A stretch of DNA of 64,000 bases from Marinobacter halotolerans (GTDB lineage: Bacteria; Pseudomonadota; Gammaproteobacteria; Pseudomonadales; Oleiphilaceae): the NCBI RefSeq assembly GCF_008795985.1, contig NZ_VMHP01000001.1:620001-684000 (forward strand). Direction: 5' to 3'. The notes beneath the pieces were generated by a model. That model was not told where the DNA came from and ran no database searches. It was given only the letters and a program-made list of their open reading frames with translations. The position numbers and the translations under genes are program-made. Shown here in pieces: positions 1 through 64,000 of the stretch. Each line of letters opens with the position of its first letter. Position 1 is the first letter of the stretch.

Positions 1-1
1 A

Positions 2-493
2 CCGGGCTACTACGGCGTTAACAACGTCAAGTATGTGAAGAACATTGCCTTCACCGAGAATCAGACCGATGCCAAGATCCAGGCCTCGGGTTACCGCATC
101 CGGGATGTGGGGGTGAAAGGCGCCCCGGATCAGCCCTCAATGTGGGAGATGAACGTCAAATCCTGGGTGACCGCGCCTCTGGAAACCGGCAGCAGTGGCC
201 GGAACATGATTTACGGCGTCGCCTTTGGCGGCACAGTAGCACTCGAAAAGGTGGATGTTTCAGTTGATGGCGGTAAAACCTGGAAGCAGGCCCGGTTCCT
301 GGGGCCGGACCTTGGCCCCCACGCCTGGCGACCATTTGTCATGGCAGCGAACCTGCAACCCGGCGAACATCGTATTGTCAGCCGGGCGACGGACGTTGAA
401 GGCAACAGCCAGCCTGAAGGCCGGACCGATAATGAGCGTGGCTATGGCCACAATGGCTGGAAAGACCACGGCGTGACCGTAGCAATCAGCTGA
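2..493 (+). CDS. Sulfite dehydrogenase/oxidase molybdopterin subunit, C-terminal part (5' truncated by window edge)
   Basis: The reading frame is open from base 2, so this is the 3' end of a gene that starts outside the window; the GTG at 35 is internal. The visible 163 residues match the C-terminal immunoglobulin-like dimerisation domain of the sulfite oxidase family: a GYYGVNNVKY segment, then a DGGKTW motif, a RATD..GNSQP segment and a terminal GYGHN. The domain holds the enzyme dimer together; the Moco-binding domain lies upstream and is not seen. A c-type cytochrome gene follows 61 bp later, the SorA-SorB arrangement of periplasmic sulfite dehydrogenases that pass sulfite electrons to cytochrome c. 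The family call is firm; the substrate is inferred from context. Confidence 0.85.
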   Translation, partial: PGYYGVNNVKYVKNIAFTENQTDAKIQASGYRIRDVGVKGAPDQPSMWEMNVKSWVTAPLETGSSGRNMIYGVAFGGTVALEKVDVSVDGGKTWKQARFLGPDLGPHAWRPFVMAANLQPGEHRIVSRATDVEGNSQPEGRTDNERGYGHNGWKDHGVTVAIS

Positions 494-554
494 TACCCAG
501 CGGGGCCGCCCGGGGACAGGGCAGCCCCGCCCAGCATCTTCAGAGAGCCGTAGT

Positions 555-875
555 ATGAGACTGATTGCAGTAGTGTTTGTTGCCCCCCTGTTCGGCTTAT
601 CGCTTCTGGCCCAGGCCAGCGAAACCGACAAGGGAAAAAAGGTATTCACCCAGGAAGCACAGCCTGCCTGTAGCGTGTGTCATACCCTTGCAGACGCTGG
701 ATCCACCGGCGCCATCGGTCCGAACCTGGATGAACTGAAACCATCCAGGGAAACCGTGGTCAACGCGGTTACCGGCGGCGTTGGCGTTATGCCGGCCTTT
801 GACGAATCCCTGTCAGCAGAGCAGATCCAGGCGGTGGCGGCTTACGTTGCCAGGGTCACCGGCGGAGATAAATAA
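555..875 (+). CDS. SorB-like monohaem cytochrome c
   Basis: A 106-residue protein with a signal peptide of about 20 residues ending near AQA, so it is exported to the periplasm. A single haem-binding CSVCH motif lies at residues 39-43 and a likely axial methionine at residue 79 (GVGVMP). The size and the AAYVARV C-terminal helix are typical of small class I cytochromes c. Its position directly behind the molybdenum subunit suggests it is the electron-accepting partner of sulfite dehydrogenase. No other gene follows on this strand; the next gene is convergent. Confidence in cytochrome c is very high; the SorB assignment rests on the neighbour. Confidence 0.85.
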   Translation: MRLIAVVFVAPLFGLSLLAQASETDKGKKVFTQEAQPACSVCHTLADAGSTGAIGPNLDELKPSRETVVNAVTGGVGVMPAFDESLSAEQIQAVAAYVARVTGGDK

Positions 876-898
876 AGAAAACAATAAGGTCAAACGCC

Positions 899-2245
899 TT
901 ATCCGCCAACCACCTTAATGACCCGCTCCAGCATCGGGTCCTTGCCTTCCTCGCGCCCTTTTAGGCCAAGGTACTTGAGACGGATGTGTGGCGGGATGCC
1001 TACGTCTTCGTATATCTCACCGTCGTAGGCCCGGTAGATTTCATTGGACAAGGTCAGGTGCCAGCCATTTGGCAGATGGCGTTCCAGCGTGTCGGAAAGG
1101 ATGCCCTGGGTAGGCTCGCCAATAAGGGTGAGACGGGGGTGCTGCAGCAAGGAGAGCACGAAGATTTCTGCCGCACTGGCCGTAAGCTCGCTGGTCAGTA
1201 CAAACAGGTTGCCCTGGTAAGTTTCATCGGCAGGCGTGACATAGACAGACTGCTTTCCGGTGAATCCCTTGCCATGACGCGCTGACTTGGTGAAAGCCAG
1301 CCGTTTGCGATCCATCAGGTAGGCTGCAAAGCGCAGTGCGACACCGTCGTACCCCCCACCATTATTGCGAAGATCGATCACCAGATTGGGCAGCTCGCCA
1401 ACATCTGCCAGCACCCGCTTCATCACATTGTCGACTGCATTGAGATCCGCAGCCGGCTTTCCTGACTTGCCACTTTGCCCGGCCATGGCACGGATGTTCA
1501 GGTAACCGATGAGGTCATTAAGCCGCCCCCACTCCACCAGCCGGTTGCCGCCATGGCTAACGGCGCCTGCGAGATATTCCTCATGGATCACGTCACGCGC
1601 GGACTCGTTGAGATCGCCCAGGTAGCTGGTGAGCTCGCGGTCATCATTGGCATCTTCAAGTTCCCGTGTCAGCCGCCTGAAGAGCGCCGGCTCGGCACCT
1701 GCCCTGTAATGACCCAAGGGTGAATGCAGACGAATATGGCCATCCTTAAGGGGCCGTAGCATCGCAACCATGATGGCAAAGAGCGTTTCTTGTGTTGGGT
1801 TCGCGTTAATCTGGGGAAGATAGTTATGATGCGCCTGGTCCCAGGCCACACCCTTGAGTTCAAACAGGGCGTACTGCTCGTGAAAGGTTCGCCAGAAAAC
1901 GTCAAAGTTGTATTGCGGATCTTTTGCTTTGTGCCTGCGACTTTCAGTGACACTGGCGGGCAAGTCTTTCAGGCGGCGGAAGCCGATGCGTGCCACGCCC
2001 GTGACTCGATGGGCACTGAACGCCTGGCCGCCCGGGGACACCGCCAAATCTTCGTAATAGTGATCGAGTTCTTCAATACTGCCCTCATGAATCTTCCGGC
2101 AGCTGATGCTGGTTTCTTCAAAAAGGGTGTACCAATCTTCCTCGATCAGCAGCACAGTGCCGTAACCCTGGGAACGCCAGACACCCTGCAGGCTTGCAAA
2201 ATCAGGGCTCGAAAGAGAACTGTTGCGGCGTTGGGCGGGTTTCAT
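899..2245 (-). CDS. S41 family (C-terminal processing/tricorn-like) peptidase
   Basis: About 448 residues. The C-terminal half carries the S41 core: a VIDLRNNGGG segment near residue 290, and TSELTASAAEIF near residue 355, where the serine before AAE is the expected nucleophile. GEPTQG and a LSNEIYRAYDG segment follow, as in tail-specific proteases. The first 140 residues match nothing I recognise; there is no obvious PDZ domain and no signal peptide, so it may be cytoplasmic. The start at 2245 is chosen because GGAG lies 6 nt upstream; an in-frame ATG at 2263 has no ribosome site. It converges on the cytochrome gene and is divergent from the ligase gene at 2374. The substrate is unknown. Confidence 0.75.
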   Translation of the reverse strand: MKPAQRRNSSLSSPDFASLQGVWRSQGYGTVLLIEEDWYTLFEETSISCRKIHEGSIEELDHYYEDLAVSPGGQAFSAHRVTGVARIGFRRLKDLPASVTESRRHKAKDPQYNFDVFWRTFHEQYALFELKGVAWDQAHHNYLPQINANPTQETLFAIMVAMLRPLKDGHIRLHSPLGHYRAGAEPALFRRLTRELEDANDDRELTSYLGDLNESARDVIHEEYLAGAVSHGGNRLVEWGRLNDLIGYLNIRAMAGQSGKSGKPAADLNAVDNVMKRVLADVGELPNLVIDLRNNGGGYDGVALRFAAYLMDRKRLAFTKSARHGKGFTGKQSVYVTPADETYQGNLFVLTSELTASAAEIFVLSLLQHPRLTLIGEPTQGILSDTLERHLPNGWHLTLSNEIYRAYDGEIYEDVGIPPHIRLKYLGLKGREEGKDPMLERVIKVVGG

Positions 2246-2373
2246 AGAGGACTCCAGATCCATTACTGTTGTTGTCAGACGTCAAGCTACAGTCACACAA
2301 CCATTGCACCTTTCTTCGCCGCAAAAAAGTGTTTTAATTTGGAAAAGACATCAAAGACACAGGCGCAGCCGCT

Positions 2374-3858
2374 ATGGGACTGTCGATAAAACAATCGGAA
2401 TTTACGACGGAAGACTTTGACCGTTTTGCTGCCAAGGTGCGAACGGACCTTACCGCCCTCACCCGCCTTCTGGACCGGCCCGGCTTTGGCGAGGGAGAGC
2501 CTTCGATTGGTGCGGAGGTCGAGTTCTACATCGTGAATCCGGATCTGCGCGTTCAGCCGATCAACACAGAAATCGCCGCCAGCGTTCAGGATCCTCAACT
2601 GACGGTTGAGCTCAACCGCTTCAATCTGGAATACAACCTGAGCCCACAGGCCTTCAAGGGCGCCCCCTTTGCCAGAACCGAGCAGGAACTGCTCGAGGCC
2701 ATCCAGCGAATCAACCGGCACGCCGCCCCCTTAAATGGCGAACTGGTCCCCATCGGCATTCTGCCCACCTTGCGCCAGGCCGATATGGGCGTAAAGGTGA
2801 TGACCGACGAACCCCGCTACCATGCGCTATCCAACGCATTGATCCAGCAACGGGGCGAACCCTTCAGCATCCATATTGGTGGCAATGACGTCATCGACCT
2901 GGAAGCGGACGACGTCACCATGGAAGGGGCGAACACCTCGTTCCAACTGCACTGGCGCGTTCCTGCCCACCGCTATGCCGACTATTTCAACGCCGTGCAG
3001 CTGGTGACGCCCATTGCGCTGGCTTTGGCCAGTAATTCGCCCAGCCTGTTTGGCCACCACCTCTGGGACGAAACCCGTATCGCCCTGTTCAAACAAGCCG
3101 TCGACAGCCGCTCGCCCAACCACAGAACCTGGAAACACCCCTCACGGGTCTATTACGGCAACGGCTGGGCACGCAGCGCCTGGGAGCTGTTTGCCGCCTC
3201 GGCATCCCTGTATCCCCCCATCATTCCACTGATGTCGGAAGAAGACCCTATGTCGGTTATTGATCGGGGAGAGGTACCGGAACTGGCCGAACTGCGGCTA
3301 CACCATGGCACGACCTGGCCCTGGAACCGGGCCATTTTTGATCACGCAGAAGGCGGGCATCTACGCATCGAGATTCGTTCCATGCCGGCCGGACCAACGG
3401 CCGTGGATATGTGCGCGAACGGGCTGTTCGTGATCGGAGCGGCGTTGGCGGTACTCGAGGATATCCGTCACCTGACGTCGATACTTCCCTTTCACTACAC
3501 CGAACACAATTTCTATCGTGCCGCCAAATACGGCATCGGTGCAGACATTATCTGGCCACACAAAGACCAGGTACAGTTACAGGATACCCCCCTGCTGAAC
3601 GTTGCCCGTGACCTGCTGCCGCGCGCGCGGGAGGCCTTGCAACGAACCGCAGTGGACGAGGCGGAAATCCACCGCCTGCTGGGCATCATCGAAGGCCGCA
3701 TACAAACCGGGATGACCGGCGCCCGATGGCAGCGACAGGTCACCGAGTCCTTTTCCAGGTCCCAGACCAGCGACGAGGCGTTCAAAAGTATGCTGTCTCT
3801 TTACATGAGCCATCAGAAGACAAACACACCACTGCACGAATGGACCCTGTCATCGTGA
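2374..3858 (+). CDS. GCS2-type glutamate-cysteine ligase-like carboxylate-amine ligase
   Basis: A 494-residue protein resembling the GCS2 group of carboxylate-amine ligases, which make gamma-glutamyl or similar amide bonds using ATP. Seen features: an early IGAEVEFYIV segment (the glutamate that binds metal and ATP in this fold), FSIHIGGNDVIDLEADD, and a central HLRIEIRSMPAGPTAVDM stretch. It is longer than the YbdK-type enzymes (about 370 residues). The last 19 bp overlap the next gene, an aspartoacylase-like hydrolase, so the two are probably co-translated and act on a common amide metabolite. The exact substrate cannot be read from the sequence; it need not be glutathione synthesis. Confidence 0.7.
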   Translation: MGLSIKQSEFTTEDFDRFAAKVRTDLTALTRLLDRPGFGEGEPSIGAEVEFYIVNPDLRVQPINTEIAASVQDPQLTVELNRFNLEYNLSPQAFKGAPFARTEQELLEAIQRINRHAAPLNGELVPIGILPTLRQADMGVKVMTDEPRYHALSNALIQQRGEPFSIHIGGNDVIDLEADDVTMEGANTSFQLHWRVPAHRYADYFNAVQLVTPIALALASNSPSLFGHHLWDETRIALFKQAVDSRSPNHRTWKHPSRVYYGNGWARSAWELFAASASLYPPIIPLMSEEDPMSVIDRGEVPELAELRLHHGTTWPWNRAIFDHAEGGHLRIEIRSMPAGPTAVDMCANGLFVIGAALAVLEDIRHLTSILPFHYTEHNFYRAAKYGIGADIIWPHKDQVQLQDTPLLNVARDLLPRAREALQRTAVDEAEIHRLLGIIEGRIQTGMTGARWQRQVTESFSRSQTSDEAFKSMLSLYMSHQKTNTPLHEWTLSS

Positions 3859-4895
3859 GCCACTCGAACACCCTGGATTACCTCAACAACCCGTCACCCC
3901 AAACCCTGGGCCGCTCGCCTCTGGAGTGGCTGAACCGGCTGGAACGGCCGACGGTGGTTCGCGTTGCCGGCCGCGATTCCTCTCGGACCCGAGCCATGGC
4001 AACGCTGCTTCACGGTAACGAACCTTCAGGGCTGTTTGCGATTCACCGATGGCTACTGGAGCAGCACACCCCCGAGGTCAACCTGCTGTTCCTTCTGGGC
4101 GGGGTGCATCCGGCGAAAACACCGCCGATATTGTCGCTGCGCCACCTGCCAGACGGCCGTGATCTGAACCGGTGCTTCAAAGAACCGTTTGAAGGGCAGG
4201 AAGGCGCCATTGCCAAGGCCATGCTGGCCGAGCTTCAGACCGCCAACCCCGAGTGCCTGCTGGACGTGCACAACACCTCAGGCACGGGCCCTGCCTTCGC
4301 CGTGACCATCACCAACGACGCCGCCCATCAAGCGCTGGCGTCGCTCTTCACCGACCGGCTGATCATGACCGATCTTCGCCTGGGCGCACTGATGGAGTAT
4401 TCCGAGCAGGAGGTGCCCACCGTGACCATCGAGTGTGGCGGGGCTCAGGATGATCACGCGCACCAACTGGCGTACGAGGGGCTTGTTCGGTATGCCTCGC
4501 AGCCTGACGTGCTATCGCTGGAAAAAGCGGAATGGAACGTTGCGGTTCTGCGCAACCCGATTCGAGTGGAGTTGGCACCGGATGCGACTGTCGAATACCG
4601 GTTAACGCCCAGCGGGCACGCGGACCTGACGTTTCCGCCCGACATCGAACACCGCAATTTCGGGATTGTGTCGCCGGACGAGCCTCTCGGATGGGTTGGG
4701 CGAAAAGGCCTGGACGTTCTCACGGCGATCAGCCATAACCGCACCGAGAATATGGAACAGGTGCTGCAAATCAGGGATGGGCGAATCTACCCTGCCCAGG
4801 CCATCAAGACCTTCATGATCACCACCAACCCGGTGATTGCGAAGAGCGATTGCCTGTTCTACGCCGTCAAAGCATCGGGCGATCCCATTTTTTAG
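3840..4895 (+). CDS. Succinylglutamate desuccinylase/aspartoacylase family zinc hydrolase
   Basis: A 351-residue M14-like carboxypeptidase-fold hydrolase of the AstE/AspA family, which cleaves N-acyl amino acids. Visible zinc-site elements are LLHGNEPSG (the HxxE pair) and LLDVHNTSG, which supplies the second histidine; a DGRDLNRCF segment between them fits the family's substrate-binding loop. The longer open frame begins at 3726 inside the ligase gene; 3840 is chosen because the extra 38 residues are simply the upstream gene read in another frame. The 19-bp overlap with the ligase predicts coupled translation. Together they may make and break, or salvage, an N-acyl or gamma-glutamyl compound. 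Confidence 0.75.
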   Translation: MDPVIVSHSNTLDYLNNPSPQTLGRSPLEWLNRLERPTVVRVAGRDSSRTRAMATLLHGNEPSGLFAIHRWLLEQHTPEVNLLFLLGGVHPAKTPPILSLRHLPDGRDLNRCFKEPFEGQEGAIAKAMLAELQTANPECLLDVHNTSGTGPAFAVTITNDAAHQALASLFTDRLIMTDLRLGALMEYSEQEVPTVTIECGGAQDDHAHQLAYEGLVRYASQPDVLSLEKAEWNVAVLRNPIRVELAPDATVEYRLTPSGHADLTFPPDIEHRNFGIVSPDEPLGWVGRKGLDVLTAISHNRTENMEQVLQIRDGRIYPAQAIKTFMITTNPVIAKSDCLFYAVKASGDPIF

Positions 4896-4912
4896 ACCCT
4901 GGCGGGCCGTTT

Positions 4913-5407
4913 TTAATCGTAGATGGCCCGCTCTTTCGCATCCCGTTTTCGATCAGGGTCTTCCTGGCTTCGCGTGGCTGAAATGGCATCGAGGTAGTCA
5001 GCCGGCACGCCGGTTTCTTTCGCACCAACGATGACGTGATTCAAATACCAGGAGTGAGGCAACAACGAGGGATCCGTTGACGTTGCACAGTAGGTAAAAG
5101 CGTCAACGCAATTGCCGAGCGCATCCGTAACTGTCACCCGCTTTTCATCGTAACCGAAGCCCAAACCCTCAGCCCTGTCCAGCGGGCCTTTCTCGTCACG
5201 CGGTATCCAAAACAGTGCGCCAATGACGACGTCCTCCGGGTTTCCGGTAAACAGTGCGTCGCATTTTGCGGATTTGTCTTTCCTGCTCCACTTGTGAAAC
5301 CGAAGGGAATGCTCAACCAGCATGAACCGACCGATTCGCTCCGCGCTTGGAACCCTCGCTCTTAATCTGAGGAGTGACATATTCGATCCGTAAGCAAAAT
5401 ACTTCAT
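4913..5407 (-). CDS. Gamma-glutamylcyclotransferase-family protein (small)
   Basis: A 164-residue protein opening with YFAYGSNMS, the nucleotide-like loop diagnostic of the gamma-glutamylcyclotransferase/AIG2 fold, followed by FTGNPEDVVIGALFWI and DRAEGLGFGYDEKRV, where the glutamate of RAEG is the expected catalytic acid. Members release 5-oxoproline from gamma-glutamyl peptides or amines. The start at 5407 is set by a strong GGAGG 6-7 nt upstream; an upstream in-frame start at 5455 is rejected. It converges on the aspartoacylase-like gene. A second, longer homologue lies at 7479, and a GCS2-type ligase at 2374, so this neighbourhood may centre on gamma-glutamyl compounds. Confidence 0.8.
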   Translation of the reverse strand: MKYFAYGSNMSLLRLRARVPSAERIGRFMLVEHSLRFHKWSRKDKSAKCDALFTGNPEDVVIGALFWIPRDEKGPLDRAEGLGFGYDEKRVTVTDALGNCVDAFTYCATSTDPSLLPHSWYLNHVIVGAKETGVPADYLDAISATRSQEDPDRKRDAKERAIYD

Positions 5408-5504
5408 GCTGCCTCCGTATTTGCGCTCGTCACTCAAAAACATCCATTTAACCACCTGGCAACGTAAGGCTCTAATCTAAAGCAACTTGTGATTGAGGCC
5501 TGCC

Positions 5505-5897
5505 ATGACAACCGAACTCTTCTACCTGACACTTACCACGGCGCTAACCGGTGTGCTCTGGATACCCTACATCTTAAACCGTATCGCTGTTCGTGGCCTG
5601 GGTGAAGCAATGGGTTACCCGGCCAACCCCGTTCCCCAATCGCCCTGGGCACAACGCCTGATGAAAGCCCACCAGAACGCAGTGGAAAACCTGGTGGTCT
5701 TTGCGGCACTGGTATTGGTGGCTCACCAGCTGGGCATCAGCACTGAATCCACAGCCCTCGCCAGCGTCGTCTATTTCTGGATGCGACTCGCACACGCCGT
5801 CGCCTTCACCTTCAAAATTCCTCTGGTTCGTACATTCTCGTTCTTCATCAGCTTCGCAGCCCAGATGGTCTTTGTGTGGGCATTGCTGACGGCCTGA
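5505..5897 (+). CDS. MAPEG family membrane protein
   Basis: A 130-residue hydrophobic protein with about four membrane helices. The segment NPVPQSPWAQRLMKAHQNAVENLVVFAALVL includes the HxNxxEN pattern that marks MAPEG proteins (membrane-associated proteins in eicosanoid and glutathione metabolism). Bacterial members are mostly uncharacterised and some act as glutathione transferases or peroxidases. ATG at 5505 is preferred over the in-frame TTG at 5493 because GAGG lies 6 nt upstream. It stands alone between a convergent-side cyclotransferase and the NnrU gene 153 bp downstream. The 153 bp before NnrU hold no gene I can see. Confidence 0.8.
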   Translation: MTTELFYLTLTTALTGVLWIPYILNRIAVRGLGEAMGYPANPVPQSPWAQRLMKAHQNAVENLVVFAALVLVAHQLGISTESTALASVVYFWMRLAHAVAFTFKIPLVRTFSFFISFAAQMVFVWALLTA

Positions 5898-6050
5898 GCG
5901 AGTTTTTTTGCTCCACATAATTCACACGTTAAGTCTGTAGAAAAACCTGCACTGGCCTTCCCGGTTTTTCCCGATCCCACGACCTTTGCGCGATCCCCCA
6001 CCTCGACTAAGCTCTCTGGTAGTCAGTCTGGCTACTACAGGGAGTTTGTA

Positions 6051-6626
6051 ATGACGCTATTGGTTCTTGGCCTGGCGATATTTCTCGGGGTGCACTCGAT
6101 CTCGATTTTTGCGGACCCCTGGCGCAACCGGCTGATCGGCAGGCTCGGGGAGGGGCCCTTTAAAGGACTGTATTCGCTGATTGCCTTGCTGGGCCTGATC
6201 CTGATTATCTGGGGCTACGGGCAGGCCCGGCTTACGCCTGAGTTGCTCTACTCTCCCCCGATGTGGCTGCGACATGTTTCACTTGTCTTGCTGCTACCGG
6301 TGTTTCCCTTACTGTTTGCGGCCTACCTGCCGGGGCGTATCAGTCAGACACTCAAGCACCCCATGCTGGTTGCTGTGAAACTGTGGGCTCTAGCTCACTT
6401 GTTGGCCAATGGCATGCTAGCGGATGTGCTACTGTTTGGCGGCTTCCTGGCCTGGGCGGTGGCCGACCGTATTTCCCTGAAACGACGCCAGCCTCGCAAG
6501 ACTCCTGCGCTGCCCGGTACGCCAATGAACGATGCCATCGCGGTGGTCGGCGGACTGGTCGTTTACGGCCTGTTTATGATCTGGCTGCACAAGGCCCTGA
6601 TCGGAGTGTCCCCCGTGGCAATCTAG
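6051..6626 (+). CDS. NnrU family membrane protein
   Basis: A 191-residue protein with about six membrane helices. It begins LLVLGLAIFLGVHSISIF, and the early HSI segment, the FKGLYSLIALLGLILIIWGYGQAR stretch and a late KRRQPRKTP loop are characteristic of NnrU. NnrU is linked to nitrite/nitric oxide metabolism and its fold is related to isoprenylcysteine methyltransferase-type and MAPEG-like membrane proteins; its molecular activity is not established. An AGGGAG ribosome site sits 7 nt before the ATG. No denitrification genes are in the window, so here it is an orphan. The family call is confident; function is not. Confidence 0.8.
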   Translation: MTLLVLGLAIFLGVHSISIFADPWRNRLIGRLGEGPFKGLYSLIALLGLILIIWGYGQARLTPELLYSPPMWLRHVSLVLLLPVFPLLFAAYLPGRISQTLKHPMLVAVKLWALAHLLANGMLADVLLFGGFLAWAVADRISLKRRQPRKTPALPGTPMNDAIAVVGGLVVYGLFMIWLHKALIGVSPVAI

Positions 6627-6776
6627 GGACTGTGGATCAGAAACAGCCTGCGGATCGGCGAGACCATTCACGTGGTGACGGTTTTCATAATTGACCGCAG
6701 CGCCAGCTCACTGTTCTGTCACCCTGAATGCGTTACAGTTGATATCGTCTGTCGGCGACCTACAACAAGGCATGGG

Positions 6777-7301
6777 ATGAGTAAATCTGGCATCAGCTCT
6801 GAAATCCGGTACTTACTTTACTTCGGCGCGTTCTGGGTTGTGTTTCTTGCCGGTGTGACGTATTTCGTCAGCGGCTCGGATTCGCAAAAAAACAACCCAA
6901 ACCAGCAACTGGTCAGTCAAACCCGCGACGGCTCCACTGAAATTGAACTGCAGGCCAACCGCCAGGGCCATTATCTGGCAAACGGCACCATCAACAACCA
7001 GGACGTCACCTTCATCCTGGATACCGGCGCCACAACCGTGTCAGTTTCAGAATCTGTCGCCCGTAAAGCAGGCCTTGCGCGGGAACATCCCGGGCGGGCA
7101 CGCACTGCGGCGGGCACAGTCACTGTGTGGAGCACCACCATTGACGAACTCCGCCTGGGCGATATCACGTTCAACAATGTATCTGGCACCATCAACCCCG
7201 CCATGGACCCCGACATGGTGTTGCTGGGCATGAGCGTGCTTGGGCAGCTCGATTTCTCCCAACAATCGGGCGTTCTAACCCTGCGCCAGCAAAACCGCTG
7301 A
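6777..7301 (+). CDS. Membrane-anchored retropepsin-like aspartic protease
   Basis: A 174-residue protein with one N-terminal membrane helix (LLYFGAFWVVFLAGVTYFV) and a periplasmic domain bearing the retroviral-type aspartic protease motif FILDTGATTVSVSE; the LLGMSVLGQLDF segment matches the flap-end region. This is the clan AA family often annotated as TIGR02281. Retropepsins work as dimers, each chain giving one DTG. The start at 6777 places the membrane helix at the N-terminus and has AAGG 6 nt upstream; the longer frame from 6672 would add 35 residues with no homology. Neighbours give no clue to its substrate. Confidence 0.8.
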   Translation: MSKSGISSEIRYLLYFGAFWVVFLAGVTYFVSGSDSQKNNPNQQLVSQTRDGSTEIELQANRQGHYLANGTINNQDVTFILDTGATTVSVSESVARKAGLAREHPGRARTAAGTVTVWSTTIDELRLGDITFNNVSGTINPAMDPDMVLLGMSVLGQLDFSQQSGVLTLRQQNR

Positions 7302-7478
7302 GAGGCCGGAAAAATACCGACCCCTACCACGTCTCTCTCCTACGGGTTTTCCCCGGGCAATCGTGAGATTTATAAAACCCTGCAAAGGATTCCGGAAGTA
7401 TCTGGAATCCGGTTCAGGACCAAGCTAATCTGTTGTTCGGTCGACAATCCACGCAGCCCGGACACCCGCGTTTTCGCT

Positions 7479-8291
7479 ATGTTTCGCTACTTTGGCTTCG
7501 GTTCCAATATGAGCACGCTGTCTTTGCAAGCCAAAGGCGTTGATCCGGTGTCTTCAGTGCGGGCCGAGCTGGCGTGTTGGCAACTGAGATTTAACGTGCA
7601 GCACTTTTTTCGTCACGAGGGCGGCGTTGGCAATATCGAGTTTACCGGCAATCCAGACCACCGGGTGCTGGGCGTGCTCCACGAGTGCCCTGATGAGGCG
7701 CTGCCACTGCTCGATGCGGCCGAAGCCTTTGGCTATGGCTACGATCGGATCACGGTGCCGGTGAAACCGCACCAGCAAAGTTTTGATTCCGATGATGCCG
7801 TGCAGGCGCTGACTTACGTCGGCATGCCCAATTTTATCAATGACGAATGCCTGCCAAGTCAGCGATACCTTAATATACTGGTGCAGGGGGCCCGGGAAGC
7901 GGAGCTTGATCAAGCGTACCTCGAGAACCTGCGAGCTCAGCCCATACACAGCCCCCCTGACTATCCCGAGTTCATGCCACCGGCGGGTCGCTTTCCTGAA
8001 TTTGACAAGGAAACACTCGCTGAAAGGCCGCTGCTCACTTCGCTGTACGGGTGTGTATTCGACATGACCGAGGCGAGGCCACAGCACGAATTTCTGAAAG
8101 GCTTTTTCGGCGGCAGGGATATGACACTCTTCCACCTTCAGCGGATGGACAGCGCCACATTGAATGAAACCATGGATGACGTCCGGCACGGGCGTCTGAA
8201 CGCGGCTCAAACACAGTACTTGAATGCGTTTTTAAACGAGTATGCTCGCGAGTATCGTTTTGTCGGCCACTACAGCTACCAAAAAGACTAG
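7479..8291 (+). CDS. Gamma-glutamylcyclotransferase-like protein with C-terminal extension
   Basis: A 270-residue protein. Residues 1-175 form a gamma-glutamylcyclotransferase/AIG2 domain: YFGFGSNMSTLSL, then IEFTGNPDHRVLGVL and LDAAEAFGYGYDRI, where the glutamate in AAEAFG is the likely catalytic residue. The last 95 residues (from LTSLYGCVFDMTEARP) are an added domain not found in the shorter homologue at 4913, and I do not recognise them. No clear Shine-Dalgarno precedes the ATG at 7479. The next gene begins 9 nt after its stop, and the following two are coupled by overlaps, so this is probably the first gene of a four-gene operon ending at 15270. Confidence 0.75.
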   Translation: MFRYFGFGSNMSTLSLQAKGVDPVSSVRAELACWQLRFNVQHFFRHEGGVGNIEFTGNPDHRVLGVLHECPDEALPLLDAAEAFGYGYDRITVPVKPHQQSFDSDDAVQALTYVGMPNFINDECLPSQRYLNILVQGAREAELDQAYLENLRAQPIHSPPDYPEFMPPAGRFPEFDKETLAERPLLTSLYGCVFDMTEARPQHEFLKGFFGGRDMTLFHLQRMDSATLNETMDDVRHGRLNAAQTQYLNAFLNEYAREYRFVGHYSYQKD

Positions 8292-8300
8292 GAAATCCAG

Positions 8301-9035
8301 ATGGATCAGGCAGACAAAACTTTTGCACCGGCACTGGCACACGGCGACATTGAGGACGTGTTCTCCGACGTGTTTGTTGTCAGCGGTGCCATGGAAACCG
8401 TGTTGATGGACATGGACTGGAAATTCAGCCGCAACATGACCGTGGTAAAAGACGGCGATAGACTGGTCCTGATCAACGCAGTCCGTCTGGACGAGAACGG
8501 GCTGGCCAGCCTGGAGAAGCTTGGAAAGGTCACAGACGTGATGCGCCTCGGCGCGCTCCACGGGCGCGACGATGCCTTTTATCTGGACCGCTACGGGGCG
8601 ACTTACTGGACCCTGCCCGGCCTCGATAAAGACATTGACTCCGACGCTGTGAACACCCGGGTGCTCAGTGAAGGCGGCCCCCTTCCGATTAACAACGCCT
8701 CCGTTTTTCTTTTTCAGACGACGCAGATTCCCGAAGCCATCATCCGACTGGAACGGGACGGCGGCATTCTGATTGCCTGCGACGCCCTTCAGAACTGGAT
8801 ATCAGCAGACGAACATTTCTGCGACGCTTCCCGCGAGCGCATGGAAGGCATGGGCTTTTTTACGCCCGCAAACGTTGGCCCGGTCTGGATGCAGGCGGCC
8901 GCCCCCGGCGCGGAAGACTTTAAACGACTCGGCTCAATGACGTTCCAACATGCGCTCTGCGGACACGGCAAGCCGGTGCGCGATAACGCGCATGAGGCGT
9001 ACACGCAAACCTTCGATCGACTGTTCGGCCACTGA
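8301..9035 (+). CDS. Metallo-beta-lactamase-fold-like protein with eroded metal site
   Basis: A 244-residue soluble protein with the outline of a metallo-beta-lactamase fold: alternating strands around MTVVKDGDRLVLINAVRL, a short LGALHGRDDAFYLDRYGA segment where the metal motif HxHxDH should be, GGILIACDALQNW, and a terminal CGHGKPVRDNA. Only one histidine and the DD pair remain in the first motif, so hydrolytic activity with two zincs is doubtful. AGGA lies 7 nt before the ATG. The stop overlaps the start of the giant signalling protein by one base (TGATG), implying coupled translation. It may be a sensor or partner of that protein; this is inference from the overlap only. Confidence 0.55.
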   Translation: MDQADKTFAPALAHGDIEDVFSDVFVVSGAMETVLMDMDWKFSRNMTVVKDGDRLVLINAVRLDENGLASLEKLGKVTDVMRLGALHGRDDAFYLDRYGATYWTLPGLDKDIDSDAVNTRVLSEGGPLPINNASVFLFQTTQIPEAIIRLERDGGILIACDALQNWISADEHFCDASRERMEGMGFFTPANVGPVWMQAAAPGAEDFKRLGSMTFQHALCGHGKPVRDNAHEAYTQTFDRLFGH

Positions 9036-12000
9036 TGCACGGCCATATCGAGATACCGGGTTTCAAGATACTTTCCTGCCTGTGGCGCAGCGCCGGGCGG
9101 GCAGCGTTCCGTGCGTCGCGACAGAGCGACAATTGCTCGGTTCTTATTGAAACCCTCGACAGCGACTATCCGGATCGGCTGCAGGTCGCCGCATTGCAGC
9201 GGGAGGCCAGTATCGCAGCGCAACTGGACGACGTTGTGGGCGTTCGCAAAGTTCGCCAGGTGATTTCGTTTGGCAGCGGCAATGTGGGACTGATCTCAGA
9301 CGACTACGACCGGTCACTGGCATCGCTGCTCGCCCGTGCACCCGAGGGTCAGCTTGCAACACTGAACGCTCTTGAAATCGCGCACACACTGGCCGAAATA
9401 CTCGGCGACATTCACGCCCGCGGCATCGTCCACAAGGCACTGGGCCCGAACAACGTGCTCATCAACACCGAGCGCAATGCCTTCGCACTAAGCGGCTTCA
9501 GCATCGCTTCGGAGTTGGGACAGGAACGCCAGGGAACCGAATACTCGCTGCACACCCGTTCGCTCCTCCCCTACGCCTCACCCGAACAAACCGGACGCAT
9601 GAATCGCAGCCTTGATTACCGGTCCGACCTGTACTCACTGGGGATACTGCTGTACGAACTGCTGGCAGGCGAACTCCCCTTTAAAGCTGAAACCACACTC
9701 GACTGGGTACACCAGCACATCAGTCGGGTTGCCCCGGACCTGTCGAAGAAGGTGCCAACAGTACCCCGGCCTGTCTCGGATATTGTTCTGAAGCTGCTGG
9801 CGAAGTCTCCAGATGACCGATACCAGAGTAGCCAGGGTTTGCTGCACGACCTGAACCGTTGCATCGCATCGCTTAAGCAGGGCAAATCCCCTAACGCCTT
9901 CGCCCTGGGCGAGCAGGACCAGCGCCAGCAGTTCCTGACCTCGCAGTCGCTCTACGGACGCGAATCAGAACTCGTTAAACTGCTCAGCCTGTTTGACGAA
10001 GCCGTCGCCGGGCAAACCCGTCTCTGCCTGGTGCATGGCTATTCGGGTGTCGGCAAGTCCGCCCTGGTGAACGAACTTGACCAGCATCAGATCAGAGAGC
10101 GCGGTTTTCTGGTGCAGAGCAAATTTGACCAGTTTCAGAGAAGCGAAGCCTATTCGGCACTCGCCGAGACATTCCGGGGCCTGGTGCAACAGATTCTGCT
10201 GGAGCCGGAGGATCGGCTCAGCCAATGGCGCGACAGGCTTCAGGGTGCCCTGGGCCCGAACGGCGCTCTGGTGACCGACATGGTGCCCGAACTGACGCTC
10301 ATCATCGGAGAACAGCCACCCATTGCGTCACTGCCACCGGCGGAAAGCCGTAACCGCCTGCAACTGTTGCTGACCGCTTTTTTGCGAGCCTTCGCCACAG
10401 AAGATCATCCTGTCGTGCTGTTTCTGGATGACCTGCAGTGGAGTGATCAACCCACCATTGATCTAATACGACGCATCGCGATGAGCCGGGAGCAAAGCCA
10501 TCTGCTTCTGATCGGTGCCTACCGGAGTAATGAAGTTGGGCCGGGACACCCGCTGCGACTGCTGCTGGATGATCTTGAAGGCCAACCCGTGCTCTTTGAC
10601 ATAGCACTAAAGCCACTTTGCCAGAAATCCGTGGGCCATCTGGTTGCCGACACCCTGCGCAGACCGGCCGAGGACGTAGAGCCACTGAGCGAATTGCTCT
10701 ATCAGAAGGCAAAGGGAAATCCGTTTTTTACCAACGAACTCCTTCGTCATCTCCACGCTCAGAGGGCAATCTGGCCTGATCCCTCAACCGGGCAATGGCA
10801 GTGGCAACTGGATGAGGCAAGCTGGGAGAAGGCCAGCGGCGATGTAGTGACCTTCATGCTCGATGGGCTGAGGCAGTTGCCAGCGCCAACACAGCACGTC
10901 CTGCAGTTGGCGGCCTGCATCGGCAATACATTCCAACTGCGCACCCTGGCAACCATCTACGAGCACTCTGTGGCCGAAACAGCGCTGGCCCTTTTGCCCG
11001 CGCTCAAGCAGTACACCGTGCTGCCTCTGCACGGCGACTACCGGTTGGCGAGCCACAGTAACGAATCCGTCAGCATTAATCCCCGCTACCGTTTCCAGCA
11101 TGACCGCGTGCAGCAAGCCGCCTACAACCTGATTGATGAAAGCGATCTGCCTGCCATGCATCTGACGGTTGGCCGACTGATGCAACAGGATGAAGGCGGT
11201 GAGGTTTCCAACGAACATCTGATCGACATCGTAAATCACCTGAATCAGGGCCGCTCCCTCATTCAGCAGACAGACGAACTGCAACAACTGGCAGAACTGA
11301 ACCTGCGCGCCGGTATCCGCGCCCGGGAGTCCTCCGCTTACCGCCAGGCCCAGGCCTACCTGGCACTGGCCGAAGAGGTCATGCCAAAGCGTGCCTGGCA
11401 ATCCGCGCCCGAGCTGGTGGACAGCCTGACCACCGAGATGCAGCTCGCCCACTATCTCAACGGCCACACGGAGCAGGCAGACCTCTGGCTGGCGCGGATG
11501 TTTGAGCGCGCGGACTCTGACCTGGCACGGGCCGATGTGCTGGCCGTGCGAACACGGCAGAACGCAACACAGGGCCGCATGGCCGAGTCCATTGAAGCGG
11601 CGATTGAGGGCCTCGCCCTGTTGGGTATCGATTTTGCCCGCAACCCGACCCAGTCGGACGTCGACGCCGAGCGAGAGCAGGTTCGCCGGCTTCTCGGGGA
11701 CCGTAAAATCGAGCAGCTGGTTGAGGCGCCAACCATTGAAGACCCGGCGACGCTTGCGGCCATGCGGCTGCTGATGGAGATTTTTGCGGCCGCTTTTCTC
11801 TCTGGCAGTCAGCTGTTCAGTTACCTGGTGCTCAAATCGGTCAACCTCGCGCTTGCGCGGGGCAATTCGCCCGAAGCGGCGTTCGCCTATGCCGCTTACG
11901 GGATGCTGCTGTGCGGAGAGCTCGACCAGCCGGCCGAAGGTTACCAGTTTGCCCGCGTTGGCCTTGCCATTAATGAGCGCCTGGACGATATCAGCCTGCG

Positions 12001-14080
12001 CGCCCGGGTCATCTACGTGTACGCGATGTTTGTGCACCACTGGACCCATCACTGGTCAACTCTCACGGCCTGGTTCCGCAAAGGTATCGAGGCGGGCTAT
12101 CAGTCCGGAGACTTGCTCTATCTAGCCTACAGCGCCCAGGACTGCGTGATCTGGGACCCGGGGCTGGACCTGGAAACGGCCGCAACACTGCACCGCGAAA
12201 ATCTCGAGATCGTGCGGGAATGCGCCTACCAGGACTCGCTGGACTCCGGCACGCTGTTCCTGCAGATGCAGCGCAACATGCTTGGCGACACACTCTCTGC
12301 CCATTCTCTCAGCAGCAGCGACTTCGACGAGGATGAGTGCCTCAGACAGATGCGCGATCGCGGATTTTTAACCGGGCTGGCCAACCACTATATCTACAAC
12401 GCCGAGGTCAATCTTCTGCACGGCAGTCTGGAGCGCGCCCTGCACAATGTTCGCAAGCAGGATGAACTGATTCGCTCGGCCATGTCATTGCCCCAGCTGA
12501 CTCGATTCTACCTGGTCGCCAACCTGACCCTGACCAGTGTTTTCCCGACCATGACGCCGGAAGAACAGGCATCGACCCGGTCCCGGCTCGAGCAGGACCT
12601 GGCCAGGATGACCCTCTGGGCCGACAACTGCGAAGCGAATTTTCGCCACCTTCAACACCTGATGACGGCCGAACTTGCCCGGCTGGACAATCAACCGGAA
12701 AAAGCGCTTGCGCTCTATGACCAGGCCATCGACGGCGCCCGCAAACACGGCTTCCTGCGCGACGAGGCAACGGCTTACGAGCGCGCTGCAAGACTGCTGA
12801 TTCACTGCGGCAGGCCCAGATCCGCCGAGGGCTACCTGCGCGGCGCCTATGGGCTTTTCAAGCGCTGGGGGGCGCATCGCAAGGTTCTCCAGCTGGAGGC
12901 GGAATTTCCGGTGCTCCACGAGCTGCACCCGGCGTCGGCGTTGGCCGGCAGCGGAAACGCCGGTGACCTTGATCTGGAATCCGTGATGCGAGCTTCGCGG
13001 GAAATCTCAGGTGAAATGGTACTCGAGCAGCTGCTCGAAAAGACCCTCGCCATATTGCTACAGAACGCGGGAGCCCAGTGGGGATGTGTGATCGTCCGTG
13101 AACAGGGTCAGTGCGTTATCGAATCGTGCATATTGCCAGAAGACAAGCAGCCTGCGGGTTCCATACCGGGCCACCTGGTATTGTGCGACCGCGATGGCAA
13201 TGGCATACCCGTACCCATGAGCGTGATCAGCCAGGTTTTTACAACGAACAAGGCCATCGTGTTGAACAGTGCCCAGCAGGATGAACGCTTCAGCAACGAC
13301 CCCTATGTTCGCAACCTTAAACCTCGCTCCATCCTGTGCGTTCCGATCCATCGCGACCGCCTGGAGGCGGCCGTTTACATGGAGAATAACCTCGCTGACG
13401 GCGTGTTTACTGAGGAACGCGTCGAGGTCATCCAGCTTCTGGCAGCGCAGGCATCCGTCGCTATCGAGAACGCGCGGCTGTACGAGCAGGTTCAGGAGTA
13501 TACCCTCCTGCTCGAAGATAAGGTGGCCGAGCGAACGGCCGAACTCGAGGCGCTGAATGAGGAACTGCAAAGACTGGCGGACCGGGATGGGCTTACCGGT
13601 GTTGCCAATCGCCGGTCAGGTGATGCTTATCTGCAGGATACCTGGCTGCGCCTACGGCGGCAGCGCCAGCCGCTGTCGGTCATCATGCTCGACGTCGATC
13701 ACTTCAAAGCCTACAACGACAACTACGGCCACCAGCGTGGGGACATTTGCCTGACTGAAGTGGCCGGCGCCCTCAAAAATGAAATGAACCGCTCCAGCGA
13801 CATGGTGGCGCGGTATGGCGGCGAAGAGTTTCTGCTGATACTGCCCAACACAGACAGCGACGGCGCGGCGAGAGTTGCCGAGAATGTGAGGCTCGCGGTC
13901 GAAAGACTCGGCATTGAACACGCCCACTCTTCAGTCGGCGAATTCGTTACCGTGAGTGTAGGGTGCGCCGCCGCAGTCCCGGATGACGACACCAGCATCG
14001 AGGAGGTCGTCTATCAGGCCGATCTAGCCCTCTATCGTGCCAAACAAACCGGTCGTAACCGTGTCGAAGTTGCCCGATGA
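9035..14080 (+). CDS. Pseudokinase-ATPase-TPR-GAF-GGDEF hybrid signalling protein (diguanylate cyclase)
   Basis: A 1681-residue cytoplasmic protein. Residues 1-270 resemble a Ser/Thr kinase, but the catalytic loop reads VHKALGPNN (D replaced by A), the DFG triad is SGF and the beta-3 lysine position is glutamate, so it should be a pseudokinase. Residues about 305-600 are a STAND/AAA_16 ATPase with Walker A GYSGVGKSA (near 335) and Walker B VLFLDDLQWSD (near 465). A long helical TPR-like region follows to about 1300, then a GAF domain (about 1330-1480), a coiled coil, and a GGDEF domain with GGEEF near 1594 and an RxxD (RSSD) inhibitory site five residues before it. The cyclase should therefore be active and c-di-GMP inhibited. 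The architecture matches cyanobacterial/proteobacterial multi-sensor hybrids, with the kinase degraded. Confidence 0.85.
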   Translation: MHGHIEIPGFKILSCLWRSAGRAAFRASRQSDNCSVLIETLDSDYPDRLQVAALQREASIAAQLDDVVGVRKVRQVISFGSGNVGLISDDYDRSLASLLARAPEGQLATLNALEIAHTLAEILGDIHARGIVHKALGPNNVLINTERNAFALSGFSIASELGQERQGTEYSLHTRSLLPYASPEQTGRMNRSLDYRSDLYSLGILLYELLAGELPFKAETTLDWVHQHISRVAPDLSKKVPTVPRPVSDIVLKLLAKSPDDRYQSSQGLLHDLNRCIASLKQGKSPNAFALGEQDQRQQFLTSQSLYGRESELVKLLSLFDEAVAGQTRLCLVHGYSGVGKSALVNELDQHQIRERGFLVQSKFDQFQRSEAYSALAETFRGLVQQILLEPEDRLSQWRDRLQGALGPNGALVTDMVPELTLIIGEQPPIASLPPAESRNRLQLLLTAFLRAFATEDHPVVLFLDDLQWSDQPTIDLIRRIAMSREQSHLLLIGAYRSNEVGPGHPLRLLLDDLEGQPVLFDIALKPLCQKSVGHLVADTLRRPAEDVEPLSELLYQKAKGNPFFTNELLRHLHAQRAIWPDPSTGQWQWQLDEASWEKASGDVVTFMLDGLRQLPAPTQHVLQLAACIGNTFQLRTLATIYEHSVAETALALLPALKQYTVLPLHGDYRLASHSNESVSINPRYRFQHDRVQQAAYNLIDESDLPAMHLTVGRLMQQDEGGEVSNEHLIDIVNHLNQGRSLIQQTDELQQLAELNLRAGIRARESSAYRQAQAYLALAEEVMPKRAWQSAPELVDSLTTEMQLAHYLNGHTEQADLWLARMFERADSDLARADVLAVRTRQNATQGRMAESIEAAIEGLALLGIDFARNPTQSDVDAEREQVRRLLGDRKIEQLVEAPTIEDPATLAAMRLLMEIFAAAFLSGSQLFSYLVLKSVNLALARGNSPEAAFAYAAYGMLLCGELDQPAEGYQFARVGLAINERLDDISLRARVIYVYAMFVHHWTHHWSTLTAWFRKGIEAGYQSGDLLYLAYSAQDCVIWDPGLDLETAATLHRENLEIVRECAYQDSLDSGTLFLQMQRNMLGDTLSAHSLSSSDFDEDECLRQMRDRGFLTGLANHYIYNAEVNLLHGSLERALHNVRKQDELIRSAMSLPQLTRFYLVANLTLTSVFPTMTPEEQASTRSRLEQDLARMTLWADNCEANFRHLQHLMTAELARLDNQPEKALALYDQAIDGARKHGFLRDEATAYERAARLLIHCGRPRSAEGYLRGAYGLFKRWGAHRKVLQLEAEFPVLHELHPASALAGSGNAGDLDLESVMRASREISGEMVLEQLLEKTLAILLQNAGAQWGCVIVREQGQCVIESCILPEDKQPAGSIPGHLVLCDRDGNGIPVPMSVISQVFTTNKAIVLNSAQQDERFSNDPYVRNLKPRSILCVPIHRDRLEAAVYMENNLADGVFTEERVEVIQLLAAQASVAIENARLYEQVQEYTLLLEDKVAERTAELEALNEELQRLADRDGLTGVANRRSGDAYLQDTWLRLRRQRQPLSVIMLDVDHFKAYNDNYGHQRGDICLTEVAGALKNEMNRSSDMVARYGGEEFLLILPNTDSDGAARVAENVRLAVERLGIEHAHSSVGEFVTVSVGCAAAVPDDDTSIEEVVYQADLALYRAKQTGRNRVEVAR

Positions 14081-15270
14081 CTCCGGAACACCGCTGGTTC
14101 CCGCTGCTGATTTTCCTGGGCGCAGCCTTCACTTTCAGTGTCACGATGATCGGCACCACCATGCCGACGCCTCTTTACCCGATCTACCAGGCCAATTTCG
14201 GGTTTTCCGACCTGATGATCACCATCATCTTTGCCACCTATGCCTTTGGTGTGATCGCCGCACTGGTACTGACCGGGCGCTGGTCTGATCAGATAGGCCG
14301 CCGGCCTTTGCTGTTTGCGGGCCTGGCTTGCTCCATCATCAGTGACCTGGTGTTCCTGCAGGCCGATGGCCTGGCGATGATCCTGACCGGCCGGGTGCTG
14401 TCGGGGCTGTCCGCAGGGATCTTTACCGGCACGGCCACGGTGGCCGTCATTGAACTTGCCCCGCCCCACTGGCGGGAGAAAGCCACTTTCTTTGCCACGG
14501 CAGCGAACATGGGTGGGCTGGGCCTGGGCCCGATGTTAGCTGGTGCACTTTCCCAGTACCTGCCCTGGCCACTGCACCTGACCTTTCTGGTGCACATTGC
14601 CATGGCTGTGCTGGCCGTGTGCTGCATCTGGGCAGCGCCTGAGACCGTCTCGAAACCCGCTCGCCCAAAACTGTCCATCCAGCGCCTGAACGTGCCAGCG
14701 GAAGTCCGCGGAGTATTTATTCCCGCCGCCATTGCCGGTTTCGCAGGCTTCGCCATGTGCGGCTTCTTCACATCCATCGCCCCGGCGATGATGGGCAAGG
14801 TCCTGGGCTACGACAATCGGTTGTTGATCGGCGTTGTGGCCGGCAGCATCTTCATCGCCTCAACCCTGGGTCAGTTCCTGCAGGGCACACTGCCGCTCAG
14901 GCTGCGCCTACCTCTGGGCTGCGTTTCCCTGATGCTCGGGGTGATTCCGATAGCGCTGGGCATATACACCCAGTCCCTCGCGCTGTTCGTGGTGGGTGCT
15001 GTGATTGCCGGTATGGGCCAGGGCATCTCATTCCGCGCCGGCATGGGCGCCATCGCCGCAGCCAGCCCTGTCAGGGAGAAGGCCGCGGTGACGTCCACCT
15101 TCTTTGTTGTGGCCTATATCGCGATCTCGGTGCCGGTGATCGGCCTGGGATTGATGGCGAGCGTGACCAGCCTGAAGACGACCGGGATCACTTTCGCCGC
15201 TGTGATGGGAACACTGGCGGCGCTGGCTTTGGTACTGCTGATTCAGCGGGAACGGTCGGGGGGGAAATAG
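14077..15270 (+). CDS. MFS transporter
   Basis: A 397-residue protein with about 12 membrane helices. The loop after helix 2 carries GRWSDQIGRRPLLFAG, a good match to the major facilitator motif GxxxDRxGRR. GLSAGIFTGTATVAVIELAPPHWREKA resembles the sugar/drug efflux subgroup. The ATG overlaps the stop of the GGDEF protein (ATGA), so translation is coupled and the transporter is the last gene of the operon starting at 7479. The substrate is unknown; efflux is more likely than uptake from the motif pattern. A copy of the 22-bp dispersed repeat begins just before its stop codon at 15265. Confidence 0.85.
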   Translation: MTPEHRWFPLLIFLGAAFTFSVTMIGTTMPTPLYPIYQANFGFSDLMITIIFATYAFGVIAALVLTGRWSDQIGRRPLLFAGLACSIISDLVFLQADGLAMILTGRVLSGLSAGIFTGTATVAVIELAPPHWREKATFFATAANMGGLGLGPMLAGALSQYLPWPLHLTFLVHIAMAVLAVCCIWAAPETVSKPARPKLSIQRLNVPAEVRGVFIPAAIAGFAGFAMCGFFTSIAPAMMGKVLGYDNRLLIGVVAGSIFIASTLGQFLQGTLPLRLRLPLGCVSLMLGVIPIALGIYTQSLALFVVGAVIAGMGQGISFRAGMGAIAAASPVREKAAVTSTFFVVAYIAISVPVIGLGLMASVTSLKTTGITFAAVMGTLAALALVLLIQRERSGGK

Positions 15271-15286
15271 ATCCGTCCCGGTTTTC
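15265..15286 (+). repeat. Dispersed repeat copy 1 (AGATCYGTCCCGG core)
   Basis: AAATAGATCCGTCCCGGTTTTC, overlapping the end of the MFS gene. First of seven same-orientation copies between 15.2 and 22.3 kb; two copies bracket a decayed RAYT transposase, so the family is probably its terminal or REP-like sequence. Confidence 0.7.
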
Positions 15287-15326
15287 GAGATTTTTGTAAC
15301 TCATCGCGAAGGAACGCGAAACTAAC

Positions 15327-15821
15327 TCAGTTCAAAGGCACCATCTCATCCCGAAGCTCCATCGGAACCTGATCAAGCGTCATGATAGATAGCGTGTCGT
15401 CACCCTCTTTCACTTCCTTTTTGCTCAGCGAGATCAGCATAGTGTCATCCAGTTTCCACATTGCGCCCGTGGCCGGGTCCACAATAAGCAGGCCGATCAG
15501 GCCGCCGAACAGGATATTGGCGAAGTACCAACCATCAACAGAAGATTCCAGAACAAAACTCTGAGAATCGTAGCCAGGCTTATCAAACTCAACTGAATAC
15601 GTCGCCCGCGAGAAAAAGCCGCTGGACGCTCCCAGTGAGATCGTGGCGGGAGTCTCCCCTTTCATAACGGCCATTCCGTTATCAATGTTCACAACCTTGA
15701 ACGATGCGCCATCCGGAGAGCTATTAATCGTCACTGGGTAGTTGCTGTCTGAAATGATGGAAGCGCAGCCGGAAATGCCGACGCTCGTCGCGACAACAGC
15801 AGATAGCATGAGTTTTTTCAT
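15327..15821 (-). CDS. PEGA-like lipoprotein
   Basis: A 164-residue predicted lipoprotein: the signal MKKLMLSAVVATSVGISGC ends in a lipobox with the acylated cysteine at residue 19. The following YPVTINSSPDGASFKVVN and GETPATISL segments resemble the PEGA/carboxypeptidase-regulatory-like beta domain found in surface lipoproteins. A hydrophobic stretch (YFANILFGGLIGLLIVDPATGAMW) near residue 110 recalls small outer-membrane-associated lipoproteins. The start at 15821 is supported by AGAGGA 5 nt upstream; a longer frame from 15911 is rejected. It stands alone at the left edge of the accessory zone. Its biological role is unknown. Confidence 0.7.
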   Translation of the reverse strand: MKKLMLSAVVATSVGISGCASIISDSNYPVTINSSPDGASFKVVNIDNGMAVMKGETPATISLGASSGFFSRATYSVEFDKPGYDSQSFVLESSVDGWYFANILFGGLIGLLIVDPATGAMWKLDDTMLISLSKKEVKEGDDTLSIMTLDQVPMELRDEMVPLN

Positions 15822-16009
15822 AGATCCTCTTTGTATTGGTGTTTTTCCCTGAGCCACGAACCCTACGCGCTGCCGTTCCCATACACCATGAGCCGCCCTT
15901 ACCTTTTTCACCGTTTAACAATTCATCACTTAACAAACAGGCATAACTCTAGATCACTGCTAGGCTCAGTTAGGAACCTAATTCTAATAACAGCATGGAG
16001 CGCTCTCTG

Positions 16010-17353
16010 ATGCCTCGTCCCGACTACCTAATTGGCGGTGAACCTGCCCGACTCATCCCAATTACCCCAGACAGCACAAGAGAACTGAAATCAGTCTCCA
16101 TCATCATGGCAGGCCTGCGTTCCGTACTTGAACTGCGCCAGTCCCTGCTGAAGTCTCTGGGCGTGCGTGTTGGTACTAGCGCAAAACTGGAAGCGTGGAC
16201 AGAAGTGGTCTTCCAGAATGAAGACAAGAAAGCCGTCAAAAACAAAGATCGACCAGACGGCCTGCTGGTCCTCAGCACCGGCAGGCGTGAGTGGCGGGCG
16301 CTGATAGAAGCCAAAGTGGGCAACGACACGGTTGGCGAGGAACAGGTATCCCGTTACCTCCAGCAGGCAAAAAACCACAAGCTGGATGCTGTGATCACCA
16401 TCACTAACCAATTTGCGGCACTTCCAACGCACCACCCCGTAAAGCTCTCAAAGAACGCCACCAAGTCAGTATCGCTCTTCCACTGGTCATGGGCCTTCAT
16501 CCGAACTCAATGCCAGCTCCTGCTCAAAAACGATGGCGTGGAAGACGAGGACCAGGTATTCATCCTCGGCGAAATACTGCGCTACCTGGAAAGCGACCGC
16601 TCGGGCATCAGCCATTTCGACCAGATGAACGCGGAGTGGAAAGACGTCGTCAACAAAGTGAAGAGCAACGCCCCACTCGCAAAAACCAGCGATGAGGTCC
16701 AGAACACCATTGCTGCCTGGCACCAGGAACAACGGGACCTTTGCCTGATCATGTCCCGCCTTACCGGAAGCGATGTTTCTCTGAAATTAAAAAACGACCA
16801 CCGCCTGGATGCTGCTAAACGCTTGAAAGACGATGCCGATGCCTTCTGCAAAACACCGACACTGAATTGCGCACTCCACATCATCAACGCAGCGGCGGAT
16901 CTGGAAGTAACGGCAGACCTTCAGCGGCGAATGATCTACTGCTCTATGCGCCTTACGGCGCCGAAAGATAAGCAGAGCACCAAAGCCAGAGTTAACTGGT
17001 TGCTGCGCCAACTGAAGAAGACGGAGCCCGGCGGAGTCTTTATTCGGGCTACAAGGCCCGGCAAGGCAGAGACAACCTACCAAGCGCTGAAAGACCTGCG
17101 GAATTCGCCGGAGTTGCTGGAATCGGATACATCCAATACTGCGGCGACAACGCTGGAAGTTGTCTATGAGGTGGATCTGGCTGGCAAGTTCAGCGGGCGG
17201 AAGGTATTTGTTGAGGAACTTGAAAAGGCGGTGCCGCACTTTTATCAGGAGGCGGGGCAGCTTTTGAAGGCCTGGACGCCGCCGCCACCCAAAATCTCTA
17301 GATCAGAACGTGAACTAGCGAACGATGAAGAAGAAATATCCTCGGAAACGTAG
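16010..17353 (+). CDS. Uncharacterised protein with PD-(D/E)XK nuclease-like core
   Basis: A 447-residue soluble protein. Residues about 55-130 look like a restriction-endonuclease fold: EAWTEVVFQ, then RPDGLLVLSTGRREWRALIEAKVGND, giving the D...ExK arrangement (D of RPDG, E and K of EAK), followed by a helix with QVSRYLQQAKNHKLDAVITITN typical of the family's core strand 4. The rest is helical and unrecognised. The start at 16010 gives MPRPDYLIGGEPARL and has GGAG 9 nt upstream; 15995 is an alternative. No methylase, helicase or other defence partner is adjacent, so it is not evidently a restriction system. It lies in the accessory zone. Confidence 0.6.
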   Translation: MPRPDYLIGGEPARLIPITPDSTRELKSVSIIMAGLRSVLELRQSLLKSLGVRVGTSAKLEAWTEVVFQNEDKKAVKNKDRPDGLLVLSTGRREWRALIEAKVGNDTVGEEQVSRYLQQAKNHKLDAVITITNQFAALPTHHPVKLSKNATKSVSLFHWSWAFIRTQCQLLLKNDGVEDEDQVFILGEILRYLESDRSGISHFDQMNAEWKDVVNKVKSNAPLAKTSDEVQNTIAAWHQEQRDLCLIMSRLTGSDVSLKLKNDHRLDAAKRLKDDADAFCKTPTLNCALHIINAAADLEVTADLQRRMIYCSMRLTAPKDKQSTKARVNWLLRQLKKTEPGGVFIRATRPGKAETTYQALKDLRNSPELLESDTSNTAATTLEVVYEVDLAGKFSGRKVFVEELEKAVPHFYQEAGQLLKAWTPPPPKISRSERELANDEEEISSET

Positions 17354-17394
17354 CACCGATTTTCGATTAATTTTCCCACCGCAAAGGCAAACAT

Positions 17395-18075
17395 ATGTTG
17401 GCAAGTACCAAGCGCTCATTGATTATTTCACTCCTAACGCTGAGTCTTTTCTCAGGATGCACGTCAGTTCAGTACAATGGCGCAAAAACCGAGATGCAAA
17501 AGGTAAGCTATCCGCCGATCGACAAAACGGTCACCGCCTATGTTGGCGACCACATGGTAGAAAAGGGGGTGATATCCCAAATCGAAGTACTTCGAGTGCT
17601 TCAACCGATCGACGGAGCAATGTACAACATACCTGCAAAAACTTATGCCCAACTCGGCTTTGATTCTTCCCAGGATTTCTACGAGGCCTCAGGCGTAACC
17701 AAAAATCTCCTGGCAGACCCATTTAATGCTCTTTCTGTTAACCACAATCAAAACGACCAGATCTGCGTAGTCACAGTTTTTGGAGTAGAAAGCTGTTATG
17801 CAGGACAGTTTGAACGGCAGGAGGCAATCTCTGAGACCAGTAACAGCTTCCAGCAAACGCTGATCTACAGCGGCAGAGTCGGAGACAAAATCAACATCGG
17901 CTATCGCGAGTTCTCAAGCAATTTGGCTCGCCCCGCTTTTAACAATGAAGTTGAATATGATCTATCCGAAAGCTCGACCATTGGTTACAAGGGCGCGCTT
18001 GTCGAGGTCATCGAGGCAAACAACAACAGCATCAAATACAGACTGTTGAGAAACTTCCCGGATACCAACGAATGA
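17395..18075 (+). CDS. Hypothetical lipoprotein
   Basis: A 226-residue protein with a lipoprotein signal (SLIISLLTLSLFSGC, acylated cysteine near residue 22). The mature part is rich in polar and beta-type segments and ends in a KYRLLRNFPD stretch. I recognise no family. The gene is visibly poorer in G+C than the flanking backbone genes, which fits lateral acquisition. AAAGG lies about 9 nt upstream of the ATG. It follows the PD-(D/E)XK protein by 41 bp on the same strand, so co-transcription is possible, but nothing in the sequence links their functions. Confidence 0.6.
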   Translation: MLASTKRSLIISLLTLSLFSGCTSVQYNGAKTEMQKVSYPPIDKTVTAYVGDHMVEKGVISQIEVLRVLQPIDGAMYNIPAKTYAQLGFDSSQDFYEASGVTKNLLADPFNALSVNHNQNDQICVVTVFGVESCYAGQFERQEAISETSNSFQQTLIYSGRVGDKINIGYREFSSNLARPAFNNEVEYDLSESSTIGYKGALVEVIEANNNSIKYRLLRNFPDTNE

Positions 18076-18112
18076 TGAGGAGGAACCCCTCACGTCCAAG
18101 GTAAAATGCCCC

Positions 18113-18901
18113 ATGAATTATCCTCAGCGCATCGTCTGCCTGACCGAAGAAACCACAGAGACCCTTTACGCCATCGGCGCCGAGGACCGCATCGTCGGCA
18201 TCTCCGGGTTTACCGTGCGACCCGAGCGAGCCCGCAAGGAAAAGCCGAAAGTCTCTGCCTTCACCTCGGCAAAGGTCGGGAAAATCCTGGAGCTGAAGCC
18301 GGACCTGGTGGTGGGGTTTTCCGACATGCAGGCAGACATTGCGGCCGAACTGGTTCGCAGCGGCGTGGCCGTGCATGTGTTCAACCAGCGTAGCGTTGCC
18401 AGCATCCTCTCCATGATCCGAACCCTGGGCGGCATGCTGGGCCTGGCCGAGAAAACCGACGCTTACGCTCAAGAGCTATCTGACCGGGTGGAAGCAATAA
18501 AATCAGAGCGCAATAATAGATCGCCCCAGGACCGTCCGCGGGTTTACTTCGAAGAATGGGGCGACCCCATGATTACCGGCATTGGCTGGGTGTCCGAGCT
18601 GATCGGCATTGCCGGCGGCGAGGACATCTTTCCAGAAAAGGCTGCGGAACCCGGCGCCAGGGAACGCATCATCGAGAACCCCGAGGACGTCATAACCCGC
18701 AAACCGGACATCATCATCGGTTCCTGGTGCGGGCGAAAGTTCCGCCCGGAACAGGTTGCCCAGCGCCCCGGCTGGGCAGAGATACCCGCAGTGCAGAACA
18801 ACCACCTGTACGAGATCAAGTCACCGCTGATCCTTCAGCCGGGGCCTGCGGCGCTGACGGACGGGTTGGATGCGTTGTGTGGGATTATTGATCGGGTGTG
18901 A
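18113..18901 (+). CDS. Cobalamin/siderophore-binding-protein-like (BtuF/FhuD fold), no signal peptide
   Basis: A 262-residue protein of the periplasmic metal-chelate binding fold: RIVCLTEETTETLYAIGAEDRIVGISGF at the start, LKPDLVVGFSDMQ and a late RKPDIIIGSWCGRKF match BtuF-like cobalamin-binding proteins. The usual signal peptide is missing and no upstream start could supply one, so it probably stays in the cytoplasm, as known for a subgroup of such proteins. No TonB receptor or ABC permease adjoins it. EutBC, which needs adenosylcobalamin, lies 6 kb away, but a link is only speculation. The fold call is confident; the ligand is not. Confidence 0.7.
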   Translation: MNYPQRIVCLTEETTETLYAIGAEDRIVGISGFTVRPERARKEKPKVSAFTSAKVGKILELKPDLVVGFSDMQADIAAELVRSGVAVHVFNQRSVASILSMIRTLGGMLGLAEKTDAYAQELSDRVEAIKSERNNRSPQDRPRVYFEEWGDPMITGIGWVSELIGIAGGEDIFPEKAAEPGARERIIENPEDVITRKPDIIIGSWCGRKFRPEQVAQRPGWAEIPAVQNNHLYEIKSPLILQPGPAALTDGLDALCGIIDRV

Positions 18902-18918
18902 GCCAGCAAAGACCGGGC

Positions 18919-18940
18919 AATAAATCTGTCCCGGTTTTCG
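18919..18940 (+). repeat. Dispersed repeat copy 2
   Basis: AATAAATCTGTCCCGGTTTTCG between the BtuF-like gene and tRNA-Gly; the same orientation as the other copies, with one change in the ATAGATC half. Confidence 0.65.
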
Positions 18941-18959
18941 CAGACCTTTAGGAGGCAGA

Positions 18960-19033
18960 TGGAGCGGGTGAAGGGAATCGAACCCTCGTCGTAAGCTTGG
19001 GAAGCTTCTGCTCTGCCATTGAGCTACACCCGC
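18960..19033 (-). tRNA. tRNA-Gly (anticodon CCC)
   Basis: On the minus strand the 74-nt sequence begins GCGGGTG and ends CACCCGCTCCA, with the CCA encoded. The D-loop (AGCTCAATGGCAGAGC), an anticodon arm with loop TTCCCAA and the T-arm GAGGGTTCGATTCCCTT are all present. The anticodon CCC reads GGG codons. It closely resembles the glycine CCC tRNA of other gammaproteobacteria. It stands alone, between two accessory genes; such tRNA genes are common integration targets, but I see no integrase or duplicated 3' end nearby. Confidence 0.95.
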
Positions 19034-19092
19034 ATCCTGCGGCCCAATATAGGCCTGCAGTCGCACGCTGACAAGCATCCGCTCGGAAACTA

Positions 19093-19110
19093 AAACGATC
19101 CCGGTTTTCC
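19093..19110 (+). repeat. Dispersed repeat copy 3 (diverged)
   Basis: AAAACGATCCCGGTTTTCC keeps the GATC and CCCGGTTTTC halves but has lost the TCTGT centre, so it is a degenerate member just downstream of the phosphoesterase gene. Confidence 0.4.
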
Positions 19111-19111
19111 C

Positions 19112-19567
19112 TTAAACCGGCATTTCAATAATCTCACCAACAACACCGTCTTCACTCACCTGCAACCGCCCCACCGTGATCGGCAGAGTAAAGCGCCGGG
19201 GCCCGGCGCCACCTGGATTGAAATAAAGCACATCGCCAATCCATTCATTACGGGGTTTGTGGGAATGGCCGGCGATGACCACGCGATAACGGCCTTGCGG
19301 ATCGATGTCGAGGGTTTTGACGTCGTGGAGCATGTAAAAAGCGTGGCCGAGGAAATCCAGATCCCGGACATCGGGAAGCGCCGCTGCGCGCCCTGCTGTG
19401 TCGATATTGCCCCGGATCGCAACCAACGGGGCGATCGCCTCCAGCGCTTCCAGAACCTCGTCCCGCCCGACGTCACCGGCGTGAAGGATCAGGTCCGAGC
19501 CTTTCAAAACCTCCAGGGCTTCGGGGCGCATTTTACTGTGGGTGTCTGCGATCACTCCGATTTGCAT
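19112..19567 (-). CDS. YfcE/MJ0936-type metallophosphoesterase
   Basis: A 151-residue calcineurin-like phosphodiesterase. The metal-binding motifs are complete and in order: IADTHSK (residues 5-11), ILHAGDVG, RGNID and AGHSHKP. This small single-domain type hydrolyses phosphodiesters in vitro and its natural substrate is usually unknown. The start at 19567 has GGAGG 8 nt upstream; the longer frame from 19591 adds eight residues before the conserved MQIGVIADTH and is rejected. The gene is isolated, between tRNA-Gly and the tautomerase. Confidence 0.85.
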   Translation of the reverse strand: MQIGVIADTHSKMRPEALEVLKGSDLILHAGDVGRDEVLEALEAIAPLVAIRGNIDTAGRAAALPDVRDLDFLGHAFYMLHDVKTLDIDPQGRYRVVIAGHSHKPRNEWIGDVLYFNPGGAGPRRFTLPITVGRLQVSEDGVVGEIIEMPV

Positions 19568-19715
19568 GCTCACGCCCTCCTGATTCCTCAATCACACCCA
19601 CACGGCCAGTGCGCATGGCCATGCAGGTAAGCGTTGCTATAGTGAAACAAGACCACCTGATTCTCAATGTCGGCCAGAACAGGTAAAACCATGTCACTCC
19701 CGGTAGGACTTCCCC

Positions 19716-20147
19716 ATGCCCACTTATACCGTCACGGTCGCGAATCTTTCCCTGTCGCAGCAGCAGAAATCACAGATCGCGGAGGCCATAACAACGGCCC
19801 ATAGCACACACACCGGCGCGCCCCGCTTTTTTGCCCAGGTTCTGTTTTTCGCTACCAATGAGGGCGAGCACTTTGTAGGTGGCAGAGTGAACACGACGCC
19901 CCAGGTTTACGTGCACGGCCTGGTACGGCAAGGCCGCAGTAACGAGATCAAGCAGGCCCTGATGAGCCAGATACTTGAAGAGATCGCCCGAATTGCGGGC
20001 ATCACTGCCGAAGACGTCTGGATCTATCTCCAGGATATTCCAGCCACTCAGATGATCGAGTTTGGCCGGTTTCTGCCAGCGCCGGGAGACGAAGCTGAGT
20101 GGGAGCGGGAAATGACTCCAGAAAAAAGGTCCAGTTTACCCAAATGA
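19716..20147 (+). CDS. Tautomerase superfamily protein, cis-3-chloroacrylic acid dehalogenase-like
   Basis: A 143-residue member of the tautomerase superfamily, cis-CaaD group. After loss of the initiator Met, Pro-1 is the N-terminal nucleophile. Counting from it, His-28, Arg-70, Arg-73, Tyr-103 and Glu-114 all fall at the exact numbers of the six catalytic residues known for cis-CaaD and its poorly active homologue Cg10062. A typical cis-CaaD subunit is about 150 residues and trimeric. The sequence cannot decide between a true dehalogenase and a Cg10062-type hydratase of an unknown acid. No dehalogenase pathway genes are adjacent. The gene sits in the accessory zone between repeat copies 3 and 4. 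Confidence 0.8.
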   Translation: MPTYTVTVANLSLSQQQKSQIAEAITTAHSTHTGAPRFFAQVLFFATNEGEHFVGGRVNTTPQVYVHGLVRQGRSNEIKQALMSQILEEIARIAGITAEDVWIYLQDIPATQMIEFGRFLPAPGDEAEWEREMTPEKRSSLPK

Positions 20148-20152
20148 CCAAG

Positions 20153-20175
20153 ATAATAGATCTGTCCCGGTTTCC
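20153..20175 (+). repeat. Dispersed repeat copy 4
   Basis: ATAATAGATCTGTCCCGGTTTCC, 5 bp after the tautomerase stop codon, on the same strand orientation as the others. Confidence 0.7.
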
Positions 20176-20196
20176 GTGGTCGCCTGATCGTTAGAG

Positions 20197-20865
20197 TTAG
20201 TGACTGTCGCTTGGAAATACCACCCTGTCATCACCTTCCTGCCAGGGCTGGAATTTGATCATGGCCTGCAGGAACACTGGATGTTCCAGCCAATCCCTCA
20301 GCCATTTCTGTAAATTCGGATAGGGCAGACTGTAAAACACCTCCCGATCGACATGGGCGAACTGGCGTACAAAGGGCATGATGCCAATATCAGCGATGCT
20401 GATGTTGCTCCCCAGGAGATACCGGTTCTTGGCTAATAGGCTTTCCAACGACTTCAAAAACACCTCACCCTTTTGCTGGTAATCCCACTGGGAGAGTTCT
20501 GGATGGTGATCCGCGTATTTATAACGATCCAGCCAGTGTTTGAATTCATTATCGTTTCGGTCGATCAGGGCATTAGCGCTTACTAAATCCGTGTTCAACA
20601 AACCCTTCGGGTCACTCTGCCGCAAAGCCCATTCGACGATTTCCCTGCTTTCCTCAATAACGAGCCTCTCAGAACGATCGCCTCCTGCCAGCTCCAGAAC
20701 AGGAACCGTGCCTTTGGGACTGACCGCCAGCATCTGCGCCGGTTTGTTTTTTAGCACGATCTCCCGCAGCTCCACCGTCAGTCCGGCAAACAAGATCCCA
20801 AGCCGAGCACGCATAGCGTAAGGACAACGACGGAAAGAATATAAACGAGGCAGCGGAAAGGTAAT
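20197..20865 (-). CDS. Glutathione S-transferase-like protein, probable ATT start
   Basis: About 222 residues. The thioredoxin-like N-domain begins LYSFRRCPYAMRARLGI, with the cysteine of RRCPYA at the glutathione site, followed by KGTVPVLEL (cis-proline loop) and IEESREIVEW; the C-terminal helical domain is complete. No ATG, GTG or TTG lies where the domain needs to start: the next ATG (20814) would delete the active-site strand, and the far upstream start at 21015 adds 50 unrelated residues and overlaps the divergent gene. AGGAG lies 7 nt upstream of an in-frame ATT at 20865, so I take this as the start. It could also be a gene that has lost its start codon. Confidence 0.7.
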   Translation of the reverse strand: MTFPLPRLYSFRRCPYAMRARLGILFAGLTVELREIVLKNKPAQMLAVSPKGTVPVLELAGGDRSERLVIEESREIVEWALRQSDPKGLLNTDLVSANALIDRNDNEFKHWLDRYKYADHHPELSQWDYQQKGEVFLKSLESLLAKNRYLLGSNISIADIGIMPFVRQFAHVDREVFYSLPYPNLQKWLRDWLEHPVFLQAMIKFQPWQEGDDRVVFPSDSH

Positions 20866-20892
20866 GGCGTGGCTCCTGGCTGAATAAACGAC

Positions 20893-20923
20893 GCCGATCT
20901 TAACCGAAGCACGGTGAGCGTGG
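20893..20923. repeat. Shared intergenic 31-bp sequence, copy 1
   Basis: A sequence starting GCCGATCTTAACCGAAGCA upstream of the GST matches one at 22209-22240 (GCCGATTTTAACTGAAGCA...) upstream of the RAYT remnant, with about six differences. It suggests that both genes arrived with, or share, the same intergenic unit. Confidence 0.5.
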
Positions 20924-20991
20924 AAACATTCGACGCCGCCCCCTGCGATGCGCTCCAATAGCCCATTCACCAACAACCCGAGCCGAGCCCT

Positions 20992-21336
20992 ATGGCAAAA
21001 ATCAAAAAGCAGCAACCGTCACCGCAAACCCAGGAGGAAGCCTTGGCCATGGCAAAGGCGACTCAGCGGCCCCGGCAAAGCAAGGAGCAGACAAAAATGA
21101 TTGCGCAGGGTATCGAGAAGGGCATTGATCAGTATAAAAAACAGCAAAAAGCCAAAGCCCGGGAAAAAGACAAACAGCGCAAAAAAGGACAACACCAAAC
21201 AGCGACCGAAAGCGCGGAACAAAATCCTGCAAAATCCGAGATCCACTATCGAACCCCATGGCTACCTTGGGCGCTGCTACTGATCACCTGGACTGGAATC
21301 GGTCTCTATATACTGGGCTTGGGCCTGGGGGGCTAA
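20992..21336 (+). CDS. DUF2956 family protein
   Basis: A 114-residue protein with a lysine/glutamine-rich charged N-terminal region (about residues 1-80, including KEQTKMIAQGIEKGIDQYKKQQK) and a single C-terminal membrane helix (WALLLITWTGIGLYILGLGLGG). This layout matches DUF2956, a short gammaproteobacterial family of unknown function. It is divergent from the GST; the 126 bp between them contain the 31-bp shared sequence. The tail-anchored form suggests an inner-membrane protein with a cytoplasmic basic domain. No function can be assigned. Confidence 0.7.
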   Translation: MAKIKKQQPSPQTQEEALAMAKATQRPRQSKEQTKMIAQGIEKGIDQYKKQQKAKAREKDKQRKKGQHQTATESAEQNPAKSEIHYRTPWLPWALLLITWTGIGLYILGLGLGG

Positions 21337-21342
21337 ACGAAT

Positions 21343-21405
21343 CAATGGCGGCCAGGTTCATGCTGGCGTCTTCGCGGATGGCGGTGTGCAGGCGACCGCC
21401 GGTTT
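21343..21405 (-). pseudogene. Stray ureG fragment
   Basis: On the minus strand these 63 bp translate to [21 protein letters not shown], which aligns with the intact UreG at 26969-27031 ([21 protein letters not shown]) with about ten nucleotide differences. It is not an exact copy, so it is either an old duplication or a remnant of another urease locus. It abuts dispersed repeat copy 5 directly. There is no reading frame beyond the fragment. Confidence 0.75.
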
Positions 21406-21406
21406 C

Positions 21407-21430
21407 AAAAAATAGATCTGTCCCGGTTTT
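21407..21430 (+). repeat. Dispersed repeat copy 5
   Basis: AAAAAATAGATCTGTCCCGG followed by TTTT, joined to the ureG fragment on its left and lying 10 bp from the HNH gene's stop on its right. Confidence 0.7.
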
Positions 21431-21439
21431 ATGTCCGAG

Positions 21440-21799
21440 CTACTTCTTCTGATCCATTTTTTCCTTTAAACCTGCGAAGGGATTATGGGTTGCCGGGGCT
21501 TGATTGCTTTCTTTTCTACTGCCATAACGCACGAGATTTTCAAATTTTGAGTGCTCCTCATCGTGGCAATAAAGACACAAGAGTTCCCAATTACTGCCGT
21601 CCGGCGGATTGTTATCGTGGTTATGGTCGACATGATGCACAGTTAACTCCGATAGATTCTTGCCAGCAAACTCCCGCGCACAGCGGCCACAAATATGGGG
21701 AAAGAGTTTCAGCGCCTGCTCTCGATAGCCCGAAGCTCGCTTCGCGTTGTATTTCAGCTGTTCAGCCCGAACTTGGTCGAAAGTGGTTTTTTTATTCAT
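21440..21799 (-). CDS. YajD-like HNH nuclease
   Basis: A 119-residue protein with the HNH nuclease pattern of the YajD family: a CGRC zinc knuckle, LTVHHVDHNHDNNPPDGSN (the HH..N..N core) and LLCLYCHDEEH as the second zinc knuckle and final histidine. YajD proteins are small nicking-type HNH enzymes with no settled biological role. The gene lies between repeat copies 5 and 6. Its upstream 140 bp include an imperfect palindrome with GTTAGGT that looks somewhat like an integron attC site. An HNH gene amid repeats suggests mobility, but no other recombinase is intact here. Confidence 0.8.
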   Translation of the reverse strand: MNKKTTFDQVRAEQLKYNAKRASGYREQALKLFPHICGRCAREFAGKNLSELTVHHVDHNHDNNPPDGSNWELLCLYCHDEEHSKFENLVRYGSRKESNQAPATHNPFAGLKEKMDQKK

Positions 21800-21936
21800 A
21801 GCGAAACCTGAGTCCGTATCGTTTCCTTACAGCCAAGTTAAAGCTGTGGCGCGCCGTGATCGCCAACGAGTGGCGTCACCACCAGCGACTGGTTAGGTCT
21901 AATTATCTTCTTTATTAAATTTTTTGTCTTTAAGGG

Positions 21937-21959
21937 AAAATAGATCTATCCCGGTTTTC
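21937..21959 (+). repeat. Dispersed repeat copy 6 (left flank of RAYT remnant)
   Basis: AAAATAGATCTATCCCGGTTTTC, lying immediately beyond the 3' end of the transposase remnant; it pairs with copy 7 on the other side. Confidence 0.75.
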
Positions 21960-22162
21960 ACAGCGACCCACTACGTTTCTCGAGGGCATTCACAAGGCGA
22001 GTCTGCCGACGAGCCAGACGCTTCATCAACTGAGGAATTGCGGTCAAGGTATCGTTAGTACTCAAAGTCACGGCGTTCGACGAACACCGCTTGCCGGTTA
22101 TGGCCGCGCTGAACAATATGGTGGGGAAAACCGGGCACGATCACCCCGGCCTGTCTGGGCAT
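21955..22162 (-). pseudogene. Decayed REP-associated tyrosine transposase (RAYT)
   Basis: From an ATG at 22162, with AGGAGG upstream, the minus strand reads MPRQAGVIVPGFPHHIVQRG and HNRQAVFVERRDFEY, then stops: the classic N-terminus of a REP-associated Y1 transposase. About 20 bp later, in another frame, it resumes as QLMKRLARRQTRLVNALEKR and SGSL, which is the region found much further along in intact proteins. The middle, including the HUH motif and catalytic tyrosine, is deleted, and the C-terminus is gone. Repeat copies 6 and 7 bracket it. It can no longer transpose. Confidence 0.85.
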
Positions 22163-22208
22163 CAGCTCCTCCTTGCTTTTGAAACACAGAATCCTTTCTG
22201 CGCTGGCG

Positions 22209-22240
22209 GCCGATTTTAACTGAAGCAAGGTGACGGTTGG
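22209..22240. repeat. Shared intergenic 31-bp sequence, copy 2
   Basis: Partner of 20893-20923. It lies just upstream of the RAYT remnant (minus-strand view) and is followed by a 9-bp stem hairpin (TGACTCA ... TGAGTCA) at about 22243-22269. Confidence 0.5.
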
Positions 22241-22280
22241 TAGTGACTCACTCTAGCGCTGAGTCATTAGAGAAGCCGAG

Positions 22281-22303
22281 AAAATAGATCTGTCCCGGTT
22301 TCC
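22281..22303 (+). repeat. Dispersed repeat copy 7 (right flank of RAYT remnant)
   Basis: AAAATAGATCTGTCCCGGTTT, the same orientation as copy 6, so the remnant is bracketed by direct repeats. The following 220 bp up to the next gene hold no other feature I can identify, apart from an AT-rich TATATAAAT at about 22468 that could be a -10 element. Confidence 0.75.
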
Positions 22304-22530
22304 CTCAACATGCTCGATGAATCGCGTTATGGCAGGGCCGGCACACCCAAAGGGTGCGAGTTATCAGTTACAAATCTGAGTAAATAATGATTATGGATGC
22401 ACTTTTTACATTGTTTAACGCTCTTTCAGTTGCCAACCTAATCACGCCCTCCTAGATTCCCTCTGGTTATATAAATCCGAACCTTCCAGCGACCGGAATC
22501 AGTGGTCCATCCAAAAAAATGGAATTAAAA

Positions 22531-23784
22531 ATGCTCAAAAAGAATCCTTTGCTCAGGGCTGTAGTAGCTGCGGCGTTAACGATGGGCCTTTCCGCATGCA
22601 TCAGCGGCGATGATGATGAAGGCGGCAGCGGCCTTCCATCCGAAAAGGATTATGTCGCCGGACAGTTCAAGGACGCATCTGTCGATGGCACAGCCTATCC
22701 CCAGAATTTAACGCTAGCCGGTGGCCAGAATGGTCGCTCTTGTTCAGGAGAAACGCATTATTTTGAGACGGAGGATGGCCGGATACGGGTTTACGGTTCG
22801 ACCGCATTCAGTGAAACCGACTTTCGGGTGGTTTCTACCATGATTCAGACCCGCCTGGATCTGGTGATGGGTAAATTTGGAATCAGCTGGGATGAGTTCG
22901 TAGCGCAACGACCACATTTTACACTGGACCATTTGTCGAGACTGGTATCCGGATATCGCAGCTGGACACAGTACGAGTCCGGAACCGATCCAAGCCTGAG
23001 CGTTGCCGCCATAGAGACCCAATCCGAAACGGAAGCCCTTGACTGGGAGACATGGCAAACCCTGTCTCTTCAGGACCAATTGGCATTCGCTGAATCTTAC
23101 GCCCCTATGTTGGGGTATGCCGGAACGAGCGCAACCCTCGCTGACCTACTGCTGCCACGCGAGTCCATGGTTGTCTGCCTGAGCCCCGGCATGAGCGGTT
23201 CACAGTTTGGCGAGGGCTCCCAGCTTGGAATTCAGGTTCCACCGGAAACCTCGACATATCACAGCAGGGTTGGCGAAATTTTCACTCACGAAATCGTTCA
23301 TTTTGTTCAGGCGAATATTTCTCATGTTGGCCAAAGCAATCCGTTTGCAGTCATGCCTCGCTGGTTTACCGAGGGGCAGGCTGTGTATCTGGCGGGTCAA
23401 TCCATTGCTTCAGTCGACCATCATCACAATCTGAATGCGGCCAATATTGTCAGCTTCCTCGATGAAGAACTTTCGGGCTATGACTCAGGTTTCATGTATA
23501 AACATTACGGGCTTGCTTACAAATACGTTCATGAGAACAATGGCACAGCAACTATTGTCGACATGATGCAGTCAATGAAATCCAACACCGATACTCCGCA
23601 TATATGGCAGCCTTCGGTCGCATTTGACCCGGAAAACCCCGAGGCTACTGACAAGGACCCTGGGCTAGCGTTTCAACGCGCATTCGTGAACCATATCTCC
23701 GACCATACCGGCACACCTTTGGAGATCAAGCGCTACCGGACCAGCTATCATGACCTGATGAACGGCTGGGCCAGTCAGCAGTAA
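22531..23784 (+). CDS. Putative zinc metallopeptidase lipoprotein
   Basis: A 417-residue protein. The signal MLKKNPLLRAVVAAALTMGL ends in the lipobox LSAC with the cysteine at residue 23, followed by an acidic DDDEGG linker. Near residue 253 THEIVHFVQ is an HExxH zinc motif, and WFTEGQAVYLAG supplies a glutamate about 24 residues after the second histidine, the gluzincin spacing of peptidase MA-type domains. The rest is unfamiliar. It would act on the periplasmic or outer face. An ATG at 22519 is an alternative start; 22531 has GGA 7 nt upstream. A weak G:U-containing hairpin follows the stop at about 23803-23832. Confidence 0.65.
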   Translation: MLKKNPLLRAVVAAALTMGLSACISGDDDEGGSGLPSEKDYVAGQFKDASVDGTAYPQNLTLAGGQNGRSCSGETHYFETEDGRIRVYGSTAFSETDFRVVSTMIQTRLDLVMGKFGISWDEFVAQRPHFTLDHLSRLVSGYRSWTQYESGTDPSLSVAAIETQSETEALDWETWQTLSLQDQLAFAESYAPMLGYAGTSATLADLLLPRESMVVCLSPGMSGSQFGEGSQLGIQVPPETSTYHSRVGEIFTHEIVHFVQANISHVGQSNPFAVMPRWFTEGQAVYLAGQSIASVDHHHNLNAANIVSFLDEELSGYDSGFMYKHYGLAYKYVHENNGTATIVDMMQSMKSNTDTPHIWQPSVAFDPENPEATDKDPGLAFQRAFVNHISDHTGTPLEIKRYRTSYHDLMNGWASQQ

Positions 23785-23901
23785 CAGTCACGAAGAATAA
23801 AGACGGGCGGGGTAATTTTGCCTCGTCCGTCACCTTCGCGCTTTTCGGGACAAACTATGGTGAGGCGATCAACTGTCAGTGCGTTCGTGAATGTGTGGCA
23901 T

Positions 23902-24732
23902 TTATAAAATGCTCCGGTCCGGATGGAAGCTGCCGCCCTCAACCAGGACGTCTTCCGAGCGATCCTTTAGGCCAACACCCGACAACTTAAGTCGATCAGC
24001 TTCGCGAATCAGATAGAGCAGCCTTTGGCTGGCATCCTCGAAAGAAAGCCCTGCCGGGCGCACGTTGGAAATGCAGTTTCGTTGGGCATCAGACAGGGCC
24101 CTTTGGGGATTGAACGACAGGTAAATGCCGAGGCTGTCCGGAGAACTGAGCCCCGGCCGTTCGCCGATGACAATGACGACCATGCGGGCGTTCAGTGCGG
24201 CAGCAACTTCATCCCCTACGGCAACCCGCCCCTGTTGAACCACGGTAAGAGGGGCTAGTTTCCATTTCAGGTTGAGCACCCCCATGTTCCTAAGAAAGTG
24301 GTCAAGAAACGGCGCCGCATGGTTCTGAATCGCTGCGGATGACAAACCGTCTGCAACCACGATTGCAATGTCGAATTGGGCGGCGTCAGCGCTGGTCTGA
24401 TCCCGCAATTGCTTTTTGCTAGGCTCTGATAACTGCCTGCCTAAATCCGGTCGCTGAAGATAAATGAACCGGTCATCGGCCCTGCTGTGAAGCTTCAGTG
24501 GATAGCCTAAGGCAGCTGTATGTTCAAAACTGCCAAGGCCTATTGCCAGCTGGTCCACATCGAGCGGGAAGTGCACCGCGTCTCTTGCCTGGGCATGTGC
24601 CAGCTGAAAGGCAAGCAGTTCCGAGGTTGGCAAGCTTACACCGGCGCGGCCCAAACCGATTCGTGCATCTGTGTAGCGACGCAATGTACGCCATGCGTTT
24701 CCAGTGACAGGTGATTTTTTGTCGTTACTCAT
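23902..24732 (-). CDS. eutC: Ethanolamine ammonia-lyase small (light) subunit
   Basis: A 276-residue protein matching EutC: TDARIGLGRAGVSLPTSELLAFQLAHAQARDAVHFPL near the N-terminus, IVVADGLSSAAIQNHAAPFL in the centre, IGERPGLSSPDSLGIYL and NCISNVRPAGLSFEDA toward the end. With EutB it forms the adenosylcobalamin-dependent enzyme that splits ethanolamine into acetaldehyde and ammonia. The start at 24732 overlaps the eutB stop by 8 bp, so translation is coupled. None of the other eut genes (shell proteins, EutA reactivase, EutR, dehydrogenase) are in the window, so this is the minimal two-gene form. Confidence 0.95.
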   Translation of the reverse strand: MSNDKKSPVTGNAWRTLRRYTDARIGLGRAGVSLPTSELLAFQLAHAQARDAVHFPLDVDQLAIGLGSFEHTAALGYPLKLHSRADDRFIYLQRPDLGRQLSEPSKKQLRDQTSADAAQFDIAIVVADGLSSAAIQNHAAPFLDHFLRNMGVLNLKWKLAPLTVVQQGRVAVGDEVAAALNARMVVIVIGERPGLSSPDSLGIYLSFNPQRALSDAQRNCISNVRPAGLSFEDASQRLLYLIREADRLKLSGVGLKDRSEDVLVEGGSFHPDRSIL

Positions 24733-26137
24733 CGTCAGGCCCCGTGGTCAGTCGTTTCAGGCTTTTCCGAAACAAAGCAGGTAATTCGGCGCTCGGACGA
24801 TGTGTAGATGCATCCTCAAAGATGTTCATGCGTGCTAGCCATTCCGCAAATTCGGGGGCAGGTTTCAGGTCCAGAACGCGGCGGGCGTATAGAGCATCGT
24901 GGAAGGAGGTTGTCTGATAATTCAGCATGATGTCGTCCGACCCCGGAATGCCCATGATGAAATTACAGCCTGCCACGCCCAGCAACGTCAGCAGGTTGTC
25001 CATATCGTTCTGTTCGGCTTCCGCGTGGTTGGTATAGCAGATGTCGCAGCCCATCGGAACGCCCAGCAACTTACCGCAAAAATGGTCTTCCAGGCCGGCG
25101 CGGATGATCTCTTTGCCATCAAACAGGTACTCCGGGCCGATAAACCCGACTACGGTATTCACCAACAGTGGGTTGAACTGTCTTGCCACACCGTAGGCGC
25201 GGGCCTCACAGGTTTGCTGGTCAACACCGTGATGGGCATTGGCGGAGAGCGAACTTCCCTGACCCGTCTCAAAATACATCACGTTCTGGCCAACGGTGCC
25301 GCGGTTCAGGGATAGCGCAGCCTGTCTGGCCTCTTCCAGAGTGCTGAGGTCAAAACCAAAACTGGTGTTTGTCGCTTGCGTGCCACCGATGGACTGGAAA
25401 ACCAGATCCACAGGCGCACCCTTATCAATCGCTTCCAGCGTGTTGGTTACATGGGTGAGGACACAGGATTGGGTTGGAATATCGTACTTGCGAATAACCT
25501 CGTCCATCATTCGCAGTAATTTTATGGCCTGGGCCACGTTGTCCGTGGCCGGATTAATACCAATGACCGCATCACCACTGCCGTAAAGCAGCCCGTCGAG
25601 GATGCTGGCTGCAATACCGGCCATATCATCGGTCGGATGGTTGGGTTGCAGCCGGGTGGAGAAATGACCCGGTAACCCGATGGTGTTGCGAAATGCTGTG
25701 GCTACCGTGCATTTTCGCGCCACCAGGATCAAATCCTGATTGCGCATCAGTTTGCTGACCGCAGCGACCATCTCCGGAGTCAGGCCTGGTGCCAGGGCTG
25801 AAACGACCTCTGGCGTAGCCTGATCACTGAGTAGCCAGTTCCTGAAATCGCCAACCGACAGATGCGACACTGCCTGAAAGGCCTTCGTGTCATGCCCGTC
25901 AATAATCAGTCTTGTGACTTCATCGGATTCATAGGGGATCAGTGCCTCGGACAGGAATGCTTTCAGGGGCAAGTCTGCCAGCCGCATCTGAGCCACCACT
26001 CGCTCTTCTGCCGAGCGCGCGGCCACGCCAGCTAGCCGGTCACCGGAACGCGCTGGTGTGGCTTTGGCCATCAGATCTGCCAGATCCCGAAAATGCCAGG
26101 TTCTGCCAGCAAGAATATAGGAGTACTTGTGGTTCAT
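24725..26137 (-). CDS. eutB: Ethanolamine ammonia-lyase large (heavy) subunit
   Basis: A 470-residue TIM-barrel subunit that binds ethanolamine and cobalamin. Seen are RLQPNHPTDDMAGIAASILDGL, VIGINPATDN, FQSIGGTQATNTSFGFDL, YFETGQGSSLSANAHHGVDQ and the C-terminal NFIMGIPGSDDIMLNYQTTSFHD, all hallmark EutB segments. The start at 26137 gives MNHKYSYILAGRTW, the usual N-terminus; the frame from 26182 adds 15 unrelated residues. The hairpin terminator at 26191 separates it from the urease operon on the same strand, so it needs its own promoter, which I cannot place with confidence. It supplies ammonia from phospholipid-derived ethanolamine, complementing the urease next door. Confidence 0.95.
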   Translation of the reverse strand: MNHKYSYILAGRTWHFRDLADLMAKATPARSGDRLAGVAARSAEERVVAQMRLADLPLKAFLSEALIPYESDEVTRLIIDGHDTKAFQAVSHLSVGDFRNWLLSDQATPEVVSALAPGLTPEMVAAVSKLMRNQDLILVARKCTVATAFRNTIGLPGHFSTRLQPNHPTDDMAGIAASILDGLLYGSGDAVIGINPATDNVAQAIKLLRMMDEVIRKYDIPTQSCVLTHVTNTLEAIDKGAPVDLVFQSIGGTQATNTSFGFDLSTLEEARQAALSLNRGTVGQNVMYFETGQGSSLSANAHHGVDQQTCEARAYGVARQFNPLLVNTVVGFIGPEYLFDGKEIIRAGLEDHFCGKLLGVPMGCDICYTNHAEAEQNDMDNLLTLLGVAGCNFIMGIPGSDDIMLNYQTTSFHDALYARRVLDLKPAPEFAEWLARMNIFEDASTHRPSAELPALFRKSLKRLTTGPDDE

Positions 26138-26190
26138 GCTTTCGTGCCTTGAGCCGCGGGAGAAGCGACAATCCAACATCATTCAAGCAT

Positions 26191-26217
26191 AAAAAGGCCC
26201 CCTCTTTCCGGGGTCTT
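26191..26217 (-). terminator. Rho-independent terminator after the urease operon
   Basis: On the minus strand AAGACCCC, an 8-nt loop and GGGGCCTT are followed by TTTTTATG: an 8-bp stem with one G:U pair and a U-run. It lies between the last urease-side gene (ends at 26362) and eutB, and probably stops urt-ure transcription. Confidence 0.8.
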
Positions 26218-26361
26218 AACAGCAACGCGCGAAACACTAGAGGATCTCTGGATGTTCGCTTTGCGACCATTCCGGTCTAAAACCGGGAACAACTTTTCAT
26301 AAATTACTCGAACAGTAAAAGGCTGGAGAGCGCCGCTCTAATTTTCGACGCCCTACCTAGA

Positions 26362-26541
26362 TCATTGCTTTTTCTTTGCCCTTTTCCACACGGTAAGGCA
26401 GAGAGCAACTGCAATACCCGCCGCAAACAAATACTCCACATGCAGCACATCCCCAATCGCTTCATGCCCAGGATGCGCAAGCGCCGTAGTGGTAGCCGAC
26501 AGCAGAGCGGCAGTCAGGCCAACTTTCTTTAGCTGTTTCAT
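26362..26541 (-). CDS. Small secreted or membrane protein (59 aa) at the end of the urease operon
   Basis: A short gene on the minus strand with GGAGA 7 nt before its ATG. The 59 residues begin MKQLKKVGLTAALLSATTTA with a signal-peptide-like stretch ending LAHPGHEA, then a DVLHVEYLFAAGIAVALCLTVW membrane helix and a basic tail KRAKKKQ. The HPGHE segment just after the cleavage site recalls HupE/UreJ nickel-permease N-termini, but the length excludes a full permease. It is 40 bp downstream of ureG and just before the terminator, so it is probably the last gene of the operon. A metal-related accessory role is possible but unproven. Confidence 0.65.
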   Translation of the reverse strand: MKQLKKVGLTAALLSATTTALAHPGHEAIGDVLHVEYLFAAGIAVALCLTVWKRAKKKQ

Positions 26542-26581
26542 AAGATATTCTCCGTTATCTATTGAAGTCTGAATCTTTGAC

Positions 26582-27220
26582 TTAGGCGGTTTCAGCCACT
26601 TTTCCCGGCCGTCTGTCCGGCAACATGCCCTGCTCCAGAATGAAGCTGATGACGGTTTCCAGCCCTACCCCGTCGTACAGGTTGGTAAACACAAACGGCC
26701 GCTCACCACGCATTTTTTTGCTGTCGCGGTCCATTACGTCCAGGGAGGCGTGCACCTGCTCTGCAATGTCGATCTTGTTGATGATCAGCAGGTCGGATTT
26801 GGTGATTCCAGGGCCGCCTTTGCGTGGGATCTTGTCGCCGGCGGAGACGTCAATCACGTAGAGGGTCAGGTCGCTCAGTTCCGGGCTGAATGTGGCGGAG
26901 AGGTTGTCGCCGCCGGATTCCACCAGCACCAGTTCCAGATTGGGGTGGCGGCTTTGCAGGTCGTCGATGGCGGCCAGGTTCATACTGGCATCCTCGCGTA
27001 TTGCTGTATGCGGGCAGCCGCCGGTTTCTACGCCCAGGATGCGGTCGGCTGGCAGGGCATCGTGTTTCAGGAGGAAGTCGGCGTCTTCCCTGGTGTAGAT
27101 GTCGTTGGTGACTACGGCGATGTCGTAGTGGTCTTTCAGAGCGCTGCACAGCTGGCGCAGAAGCGCTGTTTTACCGGAGCCCACCGGGCCACCGACTCCA
27201 ACTCTCAAGCAATGTGTCAT
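26582..27220 (-). CDS. ureG: Urease accessory GTPase UreG
   Basis: A 212-residue SIMIBI-class GTPase. [21 protein letters not shown] carries the P-loop (residues about 8-16); [16 protein letters not shown] includes the conserved Cys-Pro-His nickel-binding CPH motif; [16 protein letters not shown] and INKIDIA follow. UreG delivers nickel to the urease apoenzyme together with UreE, UreF and UreD, using GTP hydrolysis. The start at 27220 has GAGGAG upstream; the long frame from 27337 runs through the hairpin repeat and is rejected. It is separated from ureF by 181 bp that hold a conserved-core hairpin element. A partial copy of this gene lies at 21343. Confidence 0.97.
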
Positions 27221-27262
27221 CTTATTTCTCCTCTTGTTTGTCTTGCTCCGTGGAGGTCGGCA

Positions 27263-27360
27263 AGTAGGACACCCTTTTTGAAAAACGCTACAAGCACATC
27301 CCTGTGCGCTTGGGCTCCGCCATCCATGGCTCCGCACATTTTCAAAAAGGGTGTCCTACT
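27263..27360. repeat. Conserved-core, variable-arm structure A (ureF-ureG intergenic)
   Basis: Left arm 27263-27284 and right arm 27339-27360 are a perfect 22-bp inverted repeat (AGTAGGACACCC... / ...GGGTGTCCTACT). The 54-nt core contains two small hairpins, GCACATCCCTGTGC and GCCATCCATGGC. The core differs from copy B at one base, while the arms are unrelated to those of the other copies. Confidence 0.9.
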
Positions 27361-27401
27361 CGCCTCCCCGGTCTTCGGAGTTGTCTTCTAATTCGTTTTC
27401 T

Positions 27402-28097
27402 TTAGCTTCTAAACAGTCTTGAGTACTGTGTTTCGTGTTGGGCGCTACCAAGCGCCAGGCCCGGAATGATCGGGCCGAGGTCCGGGTTATTCATCTGCAA
27501 TGCGTTATCCACCGCTTTCACCAGTTCCGGGCGCAGTTGTTCCGTCAGCCGCTGGGCGGCGGTGTGGCCGAGGGGCATGGCTTTGCAGGCGACGGCAAGC
27601 TGGTTTTCCAGCCAGGCCCAGGCGAAGCCCAGCAGCGCCTGGCGGTCGGGGACCGCGCGTAAGTGGGCGGCCCAGGCGAAGACGGTGACGTAGCCGGGTT
27701 CTTCGGGCATCAGGCCGTCTGGTGGCAGCAGGTTCAGGCTGTTCAGCAGGCGCACCAGGGCGCTGCCCAGGCGCAGGTCTTCGTCGCTGAGTTCGGCGGT
27801 TTCCCGGGTGGCGTGTAGCCAGGCGTTCCACTGGGCCAGTGCATCTGCGTCTTCCTCTGCCCAAGCCCGTTTCAGGCGCAGCAGCAGGGGCAGTTCGCAA
27901 CGGGTCAGGCCGTCTTCCAGTACGCCTTCGAGCCATTGTCCCAGCTGTTTTTCATTGTTCACCCAGCCCAGTTCAAAGGCGCTTTCCAGCCCCTGGGACC
28001 AGGCGAAGGCGCCGATGGGCAGTGCGGGGCTGACCAGTTGCATCAGTCCCAGTAGGGCCATGTCGTTGACGCTGGTCTGAGGGTTTTCAGCTTGCAT
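27402..28097 (-). CDS. ureF: Urease accessory protein UreF
   Basis: A 231-residue helical protein. MQLVSPALPIGAFAWSQGLE near the N-terminus and a C-terminal segment with NPDLGPIIPGLALGSAQHETQYSRLFRS (the lysine/arginine-rich tail and conserved terminal region) identify UreF. It forms the UreDFG complex that gates nickel and CO2 entry to the active site. The start at 28097 overlaps the ureE gene by 11 bp and has AAGGGG 7 nt upstream; the long frame from 28181 reads through the histidine tail of UreE in another frame. It is followed by structure A before ureG. Confidence 0.95.
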   Translation of the reverse strand: MQAENPQTSVNDMALLGLMQLVSPALPIGAFAWSQGLESAFELGWVNNEKQLGQWLEGVLEDGLTRCELPLLLRLKRAWAEEDADALAQWNAWLHATRETAELSDEDLRLGSALVRLLNSLNLLPPDGLMPEEPGYVTVFAWAAHLRAVPDRQALLGFAWAWLENQLAVACKAMPLGHTAAQRLTEQLRPELVKAVDNALQMNNPDLGPIIPGLALGSAQHETQYSRLFRS

Positions 28098-28659
28098 GGC
28101 CATGCCCCTTGTGGCGTGCGTGGCTGTGCGAATGGCTATGGGATTCACTGTGGGAATGGCTGTGGCTGTGGCCGTCTGCATGACCGTGGGAATGTCCCTG
28201 CCCCGCCTGGGCGTAGGCGCCGGATTCCGGGTCGAAAGGGGCCTGGTGGTGGATCAGGGTGGCGCCCAGGCGCTCTGCCAGCTCTTCCAGCACGTGGTCC
28301 GGCGGGAATCTTACCCAGCCGCGGGTGCCGTTTTTGGCGGTGAGTTCTTCGCCGATGGCAAGGGTGACGTGGCGGTTGCCCAGGTGGTAGCACAACCTGG
28401 CCATGGGCAGGCCCATTTCGATGTAGGCGGTGACCACCGGTTCTTCCGCCGCGCGGATGCGGATGATTTCGCCGGTTCTGGCGGCCAGGCAGGCGCCGTC
28501 ACGCAACACCGGGCCGCGGTCCAGGAACAGGCCGACGTCGTGGCCGGTGTCGGTTCTGGCCCGCAGGCGGCCGCGCTGGCGCAGCTCGTACGGCAGGGTC
28601 AGGTGGTCGTGTATTTCGCTGGCTTCTACCAGGCCGACGCGTTCGATGAGTTCCAGCAT
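28087..28659 (-). CDS. ureE: Urease nickel metallochaperone UreE
   Basis: A 190-residue protein. The N-terminal peptide-binding domain begins MLELIERVGLVEASEIHDHL; the central RDGACLAARTGEIIRI and YHLGNRHV (conserved metal-site histidine) are typical. The last 35 residues are a histidine-rich tail of about 16 His alternating with Ser and Gly, as in UreE of Klebsiella, for binding several nickel ions. It is preceded by GGGAGA at 6 nt. It lies 10 bp after ureC and overlaps ureF. It captures Ni2+ and passes it to UreG. Confidence 0.95.
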   Translation of the reverse strand: MLELIERVGLVEASEIHDHLTLPYELRQRGRLRARTDTGHDVGLFLDRGPVLRDGACLAARTGEIIRIRAAEEPVVTAYIEMGLPMARLCYHLGNRHVTLAIGEELTAKNGTRGWVRFPPDHVLEELAERLGATLIHHQAPFDPESGAYAQAGQGHSHGHADGHSHSHSHSESHSHSHSHARHKGHGHAS

Positions 28660-28669
28660 CTCAGTCTCC

Positions 28670-30373
<1,704 letters not shown>

Positions 30374-30440
30374 GCTGTCCCTCGTTTTTTGCTTGGGTGC
30401 CTGGGTTCTTTTGGCCTGATACTTGGGTGCCGGGGCCGGT

Positions 30441-30534
30441 CGGATAGGGCTTTCCAGGAAACGCTACAAGCACATCCATGTGCGCTTGGGCTCCGCCATC
30501 CATGGCTCCGCACATTCCTGGAAAGCCCTATCCG
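30441..30534. repeat. Conserved-core, variable-arm structure B (ureB-ureC intergenic)
   Basis: Arms 30441-30460 and 30515-30534 pair perfectly over 20 bp (CGGATAGGGC... / ...GCCCTATCCG), with further partial pairing outside. The 54-nt core is identical to structure A except for one base. It lies within the transcribed urease operon. Confidence 0.9.
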
Positions 30535-30587
30535 CCCGACCCTTTTAGCTCCTTCGGGCCTACGTTTGATCCTCGCTCCCCTTATCC

Positions 30588-30902
30588 TCAGTTTTTATCC
30601 AATTTGCCCATGACTTCTTGGCGGAAACCGTAGATTTCCCGGTTACCGGCATAGGGAATTAAGGTCACTTCGCGGGTCTGGCCAGGTTCGAAACGAATGG
30701 CGGTGCCGGCGGCGACGTCCAGGCGGTAGCCCTTGGCCTTTTCCCGGTCGAAATCGAGAGCGGGATTGGTTTCGGCGAAGTGGTAGTGGGAGCCCACCTG
30801 GATTGGGCGGTCGCCGCTGTTGCCGACTTCGATGGTGATGCGTTCGCGGCCTTCGCACAGTTCGATGTCGCCGTCTTTGAGGTCGTATTCTCCGGGGATC
30901 AT
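30588..30902 (-). CDS. ureB: Urease beta subunit UreB
   Basis: A 104-residue protein of the expected size, beginning [39 protein letters not shown] is the characteristic core and [24 protein letters not shown] the C-terminal part. It packs with UreA and UreC into the heterotrimer. The start at 30902 has AAGGAGG upstream; the longer frame from 31019 is the ureA sequence in another frame. It lies 10 bp after ureA. Structure B separates it from ureC. Confidence 0.97.
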
Positions 30903-30912
30903 GGCAACCTCC

Positions 30913-31215
30913 TTACACGATCGGGTTATGGACGGTGACGAGCTTGGTGCCGTCCGGGAAGGTGGCTTCGACCTGTACTTCGTCGACCATTTCAGCCACG
31001 CCTTCCATGACGTCGTCACGGGTGAGGATTTCGGTGCCGGCGGTCATCATGTCCGCTACGCTGCGGCCTTCGCGGGCGCCTTCCATGATTTCGGCGCTGA
31101 TGAGGGCGACGGCTTCGGGGTAATTGAGCTTCAGGCCTTTGGCCTTGCGGCGCTCGGCTAACAGGGCTGCGGTGAAGAGGAGCAGCTTGTCTTTGTCTCT
31201 TGGGGTTAGTTCCAT
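30913..31215 (-). CDS. ureA: Urease gamma subunit UreA
   Basis: A 100-residue protein, full length for Ure[24 protein letters not shown], then [19 protein letters not shown] and [15 protein letters not shown] are near-invariant family segments. It is the smallest structural subunit of bacterial three-chain ureases. It lies 33 bp after ureD and 10 bp before ureB; a GGGAGA ribosome site precedes the ATG. The separate A and B subunits, rather than a fused one, are the usual form in free-living proteobacteria. Confidence 0.97.
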
Positions 31216-31248
31216 TTTTGTTCTCCCGGTACTTTGGCGTTCTTTGAA

Positions 31249-32157
31249 TCAGGTCAGCCAGATTCTGGGAATCACGGCGGGCTGGCCTGTCAGCATTGGT
31301 CTTAAAACTTCCCAGGCGTGTTGGCAGGTCGCCCAGGCTTCGTTTCGTTCATTGCCCAGATAGCGCAGCAACACCACCCCTCGACGGCGCGTGACTGCCC
31401 AGTGTTTGGATTCGGGTAATTGCTCGCGTATTGCTTCGATGGCGCCGGGTTCGTCTTCCAGGCCGACGACCCACAGGGTGGCCTGAACCGTTGCGCCGCC
31501 CTGACCCCATTTGCCCTGGAAACGAGGGTGCGTGGGGTCGAGGATCTGGCGTTCCAGCCACAGGGGTTTGCCTTCCAGGCTCAGGCTGAAGCGTTGTTCC
31601 AGGTGGCCGGTGACGAAGGGTAAGTCGCCCACCGGGCGACCCAGGGCGAGGACTTCCCAGCCGATGCATTTGGCGCCGCTTTCCAGTTCGATGGTGGTGG
31701 TCTGTTCGCCCTTAGAGCCGTTGAAGGCCAGGGTTTCCTGGGGGAGGTATTCCAGGGTGCCACCGGTGGCGACTTTTAGACCGGTGTGCTGACCCCAGGC
31801 GACGCCGTTGCGGTCGGCTTTGTAGAGTTTGGCGGCGGCGGGTGTGGTTAGTAGGGTGTGGGCGCCTTGCCCTACGGTGACGTCGATCCCAAGTGAGTCA
31901 CCACTTACTAACCCGCCCGGGGGATGCAGCAGGTAGACGTGGCAGCAGCCGGTTTTGCCTTCGGGATAGAAGGGGCGCTGGACCCGCAGCGGGCCTTTGT
32001 GGCGGATGCGGGTCATGCGGGTGATCGAGCTTTTCTGTTCTTGCCGCGCTTCGAATCCCAACTGGATCGACGCCGCCCAGCGCCGGTCCGCGTCGAAGCG
32101 GTGGCCGGAGTCCTCTTGGGAAAGAGGGTTGGCTGGCAGGCGTTCGAAGACTGTCAT
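31249..32157 (-). CDS. ureD: Urease accessory protein UreD (UreH)
   Basis: A 302-residue protein. RPFYPEGKTGCCHVYLLHPPGGLVSGD, TTPAAAKLYKA, LEYLPQETLAFNGS and GWEVLALGRP are diagnostic. UreD is the scaffold that binds the apo-urease and provides a tunnel for nickel from UreG. Its ATG overlaps the urtE stop (ATGA), so urease maturation is translationally tied to the urea transporter. This overlap is good evidence that urtABCDE and ure form one transcription unit, apart from the partial stop after urtA. Confidence 0.95.
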   Translation of the reverse strand: MTVFERLPANPLSQEDSGHRFDADRRWAASIQLGFEARQEQKSSITRMTRIRHKGPLRVQRPFYPEGKTGCCHVYLLHPPGGLVSGDSLGIDVTVGQGAHTLLTTPAAAKLYKADRNGVAWGQHTGLKVATGGTLEYLPQETLAFNGSKGEQTTTIELESGAKCIGWEVLALGRPVGDLPFVTGHLEQRFSLSLEGKPLWLERQILDPTHPRFQGKWGQGGATVQATLWVVGLEDEPGAIEAIREQLPESKHWAVTRRRGVVLLRYLGNERNEAWATCQHAWEVLRPMLTGQPAVIPRIWLT

Positions 32158-32852
32158 ACCGTCAGGTGCTTCTTGATGAGTTCATCGGAAAGCTCGCTGA
32201 TCTGGCCGCCAGCGACCCGGCGGCCGCGGTCCATGATGGCGAAGTTATCGGCGTATTTGCGGGCGAAGGGCAGCTTCTGCTCTACCAGGAGCACCGTCAG
32301 GCCGTCTTCTTCGATCAGCCGGCGGATGACTTCGCCGATCTGGGCGACGATGTTGGGCTGGATGCCCTCCCCCGGTTCGTCCAGGATCAGCAGTCGTGGT
32401 TCGATGACCAGGGCGCGGCCGATGGCCAGTTGCTGTTGCTGGCCGCCCGAAAGGTCGCCGCCGCGGCGGTTTTTCATTTCCTTGAGCACGGGGAAAAGTT
32501 CGTACACCCGTTCGGGGATTTTCTTGCTGCCGTCCTTGCGCACCGCCAGGCCGACGCGGAGGTTTTCTTCCACGGTCAGCAGCGGAAAAATCTGGCGACC
32601 CTGGGGTACGTAGCCGATGCCCAGGCGGGAGCGGTCTTCCACTTTTTTCTGGGTCAGTTCCACGTCGCCGGCAAATTCGATGCGGCCGCTTTTGACGGTT
32701 TCCTCGCCCATCACGCATTTCATCAGGGTGGTTTTACCCACGCCGTTGCGTCCCATCACGCAGGTGCACTGGCCCTGGGGGACGTCCAGGTCCAGATCCC
32801 ACAGGGTGTGGCTTTCGCCATAGAACTGGTTGAGTTTTTCTATCTTCAGCAT
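32154..32852 (-). CDS. urtE: Urea ABC transporter ATP-binding protein UrtE
   Basis: A 232-residue ABC ATPase of the branched-chain amino acid/urea (LivF) type. Walker A GRNGVGKTT (residues about 34-42), signature LSGGQQQQLAIGRAL and Walker B LLILDEPGEGI are intact. The GIGYVPQGRQIFPLLTVEENL segment is typical of UrtE. With UrtD it powers the UrtBC permease for high-affinity urea uptake. The start shares one base with the urtD stop (TAATG) and the stop overlaps ureD, so translation is coupled on both sides. Confidence 0.95.
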   Translation of the reverse strand: MLKIEKLNQFYGESHTLWDLDLDVPQGQCTCVMGRNGVGKTTLMKCVMGEETVKSGRIEFAGDVELTQKKVEDRSRLGIGYVPQGRQIFPLLTVEENLRVGLAVRKDGSKKIPERVYELFPVLKEMKNRRGGDLSGGQQQQLAIGRALVIEPRLLILDEPGEGIQPNIVAQIGEVIRRLIEEDGLTVLLVEQKLPFARKYADNFAIMDRGRRVAGGQISELSDELIKKHLTV

Positions 32853-33676
32853 TACGCCTCCTCCCCCAGATACACCTTGATCACTTCGGGGTCGTTGGAG
32901 ACCTGGTCCATGGTGCCCTCGGCCAACACGCTGCCCTGGTGCAGCACGGTCACTTTGCGGGCGATAGAGCGCACAAAGCCCATGTCGTGTTCCACCACCA
33001 CAACCGATTGTTTACCCGCCAGGCTGGTGAGCAGTTCGGCGGTGCGTTCCATTTCCTGTTCGGTCATGCCGGCGACGGGTTCGTCCACCAGCAGCAGTCT
33101 GGGTTTCTGCATCAGCAGCATGCCGATTTCCAGCCACTGCTTCTGGCCGTGGGAGAGGATGCCCGCCAGGCGGTCGCGCAGGTCTTTCAGGCCGATGGTT
33201 TCCAGTACTTCATCGATACGTTCCCGGTATTCGGGCCGCATGACGGCGCGAAGTGTCGGAATAATGCGTTTGTCGGTGGCCATGGCCAGTTCCAGGTTTT
33301 CAAAAACCGTCAGCGCCTCGAACACTGTGGGTTTCTGGAACTTGCGGCCGATGCCCAGGCTGGCGATTTCCGGCTCGTTCATCCGCAGCAGGTTATGGCG
33401 GCTGCCGAACCAGACAGAGCCGGTGTCCGGGGCGGTTTTACCGGTGATGATGTCCATCATGGTGGTTTTGCCGGCCCCGTTAGGCCCGATGATGCAGCGC
33501 AGTTCGCCGTCGTCGATGGTCAGGTTCAGGTTGTTGATGGCCTTGAAGCCGTCAAAACTGACGTTTACATCCTCCAGATACAGGATCGGGCCGTGGCGCG
33601 TGTCCACAGGCGATGCTTCCGGTGTCAGGAAGTGGAACACGTGCTCGCGGTCGGCGAGTTCGTCGAAAAGGCTCAT
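32852..33676 (-). CDS. urtD: Urea ABC transporter ATP-binding protein UrtD
   Basis: A 274-residue ABC ATPase of LivG type. Walker A GPNGAGKTTMMDIITG and Walker B LLLVDEPVAGMT are present; the signature position reads LSHGQKQWLEIGMLL, the SHGQ variant that is characteristic of UrtD rather than the LivG consensus SGG. An N-terminal extension of about 35 residues precedes the nucleotide-binding domain. It overlaps urtC by 4 bp (ATGA). It forms the heterodimeric motor with UrtE on the cytoplasmic side of the membrane. Confidence 0.95.
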   Translation of the reverse strand: MSLFDELADREHVFHFLTPEASPVDTRHGPILYLEDVNVSFDGFKAINNLNLTIDDGELRCIIGPNGAGKTTMMDIITGKTAPDTGSVWFGSRHNLLRMNEPEIASLGIGRKFQKPTVFEALTVFENLELAMATDKRIIPTLRAVMRPEYRERIDEVLETIGLKDLRDRLAGILSHGQKQWLEIGMLLMQKPRLLLVDEPVAGMTEQEMERTAELLTSLAGKQSVVVVEHDMGFVRSIARKVTVLHQGSVLAEGTMDQVSNDPEVIKVYLGEEA

Positions 33677-34806
33677 GCGGTCGCCTCCTTGCCGGTTGCG
33701 TTTCCGTCATCCGAATCATCGGCTTTGGCTTTGCGGCGGTTGAACAGCAGGCCGGCAATGCCCTTGGGCAGGAACACGGTCACCAGCACGAACAGACCGC
33801 CCAGGGCGAACAGCCAGGCATCCGGCATCACACCGGTGAACACGGTTTTGGCGTAGTTCACCAATATTGCCCCGATGACCGCGCCGTAAAGGGTGGCGCG
33901 ACCGCCCAGGGCGACCCACACCACGATCTCGATGGAGAACAGCGGCGAGAATTCGCTGGGGTTGATGATGCCCACCTGGGGCACGTAAAGCGCACCGGCG
34001 ACACCGGCGATCATGGCGGACACCACGAACACGAACAGCTGCACCCGGTCCACCCGGTACCCCAGGAAGCGGGCGCGGGCCTCGGCGTCGCGGCAGGCGA
34101 TGCTGACCCGGCCCAGTTTGCTGGTGACAATGCCCCGGCACACCAGGTAGCCGATCGCCAGGGCAATGCCGGAAGCAATGAACAGCGCCAGGCGCGTGGC
34201 GTCTGTGCGCAGGTTAAAACCGAGGATGTCGCGGAAATCGGTCAGGCCGTTGTTGCCGCCAAAGCCCATTTCGTTGCGGAAGAAGGCCAGCATCAGCGCG
34301 AAGGTCAGCGCCTGGGTGATGATGGACAGGTAAACGCCGGTGACCCGGGAGCGGAAGGCCAGGAAGCCGAACACCAAAGCCAGCAGCCCTGGGGCCAGCA
34401 TCACCATCAGGAAGGCGAACCAGGCCATGTCGAAGCCGTGCCAGAACCAGGGCAGCTCCTGCCAGTTGAGGAACACCATGAAGTCCGGCAATACCGGGTC
34501 GCCATACACGCCCCGGTCGCCGATCTGGCGCATCAGGTACATGCCCATGGCGTAGCCGCCCAGGGCAAAGAAGGCACCGTGGCCCAGGCTGAGGATACCC
34601 AGATAGCCCCACACCAGGTCCACCGCCACCGCCAGCAGCGCGTAGCAGAGGTATTTGCCCATCAGGGTCACGGTGTAGGAGCTGACGTAAAGTGCGCTAT
34701 CTTCCGGCATCGCCAGGTGCAGGAAAGTAACCACAATCAGGGCAGCGAACAGGACGCCCAGAAAAATCTGGGTTGAACGTTCACACAAGGGTCGTGATAG
34801 CCACAT
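33673..34806 (-). CDS. urtC: Urea ABC transporter permease UrtC
   Basis: A 377-residue LivM-type permease with about ten membrane helices. YLGILSLGHGAFFALGGYAMGMYLMRQ is the conserved N-terminal permease block, and CRDAEARARFLGYRVDRVQLFVFVVSAMIAGVAGALY the cytoplasmic EAA-like coupling region. It pairs with UrtB to form the channel for urea. The start at 34806 lies 4 nt after the urtB stop. The C-terminal tail is charged (RRKAKADDSDDGNATGKEA). Its function is well supported by operon context. Confidence 0.95.
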   Translation of the reverse strand: MWLSRPLCERSTQIFLGVLFAALIVVTFLHLAMPEDSALYVSSYTVTLMGKYLCYALLAVAVDLVWGYLGILSLGHGAFFALGGYAMGMYLMRQIGDRGVYGDPVLPDFMVFLNWQELPWFWHGFDMAWFAFLMVMLAPGLLALVFGFLAFRSRVTGVYLSIITQALTFALMLAFFRNEMGFGGNNGLTDFRDILGFNLRTDATRLALFIASGIALAIGYLVCRGIVTSKLGRVSIACRDAEARARFLGYRVDRVQLFVFVVSAMIAGVAGALYVPQVGIINPSEFSPLFSIEIVVWVALGGRATLYGAVIGAILVNYAKTVFTGVMPDAWLFALGGLFVLVTVFLPKGIAGLLFNRRKAKADDSDDGNATGKEATA

Positions 34807-34809
34807 AGC

Positions 34810-36408
34810 TTAACCCTCCGCCGCTCGGCCTTTCTGGGGGAAGAGCCCCTTCGGCCGTTTCTGGATGAACAGGATGATGAACACCAGCACGATGATTTTC
34901 GCCAGTACCGCGCCCGCCCAGGGCTCCAGCAGCTGGTTGATGGTGCCCAGCGACAGACCCGCAATCAACGTGCCCCAGAGGTTACCGACACCGCCGAACA
35001 CCACCACCATGAACGAATCGATGATGTAGTTCTGGCCCAGGTTCGGCCCCACGTTGGTCAGCTGTGACAGCGCCACGCCCGCCAAACCGGCCACGCCGGA
35101 GCCCAGGGCGAAGGTCATGATGTCTACCCGGGTGGCGCGGATGCCCATGGAGCGGGCCATGTTGCGGTTCTGGGTGACTGCGCGAACTTCCAGGCCCAGG
35201 CGGGTCTTGCGCATGATCAGCATCAGTGCGGTGAACACAATCAGCGCGAAGGCGAGTACATATAGCCGGTTGAGCGTCAGCGACAGGGCGTCGTTGATGA
35301 CCACTGAGCCACTCATCCACTCCGGCGTCACCACCGTGCGGTTCTGGGGGGAAATCACGGTGCGCACCAGCTGCTGCAGAATCAGGCTGATGCCGAAGGT
35401 GGCTAGCAGGGTTTCCAGCGGGCGGCCTTTGAGGAATTGAATCACGCTGCGTTCGATGATGATGCCCGCCGTGGCGGACACCAGAAAGCCGGCGGGTATC
35501 GACAGCATCAGTGCAAGGCCCGGCTGGCCCGGCAGCAGTTGCTGCATACCCCAGGTGGTGTAGGCACCCAGCATGATCAGTTCGCCGTGGGCCATATTGA
35601 TCACGCCCATCACGCCGAAGGTGATGGCCAGGCCGATGGCGGCCAGTACCAGAACCGAGCCGAGTGACAGCCCGAAATAGAGAGTCTCGGCGGCGCGGTT
35701 GAGTTTCAGTTTCTGCTCGACACTGGCCAGCGCTTCTTTGGCTTTCTGGGCCAGGGCCGGATTGTCGCCGCGAACGGCTTCGCTGAGCGCCGCCCGCGCG
35801 TTGGGGTGCAGGCTGCCGGCCAGTACGTCGATAGCGTCCATATCGCCTTCACCCACCCGGTAAATCGCCACGGCTTCGCGAATACGGTTGCGCACATCGG
35901 CGTTTTCTTCGGTCTCCAGGCGGGCTTCGAGAGGTTCTACCAGTGAGGCGTCCACCTTACCCATCATGTCCTGTGCGGAGGCTTCGCGCACATCGGGGTC
36001 GGCGGCGTTGAGGTCCAGCATGGCAAGGATGCCTTCCAGCTGGCCCCGAATACGGTTGTTGATGGCGACTCTGTCCAGCTCTCGGCGGGACATTTCGCCC
36101 ATGTTCTCTCCGGTCAGGGGGTCGGCAATTTCCCAGTCCCTGCCACGGTTATTCAATACGAGTACGACCTGACCGGTGTCTTTGACCCGGCTCAGCCGAT
36201 TGTTGCCGTAGGCTTCCAGCCAGCCGCGGGCGCGTTCGTCGCCACTGCTGACGATGGCATTGATGGCTTCTTCCACTTTGCTGGCCGGTGCTTCCGCCAG
36301 ATTGGTGAGCAACGCCTTGCCAGGATCTGCGTCCTGATCCTGAGCTGCTGCAGGGCTGATCATTAGGATGGCGAAAAGCAGCAAGGTGAGCGATCGGATG
36401 ATGCTCAT
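34810..36408 (-). CDS. urtB: Urea ABC transporter permease UrtB with N-terminal periplasmic extension
   Basis: A 532-residue protein. A signal-like segment (SLTLLLFAILMISPAAAQ) leads to a domain of about 200 residues with helical repeats (VREASAQDMMGKVDASLVEPLEARLETEENADVRNRI), as in HEAT-type folds, which is typical of UrtB but absent from LivH. The permease proper follows from about residue 235 (SLGSVLVLAAIGLAITFGVMGVINMAHGELIMLGAYT). The start at 36408 has GGACGGAA upstream; the frame from 36468 is rejected. It is preceded by the intergenic terminator that follows urtA. Confidence 0.93.
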   Translation of the reverse strand: MSIIRSLTLLLFAILMISPAAAQDQDADPGKALLTNLAEAPASKVEEAINAIVSSGDERARGWLEAYGNNRLSRVKDTGQVVLVLNNRGRDWEIADPLTGENMGEMSRRELDRVAINNRIRGQLEGILAMLDLNAADPDVREASAQDMMGKVDASLVEPLEARLETEENADVRNRIREAVAIYRVGEGDMDAIDVLAGSLHPNARAALSEAVRGDNPALAQKAKEALASVEQKLKLNRAAETLYFGLSLGSVLVLAAIGLAITFGVMGVINMAHGELIMLGAYTTWGMQQLLPGQPGLALMLSIPAGFLVSATAGIIIERSVIQFLKGRPLETLLATFGISLILQQLVRTVISPQNRTVVTPEWMSGSVVINDALSLTLNRLYVLAFALIVFTALMLIMRKTRLGLEVRAVTQNRNMARSMGIRATRVDIMTFALGSGVAGLAGVALSQLTNVGPNLGQNYIIDSFMVVVFGGVGNLWGTLIAGLSLGTINQLLEPWAGAVLAKIIVLVFIILFIQKRPKGLFPQKGRAAEG

Positions 36409-36444
36409 GGTTCCGTCCTGTGTGTTATTGGTATGTTGCGGTGC

Positions 36445-36475
36445 AAAAACCGGGGGCGGCCAGGCCACCCCCGGT
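36445..36475 (-). terminator. Attenuating terminator between urtA and urtB
   Basis: On the minus strand ACCGGGGGTGG, loop CCTGG and CCGCCCCCGGT are followed by TTTTTG: an 11-bp GC-rich stem with one G:U pair. It lies 20 bp past the urtA stop and before urtB. It should end most transcripts after urtA, so that the binding protein outnumbers the permease. Confidence 0.85.
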
Positions 36476-36494
36476 GTCAGGCCCTAGCTGCCCC

Positions 36495-37802
36495 TTAGTT
36501 GGACTCGGCAGCCATTTCGCCGGCGGAGGCGCCGCACTTGCCGGTGGCGGTGTTGAAGGTTCCGCAGAACATCGGCTTGCGCCAGTCTGCAATCATGTCC
36601 CGTGAACCGGGCAGGTAATCAGACCAGGCATCGCCGGCTACCAGGCCAGAGGTTTCCCAGACCACGGAGAACTGGCCGTTGTCCTGGATTTCACCGATCA
36701 GTACCGGCTTGGTGATGTGGTGGTTGGGCATCATGGCCGCGTAGCCGCCAGTCAGGTTAGGCACGGCTACACCGATGATGGCGTCTTTAACCGCGTCCAC
36801 GTCGGTGGTGCCGGCCTTCTTGACGGCTTCAACCCACATGTTGAAACCGATGTAGTGAGCTTCCATGGGGTCGTTGGTGACGGCTTCTTCGTTACCGGTG
36901 TGGGCAATCCACTGGTCGATGAAGTCGTAGTTGGCGTCGTTGTCGACGCTCATGAAGTAGTTCCAGGCGGCCAGGTGGCCGACCAGCGGACCGGTATCGA
37001 TACCGGAAAGCTCCTGCTCGCCGACCGAGAAGGCCACAACCGGGATGTCAGAGGCAGAAATGCCCTGGTTACCCAGCTCGCGGTAGAACGGCACGTTGGC
37101 ATCACCGTTGATGGTGGAGACAACGGCGGTCTTTTTGCCGGCTGAACCGAAGGTCTTGATGTCAGACACAATGTTCTGCCAGTCAGAATGACCGAAAGGC
37201 GTGTAGTTGATCATGATGTCTTCCTTGGCCACACCTTTGTCCATCAGGTAGGTTTCAAGGATCTTGTTGGTAGTTCGCGGGTAGACGTAGTCGGTACCTG
37301 CCAGGACCCAGCGCTCGACGCCGATGTTGTCCATCAGGTAGTTAACCGCAGGAATCGCCTGCTGGTTGGGTGCCGCACCGGTGTAGAAGACGTTCTCTGA
37401 CGACTCTTCACCTTCATACTGAACCGGGTAGAACAGCAGGCCGTTCAGTTCTTCCACAACCGGCAGAACGGACTTGCGGGACACTGACGTCCAGTTACCG
37501 AAGATCACGTCCACTTTTTCCTTGGCCAGCAGTTCACGAGCCTTTTCGGCGAAGAGCGGCCAGTTGGAGGCCGGGTCAACCACAACGGCTTCCAGCTCGC
37601 GACCCAGGACACCGCCAGCGGCGTTCTGCTTTTCGATCAGCATTTCAACCGTATCCTTCAGAACGGTTTCACTGATGGCCATGGTGCCGGACAGTGAGTG
37701 AAGAATACCGACCTTGATGGGGTCTTCCGCCGCGACGGAATTCAGGGAGATAGAAAGAGCAAGTGCAGAGAGGCCCAGTTTCACGTGATTTTTAATCTTC
37801 AT
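36495..37802 (-). CDS. urtA: Urea ABC transporter substrate-binding protein UrtA
   Basis: A 435-residue periplasmic protein. The signal is MKIKNHVKLGLSALALSISL plus NSVAA, then EDPIKVGILHSLSGTMAISE, the family's N-terminal strand. AVVVDPASNWPLFAEKARELL, FGNWTSVSRKSVLPV, FYPVQYEGEESSENVFYTGAAPNQQAIPAV and LVGTDYVYPRTTNKI-like segments are typical of UrtA. The start at 37802 has AAGGA upstream. It is the first gene of the urt-ure operon. The 380 bp upstream of it, to the sRNA gene, should hold the operon promoter, but I see no clear sigma-54 or NtrC site. Confidence 0.96.
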   Translation of the reverse strand: MKIKNHVKLGLSALALSISLNSVAAEDPIKVGILHSLSGTMAISETVLKDTVEMLIEKQNAAGGVLGRELEAVVVDPASNWPLFAEKARELLAKEKVDVIFGNWTSVSRKSVLPVVEELNGLLFYPVQYEGEESSENVFYTGAAPNQQAIPAVNYLMDNIGVERWVLAGTDYVYPRTTNKILETYLMDKGVAKEDIMINYTPFGHSDWQNIVSDIKTFGSAGKKTAVVSTINGDANVPFYRELGNQGISASDIPVVAFSVGEQELSGIDTGPLVGHLAAWNYFMSVDNDANYDFIDQWIAHTGNEEAVTNDPMEAHYIGFNMWVEAVKKAGTTDVDAVKDAIIGVAVPNLTGGYAAMMPNHHITKPVLIGEIQDNGQFSVVWETSGLVAGDAWSDYLPGSRDMIADWRKPMFCGTFNTATGKCGASAGEMAAESN

Positions 37803-38108
37803 GGTGTGCGTCCTTTTCCTGGTTTTGGTAATGCCGTTTCTAGTTATTACCGTTCCAGCGTTGCATCTGCCGTTCCACAACCAGGTTTATTTCCGATATT
37901 TCAATGACTTGTTATGACTTCACCAATACCATCACTAAAATCGGATGCTTTTATTCGGTGCAGTCGCCCCGATGCAGCCCGCTTTTGCACCAGAGGGGGG
38001 CGATCGCTAAAAATCGGTGCCCGCTGATGGTGCCCCCTGATGCTGACCTGGCACACGTAAATTACTGAATTCCGGTTCATTATTTGTATAGAGGCATGAC
38101 TACAGCGC

Positions 38109-38126
38109 TGTGAGATATGTCTTACA
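38109..38126 (+). promoter_or_regulatory. GacA box upstream of the CsrB/RsmZ-like sRNA
   Basis: TGTGAG-N6-CTTACA matches the GacA upstream activating sequence TGTAAG-N6-CTTACA at 11 of 12 fixed positions. It is centred about 64 bp before the expected transcription start. TAGAAT at 38170-38175 fits a -10 element. Confidence 0.8.
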
Positions 38127-38181
38127 AACCTCAGAGCGTATGTCCGATTTCTGTACTCAAGGGCATCGGTAGAATGGCAAT

Positions 38182-38420
38182 CGTCAGGGATGAGAAGTCA
38201 GCAGGGATGGCTGGCTCAGGGAAGACACTCCAGGGAATTGCCTCGCACTTGCTGCGACGCAGGGAGTCACGGCCAGGGAACAAGGCCTACAGGGACGAAA
38301 GACAGGGATGATGGCCACAGGATGTGGCGCTGCCTGAAGGATCAGGCTTGGGGTCAGCCACGGAGTTTGGTTCACATGGAATGTGTACCGGGTTCCGTGC
38401 ACCCCCACCCCCTCCTTTTT
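38182..38420 (+). ncRNA. CsrB/RsmZ-family regulatory sRNA (CsrA/RsmA-sequestering)
   Basis: About 235 nt of non-coding sequence with eight CAGGGA motifs at 38185, 38202, 38217, 38231, 38260, 38274, 38290 and 38303, and further GGA motifs at 38320, 38339, 38362 and 38378. Three of the later ones sit exactly in hairpin loops: GCCACA-GGA-TGTGGC, GCCTGA-AGGA-TCAGGC and CACAT-GGA-ATGTG. Repeated GGA in loops is the hallmark of sRNAs that titrate the translational regulator CsrA/RsmA. The GacA box upstream fits GacS/GacA control. The 5' end is set from the -10; the 3' end is uncertain, perhaps the T-run at 38416-38420 behind a weak hairpin. Confidence 0.85.
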
Positions 38421-38527
38421 CAGACCTACCGAACCAGAACCAGCTCCGCGATTTCACGGCCTGACGCGACTCGCGACTGCGAATTCGACCGCAGTCTAAA
38501 TCGGCCAATAACACGGAGTTACTCAAC

Positions 38528-38797
38528 ATGCCACGCGCTTCCATTTTTGCTGTTCTGATGCTGGCTTTCAGCCTGCTGTCCGGTTTTGCCCAGGCGGAGC
38601 CCGCCGCTATCAACATCAACACCGCCACCGTTGAAACCCTTGCCGCACTGGACGGCGTTGGTGAAACCAAGGCCCAGGCCATTATCGACTACCGTTCAGA
38701 CAACGGCCCGTTCCAATCCGCCAGCGATCTGGTCAATGTGAAGGGCATCGGTGAGCGCACACTCGAGAAGAACGCCGACCGCCTGACGGTGAAGTAA
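38528..38797 (+). CDS. ComEA-like helix-hairpin-helix protein
   Basis: An 89-residue protein with a signal peptide (ASIFAVLMLAFSLLSGFAQA, cleaved near residue 23) and a tandem helix-hairpin-helix domain: INTATVETLAALDGVGETKAQAIIDYR and NVKGIGERTLEKNADRL. Short ComEA relatives bind double-stranded DNA in the periplasm and draw it in during natural transformation, together with type IV pili. No other competence gene is near. GGAG lies 10 nt before the ATG. It begins about 110 bp past the sRNA. A hairpin terminator follows at 38821. Confidence 0.85.
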   Translation: MPRASIFAVLMLAFSLLSGFAQAEPAAININTATVETLAALDGVGETKAQAIIDYRSDNGPFQSASDLVNVKGIGERTLEKNADRLTVK

Positions 38798-38820
38798 ACC
38801 GGCCGGAATTATGGCTGCAC

Positions 38821-38845
38821 GGGGTGGGTTTCCCGCCCCTCTCTT
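38821..38845 (+). terminator. Probable terminator after the comEA-like gene
   Basis: GGGGTGGG, loop TTT, CCCGCCCC form an 8-bp stem with one G:U pair, followed by TCTCTTTA and a long pyrimidine tract to about 38885. The U-run is imperfect. Nothing else is visible up to the next gene at 39016. Confidence 0.55.
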
Positions 38846-39015
38846 TATCTCCTCTCTCCACTTCCTCTATCCGTCCTTCCCATTTCGTGCTCCGCACCCC
38901 CGATCTCTGCCTCTAAAGTCGGCTGGCAAGCCATTGCGCGCCAACGTATTATTGCTGCCACCGCCATAGCTTATGGCATTCACGGTCCCAAGGAATTATT
39001 TGTGCTGGTTATTGA

Positions 39016-39930
39016 ATGATTCGCGGTGCTCTTCTCATTGCCCTGGCAGCACTGCTTTGGGCCACCACTGGCATAGTGGCAAAATTCCTGTTTACAGGGT
39101 CAGACCTGCAAGCCATTTCGCTGGGGTTCTTGCGCCTGGTGGTGGCCCTGCCGTTCTTTTTTGCGCTAATGATCCGGGAGCAGAAAGCCGAAGCCCGAAC
39201 CGCCCGAGACGAATCACGCACGCAACGAAAACTGCCCTTTAAAGCCATACTGCCTTTGCTGGCGCTTGGGGTGTTCCAGGCGTTTTACCAGGGCAGCTAC
39301 CTGATTGCCGTCGACCTGACCGGCGCGGGCATCGCGACGCTGATCGCCCTGTGCCTGGCACCGGTTCTGGTGGCGATCATGGCGGCACCTCTGTTGGGCG
39401 AGAAGCCCAACCTGGTTACCATTCTGGCCCTGGTTGCGGCCATTGCGGGCACGGCCATGCTGGTTGTCAGCGATATGGAAAGTGCCGGGAGTCTGCGCCT
39501 GGGCGGCATTCTGATGGCCGTTCTGGCGGCGTTCGTGTACGCGAGCTTTACCCTGACCAGCCGCTATTCCTCGACCGGTGCACCGGTGTTTACCACCGCT
39601 TTTATCTGCTTCCTGACCGCGGCGGTGGTTCTGCTGCCGGTGGTGTGGCTGATCGGCGGATTCAACGGAATGGCCAGCCTGGACATCAGCCAGTGGTTGA
39701 TGGTGATCTACATTGGCGTGGTGCCCACCTGCATCGGCTACCTGAGCTTTTTCACCGGGATGAAAACAACGCCCGCCACCCTGTCCAGCATCATCGTGAC
39801 GCTGGAGCCGCTGTTTGTGGCACTGCTGGCCTGGATATTCCTGGGCGAGGTGCTGGGCGTGGTGGGCATTACCGGTGCAATTATCCTGACCGCCGCGGTA
39901 ATTATCGCTTCAAAGAGTAGCGCCCGTTAA
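39016..39930 (+). CDS. EamA/DMT-family transporter
   Basis: A 304-residue protein with ten predicted membrane helices arranged as two EamA repeats. The first opens with GALLIALAALLWATTGIVAKFLF and the second repeats the pattern around GGILMAVLAAFVYASFTLTSR; ATLSSIIVTLEPLFVALLAWIFLGE is the hallmark end of the EamA domain. Members export amino acids, nucleotides or other metabolites; the substrate is unknown. The stop shares one base with the start of the COG0523 GTPase (TAATG), so the two are probably co-translated. Confidence 0.85.
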   Translation: MIRGALLIALAALLWATTGIVAKFLFTGSDLQAISLGFLRLVVALPFFFALMIREQKAEARTARDESRTQRKLPFKAILPLLALGVFQAFYQGSYLIAVDLTGAGIATLIALCLAPVLVAIMAAPLLGEKPNLVTILALVAAIAGTAMLVVSDMESAGSLRLGGILMAVLAAFVYASFTLTSRYSSTGAPVFTTAFICFLTAAVVLLPVVWLIGGFNGMASLDISQWLMVIYIGVVPTCIGYLSFFTGMKTTPATLSSIIVTLEPLFVALLAWIFLGEVLGVVGITGAIILTAAVIIASKSSAR

Positions 39931-40922
39931 TGAAAAGCCCGATCCCCACGAATCTCATCTTTGGCTTTCTCGGCAGCGGGAAAACCACGGCCATCCAGAC
40001 GCTATTGGCCCGGAAGCCAGCGGGGGAAACCTGGGGCGTACTGGTGAATGAGTTCGGGGAAGTGGGCATCGATGGCCAGTTGCTGGAAGGGCAAGGGGCT
40101 GTGATCAAAGAAGTCCCCGGTGGCTGCATGTGCTGTGTCGCGGGGCTTCCCATGCAGATGGGGCTGAATATGCTGATCAAACAGGCGCAGCCGGACCGGC
40201 TGTTGATTGAGCCTACCGGGCTAGGTCATCCCCGGCGCATTCTGGAAACGCTGCAATCGGAATTCTATCGTGACGTGCTGGAGATGCGTGCCTGCGTCAC
40301 GCTGGTTGATCCAAGGCGACTGCAGGAACCGCGCGTTCTGAACAATGAGAACTTCAAGGCTCAGGTGGCTGTGGCGGATTTTCTGGTGGGCAACAAATCC
40401 GATGTGTGCGGTGAGGACGAGCGCGATGCGTTCGTGACCTGGGCAGAGGGTCAAAACCAGACCAGTGAGACGGTTTGCCTGGCAACGAAAGGCGACTTCC
40501 CCATCGAGTGGCTGGATAAACCGCGAGGTGGCAGCCAGCCGCCCAAACCCCATGGCCACCAGCACCAGGGTGAAGCACCGCCCAAGCGCTGGCGTGACCT
40601 GGAAGAGTGCACATGGCAGCAGGCGAGCAATACCGGTGAAGGCCACTTTTCCTGCGGCTGGCGCATCCATCCCCAAACCCGCCTGACCTACACGCTGCTG
40701 GATGCCATGGCTCACGATCCGCGATGGCAGCGCCTGAAAGGCCTGGTGAACACCTCCGACGGCTGGTATTCATTCAACGCGCTGGATGGCGTGGTGACCG
40801 TTCAACCCATTCCCGAGCAGCCGGAGAGCCGTCTGGAGATTATCAGCGACCAGCCACTGGACGCGGATGAACTGGACCGACTTCTCCGAAGCTGCATTGA
40901 GTCACAAGGCCGCGTTGATTAA
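39930..40922 (+). CDS. COG0523 (CobW/YjiA-like) metal-handling GTPase
   Basis: A 330-residue G3E GTPase. Walker [10 protein letters not shown] is at residues 12-20, the CxCC metal-binding motif [11 protein letters not shown] at residues 66-69, and the guanine motif appears as GNKSD. A short histidine-rich linker (HGHQHQGE) leads to the C-terminal CobW domain. COG0523 proteins insert or deliver metals, often zinc, or cobalt for cobalamin synthesis. It may be related to nickel or cobalt needs of the nearby urease and ethanolamine lyase, but nothing ties it to either. It overlaps the convergent glyoxalase gene by 4 bp (TTAA). Confidence 0.85.
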
Positions 40923-41467
40923 TCGTCCTTGCGCTGTTTCTCGAGCATGTCCGGCTGCAGGATTTCGATCCAGTAGCCGTCCGGGTCTTTTACAAACGCC
41001 AGCCCTTTCATCTTGCCGTCGTCCGGCTTTTTAACGAACTCCACGCCCATCTGTTCGAACCGGTCGCAGGCGGCGTAAACGTCCGGTACCGCAAATCCGA
41101 TGTGGCCAAAGCCCTGGGGCTGGTCGTTGCCATTGTGATAGCTGAAGTCCTGTTCGTCTTCTGTACCCCAGTTATGGGTCAGTTCCAGCATGGCTTCGCG
41201 GCCAAAGATGAAGGTGGTGCGGTGCCCGTCGTCGGAAGGGACGGTGTTGGCCTGGCGATCATCCAGAAAGGTCAGGAAGTAGAGCGTGAATTTCATCTCC
41301 GGAAAATCGAGTTTCCTGACCAGGCGCATGCCCATTATACGAGTGTAGAAATCCATGGAACGCTCGGGGTCTTTGATGCGCATCATGGTCTGGTTGAATA
41401 CGTAGCCTTCGGTTTCCGGAACCGGCTCGTCAAATAGGCCGGGGGCTTGCTCGAAGTGCCTGGGCAT
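40919..41467 (-). CDS. gloA: Lactoylglutathione lyase (glyoxalase I)
   Basis: A 182-residue vicinal-oxygen-chelate protein of the longer eukaryote/pseudomonad-like GloA form. [24 protein letters not shown] and the second half [32 protein letters not shown] carry the paired metal ligands; the region GFGHIG gives the conserved histidine and DGYWIEIL the final glutamate. It converts the glutathione hemithioacetal of methylglyoxal to S-lactoylglutathione. The gene is monocistronic, divergent from nothing nearby; a terminator of the upstream alkB lies 90 bp before its start. Confidence 0.9.
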
Positions 41468-41552
41468 TGGGACTGCTCCCTGTTCGGTTAGAGTATTAAG
41501 CCTTATATCTGTGTGTCGTTCATAAGGATTTCAAGGGTAACCGTAACAGATG

Positions 41553-41590
41553 AAAAAAGGCCCCGCAGTCAGAGACGAACCTGCGAGGCC
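41553..41590 (-). terminator. Terminator after alkB
   Basis: On the minus strand GGCCTCGCAG and CTGCGGGGCC form a 10-bp stem with one G:U pair, followed by TTTTTTC. It lies 30 bp past the alkB stop and cleanly separates alkB from gloA. Confidence 0.85.
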
Positions 41591-41599
41591 GGAAGAAGG

Positions 41600-41639
41600 T
41601 CATCCAAGCCGATGGCTTTTATCATCCAAGCTGATGGCT
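41600..41639. repeat. Tandem 18-bp duplication at the alkB stop codon
   Basis: Two copies of TCATCCAAGCYGATGGCT begin at 41600 and 41622, a 22-bp period with one difference. The right copy encodes the last AlkB residues (SHQLG) and the stop; the left copy is non-coding. Confidence 0.85.
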
Positions 41640-42758
41640 CTCCCCCTCGTAATAGGCCTCAACACGGGGATTCATGATTTTTTTCCATAGAGGCGGAATA
41701 AAAGCGAGCACAAACATGGTGGCGTAGCCAGCCGGCAACTGGGGGGCGATGTCATGGTGGCGCAGCACCTGATAGCGGCGCTTGGCCCAGGCGTGATGGT
41801 CGCTGTGGCGCTGCAGGTGGAACAGGAACACGTTGGTGAGAAAGTAATTGGAGTTCCAGCTGTGCTCCGGGCCGGTGCGCTCGTAGCGCCCGTTTTCCAG
41901 CTTGCGGCGATGCAGGCCGTAGTGCTCCAGGTAATTGACCACTTCCAGCATGTTCAGGGCGACAAAGCTTTGCCCGATGAAGAACACGGCACCCAGCCAG
42001 CCGAAGGCCACTGTGGAGGCAACCAGCGCCAGCGCCGTCAGGCTGTACCACCAGATCAGTTCGTTACGCCAGTGGAAACCGCTCAGGCCTTTCTTGTTCA
42101 GGCGTTTGGCCTCCAGGCGCCAGGCGTTCATGAAGTTGCGGACCCAGGCCTGGGGCAGGAAGTCATAAAGAGACTGGTTGTAGCGGGAGGACGAGGCATC
42201 TTCCGGTGTGGAGACATGCACATGGTGGCCGCGCAGGTGCTCCACCTTGAAGCCGGCGTAGGACACCAGTGACAACAGAACGCCTCCGGCCATGGTTTCC
42301 AGCTTCTCGTCCTTGTGGATCATCTCGTGGGCCACGTTGATACCCAGGCCCCCGATAATGCCGATGGACACCACCCAGCCGATGCTGCCCACCAGCGAGA
42401 AAGGCTCGGTCGCAAACACATACAGGCTCCAGCCAAGCATCACCGCAAATGCCGGCACCCAGCCCACGGTGATGATTCGGTAAAAAAGCTCGGAATTCAT
42501 TCGCGGCGTGTCGCGCTCTTCGTCCGGGTTCAGGGCGTCTTTGCCCAGGATCAGGTCCAGCACCGGAATGATGCCGAACACGAAAACGGGCACGCCCCAG
42601 GCGAACAGGTTCAGCCAGCCGGTGGCCCTGCCGGCTTCGAGCATGAGTAGCGGAAGCACCAGCGGTACCACCGCGATCAGATAGCTGTACTTCTTCAGCG
42701 TCAGCAGAACCCGGCGCCGGGCCGATTCGGTATTCCAGGTCATCAGTTTTGAACTCAC
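41622..42758 (-). CDS. alkB: Alkane 1-monooxygenase (AlkB-type)
   Basis: A 378-residue integral-membrane non-haem diiron hydroxylase with about six helices. The histidine boxes are complete: NVAHEMIHKDE, HLRGHHVHVSTPEDAS and LQRHSDHHA, plus the HYG motif NYLEHYGLHR. It hydroxylates the terminal carbon of medium-chain n-alkanes with electrons from rubredoxin. GTG at 42758 is taken as the start because GAGGGA lies 8 nt upstream; the ATG five codons on has none. It is divergent from a GntR regulator whose likely operator overlaps the alkB promoter. No rubredoxin gene is nearby. Confidence 0.95.
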   Translation of the reverse strand: MSSKLMTWNTESARRRVLLTLKKYSYLIAVVPLVLPLLMLEAGRATGWLNLFAWGVPVFVFGIIPVLDLILGKDALNPDEERDTPRMNSELFYRIITVGWVPAFAVMLGWSLYVFATEPFSLVGSIGWVVSIGIIGGLGINVAHEMIHKDEKLETMAGGVLLSLVSYAGFKVEHLRGHHVHVSTPEDASSSRYNQSLYDFLPQAWVRNFMNAWRLEAKRLNKKGLSGFHWRNELIWWYSLTALALVASTVAFGWLGAVFFIGQSFVALNMLEVVNYLEHYGLHRRKLENGRYERTGPEHSWNSNYFLTNVFLFHLQRHSDHHAWAKRRYQVLRHHDIAPQLPAGYATMFVLAFIPPLWKKIMNPRVEAYYEGESHQLG

Positions 42759-42817
42759 GGTGCACTTCCCTCTTTTCGGTTGCTTTTTTTCTAATCAATT
42801 GCTCATGGATAATTGCT

Positions 42818-42834
42818 ATATTGTAGGACAATAT
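42818..42834. promoter_or_regulatory. Probable GntR-type operator over the alkB promoter
   Basis: ATATTGT-AGG-ACAATAT is a perfect 7-bp dyad that contains TTGT-N3-ACAA, the FadR-subfamily consensus TNGTNNNACNA. It lies between alkB and the gntR-type gene. On the minus strand a candidate -35 TTGACG is at 42841-42846, with TACAAT (15-bp spacer) or TATAGC (20-bp spacer) as -10; both fall on the dyad, so binding would block alkB. Confidence 0.65.
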
Positions 42835-42930
42835 TGCAGTCGTCAATAAAAAGATCGCAACCAATGACCGGATGGGCCTGTGGTAAACTCGCGTTTTTCG
42901 CGCCCTATTTCGCACTCCAGAGCCGGCTTT

Positions 42931-43593
42931 ATGGATTTTCAGGTTCCCAACACCCTGGCTGAGCAGATCGCCAACTACCTGGCAGAACGCATCATGACCG
43001 GTCAGATACGACCGGGTGAGCGGGTGCATGAGGCAACCGTCGCCACTGAACTTCAGGTCAGCCGGGCCTCGGTCAAAGAAGCGCTCTATACCCTTGAGCG
43101 CTGGCACCTGATCGACATCATTCCCCGCAAGGGCGCCATGGCCACACGGCTTGACGCGGTGCACGCCTCGGAGCTGTACGACGTTTACATGCACCTGCTG
43201 ATGATGCTGGCCCAGCGCCTGTGCGAGCGCTGGACGGAAGAAAACAGACCGGCACTGATGCAGGCGGTACAGCGGGTAACCGAGCAAATGCACAACCGCC
43301 AGGCCGATATCACGGCGGTGGTGGAATCCAGTTTTGGCGTGATGGACGTGTGTTGTGAGGTGGTGGGCAACCCCTATCTGACCGAAGCTCTGAGCAACTT
43401 CAAGCCCGCTGTCAGCCGCGCCTATTACCTGAGCGCCGACCGCTACCGCCAGGATCTGGACCGCACCGGACGTTTCTTCACCCGGCTGACCCAGGCCATT
43501 CTGAGCCGCGATTCACAGCAGGCCGCCGAGCTGATCACCGGCTTCGCCAATCATCAGAAGGCCCTGATCCAGCAGGCTCTGGCGGCTTCATGA
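42931..43593 (+). CDS. GntR family transcriptional regulator (FadR-like), probable alkB regulator
   Basis: A 220-residue protein with an N-terminal winged helix (TLAEQIANYLAERIMTGQIRPGERVHEATVATELQVSRASVKEAL) and a C-terminal all-helical FCD ligand domain, with the H and acidic residues of the helical pocket. Starting at 42931 gives the usual short lead into the helix-turn-helix; the frame from 42880 adds 17 residues and is less likely. Its divergent partner is alkB, and a consensus operator sits between. A fatty acid or acyl-CoA ligand is plausible but inferred. It overlaps the next gene by 4 bp. Confidence 0.85.
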   Translation: MDFQVPNTLAEQIANYLAERIMTGQIRPGERVHEATVATELQVSRASVKEALYTLERWHLIDIIPRKGAMATRLDAVHASELYDVYMHLLMMLAQRLCERWTEENRPALMQAVQRVTEQMHNRQADITAVVESSFGVMDVCCEVVGNPYLTEALSNFKPAVSRAYYLSADRYRQDLDRTGRFFTRLTQAILSRDSQQAAELITGFANHQKALIQQALAAS

Positions 43594-44663
43594 CGGCACC
43601 CGTAAACGACGACTACGACGTTGAAGAGGAATACCGGAGCAACGCCTCCGGCAAACGGCTGGGGATCTTTGCCCTGATCTTTGTCTTGATGACCGCTGCG
43701 GGGCTATACGCGGTTTATGACCAGTTCGCCGACCGCAACTTCAGCTTTGATGCCAGCCTGCTGGCGCCGGAGAACATTGCCGCGGTCCTTGCACTGCTGC
43801 TGGTCTATTACGCCGCCGATGGCCTGCGGCTGCATTTCACCCTCAGGGCCCTGGGGCACCGGCTGCCACTGCCGCTGATGGCCCGGCTGGTGTTTATCAA
43901 TCTGTTTTTCTCCAACGTCACTCCGATGGCCACCGGCGGTGGCTTTGCCCAGATCTGGTATCTGCACCGCCACGGGGTTCCGTTAGGGCGCGCCACGGCT
44001 GCGACGACCATCCGCACGGTGCTGGCGGTGATGTTTATCTTCTCCCTGACGCCGGTTTTCCTGCTGACACTCGACGCCTTCAAAGGTGAATCGCTGGTCG
44101 GCGATCTGGGCCCGGTTCTGGCGGTGCTGATCATGCTCTATCTGGGTTTTTTTCTGGTGGTGCTGTTCCGCACCCATTGGCTGATCGGCCCGCTGTCGTC
44201 GCTGCTGGCTTTTCTGCGCCGGATGCACCTGATCAGTAGCGCACGGCACCGACGCTGGCAGTTCAAGGCGAAACGGGAAATGCTGAGGTTCTCGGTGAGC
44301 TTCGGGGATTACCTGAGCGGCCCGAAACAGTATGTGGCTCTGTCGGTGCTGTTCACCGGCCTGTTTCTGCTCAGCCTGTTCAGTTTTCCCGCACTGCTGA
44401 TCTGGGCACTGGATTATGAGGTGGATTATCTCATCAGCGTGGGTCTGATGGTGGTCACCACCTTTGTCATGTACTTCTCGCCCACCCCCGGCGCTTCCGG
44501 TATTTCCGAGGGCGTGTTCGGCAGTTTCTTCAAAGACACCCTGACAGCCGACCACTTGCTGCTGGTGACAGTTGCGTGGCGCTTTATCACCATTTACCTT
44601 GGGATGATTATCGGGCTGGTTACTCTGCAGAGAGAACTGCTCGCGCAACGGAAGGCTTCCTGA
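43590..44663 (+). CDS. UPF0104/LPG-synthase-TM-like membrane protein (putative lipid flippase)
   Basis: A 357-residue protein with about eight membrane helices. It contains the block NLFFSNVTPMATGGGFAQIWYLHRHGVPLGRATAATTIRTVL, the core of the lysylphosphatidylglycerol synthetase transmembrane/UPF0104 family, and a late YFSPTPGASGISEGVFGSFF. These domains flip lipids or are fused to aminoacyl-lipid transferases; here the transferase is absent. The start overlaps the GntR gene by 4 bp and the stop overlaps the glycosyltransferase (TGATG), so a lipid-linked sugar could be the shared substrate. Confidence 0.75.
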   Translation: MTAPVNDDYDVEEEYRSNASGKRLGIFALIFVLMTAAGLYAVYDQFADRNFSFDASLLAPENIAAVLALLLVYYAADGLRLHFTLRALGHRLPLPLMARLVFINLFFSNVTPMATGGGFAQIWYLHRHGVPLGRATAATTIRTVLAVMFIFSLTPVFLLTLDAFKGESLVGDLGPVLAVLIMLYLGFFLVVLFRTHWLIGPLSSLLAFLRRMHLISSARHRRWQFKAKREMLRFSVSFGDYLSGPKQYVALSVLFTGLFLLSLFSFPALLIWALDYEVDYLISVGLMVVTTFVMYFSPTPGASGISEGVFGSFFKDTLTADHLLLVTVAWRFITIYLGMIIGLVTLQRELLAQRKAS

Positions 44664-46900
44664 TGAATCAACCAACCTCCCTGAAGATTCTGTTCTACAT
44701 CAACCTTGTGGTTGTGTTGCTGCTGATTGGCTACAAGGGCTACCTGAATTTCTCCCAGACGGACTTCCAGGCACTGCACACAAGCCAGGCGGAGGCGATC
44801 GAAGAAAGACTGTCAGACGAAGCCGGCTTCAGCTTTGCGGTGGTGGGCAACATCAACAACTCCGTAAACATGTTTGAAAAGCAGATGATCCCGGAGCTGA
44901 ACTCTGCGGGGCTGGATTTTGTGGTGTCTGCCGGCAATGCGGTCAGCGGCGGGGGCGAGGACAAGTACCGGGCCATTCTTGGCACCTTCAGCCACCTGGA
45001 CATTCCCTATCTGCTGACCTTCGGGGAAAACGAGTATGGCAACTTTGGCTCTTTCCGTTTTTACGAACACTTCGGCCCCCACTTCTATACCGTGGATGGC
45101 CCCCGGGCACAGCTGATTTTTCTCGACAGCACCGGCAAAACCCCCTGGCGCTGGCAGATACGCTGGCTGGAGGAACGCCTTCAGGCGTCATCGGATCGAC
45201 CGGTTTTTTTGTTTATCGGTCACCCGCTACTGCACCCGACAGATGAAGCACCGTTCGAGCAAAAGGACGATTTCCTCCGGCCCGTGGCCTTCCAGAATGC
45301 CCTGATGTCGCTGGTCAATGATCATGATATCGCGGCCGTGTTCTCCGCCAACCTGTCGCTCTATTCAAACCAGCAGGTCAACGAAACCCGGTTTATTGTG
45401 ACCGGCGGCGCTGGCGGCCTGGTGCTCAGCAACGAGACCAGTTTCTATCACTACGTCCGTGTCGATGTGGCGCCGGATGGCTCGGTCAGCTATTCCCTGA
45501 AACGCATGAAATCCCGGCCTGACCCAGTGTTGAGTACCCTGGAGTCGCTCTGGTTCGCAATCTATTCGCTGTTCTACGTGGGTTACGTGAATTTCTTCCT
45601 GCTGGTGGCACTGCTTGTGGTGATCGGCACCAAGCTTTACACCGCCATCTTCGTGGAAAAGGACTACTACCCCAATTACGATCTGGATCCAACGCCCTGG
45701 CTCGACAAGCCGCTGCGCATTGCCATGTTCACCAACAACTACCTGCCGTTTATCGGCGGCGTGCCCATCTCGATCGAACGGCTGCGGCGGGGCCTGCAGG
45801 CACTTCAGGATTCTGTGCTGGTAGTCGCCCCACGGTATCGGGACCAGCCAAAGAACGAGGACAACGTTCTGCGGGTTCCCTCGCTGTTGTCCATGGGTGA
45901 GAAGCGCGAATTCCGCCTGGCGAACATCTTCCTGCGGCGCATCCGTACCCGCCTGAAAATCTTCCAGCCGGATGTGATTCACCTGCATCATCCGTTCTGG
46001 CTCGGCTCACTGGGGCTGTTTATGGGCCGCCTGCTGAAAGTGCCGGTGATTTACACCTATCACACACGGCTAGAGCATTACGCCCACTTTGTACCGCTGC
46101 CGGGCAACCTGTTCAGGAACCTGATTTCCCACGCGCTGGTTAAACGGTTCGCCAACAAATGTGACGCAGTGATTGTGCCCACCTACTCCACCGAGGAATA
46201 CCTGCGTATGATCGGGGTGAAATCCGCTACCTTTGTGCAACCCACGGGCATCGAGTATCACCGTTTCCAGGAGGTATCCGACGAGGAAGTGAGCTCGCTC
46301 CGGAAGACTCTGGGCCTGACTGACGAAACCGTATTTGTCAGTGTTTCCCGGTTGTCCAACGAGAAGAACATCGATTTCATGATTGATGCCATCCACGCCC
46401 TGCGCCAGCGCACCGACAAACCTTTCCGGTTCCTGATGATTGGTGAGGGCCACCAGCGCGAGCGACTGCAAAGCCGTATCGACGAGCTGGATCTGGGCCA
46501 GCACTTTACGCTGGTCGGCGCCATTCCCCCCGAGGACATGGCCATCTGGTATCACCTGGGAGACGCGTTCCTGTTTGCGTCGAAGTCCGAAACCCAGGGC
46601 ATGGTGATTCTGGAAGCCATGGCCGCAGGGCTGCCTGTAGTGGCGGTTCGCTCCAGCGGTATCGACGATGTGGTGCGGCAGGATTTCAACGGCTTCAAGA
46701 CACCGGAAAAGCCGGACCTGTGGTGCGATCGGGTCCAGCAGCTTCTGGAAGACACGGAGCTGCGGGAAAAGATGGCCGCCAATGCCCTGTCGTTCGCCGC
46801 CGACTACTCTGTCGAGCAGTTTGCCCGGGACGTCAGGGAGATCTACGCCCTCACCCTGGCCCGCACGGCATCCAAGGGTAAGGGCGGTCAGAATCCGTAA
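44663..46900 (+). CDS. Fusion: inactive metallophosphoesterase-like domain plus GT4 glycosyltransferase
   Basis: A 745-residue protein. A membrane helix (about residues 8-27) precedes an extracytoplasmic domain (about 50-300) laid out like a calcineurin phosphoesterase, but its metal motifs read GNINNS, AGNAVSG and GENEYG where GDxH, GDxxD and GNHD are expected, so it should not bind metal. Another helix (about 325-350) leads to a GT4 glycosyltransferase (from NNYLPFIGGVPISIERLRRG): SRLSNEKNIDF and ETQGMVILEAMAAGLPVVA give the donor-binding EX7E-type site. The likely role is glycolipid synthesis next to the flippase-like gene. The start shares a base with the previous stop; the frame from 44576 is rejected. 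Confidence 0.75.
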   Translation: MNQPTSLKILFYINLVVVLLLIGYKGYLNFSQTDFQALHTSQAEAIEERLSDEAGFSFAVVGNINNSVNMFEKQMIPELNSAGLDFVVSAGNAVSGGGEDKYRAILGTFSHLDIPYLLTFGENEYGNFGSFRFYEHFGPHFYTVDGPRAQLIFLDSTGKTPWRWQIRWLEERLQASSDRPVFLFIGHPLLHPTDEAPFEQKDDFLRPVAFQNALMSLVNDHDIAAVFSANLSLYSNQQVNETRFIVTGGAGGLVLSNETSFYHYVRVDVAPDGSVSYSLKRMKSRPDPVLSTLESLWFAIYSLFYVGYVNFFLLVALLVVIGTKLYTAIFVEKDYYPNYDLDPTPWLDKPLRIAMFTNNYLPFIGGVPISIERLRRGLQALQDSVLVVAPRYRDQPKNEDNVLRVPSLLSMGEKREFRLANIFLRRIRTRLKIFQPDVIHLHHPFWLGSLGLFMGRLLKVPVIYTYHTRLEHYAHFVPLPGNLFRNLISHALVKRFANKCDAVIVPTYSTEEYLRMIGVKSATFVQPTGIEYHRFQEVSDEEVSSLRKTLGLTDETVFVSVSRLSNEKNIDFMIDAIHALRQRTDKPFRFLMIGEGHQRERLQSRIDELDLGQHFTLVGAIPPEDMAIWYHLGDAFLFASKSETQGMVILEAMAAGLPVVAVRSSGIDDVVRQDFNGFKTPEKPDLWCDRVQQLLEDTELREKMAANALSFAADYSVEQFARDVREIYALTLARTASKGKGGQNP

Positions 46901-47640
46901 AGCAGGGACACCGAAATTTCAGTGTCGGTACGTTCGGCGTTTGCCGGCGGGTCCGACAGATGCTGCACACGGTAGGCGGCTTTCATGGACAGGGTGCCCA
47001 CGATATTGGCCTGCAACGAAGTTTCAGATTCGGTAGTCGTGGTCTGATCATCCAGGCCCATTTCCACGCTCAGGGTCTGGCGAAACAGGGCCGTTTCCGA
47101 CAGGGCCTGATCGTAGCGGCCAGATATCCGCGCAATGGCTTCATCATCCTTCCGGTCGCCGTCAGGGCCGGCCACTTCCAGCCGGTTAAGCCGATAACCT
47201 GCGCCGACGGACAGGTCCAGGAACGAGCGTTCGCCCTCCGTCCAGACCCGGTTACCGTAACCGGTGGTCAGGGATGACTGAAAGTCATAGCCGGAGAAAC
47301 GATCATCTTCATGGAAGGCCCTCACAAACCAGTATTGGCGCTCGGAAAACTTGTAGTCGGTCTCGACCGTGGTGCGGTACTTCTCGGCGGTGGTCATGTC
47401 ATCCGTTTCAGAATAGGCCGAGCGGAATTCGGCCGTATTGCGCCACTTTTCCACTTCGTGCTGAAGCGCGACGCGACCGTTGATATTGGTTTCTTCGGTG
47501 TTTCCGGAGGTGATCAGGGCGCCAAGCTCCGCCTCGCCCTGCCACTTTTTCGCATCTTCGTCCTTCCCCGCTTCCTGGCCCTGGGCCGCCAGCGGCAGCA
47601 AAAGGGCCGTGACGGCACTGGTCAGTGTTCTCAGATGCAT
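46888..47640 (-). CDS. DUF481 outer-membrane beta-barrel protein
   Basis: A 250-residue protein with a signal peptide (SAVTALLLPLAAQG, cleaved near residue 22) and then alternating beta-strand pairs: WQGEAELGALITSGNTEETN starts the DUF481 domain, and the chain ends with VSLLYGF, a terminal aromatic as in outer-membrane proteins. The family includes salt-induced YdiY; its function is unknown. The stop overlaps the convergent glycosyltransferase by 13 bp. It lies 20 bp downstream of the TrhO gene on the same strand and may be co-transcribed with it. Confidence 0.8.
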   Translation of the reverse strand: MHLRTLTSAVTALLLPLAAQGQEAGKDEDAKKWQGEAELGALITSGNTEETNINGRVALQHEVEKWRNTAEFRSAYSETDDMTTAEKYRTTVETDYKFSERQYWFVRAFHEDDRFSGYDFQSSLTTGYGNRVWTEGERSFLDLSVGAGYRLNRLEVAGPDGDRKDDEAIARISGRYDQALSETALFRQTLSVEMGLDDQTTTTESETSLQANIVGTLSMKAAYRVQHLSDPPANAERTDTEISVSLLYGF

Positions 47641-47660
47641 GAAAGCTCCTTGTCTGAATA

Positions 47661-48686
47661 TCAGTTTCCGGAGGCGGTTTTTCTGCTTCTCCCCTCTCCG
47701 GCGGCGCTCTGTTGGGCCTGGCGCTGCTGTTCTGCACGTTTCCGTGCCTTGCGCTCCTCAATGAGGCGCGCCGCCTCGCCCCCCACATGGACTTCGCCCC
47801 GCTGTTCCGCCAGCCGGATTTGCCGTTCACGTTCGGCGAACCGGGCCTTCTGCTCTTCCGTCAGCGACCCGATGCACTGATGACAGCTAACGCCCTGCTC
47901 GTATTCCGGGCGATGTTTGTCGGCCTCGGTGATCGGGCGGCGGCAGGCGTGACACTGATCATATTCGCCCCGTTCCAGCCGATGGTTCACCGTGACCCGG
48001 TCATCGAATACGAAGCACTCTCCGTGCCACAGGCTTTCCTGCTCCGGCACTTCCTCCAGATATTTGAGGATTCCGCCCTTCAGGTGATAGACCTCGTCAA
48101 AGCCCTGCTCCTTGAGGTAGGCGGTGGATTTCTCGCAGCGGATACCACCGGTACAGAACATGGCGACCTTCTTGTGGCGGCCCGGTTCCAGGTTCTGTTT
48201 CACATACTCCGGGAACTCACGGAAGGTATCCGTGGCGGGATTCTTCGCGTTGGCAAAGGTGCCGATTTCAACCTCGTACTGGTTGCGGGTATCAACTACC
48301 AGCACCTCGGGATCGGAGATCAACGCGTTCCAGTCACCGGGTTCAACGTAGGTGCCTACGATGCGTTGGGGGTCGATACCGTCCACGCCCATGGTGACAA
48401 TCTCTTTCTTGAGTTTGACCTTGGTGCGCTTGAAGGGCTGGATATCCACAAAGGATTCCTTGTAGTCGATGCCTTCAAAACGCCCGTCGGCGTCCAGCCA
48501 GCTTTTGATGGCATCCACGCCCTGGCGCGAGCCGGCAATCGTTCCGTTGATGCCCTCGCGGGCGAGCAGCAGGGTGCCGCGCACATCGTGCTGATGCATC
48601 AGGTTCAGTAAGGGCTGGCGTAGGGACTGGTAATCATTCAGAGCTGCGAACTTGTAAAGCGCGCAGACAACAATGTTCTGGCTCAT
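47661..48686 (-). CDS. trhO: tRNA uridine(34) hydroxylase TrhO (YceA), rhodanese type
   Basis: A 341-residue protein. An N-terminal acylphosphatase-like domain ([21 protein letters not shown]) is followed by a rhodanese domain with [17 protein letters not shown] and the active loop [21 protein letters not shown], whose cysteine is catalytic. A zinc-knuckle-like region ([20 protein letters not shown]) and a charged tail follow. TrhO makes 5-hydroxyuridine at position 34 of tRNAs in an oxygen-dependent reaction. It lies upstream of the DUF481 gene. The length matches the bacterial family with the C-terminal extension. Confidence 0.92.
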
Positions 48687-48776
48687 TGGCGAGAGTTCTC
48701 CTGCGGGCCGGATCGTAAATCCGGAGCATGTGTTTTTAAGTGCGGCGGTATTCTATCGAATCCCGCCGCCCGGGCG

Positions 48777-49517
48777 CTAGTTGGCGGACTGTTCTTCCGC
48801 CAGCTCCCGCTCAACAACTGCGGAAAGCTGTCCCCAGCCCGGCCGGGAGAGACGGATGTTGTCCACCAGCACCGTCGGCGTGCGGGCAATCTGAAGCTGG
48901 ACCGCAATCTGGCGGCTCTGTTCTACGTCTTCCAGGTGCAGCTGTGTATCCATGCAGCGCTCGAAACGGCGGCTTTCCAGACCCATTTCCCGGGCGTAAC
49001 GCTCGAAGATTTCGGCCGGCTGGTCTGAACCGCTCCATTCGATCTGGTTGGCGAAGAGCCTGTCGTGCATGGCCCAGTAGTTGTCCTGGTCACCGGCACA
49101 GCGGGCGGCCATGGCTGCGGGCACCGCGTTGTCATGCTGGGGAAGGGGGAAATCGAAGTAAACGAAACGTACCTGCCCTTTGTCGACGTAGGTGTTCTTG
49201 AGCTGCTTGGCGGCGCTGGAGAACTGCTGACAGGCCGGGCACTGGTAGTCGGCAAATTCCCGCACTACTACCGGTGCGTCGGGGTCCCCTACCGATACGC
49301 CATACTGATCAAGCTGAGAGGGAAACGGCTTGGCATTCTCGCTTGCGGTGGGCAAATCATCAGAGGTGGGCTCCGGTGGCGCCGTGATCACGTAAACAAT
49401 GGCAATGACCAATGCCACTACGCCGGCGCCCAGCCCGATGATCAGAGGCTTCTGGCTGCGCGGTTGTCCTTTCGGTGCGGTGTCGCCGGTCTTCTTGCGG
49501 CGTTTTGCTTCACCCAT
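48777..49517 (-). CDS. Membrane-anchored DsbA-like thioredoxin-fold protein
   Basis: A 246-residue protein with a basic cytoplasmic N-terminus (MGEAKRRKKTGDTAPKG), one membrane helix (about residues 29-47) and a periplasmic thioredoxin fold. FADYQCPACQQF carries the CPAC redox motif and ARTPTVLVDN the cis-proline. It resembles the DsbA/DsbG-like protein family (thioredoxin_4) with a MGEAKRRK start, and probably forms or isomerises disulfides. It is upstream of trhO by 90 bp on the same strand. No DsbB partner is seen. Confidence 0.85.
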   Translation of the reverse strand: MGEAKRRKKTGDTAPKGQPRSQKPLIIGLGAGVVALVIAIVYVITAPPEPTSDDLPTASENAKPFPSQLDQYGVSVGDPDAPVVVREFADYQCPACQQFSSAAKQLKNTYVDKGQVRFVYFDFPLPQHDNAVPAAMAARCAGDQDNYWAMHDRLFANQIEWSGSDQPAEIFERYAREMGLESRRFERCMDTQLHLEDVEQSRQIAVQLQIARTPTVLVDNIRLSRPGWGQLSAVVERELAEEQSAN

Positions 49518-49633
49518 GATGTAACTCCTGGTGCGTGGTTAAACGGTTCATTGGCACAGTTTGATAAGCAGGCTAAGATTCCGGCTATCCGACAAAGTTC
49601 CGATTGCCGTTAATTTACCTCAAGGGTCACCTT

Positions 49634-50617
49634 ATGCCTCTGCCCGAATCTCTTCCAGAGTCTCTGAAAAACAATCTTGAACTGCCTCTGGTAGCCGCCC
49701 CCATGTTTCTGATTTCCGGTCCGGAAATGGCGCTTGCCTGTTGCAAGGAAGGCATTGTAGGCAGCTTTCCCGCGCTTAACCAGCGCAGCAGCGAAGGCTT
49801 CGAGGACTGGCTGATTCTTATGAACGATGAGTTGCAGGCTTTTCGTGCTGACAACCCTGGCCATAAGGTAGCACCCTACGCCGTCAACCTGATCGTGCAT
49901 AACACCAACCCCCGCTGGGAGGCGGACCTGGAGCTGTGCGTGAAACACCAGGTTCCGATTGTGATTACGTCACTGGGAGCGGCCACCCGGGTGACCGAAG
50001 CGGTCCACAGCTATGGCGGGAGGGTATTCCACGACGTGACCAACCAGAAGCACGCCCGTAAAGCGGCGGAAGCGGGCGTGGACGGGATTATCGCGGTGTC
50101 TGCCGGTGCCGGCGGGCACGCGGGCACCATCAACCCCTTCGTGCTGGTGCACGAGATCCGCGAGGTCTTCGACGGCCTGGTTCTGCTGGCCGGCGGCCTG
50201 TCAAAAGGCGAAGACCTGCTGGCCGCCCAGGCCATGGGCGCAGACCTTTGCTACATGGGCACCCGCTTCATCAACACCACCGAATCCCAGGCTGAAGCGG
50301 CTTACCAGGCGATGATTATCGAAGCGGTATCCGGAGACATCATTCATACCCCGGCGGTGTCCGGTATTCCCGCCAACTTCATGCGCCAGAGCCTGGAAGC
50401 GGCTGGCTACCCCATGGATAAACTGAACCAGCCCGGCGCCATCGACTACGGTGAGAAGCTAAAGCCCATGGAAGACGAAGCCAAGGCCTGGAAAACCGTC
50501 TGGTCTGCCGGCCAGGGCGTGAGCCAGATTCAGGACGTGCTGTCCACCGCCGAACTGGTGCGGCGGATCCGGAGCGAGTACGAAACCGCGAAAGCCAGGC
50601 TCCAGGCCAGCTCCTGA
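49634..50617 (+). CDS. Nitronate monooxygenase family flavoprotein
   Basis: A 327-residue FMN-binding TIM-barrel protein. PLVAAPMFLISGPEMALACCKEGIVGSFPALNQRS begins the barrel; SAGAGGHAGTINPFVLVHEI gives the phosphate-binding loop and active-site histidine, and LLAGGLSKGEDLLAAQAMGADLCYMGTRFI follows. This is the class related to 2-nitropropane dioxygenase, which oxidises nitronates (as in propionate-3-nitronate detoxification). The start at 49634 has AAGGGT 7 nt upstream; 49604 is rejected. It is isolated, divergent from the DsbA-like gene, and 10 bp from the convergent chemoreceptor. Confidence 0.88.
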   Translation: MPLPESLPESLKNNLELPLVAAPMFLISGPEMALACCKEGIVGSFPALNQRSSEGFEDWLILMNDELQAFRADNPGHKVAPYAVNLIVHNTNPRWEADLELCVKHQVPIVITSLGAATRVTEAVHSYGGRVFHDVTNQKHARKAAEAGVDGIIAVSAGAGGHAGTINPFVLVHEIREVFDGLVLLAGGLSKGEDLLAAQAMGADLCYMGTRFINTTESQAEAAYQAMIIEAVSGDIIHTPAVSGIPANFMRQSLEAAGYPMDKLNQPGAIDYGEKLKPMEDEAKAWKTVWSAGQGVSQIQDVLSTAELVRRIRSEYETAKARLQASS

Positions 50618-50627
50618 TCCGGCGGCT

Positions 50628-52568
50628 TCAGATCCTGAACTGAGCGGCGCTGGTTTTCAGGCCGTCGAGCGTCTGGCTGATCTGTGTGCTGGCATGATCC
50701 GAGCGCTCGATGGCCTCGACGGTTTCACCGAAAAGCGTTGAGATGTGGCTGACATTCACGCTGACTTCGCCGGCATGTCTGCCCTGCTCCCCGGCCGTCG
50801 CAGAGATCTCCAGTGCGCGACTCTGCAGACTGCCCAGCAGTTGTTGTATTTTCTCGAAGTGCTCATCCGCGCTTCTGAATTCGGTGGACGACGCGGCTAC
50901 ATCCGCCGAGACCTCCTCAATGGCCCGGACCGCCTGCTGGCTTCCCTGCTGCAGACGCTCGATAATCCCGTTGATTTCCGTGGTCGATTCCTGCGTGCGA
51001 CTGGCCAGGCTACGAACCTCGTCAGCGACGACCGCAAACCCGCGCCCGGCTTCGCCGGCGCGCGCGGCTTCAATCGCGGCATTCAGCGCCAGCAGGTTGG
51101 TCTGTTCGGCAATGGATCGAATCACCGCAAGCACTGAATCGATTTCACTGCTCTTCTGGTCCAGATCATTTACGGCCACTACTGCCTGTTCTACATTCCG
51201 CACAACCTGATCCAGGCGCTGACGCACATCGCGGGAGATTGCGGCGGTCGCCTCGCTCTCGGCATTGACGTTTTTCACATCACCTGCCACTTCGTGGATG
51301 CTCTCGGCGACGTCCGAAATACTGCCGGACATGCTGCTCATTACTTCGGTTACCTGCGCCACGTCGGTTTGCTGGCGATTGACCGCCGAGACTGCCTGGC
51401 GACTGATTTCGCCCTGCTCCCGGGCGCGTTCAACGGCCGTTTCGGCAGAGGACTTCACTTCCGACACCAGGGCCTGGATCCGGCCGATAAACTGGTTCAT
51501 GCCTTCAGCCATGTCGGTCAGTTCGTCTTTACCTTTCAAAGCGACACGTCGGGTCAGGTCTGCTTCGCCGTCGGCGATGCCCCAGATGGCAGAGTTCAGC
51601 CGCAGTACTTTAGGCAGGACACCGCCGCCAAGAATCGCAGCCACCAGAAGAACCAGTGCGATGGCGGACACGATGGACAAGACCGACAGTTTATTGGACA
51701 GCTCTGACGCTTCGTTATCCAGCGCCTGAACGGTGCTGCCAATGCGGGACTGGGTAGCGGTGCCCATTGCCGTGAGCTGGTCCTGCAGACGCTGGTTGAC
51801 GACCTCGGTTTCCGACGCCAGGGTCTGGCGGAGGGCATCAATACTGTTGTTGATGGTGGCACTGAATTCCTGCTCCAGCGCGGACAGATCCCGGTTGATG
51901 CCTTCCAGTGACAGGCCCAGTCGTAGCTGCCCGATAGCCGCGCCCTGGGGTTTGATATCCGCCGTAATAATCACCACGTTCGGATCCCGGCTGGCGGCAT
52001 CCAGAACCTTGTTGGCTGCACCACGACCTTCCCCCTGGTCCATAAGGGTGCGTACGCGATCGTCCGTGCGGTCGACGTAACGGGTCAGTCTTTCACCGTA
52101 TTGGTCATAGTAGATGGCAAACAATACCGATTCCCGGGCGTCGGCCAGTTCCACCAGGCCGGTCAGTTTGGGAATGTCCCGGTCCCAGATCAGCGGCGCA
52201 GCGACGGCCGCCATCACTTCGGCCAGGCCTTGTGCTTCTGCCATCACGGCCTCGCGGACATTACTGGCCACCCGTTCCTGCTGGGCCACCTGTTGACGTG
52301 TCAACTCGCCGGACAGCTCTGTTACCGTACGCTGCTGCATGGCCTCCAACCGGTTTCGCACGTCCGCGCGGGTCTCTCCAAAAGACTCGTTGACCTGGCT
52401 CCGGCTTTCTTCCAGCGCCTCACTGGCCGTCGCCACAAGCTGGTCCACCTGGTTACCGATCAGCCACTGGCTGAACAGAACCTGCACGACCCCGGCAACA
52501 ATCAGAATCAGGAATACGGGGCGTAAAAGCCGGCTGGTGACCAGCGCTTTGAAGAAGTGAGGAGTCAT
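50628..52568 (-). CDS. Methyl-accepting chemotaxis protein
   Basis: A 646-residue receptor: membrane helix at about residues 12-32, a periplasmic helical ligand region to about 300 ([28 protein letters not shown]), second helix ([20 protein letters not shown]), a HAMP domain and the long signalling coiled coil. The tip sequence [35 protein letters not shown] is the near-invariant MCP hairpin that binds CheW/CheA. The start at 52568 puts a helix just after [15 protein letters not shown]; the frame from 52673 is rejected. Its ligand is unknown. A short palindrome-free gap separates it from the DUF5666 gene. Confidence 0.9.
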
Positions 52569-52736
52569 GTTTCCCGGGTCCGGTTGGTGCGAGGTTAACC
52601 GGGTCGTGAAAAAGGAAAACGGCCCGGGCTTGGCTGTTTGTGAAATTACAGCAAGACCCAGACCATAGAGCATAGGCGGTTACGCTTTTTTACATAAAAG
52701 CGAGGCGGCTTAGAACTTCCGGAAACAACTCACAGG

Positions 52737-54266
52737 TTAGTTGTCACCTTCGTCCTCCAGTTCGATTTCGGAGGCGCGATATTGAACCCCGACGCCGGAA
52801 ACCGACTCGTACTCTACTTCCACGACAGGGTACTGATTCTGCCCGGGATCAATCAGTCCCGAGAGCTCGGCAGGAGTCGTGTCATCGTAGGCAGTGGAGG
52901 GTGCCTGTATGAGGACGCCAAGGACACTGATTGATTCATTGGCGAGGTCAATTTCCCGAAGTTTTCCTTCCAGCTCGAACGATAGAAGCGCGTCCTGTTC
53001 ATCGTCGATTTCGATCTTCACCGCTTCCAGGAAGATATTGCCGTTTTCTTCCCGCTCGATGCCTTCCACCTTTACGTCGAGACCATTACCCAATGCGTCC
53101 AGTAGCATCTCCCTGCTGGTCTGAAAGCCGTCATCGTCGTCTTCAAGAATGGTCAGCGGTGTGATTTGCGCCAGCACGCCGCCGACCCTGAAGGTGCCAG
53201 CTTGTCTATCCACCGCGCCCTCAATCGGTCCGTCAACTTCGGCATTGGCTTCCCGCAACTCGATTTCATCAGCATTGACGGAGCCATCGGGCTGATAGTC
53301 CCCTTCCACCTCAATCAGTAGTCCGGGCACCAGGTCGCTGGGCGCGAGTCCATCATCAAACTCGGTGTCGGACGTCACGTTGACGGTGATGCCGTTAATC
53401 GTGAAGCTGCTGCCATCGAAGGCATCGATCACCGGGCCGGTGAACTGGATATCGTCTTCTGTAGCGCGGCGATAGCGGCGACGGTCGTCCTGGCGGATTT
53501 CTTCGGCCGCAAACTGCCCTCCAACAAGCAGGCGTCCTTCTACCTCAACAAACACGCCGTCAGCGAGGTCAGCTCTGTTAAAGTTTTCAAATTGTACGGA
53601 CTGGTCGCACTGCACCGTGACGGTCCCGATTTCAAAGCTGCAGGGGGCAACAATGAAGTTTCTGATAGCGCCTTCCAGCTCAATCTCGTTTTCCGGGTCA
53701 GGCGCCCTGGCAACCCCTTCCTGGACGCGCACCAGGCTGGCCCGGAAATCCCCGTTAGGCAATCGCCAACCGCTGACCCGCACCACATCATTATCGGTGA
53801 AATCGGTAACGGGTTTACCCTTGATAACGGTTTGCCGATCAATATTTACGTTCAGTCCGAGAATCGAGATAACCGCTGTCTGGCTGGCCTCATTCCAGGC
53901 TTCGATCACGCTGATCGGGCCTCTGAGGGTGTCGTCGTATTCAAGCTCGGAGGCAGTACCCTCGCCATTCTGGCGCCATTCGCCATTCACTCGCAGGATC
54001 ATGCCCTCATCAAGATCGCCCTCGTTGAAGATCCCGTCATCGCTGTTCACCGCCCGGTTCAGAATGCCATCGGTGGAAAACCGTATGCCATTGACAAACA
54101 CGCTGCCGAAACCCGACACCGGCCCGACACTGGACCCGGTCCCGCGAATGCCGCCGTCAACCACCTGAAAATTACCCCCGGCTTCTCCTCCGCAGGCTGA
54201 AAGCAGGCCCACGGACAGAGCGCTCAATGAAAGGCGCGCAGCTGAAAGCAATGACTTCGGTTTCAT
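52737..54266 (-). CDS. DUF5666 lipoprotein
   Basis: A 509-residue predicted lipoprotein (lipobox LLSAC, cysteine near residue 25) followed by VDGGIRGTGSSVGPVSGFGSVFVNGIRF, the typical opening of DUF5666 proteins. The rest consists of repeated small beta domains of about 65-75 residues, each with a DGVFVEVEGRLL- or GLLIEVEGDYQPDG-like element followed by ADEIE, seen about five or six times. Acidic residues dominate. It overlaps the DUF6502 gene by 4 bp (ATGA), so both are translated from one message. Its function is unknown; a surface-exposed or metal-rich binding role is possible. Confidence 0.7.
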   Translation of the reverse strand: MKPKSLLSAARLSLSALSVGLLSACGGEAGGNFQVVDGGIRGTGSSVGPVSGFGSVFVNGIRFSTDGILNRAVNSDDGIFNEGDLDEGMILRVNGEWRQNGEGTASELEYDDTLRGPISVIEAWNEASQTAVISILGLNVNIDRQTVIKGKPVTDFTDNDVVRVSGWRLPNGDFRASLVRVQEGVARAPDPENEIELEGAIRNFIVAPCSFEIGTVTVQCDQSVQFENFNRADLADGVFVEVEGRLLVGGQFAAEEIRQDDRRRYRRATEDDIQFTGPVIDAFDGSSFTINGITVNVTSDTEFDDGLAPSDLVPGLLIEVEGDYQPDGSVNADEIELREANAEVDGPIEGAVDRQAGTFRVGGVLAQITPLTILEDDDDGFQTSREMLLDALGNGLDVKVEGIEREENGNIFLEAVKIEIDDEQDALLSFELEGKLREIDLANESISVLGVLIQAPSTAYDDTTPAELSGLIDPGQNQYPVVEVEYESVSGVGVQYRASEIELEDEGDN

Positions 54267-55138
54267 GTGTGTTTCTCCCTGGTATTCTGCTTTCCACTCT
54301 CGACCGGCTGAACCGGGTCCTCGAAATAGAAGATCCCGACACCGGTTCTCACCGCATCTTCGGACACTTCGCCCTGGCCGTGGCTGGCGATGTCACGGTC
54401 ATGGGGCGCCAGCCATCCGTCCAGTTGTTCCAGCAATTCCTGGGACTGTTGGGCCGCGAACTGTCGCCAGCGTTCCATCACCTCCGGCGGGATATTGTTA
54501 TACACCAGGGTTCGCTGGAACAGGGGCTGGCTGTCGGGCCGGCTTCCGGTCAGGTTGTGATCGATGGTTGCTATAAGATCTGATACGTCCTCGCCGAAGA
54601 TTCCGAGCATTTCCTCGCTGTCCCCTGCCGGCACATAGGCCCGTTGACGCAGAGCGAGCTTATCCTCTCCATCGGTGGCCACGACGCCGACCCGCACCAA
54701 TTCTTCGAGAACCGCCCGGGGCGTCATATCGCCACTGTAGAGGCGGACCAGTTCGCTAAAGCTGGAACTGCCGTCGAACGGAAGCTTTCGCGGTTCACCG
54801 CTCTCCGTGCAAAAAACCGGGTCGTGAACCCAGCCGGAAACCACTCGGGAAGCCCGGTTTTCCTGCCTTTTGCCCGCTGCGATCTGGTCGTCCCCTGCCA
54901 GAATTTCCCGCTGTTTCTTCACTTCCTTGCGGGTAAGCCCGGTCATGACCGCCGCGCGGGAATCCGTGGGCTTTTTGCGGGCGTCGGCAAAATCTTCCAT
55001 TGCAGCATCCACATAGGCGCGCTTCACCAGCTCTGCGAACTCCGCAAAAGGAATACCGTTGCGCAGCAGCAGGCGAGCCAGGGGGCGCAGAATGCGATAC
55101 AGCGCCCGGCGCAGAGGGTTGTTATCAGGTTCTTTCAT
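54263..55138 (-). CDS. DUF6502 family protein
   Basis: A 291-residue soluble protein, beginning RRALYRILRPLARLLLRNGIPFAEFAELVKRAYVDAA, the helical start of the DUF6502 family, with GLTRKEVKKQREIL resembling a helix-turn-helix segment near residue 70. The second half (SSFSELVRLYSGDMTPRAVLEELVRVGVVAT) looks like a winged region. A DNA-binding role is a reasonable guess. A TGGGA-N6-TCCCA dyad lies 4-19 bp before its start codon, over the ribosome site, so autoregulation is likely. It is translationally coupled to the DUF5666 gene downstream. Confidence 0.65.
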   Translation of the reverse strand: MKEPDNNPLRRALYRILRPLARLLLRNGIPFAEFAELVKRAYVDAAMEDFADARKKPTDSRAAVMTGLTRKEVKKQREILAGDDQIAAGKRQENRASRVVSGWVHDPVFCTESGEPRKLPFDGSSSFSELVRLYSGDMTPRAVLEELVRVGVVATDGEDKLALRQRAYVPAGDSEEMLGIFGEDVSDLIATIDHNLTGSRPDSQPLFQRTLVYNNIPPEVMERWRQFAAQQSQELLEQLDGWLAPHDRDIASHGQGEVSEDAVRTGVGIFYFEDPVQPVESGKQNTREKHT

Positions 55139-55141
55139 ATT

Positions 55142-55157
55142 TGGGATTGTATTCCCA
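55142..55157. promoter_or_regulatory. Shared dyad operator 1 (TGGGA-N6-TCCCA), before DUF6502
   Basis: TGGGATTGTATTCCCA is a 5-bp palindrome separated by 6 AT-rich bases, adjoining the DUF6502 start codon on its upstream side. The same motif with the same 6-bp spacing recurs twice upstream of the second DUF5666 gene. Confidence 0.65.
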
Positions 55158-55216
55158 TCGCGACATCAAAAGCCAGAAACCCCGGGCAGGCGCTGGCCTG
55201 CCCGGGCATTTTCCGG

Positions 55217-56704
55217 TCAGTCGTCGGAATCGTCGTTGTCACTGTCGTTACTGTCGTCGTTGTCGTCGTCAGTGTCGTCGTCGTCAATCTCGAGATCCTC
55301 CGTCAGCTGATACTGGCCGCCGGCGGTCATCATGTACTCCGCTTCCACCCTGCTGCCTGCGGTGGCGCCGGAGGTGCTATAGCCATTGAGCAGAATTTCC
55401 AGGTTCATCAGCGTAATGGAAACCGGGCCGACGGCACTGGCCCGGGCTTCCAGTTCGTAGTCGTCGTCGTCATCATCGTCTTCCCGTTCAATGCTGAAGG
55501 CCTCGAGAAAACCACCTCCGCTGTTGCGCTGACGTCCCTCGATCTCCAGATAGTCACCGACGCTCAGGCTCTGGATGTCCTGGACCCGGCTGCGGCGATC
55601 GTCATCGTCATCATCGTCGTCATCGATAAGGGTATTGCCGGTGAGCTGAACACGAACGCCACTGACCATCAGCGACTCATCTGTCAGATCAATGGATTCG
55701 ATACGGCCATCCAGTTCGGCATCCGACTCCTGGCCCTCGATTTCTTCAGCCACAAGTACGCCATTGCGGAAATCTCCTTCAACCTTGACGAATACGCCAT
55801 CGGCCAGGCTGTTACGGCCGATATCGTCAAACTCTGTGCCGGACGTTACCCGGACCGTCACGCCGTTAATCGAGAACTGCTGACTGGCGGCATCGAAGTC
55901 ATAGATGGTTCCCGATATTTCCACATCGTCGTTGTCATCGAACAGATCGTCTTCGTCGTCGATTTCCTCGGCAATGATGACGCCGCCACTAAGGCGACCC
56001 TCCACCTCGACCGCGAGGCCATTGGCCAGGTCGTCGAGGGAGAAATCATCGTCACCGGTTGCGCTGGTGTAATCGACCGGGAAACCGTTGATGGTGAAGG
56101 TCTCTGCGCTTGTATCCAGATTGGCGACAATGCCTTCAATTTCCACTTCGTTGTCATCATCGAATTCGAGACCGATGGCGCGGGCACCGACATAGCTGGC
56201 CCGGAAGCTGCCATCGTCAAGACGCCAGGCGCTGATGCGCACACGGTAACCCTGCGGATTGGCAGCAAGGGCAGTTGGTGTGGCACCACGGAATACCGTC
56301 TTACTATCCAGGGCAATGGTCTGACCGAGGAGTGTCAGGGTTCCGCTACGGGCCGCATCGTCCCAGCTCATACCGGACACCGGCCCCCGCAGTGTGTCGT
56401 CGTAGCGTATCCGGTCGGCACGGCCTTCGCCGCGGTCATCCCAATCGCCGTCAACCTTGAGGATCATTCCCTTGCGGAGCTGATCCTCCCGCTCGAACCC
56501 ATCGTCGCTTTCCACGCTGCCATTGGTGGAAAACCGGGTGCCGTTGACATAAACGCTGCCAAACCCCGACACCGCGCCGACGCTGGTACCGGAGGACGTG
56601 CCGCTGCCGGATGAACCCCCGGAGCCACCACAGGCCACAAGCGTTCCGGCAACCGCGCCGGTCATTGCCAACTTTATCGATAAAGCGAGTGCGTTGCGTT
56701 TCAT
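55217..56704 (-). CDS. DUF5666 lipoprotein, second copy, very acidic
   Basis: A 495-residue lipoprotein (signal MKRNALALSIKLAMTGAVAG, lipobox LVAC with cysteine at residue 25) then GTSSGTSVGAVSGFGSVYVNGTRF, homologous to the first DUF5666 protein at 52737. It carries the same repeated beta elements (LAVEVEGRLSGGVIIAEEI, DGVFVKVEGDFRNGVLVAEEI), runs of eight aspartates (two sites) and a D/N/S-rich tail ending DNDDSDD. These acidic runs may bind calcium or keep the protein soluble outside the cell. Its own promoter region contains two dyad operators. The paralogue pair suggests a local duplication. Confidence 0.7.
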   Translation of the reverse strand: MKRNALALSIKLAMTGAVAGTLVACGGSGGSSGSGTSSGTSVGAVSGFGSVYVNGTRFSTNGSVESDDGFEREDQLRKGMILKVDGDWDDRGEGRADRIRYDDTLRGPVSGMSWDDAARSGTLTLLGQTIALDSKTVFRGATPTALAANPQGYRVRISAWRLDDGSFRASYVGARAIGLEFDDDNEVEIEGIVANLDTSAETFTINGFPVDYTSATGDDDFSLDDLANGLAVEVEGRLSGGVIIAEEIDDEDDLFDDNDDVEISGTIYDFDAASQQFSINGVTVRVTSGTEFDDIGRNSLADGVFVKVEGDFRNGVLVAEEIEGQESDAELDGRIESIDLTDESLMVSGVRVQLTGNTLIDDDDDDDDDRRSRVQDIQSLSVGDYLEIEGRQRNSGGGFLEAFSIEREDDDDDDDYELEARASAVGPVSITLMNLEILLNGYSTSGATAGSRVEAEYMMTAGGQYQLTEDLEIDDDDTDDDNDDSNDSDNDDSDD

Positions 56705-56741
56705 TGTTCTTCTCCAGGCTCTGTTCGTCTGTCTTTACTTC

Positions 56742-56763
56742 AATTGGGATATTTTTCCCAATT
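56742..56763. promoter_or_regulatory. Shared dyad operator 2
   Basis: AATTGGGA-N6-TCCCAATT, an 8-bp perfect dyad, 38 bp upstream of the second DUF5666 start. The centre is 27 bp from that of operator 3, about 2.5 helical turns. Confidence 0.7.
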
Positions 56764-56771
56764 ACTGTATT

Positions 56772-56787
56772 TGGGAATATATTCCCA
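56772..56787. promoter_or_regulatory. Shared dyad operator 3
   Basis: TGGGAATATATTCCCA, with the same half-sites and 6-bp spacing as operators 1 and 2. Together with operator 2 it could hold two dimers over the DUF5666 promoter. Confidence 0.7.
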
Positions 56788-56835
56788 TTTTTAGAGCCTG
56801 TCCACTTTTTGAACAAAATATTTTATGGGCGCTCT

Positions 56836-57210
56836 TCAGTACGCCCGGGCATGCCGCGCACCGTCGGCCCCATGAAAGAGATGAACGACAGCCTGTTCGG
56901 GAACGTAAGCACTGCGGCGCAACATAATGCGGTCGTCGTCAGTCAGCTCAACCACGCCTTTACGAAGCAGCTCATTACGCACAACGGCTGGCGAGAGCAG
57001 AGAATCACACTGGTACACCAGGCGATCAAAGCCGTTCTCTTTGTCACCGTATGCCCGCAACAAACGGGGCTCGTTGTCGGCGCCTAGAAAATGTTCATTG
57101 CGAATCCAGTGCCGGATAACGTTCCGGCAAGGTCTGGACAGAAGAGCATTGACGAGTTCGGCGGGCTGCCAGTGAAATTTGGTTTGTGAACAGACCTCAA
57201 GATGTTTCAT
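56836..57210 (-). CDS. Short DUF6502-like protein (C-terminal half only)
   Basis: A 124-residue protein. CRNVIRHWIRNEHFLGADNEPRLLRAYG resembles the SGWVHDPVFCTESGEPRKLPF region of the DUF6502 protein at 54263, and PAVVRNELLRKGVVELTDDDRIMLRRSAYVPE matches its PRAVLEELVRVGVVATDGEDKLALRQRAYVP. The N-terminal helix-turn-helix half is missing, so it is either a truncated paralogue or a natural short form. The start at 57210 has GGAGA 7 nt upstream; the frame from 57261 is rejected. It precedes the second DUF5666 gene by 131 bp with two dyad operators between. Confidence 0.6.
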   Translation of the reverse strand: MKHLEVCSQTKFHWQPAELVNALLSRPCRNVIRHWIRNEHFLGADNEPRLLRAYGDKENGFDRLVYQCDSLLSPAVVRNELLRKGVVELTDDDRIMLRRSAYVPEQAVVHLFHGADGARHARAY

Positions 57211-57357
57211 CTCTGTTCTCCGTTGATTCGTCAGGGTGTTTGCTACTGACAACGACGGCACTGGCCGTTTTATTCCCGGAAGTGACAGAATGATTTGTGA
57301 ACTTTCCTGACAGGCCCGCGTAACCTTATGACCACGCGCACAAAACAGGTGAAACCA

Positions 57358-57525
57358 ATGCTGGGATTTCTGAAAGGCGATCCGAAGAAGAAGTTGCAGA
57401 AAGAATACGAAGCTAAGTTACAGAAGGCACTCCATGCCCAGCGCAATGGGGACTTGCGGACCCACGGTACGCTGATGGAAGAAGCCGAAAAGATTTACGA
57501 GGAAATTCAGAAGCTGAACAAATAA
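57358..57525 (+). CDS. DUF6435 family small protein
   Basis: A 55-residue protein: MLGFLKGDPKKKLQKEYEAK then LQKALHAQRNGDLRTHGTLM and a helical charged end EEAEKIYEEIQKLNK. The pattern matches DUF6435, a short gammaproteobacterial family of unknown function. The start at 57358 has AGGTG 7 nt upstream; a longer frame from 57328 adds ten residues. It stands alone, divergent from the short DUF6502-like gene, with hairpin structure C just after it. Confidence 0.75.
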   Translation: MLGFLKGDPKKKLQKEYEAKLQKALHAQRNGDLRTHGTLMEEAEKIYEEIQKLNK

Positions 57526-57552
57526 CAGCTCTATATCCTTGGCGGGCGGGTC

Positions 57553-57655
57553 GGCAGGCATACCCCTGCTCAAAACACGCCCGTAAATACGTCCCTGTAG
57601 GGCTCGGTCGCGCCATCCCTGGCGCTCTACGGTTTTGCACAGGGGTATGCCTGCC
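57553..57655. repeat. Conserved-core, variable-arm structure C (between DUF6435 and cbpM)
   Basis: Arms 57553-57576 (GGCAGGCATACCCCTG then CT, CAAAAC) and 57632-57655 pair over 24 positions with a 2-base mismatch. The 55-nt core keeps two hairpins in the same places, the second being GCGCCATCCCTGGCGC, whose bases differ from A and B yet still pair. It is the most diverged of the four. Confidence 0.85.
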
Positions 57656-57665
57656 AACCTACTGG

Positions 57666-58010
57666 CTAAGTATCGCTCATAAAGTGACGGAGCTGCCGAT
57701 TGAGACGATCGACCTCCCGCCGCATTTCCTGAACCTCGTCCAGAAGTTCCAGCGACATGGCCAGCCCGGGCAGGTTCATTTTCAGATCCCGCTGCAGGCG
57801 TTGGGCCTTTCGTAAACGGGCCAGCGCCTGAAGATCAAACTGCCACTGTCGAGCGTCGGGCGAATCGTCTACCGGCGCAATAACCCCGTAGTTCACCAGC
57901 TTGATTACGAACTCCGCATGGCAATCCCCACGCTCGCAGACTTCCCGCAGGGTGAACGTAGCGTTCGGTTCTACCAGTTCGACGCTCAGAATGTGGTCTC
58001 TGTCAGTCAT
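57666..58010 (-). CDS. cbpM: Chaperone modulatory protein CbpM
   Basis: A 114-residue MerR-like winged helix plus coiled coil, without a ligand domain: LREVCERGDCHAEFVIKLVNYGVIAP is the helix-turn-helix-like start and LLDEVQEMRREVDRLNRQLRHF the C-terminal coiled coil. CbpM binds the J-domain of CbpA and blocks its co-chaperone action. It follows cbpA by 13 bp on the same strand, the usual cbpA-cbpM operon. The size matches the E. coli protein (101 residues) with a small extension. Confidence 0.9.
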   Translation of the reverse strand: MTDRDHILSVELVEPNATFTLREVCERGDCHAEFVIKLVNYGVIAPVDDSPDARQWQFDLQALARLRKAQRLQRDLKMNLPGLAMSLELLDEVQEMRREVDRLNRQLRHFMSDT

Positions 58011-58023
58011 CCTTCACCCCCGC

Positions 58024-59007
58024 CTACACGTGCAGTTTGCTGCGTGGATTGAAGCCTTTTTCGGCCTCGGCCAGTTTCCTGTAGAGCCTTTCAGCCTCCT
58101 CGGAATGCCGCTCGGGCATGGCGACCTGCAGAATCACAATCTGGTCGCCAGGATGCTTGCCGGGCAGGCCCTTGCCTTTTAAGCGAAGCCGGCTGCCACT
58201 GGAAGAGCCCTTGGGGACTTTCACGTTTACCTTGGAGCCCACGGTGGGCACCGTGATCGAGCCACCCAGGGCTGCTTCCCAGGGGGCAACGGGCACGGTA
58301 ATGACGATATCCCGGCCCTCAATAGTAAAGTGTGGATGCGGCGCGTATTCCACTTCGATGAACAGATCGCCGTTCTCCGCACCGCCAACGCCGGGCGCAC
58401 CCTGGCCTTTCAGGCGAATATGCTGGCCTTCTTTCATGCCGGCGGGGATCTTCACCTTCAGGGTTTTCTGGCGCTGCATCACCCGGCCATTGGCGTCGGG
58501 TTCCTGAACGTTGAAAGTGACCTGTTTCTCGCAGCCGTGAAATGCCTCTTCCAGGAACAGCGCCAGCCTGGCGTGAACGTCTTCACCCCGCATACGCATG
58601 GAATGCCGCTGGCCGCCGAAGCCGCCGCCAAAGCCAGAACCGAAACCGGCACCGGCGCGACGGCCACCACCGAAGATTTCTTCAAAGAAGTCACTGAACT
58701 GCCCGGCATCGGCTTCGGTGTAGCCACCGCCGCCAAAGCCGGAAGCACTTTCCCAGCCTGGAGGACGCTGGAACGATCCGTCTTTGCGGGCACCGTACTT
58801 CTTCAGCTCGTCGTATTCTGCGCGCTTTTCAGGGTCTTTCAATACCTCATAGGCCTCGCCAACGTCCTTGAATTTATCGGCGGCATTGTCTTCCTTGCTG
58901 ACGTCCGGATGGTATTTCCGGGCCAGTTTGCGGTAGGCCTTCTTGATTTCCTCGGGGGAGGCAGACTCGCTCACACCCAAGACGGCGTAATAGTCTTTAA
59001 AGTCCAT
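58024..59007 (-). CDS. cbpA: Curved-DNA-binding co-chaperone CbpA (DnaJ homologue)
   Basis: A 327-residue J-protein. The J-domain (about residues 1-70) contains RKYHPDV, the HPD needed to stimulate DnaK; a Gly/Phe-rich linker ([20 protein letters not shown]) follows, then the two C-terminal beta-domains ([22 protein letters not shown]). There is no zinc-finger CxxCxGxG region, which separates CbpA from DnaJ. The start at 59007 has GAGGAAACGA upstream; the frame from 59019 adds four residues. The next gene is divergent. It works as a DnaK co-chaperone and a DNA-binding protein in stationary phase. Confidence 0.9.
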
Positions 59008-59204
59008 TCGTTTCCTCACACCTGCCAGGAGTCATGCTTATTTAATCTGTAGCTACTCCTATATTTGATGACAAAGTGAAAATTACAAGGTGGCGGGTAT
59101 CCGGATTGATGCTTATCGGCACAATGGCGGTGCAATCTTGTTTTCTACCCACGCCCTGCCCTAGGCTGTGACGATTGGAAGCAGCGCAGAGGACATTGTC
59201 CATC

Positions 59205-59957
59205 ATGCAAGAATCGGAGCTGGAGCGAAGGGCTGGCTGGAAAAGCTCTCCCCTGATCGGGATGTTGGCCAGCATTGCGTTCGTCGGCGTTATTCTTGCG
59301 ATCCTGTATTCCCTGGGCATCCATGAGCGGGTCGTGGTGATGCTTCAGTGGTTTGAAGCTCAGGGCGCCTGGGCTGCGCTTCTTTTCATTCTGCTGATGA
59401 TGGTGACCGTGGTTGCCCTGCTCCCGGGCTTTCTGTTCACCACCGGTGCCGGCTTCGTGTTTGGTGTCTTCGAAGGCACCGTCTATGTGGTTGCGGGTAC
59501 GGTCCTTGGAGCTGCTATTGCATTCCTGATATCTCGGCACCTTTTCGGAGACCGAGCAAAAGAGTTCGTGATGGCCAGGGCCCGCCTGCGACTGATGAGC
59601 AATGAGCTGACGCCCCACGGCTGGAAGATTGTACTTCTGACCCGGCTTATTCCGTTTTTCCCCGGCAAGCTTTCCAACTATTTCTTCGGCCTGACCCGCT
59701 TCTCGTTCCGGGGTTTTGTCGGCGGCTCCGCCGTGGGCCTTATCCCGTTCTCGCTCCACAACGTCTACCTGGGATCCATCGCCGCAGATCTGACGGTTCT
59801 TGGCGTCCGGGAAACCGGCCGGTCACCCCTTGAATGGGCCATTTACGGTGCGGGCTTTGCCGGCACGGTGCTGGCAGTGATCTACCTGAATATCCTGGCG
59901 CGGCGAGCGCTGGCCAAATACACAGACGAGGACCATAGCCTGGAGATTAAACAGTGA
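59205..59957 (+). CDS. TVP38/TMEM64 family membrane protein
   Basis: A 250-residue protein with about six helices. MVTVVALLPGFLFTTGAGFVFGVFEGTVYVVAGTVLGA and the later RLIPFFPGKLSNYFFGLTRFSFRGFVGGSAVGLIPF are the paired half-helix motifs of the SNARE-associated/DedA-TVP38 superfamily, thought to scramble or transport lipids. The start at 59205 is used; an upstream in-frame TTG at 59175 is possible. The stop overlaps the next gene by 4 bp (GTGA), coupling it to a glycoside hydrolase-like protein. About 200 bp upstream, toward cbpA, holds the two divergent promoters, which I cannot place precisely. Confidence 0.85.
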   Translation: MQESELERRAGWKSSPLIGMLASIAFVGVILAILYSLGIHERVVVMLQWFEAQGAWAALLFILLMMVTVVALLPGFLFTTGAGFVFGVFEGTVYVVAGTVLGAAIAFLISRHLFGDRAKEFVMARARLRLMSNELTPHGWKIVLLTRLIPFFPGKLSNYFFGLTRFSFRGFVGGSAVGLIPFSLHNVYLGSIAADLTVLGVRETGRSPLEWAIYGAGFAGTVLAVIYLNILARRALAKYTDEDHSLEIKQ

Positions 59958-62194
59958 CCTGGATGAAGTGGCTACCCTGGCGTTTCGTGGTGAAACGCGT
60001 TGCCCGTCAACACGGGTTTCTCGATCCCATTGCCCTGCTTTCCAAGCTCCACGGTTTTGCGCAACCGTCGGAAGTTGGCGAACCCATTGAGCTGCTGCGG
60101 GCCGGTGTAGTTTTCCATGCCCGGGGCCTGATCAACAGCCGGGTGATACAGCACAATCTGGACTGGGTCTGGCCTTACTGGATCGAACGGCAGTTTGATC
60201 CGAAGGACCCGTCGTTCATTCCCCGGGCCTTCTCCATTACCCACATCAACCTAAGCAACCGTAACTGGACCGCGGTGGGACATCCGGACTGTGACGAGCT
60301 GCCCATTGTGGACCCGAGAGGCCTGCTGACGCCTTTCTTCGACAGCTGGTCCCTGGATGGATGGCTGCTGGCGGATGACGGACGCTGCCTGCTGCCCTCG
60401 CGCACCAAAAATACTCGGCAGTGGCAGGAAACCGAAGACAACGTCCGTGTTCATACAGAATCCGCGATGGACGGTCTGGGACTGAGCAGCAGTTCCTGGG
60501 TGGAGCTGGAAAACGGCATCCCGGTCTGCAAATTCCGGATAAGGGCAACCTCGGACGTGGCAGGTTCGGTGGTTCTGGCCCTGCGACCGGCAAACCCTGA
60601 AGGCATCAGCTTTATTCATAAGGTAAGTGTGTCGGGCGAGCGGGATGCGTGGACGGTGGATGGTCAGCGTTCGGTGAGCTTCAGTGCCCCGGCTGACCGG
60701 CACCACGTATCCGACTACATCAATGGTGATGTGCATATTCATCTGACGGACCGTGAAGACCAGACCGAGGGCGTCTGTGATGTGGGCATGGTGACCGCTG
60801 CGGCCCTGTTTTCCGTCGAAGCCGGGGTCACCCGTGAAATCACCGCCAGCATTCCCCTGAGCGACAAGCCCGCGCGCCTGCCCGAGCCCGATGCCTGGCA
60901 GACCGAACGGGAAGGCCATGCCCGACTGGTATGCCCGGAACCCCGCTATCAGTTTCTCTATGATTCGGCGGTGGCATCGCTGGTTCTGCATTCGCCGGAG
61001 GATGTCTATCCCGGTCCCTTCACCTACAAGCGCTTCTGGTTCCGCGATGCGGCCTTCATCATCAATGCGCTGCTGAGCATTGGCCTGACCGGCCGCGCCG
61101 AACGGGCCCTGTCCCAATTTCCGGACCGCCAGACCCGCAGCGGTTATTTCCGCTCACAGGAAGGGGAATGGGACGCCAATGGTGAGGTGCTGTGGGTTCT
61201 CAAGCGGTTTTTCGATCTGACCGGGCAACGCCCGGACAACCGCTGGCAGGGTGCGATCAGCCGTGGCGCCCGGTGGATTACCAACAAGCGACTGAGCGGG
61301 GAGACCGAGGCACCCCACGCCGGGCTGCTGCCCGCGGGTTTCAGCGCTGAACACCTGGGCCCCAACGATTATTACTATTGGGATGACTTCTGGGGCATCT
61401 CCGGGCTGCACGCCGCAGCGGCCATGCTTGCCGAAGACAGGCCGGAAGACAGCAAGGCCTTCCGGGAAGATGCTGCCGAGTTTACCAAGGCCGTCGACCG
61501 CAGCCTCGAGCGCTGCCAGCAACGGCTGAAACGCCCGGGCATGCCCGCCTCACCCTATCGTCGCCTGGACGCCGGTGCCATTGGTTCCCTGGCAGTGGGC
61601 TACCCCACCCAGCTCAGCGAACCGGATGATCCACGCCTGCTGGACTGCGCGGAATTTCTGATGGAGCGTTGCTTTGTTGACGGCGCCTTCTACCAGGACA
61701 TGATCCATTCCGGCCTGAATGCCTATCTGACCCTGCACGTGGCCCAGGTTCTGCTGCGGGCCGGGGACCCGCGCTATCTGGAGCTGATGGATTCGGTGGC
61801 GGATCTGGCCTCGCCTACCGGCCAGTGGCCTGAAGCCATCCATCCCGGCACCCGGGGTGGATGCATGGGCGACGGGCACCATGTCTGGGCCTCAGCGGAA
61901 TGGGTGCTGATGGTACGAAACTGCTTTGTGCGGGAAGAAGGCGAACGCCTGGTGCTTTGCGACGGTGTGCCGGAGCGCTGGCTGGAACAGAACGAGCCCA
62001 TCAGTTTTGGGCCGGCGCCAACGAGCTTTGGCAGGGTTTTAGTGAGCATCACCCCCAACGCGGGGGACGCTCCGACGGTTTCATGGACCGCCGACTGGCA
62101 CGGCACAGAGCCGCCCATTGAGGTGAAACTGCCAGGTTATAAACCAGTGGTGGCGGGCCCGGATTCGGGCTCCGCCACTCTGGAAAAGATCTGA
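59954..62194 (+). CDS. Glycogen-debranching/GH15-like (alpha/alpha)6-barrel protein
   Basis: A 746-residue protein. The N-terminal half is a beta-rich domain (residues about 60-290, e.g. VELENGIPVCKFRIRATSDVAGSVVLALRP). The C-terminal half contains YPGPFTYKRFWFRDAAFIINALLSIGL, typical of six-hairpin glycosidases (FRD is the substrate-binding signature of the glucoamylase/debranching group), and DYYYWDDFWGISGL. It is distant from standard GlgX. It starts at GTG 59954, overlapping the TVP38 stop; ATG at 59963 is an alternative. No signal peptide. Its substrate is unknown; the gene pair recurs as a membrane-glycan unit only by inference. Confidence 0.7.
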   Translation: MTWMKWLPWRFVVKRVARQHGFLDPIALLSKLHGFAQPSEVGEPIELLRAGVVFHARGLINSRVIQHNLDWVWPYWIERQFDPKDPSFIPRAFSITHINLSNRNWTAVGHPDCDELPIVDPRGLLTPFFDSWSLDGWLLADDGRCLLPSRTKNTRQWQETEDNVRVHTESAMDGLGLSSSSWVELENGIPVCKFRIRATSDVAGSVVLALRPANPEGISFIHKVSVSGERDAWTVDGQRSVSFSAPADRHHVSDYINGDVHIHLTDREDQTEGVCDVGMVTAAALFSVEAGVTREITASIPLSDKPARLPEPDAWQTEREGHARLVCPEPRYQFLYDSAVASLVLHSPEDVYPGPFTYKRFWFRDAAFIINALLSIGLTGRAERALSQFPDRQTRSGYFRSQEGEWDANGEVLWVLKRFFDLTGQRPDNRWQGAISRGARWITNKRLSGETEAPHAGLLPAGFSAEHLGPNDYYYWDDFWGISGLHAAAAMLAEDRPEDSKAFREDAAEFTKAVDRSLERCQQRLKRPGMPASPYRRLDAGAIGSLAVGYPTQLSEPDDPRLLDCAEFLMERCFVDGAFYQDMIHSGLNAYLTLHVAQVLLRAGDPRYLELMDSVADLASPTGQWPEAIHPGTRGGCMGDGHHVWASAEWVLMVRNCFVREEGERLVLCDGVPERWLEQNEPISFGPAPTSFGRVLVSITPNAGDAPTVSWTADWHGTEPPIEVKLPGYKPVVAGPDSGSATLEKI

Positions 62195-62217
62195 CCAGGA
62201 AAGCCTGAAGAGCGGGC

Positions 62218-63282
62218 CTATCGGACCTTGGGGTCCAGCTCGCCGGCGGCGTAACGTTCGAACATGCGCTCGAGGTTCATCGGCTTGATCTTGTCGGCGT
62301 TGCCGGCGGTTCCGAAGGCTTCATAGCGGGCGATACAGACTTCGGTCATCGCCTTCATGGTTTCTTTGAGGAGCTTGCGCGGGTCAAACTCGGCCGGGTT
62401 CTGGGCCAGGAAGCGACGGGTCGCGCCGGTACTTGCCAGACGCAGGTCGGTGTCGATGTTGACCTTGCGAACGCCGTGTTTGATGCCTTCAACGATTTCC
62501 TCAACCGGCACGCCGTAGGTTTCCGGAATCTCGCCGCCGTATTCGTTGATGATTTTCAGCCATTCCTGGGGCACGGAGCTGGAGCCATGCATGACCAGGT
62601 GGGTATCCGGGATGCGGGCGTGGATCTTTTTGATCTGCTCGATGGCCAGGATGTCGCCGGTGGGCGGCCGGGTGAACTTGTAGGCGCCGTGGCTGGTGCC
62701 GATGGCGATGGCCAGGGCGTCCACGTGGGTTTTCTTGACGAAGTCGGCGGCTTCTTCCGGATCGGTCAGCATCTGGCTGTGGTCCAGGGTGCCTTCGGCG
62801 CCAATGCCGTCTTCTTCACCGGCCTGGCCGGTTTCCAGAGAGCCCAGGCAGCCCAGCTCGCCTTCCACGGATACGCCACAGGCGTGGGCCATTTCCACGG
62901 TGCGACGGGTAACGTCGACGTTGTATTCGTAGTCGGTGGGGGTTTTGCCATCTTCACCGAGGGAGCCGTCCATCATTACGGAGCTGAAGCCCAGCTGAAT
63001 GGAGCGCTGGCACACGGACGGGCTGGTGCCGTGGTCCTGGTGCATGACCACGGGAATGTGGGGAAATTCTTCAATGGCCGCCAGAATGAGGTGGCGCAGG
63101 AAGGGGGCGCCAGCATATTTGCGGGCACCTGCAGAGGCCTGAACAATCACCGGTGAGTTGGTTTTGTCAGCCGCTTCCATGATGGCGCGCATCTGCTCAA
63201 GGTTGTTCACGTTGTAGGCCGGCACGCCATAACCGTGCTCGGCGGCGTGGTCCAGCAGTTGCCGCATCGATATCAGGGCCAT
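62218..63282 (-). CDS. fba: Class II fructose-1,6-bisphosphate aldolase (Calvin-type)
   Basis: A 354-residue zinc aldolase. [36 protein letters not shown] begins the barrel; [12 protein letters not shown] gives a zinc ligand and catalytic acid, [15 protein letters not shown] is typical of the Calvin-cycle subgroup, and the later [19 protein letters not shown] and [11 protein letters not shown] give the last zinc ligands and the phosphate loop. It acts in glycolysis and gluconeogenesis. It lies downstream of pgk on the same strand, separated by 243 bp that hold structure D, so the two are probably one transcript. Confidence 0.95.
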
Positions 63283-63369
63283 TGGGTTTGTCTCCTTGGT
63301 TTAACTTTGGGTCGGTAACTTTTTAGGTTCTATAGATTCTTTTATCGGGCAGAGCTTCGAGTCTGCTGC

Positions 63370-63477
63370 GGATAACAGGGTGGGGCCTTCACGGAACCGC
63401 TACGAGCACATCCATGTGCGCTTATCTCCGGCCATCCATGGCCTGCGAAATTCCGTGAAGGCCCCACCCTGTTATCC
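63370..63477. repeat. Conserved-core, variable-arm structure D (pgk-fba intergenic)
   Basis: Arms 63370-63396 and 63451-63477 are a perfect 27-bp inverted repeat (GGATAACAGGGTGGGG... / ...CCCCACCCTGTTATCC). The core is 54 nt with hairpins GCACATCCATGTGC and GGCCATCCATGGCC. It has the longest and most regular arms in the window. Confidence 0.92.
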
Positions 63478-63525
63478 TTGCGATTCTGGCTTTGGTCCTA
63501 CCACCGAAGCCGAATCAGCTATTAA

Positions 63526-64000
63526 TTATTCACCTCTCGCATCCAGCGCGGCAACCGCCGGCAGGGTTTTGCCTTCCACGAATTCCAGGAAGGCACCGCC
63601 GCCGGTGGAAATGTACGAGATTTTGTCACTCACACCGTACTTGTCAACGGCGGCCACTGTGTCGCCGCCACCAGCCAGGGAGAATGCATCGCTTTCTGCG
63701 ATGGCCTCAGCCAGTGCGCGGGTGCCGTTGCCGAACTGCTCGAACTCGAAGACGCCAACCGGGCCGTTCCACAGGATGGTTTTCGAGGATTTCAGCAGGC
63801 CGGCGAACTTGGAGGCGGTTTCAGGGCCCACGTCGAGGATCATATCGGCTTCGGTGACGTCGTCGATTTTCTTGACGGTGGCTTCTGCGGTTTCAGAGAA
63901 CTCGCTGGCAACCACCACATCTACCGGCAGCGGAATTGCCACGCGGGAGGCGATTTCTTTCGCGGTGTCGATCAGGTCGTGCTCGCACAACGATTTGCCC
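63526..64000 (-). CDS. pgk: Phosphoglycerate kinase, C-terminal part (5' truncated by window edge)
   Basis: The frame is open to the end of the window; the TTG at 63990 is internal. About 158 residues of the C-terminal nucleotide-binding domain are visible: [62 protein letters not shown] and [26 protein letters not shown], the latter being the diagnostic ATP-binding segment. It transfers phosphate between 1,3-bisphosphoglycerate and ADP. The order pgk then fba matches many proteobacteria, where pyk or gap genes often lie near as well. Confidence 0.95.

Follow-up and report, generated by a model that had tools for sequence, protein, structure and literature searches.

The question raised by this locus is why four intergenic gaps of a Marinobacter halotolerans genome should carry the same small head of two hairpins, each time enclosed by long inverted arms that were thought to share almost no sequence. 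The window, that is, the whole stretch of DNA that was analysed (64,000 nucleotides, contig NZ_VMHP01000001.1, positions 620,001 to 684,000), holds these structures, named A to D, in the following places. R denotes the structured strand, which is the minus strand of the window in all four cases, and the loops are read from the sequence.

27259..27364, minus (structured strand R): element A, ureF/ureG gap; 54-nt core, 26-bp arms, 1 mismatch
27297..27304, minus: second R hairpin of element A, CsrA-type loop CANGGANG
27321..27328, minus: first R hairpin of element A, CsrA-type loop CANGGANG
30433..30542, minus: element B, ureB/ureC gap; 54-nt core, 28-bp arms, 2 mismatches, inner 20 bp perfect
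30473..30480, minus: second R hairpin of element B, CsrA-type loop
30497..30504, minus: first R hairpin of element B, CsrA-type loop
57549..57659, minus: element C, between a convergent MerR-family gene and DUF6435 gene; 55-nt core, 28-bp arms, 3 mismatches
57590..57597, minus: second R hairpin of element C, CsrA-type loop
57614..57621, minus: first R hairpin of element C, CsrA-type loop
63370..63477, minus: element D, pgk/fba gap; 54-nt core, 27-bp arms, 0 mismatches
63409..63416, minus: second R hairpin of element D, CsrA-type loop
63433..63440, minus: first R hairpin of element D, CsrA-type loop

The two-hairpin cores of 54-55 nt and their inverted arms, as described in the initial annotation, are thus present at all four positions. 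The cores of A and B differ at one base, as had been noted, and the compensatory change claimed for the core hairpins of C and D is seen in stems that are altered yet paired. Arm pairing had been called perfect in A, B and D; along the full arms, D has no mismatch, A has one in 26 bp and B has two in 28 bp, with its inner 20 bp perfect. The folding energy of the four elements lies 6.8 to 12.4 sd under that of shuffled sequence on either strand. Nearby, the Rfam model of the 5' ureB sRNA (RF02514) scores highly antisense within ureC (window positions 29941-30226, plus strand), as it does in loci L267-L271; this match probably reflects conservation of the urease coding sequence and not an RNA gene.

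The structured strand

The loops had originally been read on the plus strand, a reading that led nowhere: none of the elements reached an Rfam cut-off, phage records gave only matches of chance length and plasmid records a single 21-nt match. The imperfect arm pairs point to the other strand. Over 202 independent copies (L078-L107 and L234 onwards being omitted as orthologues), the 4444 arm pairs read on R include 65 G·U versus 8 A·C, besides 26 other mismatches, and 52 copies carry G·U versus 8 that carry A·C (p about 5e-9). An earlier count on 213 copies, with a fit permitting the opposite wobble, had given 106 versus 16. Since G·U far exceeds A·C on the complement of the strand first read, the structured molecule is R, and the loops described initially are the complement of those that matter. 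As RNA, R is a long stem bearing two hairpins. The proposal of a selected four-way structure therefore stands as to selection, which is backed by covariation (see below) and by the strand-biased wobble, but not as to geometry, as there are three helices and they form on the other strand.

The G·U excess is also found in copies that lie antisense to their neighbouring genes (20 versus 4), and read-through from those genes is thus insufficient to account for it alone. Conversely, G·U is rare in total, so that arm pairing is more perfect than RNA alone would require. Template-switch repair of palindromes could contribute to this perfection.

Two hexaloops at a fixed distance

Both loops on R read CA-N-GGA-N-G on their stem, that is, a hexaloop A-N-G-G-A-Y closed by a C-G pair, the final loop letter being nearly always Y and the second often G, which gives ANGGAY. 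Detection by the arms alone, blind to the loop letters (spacer of 40-80 nt, 1.7 Mb of loci), yielded 289 distinct repeats, 269 of them with two copies of CANGGANG on one strand, a ratio that describes repeat content and not abundance since the loci had mostly been chosen as element carriers. Seven further repeats have one such motif and 13 have none, several of these 13 being members of other repeat families. In 268 of the 269 two-loop repeats the opposite strand is free of CANGGANG, and the starts of the two motifs lie 23-25 nt apart, again in 268/269. Ten orthologous stretches gave the same picture, with exactly two CANGGANG on one strand in 27/27 repeats.

Beneath the loops, paired changes are seen at site 1 (CG 240, AT 19, GC 9, other 1) and at site 2 (AT 238, CG 25, GC 3, other 3). 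A hairpin stem can even be swapped with the loop retained, as in the ureB/ureC elements of genomes G041 (L268) and G132 (L267), and also in L285 and L286. The cores at this junction in G079 (L270) and G037 (L271) are enlarged by an extra hairpin, which in L271 has a CANGGANG loop. Long inverted repeats of a second family, in L116, L204, L031, L071, L126 and L225, have GAAAAAGAACTCGCTTCGCTCAGACACC or its complement as a similar core within different arms and lack CANGGANG loops.

Copy number and distribution

The initial annotation had proposed a covariance-model search of the genome and its relatives, and this search uncovered a dispersed family. The model, two hairpins within 22-bp arms, was built from 11 copies of the own genome, with L004 left out for its degenerate arms. 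With 150 of 1432 candidates scored, it finds 41 copies in the own genome, including the four window elements, and it has matches in 22 of 29 genomes, namely the own genome, all 18 others of the genus and 3 of the 10 from other families. Copies per genome within the genus range from 3 to 137, with up to 142 candidates scored per genome. In wider samples, the model matches 95/244 genomes and 50/112 genera across the order, and 58/321 genomes and 52/243 genera across the class; as 16 or 12 candidates were scored per genome there, copy numbers from these samples are lower bounds. The exact core pattern occurs in at least 119 stretches of a public genome set, and all 80 matches listed are titled Marinobacter. 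A loose pattern finder returned 214 copies in the collected loci versus none in the same DNA reversed. The exact core pattern is also present in each of three viral contigs (L227, L228 and L229).

Relation to TwoAYGGAY and to CsrA sites

On R, the elements resemble TwoAYGGAY (RF01731), an RNA family that the accessible text of its report records from human gut, gamma-Proteobacteria and Clostridiales (PMC2864571), and for which, as far as a later account can be consulted, CsrA binding was predicted from the loops and the external stem is described as poorly conserved (PMC4333381, 2014-15). Common to both are two AYGGAY-type hairpin loops, a weakly conserved outer stem and full-length matches on the R strand. 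In sensitive mode the RF01731 model aligns with element B at 30419-30559 (minus strand) over its full length with 25.5 bits, under the cut-off of 43 bits, and with three of the four elements of L077 at 32-33 bits, all on R; the model loops fall on both element loops. The cut-off is reached by no copy of the window (A, C and D were scored at cut-off only), nor by any copy in 26 further loci. Whole-genome searches (up to 66 candidates scored per genome) gave matches at E<=0.001 in 18 of 29 genomes, and eight copies in seven of the 29 genomes exceed the cut-off, as opposed to 0 of 14 control genomes. Long stems by themselves attract microRNA models too, on both strands. When 19 RF01731 matches were compared by eye with the listed places of the covariance model, all 19 coincided, on R. 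We therefore assign the dispersed family to TwoAYGGAY, most of its copies scoring under the cut-off.

On this view, the elements represent an RNA family that is known but has received little study, here repeat-like and in high copy. They differ from TwoAYGGAY as recorded in their ANGGAY loops, in reaching up to 137 copies per genome and in the sub-cut-off scores of the window copies; moreover, the dispersed copies lack a gene-orientation bias, in contrast to the cis-regulatory type given to the family in Rfam. As far as our searches show, the high copy number, the strand-specific wobble, the gain and loss at individual sites and the divergent close pairs are new. A literature search, mostly without subscription papers or supplements, turned up no report of the repeat in Marinobacter or of dispersed repeats with CsrA sites.

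As far as the accessible portions of the cited papers go, CANGGANG is the published motif of CsrA sites (PMC6849547), the high-affinity form is an ANGGAX hexaloop sitting directly on a stem (PMC4005645), the SELEX consensus is RUACARGGAUGU and dual sites can be bridged at 10-63 nt (PMC7652899). The element loops have this form, being ANGGAX hexaloops on stems with two sites within 10-63 nt of each other. All 29 genomes possess a CsrA gene, and CsrA of the own genome looks ordinary, with R44 present (the source for this residue is PMC7652899, in its accessible part). We therefore favour, with a probability of roughly 0.7 on the strength of sequence comparison, the reading that each structure is a dispersed TwoAYGGAY copy that, on R, displays putative paired CsrA sites as part of a distributed pool. 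In the accessible literature, we found no validation of the predicted binding of TwoAYGGAY by CsrA.

Accordingly worded as a mechanism, R would be transcribed into a stem of 20-30 bp presenting two ANGGAY hexaloop hairpins whose CANGGANG motifs start 23-25 nt apart, and by the published rules one CsrA (RsmA) dimer would be expected to bridge both loops. The conserved head would be the part that CsrA reads, so that the outer stem may drift in sequence as long as its pairing is kept. Where transcribed, the family would act as a distributed pool of CsrA sites and thus as a CsrA decoy, and copies in operon junctions, ureF/ureG, ureB/ureC and pgk/fba among them, might also mark the mRNA locally. 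The genome may thus hold dozens of potential CsrA sites in intergenic DNA; if all copies were transcribed, there would be 82 in the own genome and up to about 270 in its richest relative. Such a pool would be akin to the sponge RNAs CsrB/CsrC and RsmX-Z in its hairpin loops of CsrA-binding form, but would differ from them in having two sites in nearly every copy, many dispersed copies and no promoter or terminator signal that we could find. With the high copy number, the strand-specific wobble, the empty sites and the geometry of pairs in hand, CsrA binding, transcription and the tuning of the regulator are directly testable.

Genomic context and the possibility of a mobile repeat

Neighbouring genes were assigned with a heuristic, codon-scored caller, as a longest-open-frame caller misplaced the neighbours of element C; some copies could not be placed, 31/213 in one count. 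Only 1 of 213 copies lies within a called gene. Independent single copies number 47 in sense with both neighbours, 41 antisense, 40 between convergent and 22 between divergent genes, so there is no orientation bias between tandem genes (47 versus 41, p=0.59), whereas convergent neighbours outnumber divergent ones (40 versus 22, p=0.03). An apparent sense excess (83 versus 45) was caused by the many ureB/ureC orthologues and disappears without them. Elements A, B and D are in sense orientation within their same-strand junctions. The absence of an orientation bias gives no support to a general cis-regulatory role. An independent small RNA is disfavoured as well, since no promoter excess was found 5' of the elements (mean best score of 7.475 on both sides, n=200, with only a sigma-70-type consensus) and a T-run follows the stem in 4/202 copies on R and in 16/202 on the complement.

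It is possible that these are simply mobile DNA repeats of the REP/REPIN or MITE kind, whose R hairpins serve as single-stranded DNA for a transposase and whose likeness to CsrA sites is incidental. High copy number, intergenic placement without orientation bias and the excess of convergent neighbours are what such a repeat would show, as is the fact that sites are occupied in some genomes and empty in others, and the one-strand wobble bias suits single-stranded DNA as well as RNA. The geometry of close pairs fits too: all 31 seen at 450 bp or less (23 distinct, some orthologous) are divergent on R, as are 9/9 in G068 (79 listed copies out of 92) and 9/9 in G122, by eye, among the copies listed. 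A shared divergent promoter was rejected as the cause of this arrangement, with spacers as short as 46 nt and no promoter excess. A doublet as the spreading unit would yield the divergent geometry, and so would insertion by one end into a palindromic target. Palindromes of REP type around GTAGGTCGGATTAG are found in L014, L018, L109, L198, L222 and L225, some of them within the spacers of divergent pairs, and another dispersed repeat adjoins an element at L077:4446-4624, with 79-93% identity in G039, G077 and G031.

However, we consider an incidental likeness unlikely. What the loops conform to is the binding rule of an RNA-binding protein, and they keep to it when the stem beneath is replaced. 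Copy numbers do not track the number of Y1 transposase genes (PF01797; Spearman 0.10, p=0.67, in the small sample of 19 genomes of the genus), which gives no support to the Y1 enzyme as the mover; genomes with Y1 tend toward more copies (p=0.36), and four genomes have 56-94 copies with no Y1 match. Among 33 copies of the own genome no two have near-identical arms, the maximal identity being 82%, so there is no sign of recent copying there. Nor is a replication-strand bias clear in G068 (45 versus 34, p=0.26), a crude comparison that assumed the origin at position 1; the GC skew, sampled in 20 stretches, did not show two clean halves. Compared with the repeats IR1_g, R0, R2 and REP of Pseudomonas fluorescens, as they appear in the accessible text of PMC2718517, the elements are likewise high-copy, intergenic and palindromic with a preference for tail-to-tail genes, but there the inverted repeats are identical and the core that they flank varies in size, whereas here the head is fixed and the arms drift and covary; the link of REP with the number of Y1 transposases is not found either. 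A further, tentative scenario is a mobile repeat, single or as a divergent doublet, that carries paired high-affinity CsrA sites, with CsrA activity being partly set by this genome-wide sink. If true, a mobile repeat would be linked to a global regulator.

That the elements are transcription terminators or general mRNA-stabilising hairpins is very improbable: their stems are very stable and prefer the 3' ends of genes, with median gaps of about 30-40 nt, but most lack a following T-run, neither role needs a fixed two-loop head and, in 38 of the 50 loci examined, an element lies in the ureB/ureC gap, inside the ure operon.

Arms, covariation and empty sites

The reading as dispersed TwoAYGGAY copies allows for stems that stay paired while their sequence drifts, and the arms behave in this way. 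In the 33 own-genome copies, arms of 22 nt are on average 46% identical versus 26% for shuffled arms, with 54% versus 28% in the inner 11 nt and 38% versus 33% in the outer 11 nt. The view that the arms share almost no sequence was thus overstated, and the strict rule of locus-specific arms fails, the arms being one diverged, covarying sequence. What remains of it is strict pairing combined with a weak constraint on sequence.

The junction ureB/ureC (site B) allows this to be followed at a single place. The alignment comprises 30 of the 38 element-bearing loci, those omitted being L241, L258 and L259 (no clean repeat detected and visibly poorer arms), L237 (outer arms mispaired by the script), L264 (a near copy of L261) and L269-L271 (length). 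Among its 29 distinct sequences, for loci with detectable arms, 98.3% of arm positions are paired and both sides have changed in 18 of the 22 arm pairs. Arms and hairpins together contain 188 double-changed cells, a number that falls to 51 or fewer if the partner is slid. A comparison of empty sites, also proposed in the initial annotation, was made at the same junction: the element is absent from 12 of the 50 loci, a sample picked to contain both states, and here only 9-27 nt separate the genes and neither arm is present. At ureF/ureG (site A), the element is present in six genomes and absent from seven.

That the core enters existing palindromes, or that its insertion makes inverted arms out of local sequence, as had been suggested, is hardly credible: at one site, species with different core subtypes have retained part of the outer arm ends, but empty sites hold neither a palindrome nor a single copy of an arm, which speaks against arms made at insertion, an arm consensus exists, mainly in the inner half, and arms at one site diverge through paired changes. 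The retention of outer ends around different core subtypes may instead point to conversion between copies. Conservation on R extends about 20 nt beyond each arm, with approximately GcTaaCtCcgaagttnG on the 5' side and CctnCnCCnAAgc on the 3' side.
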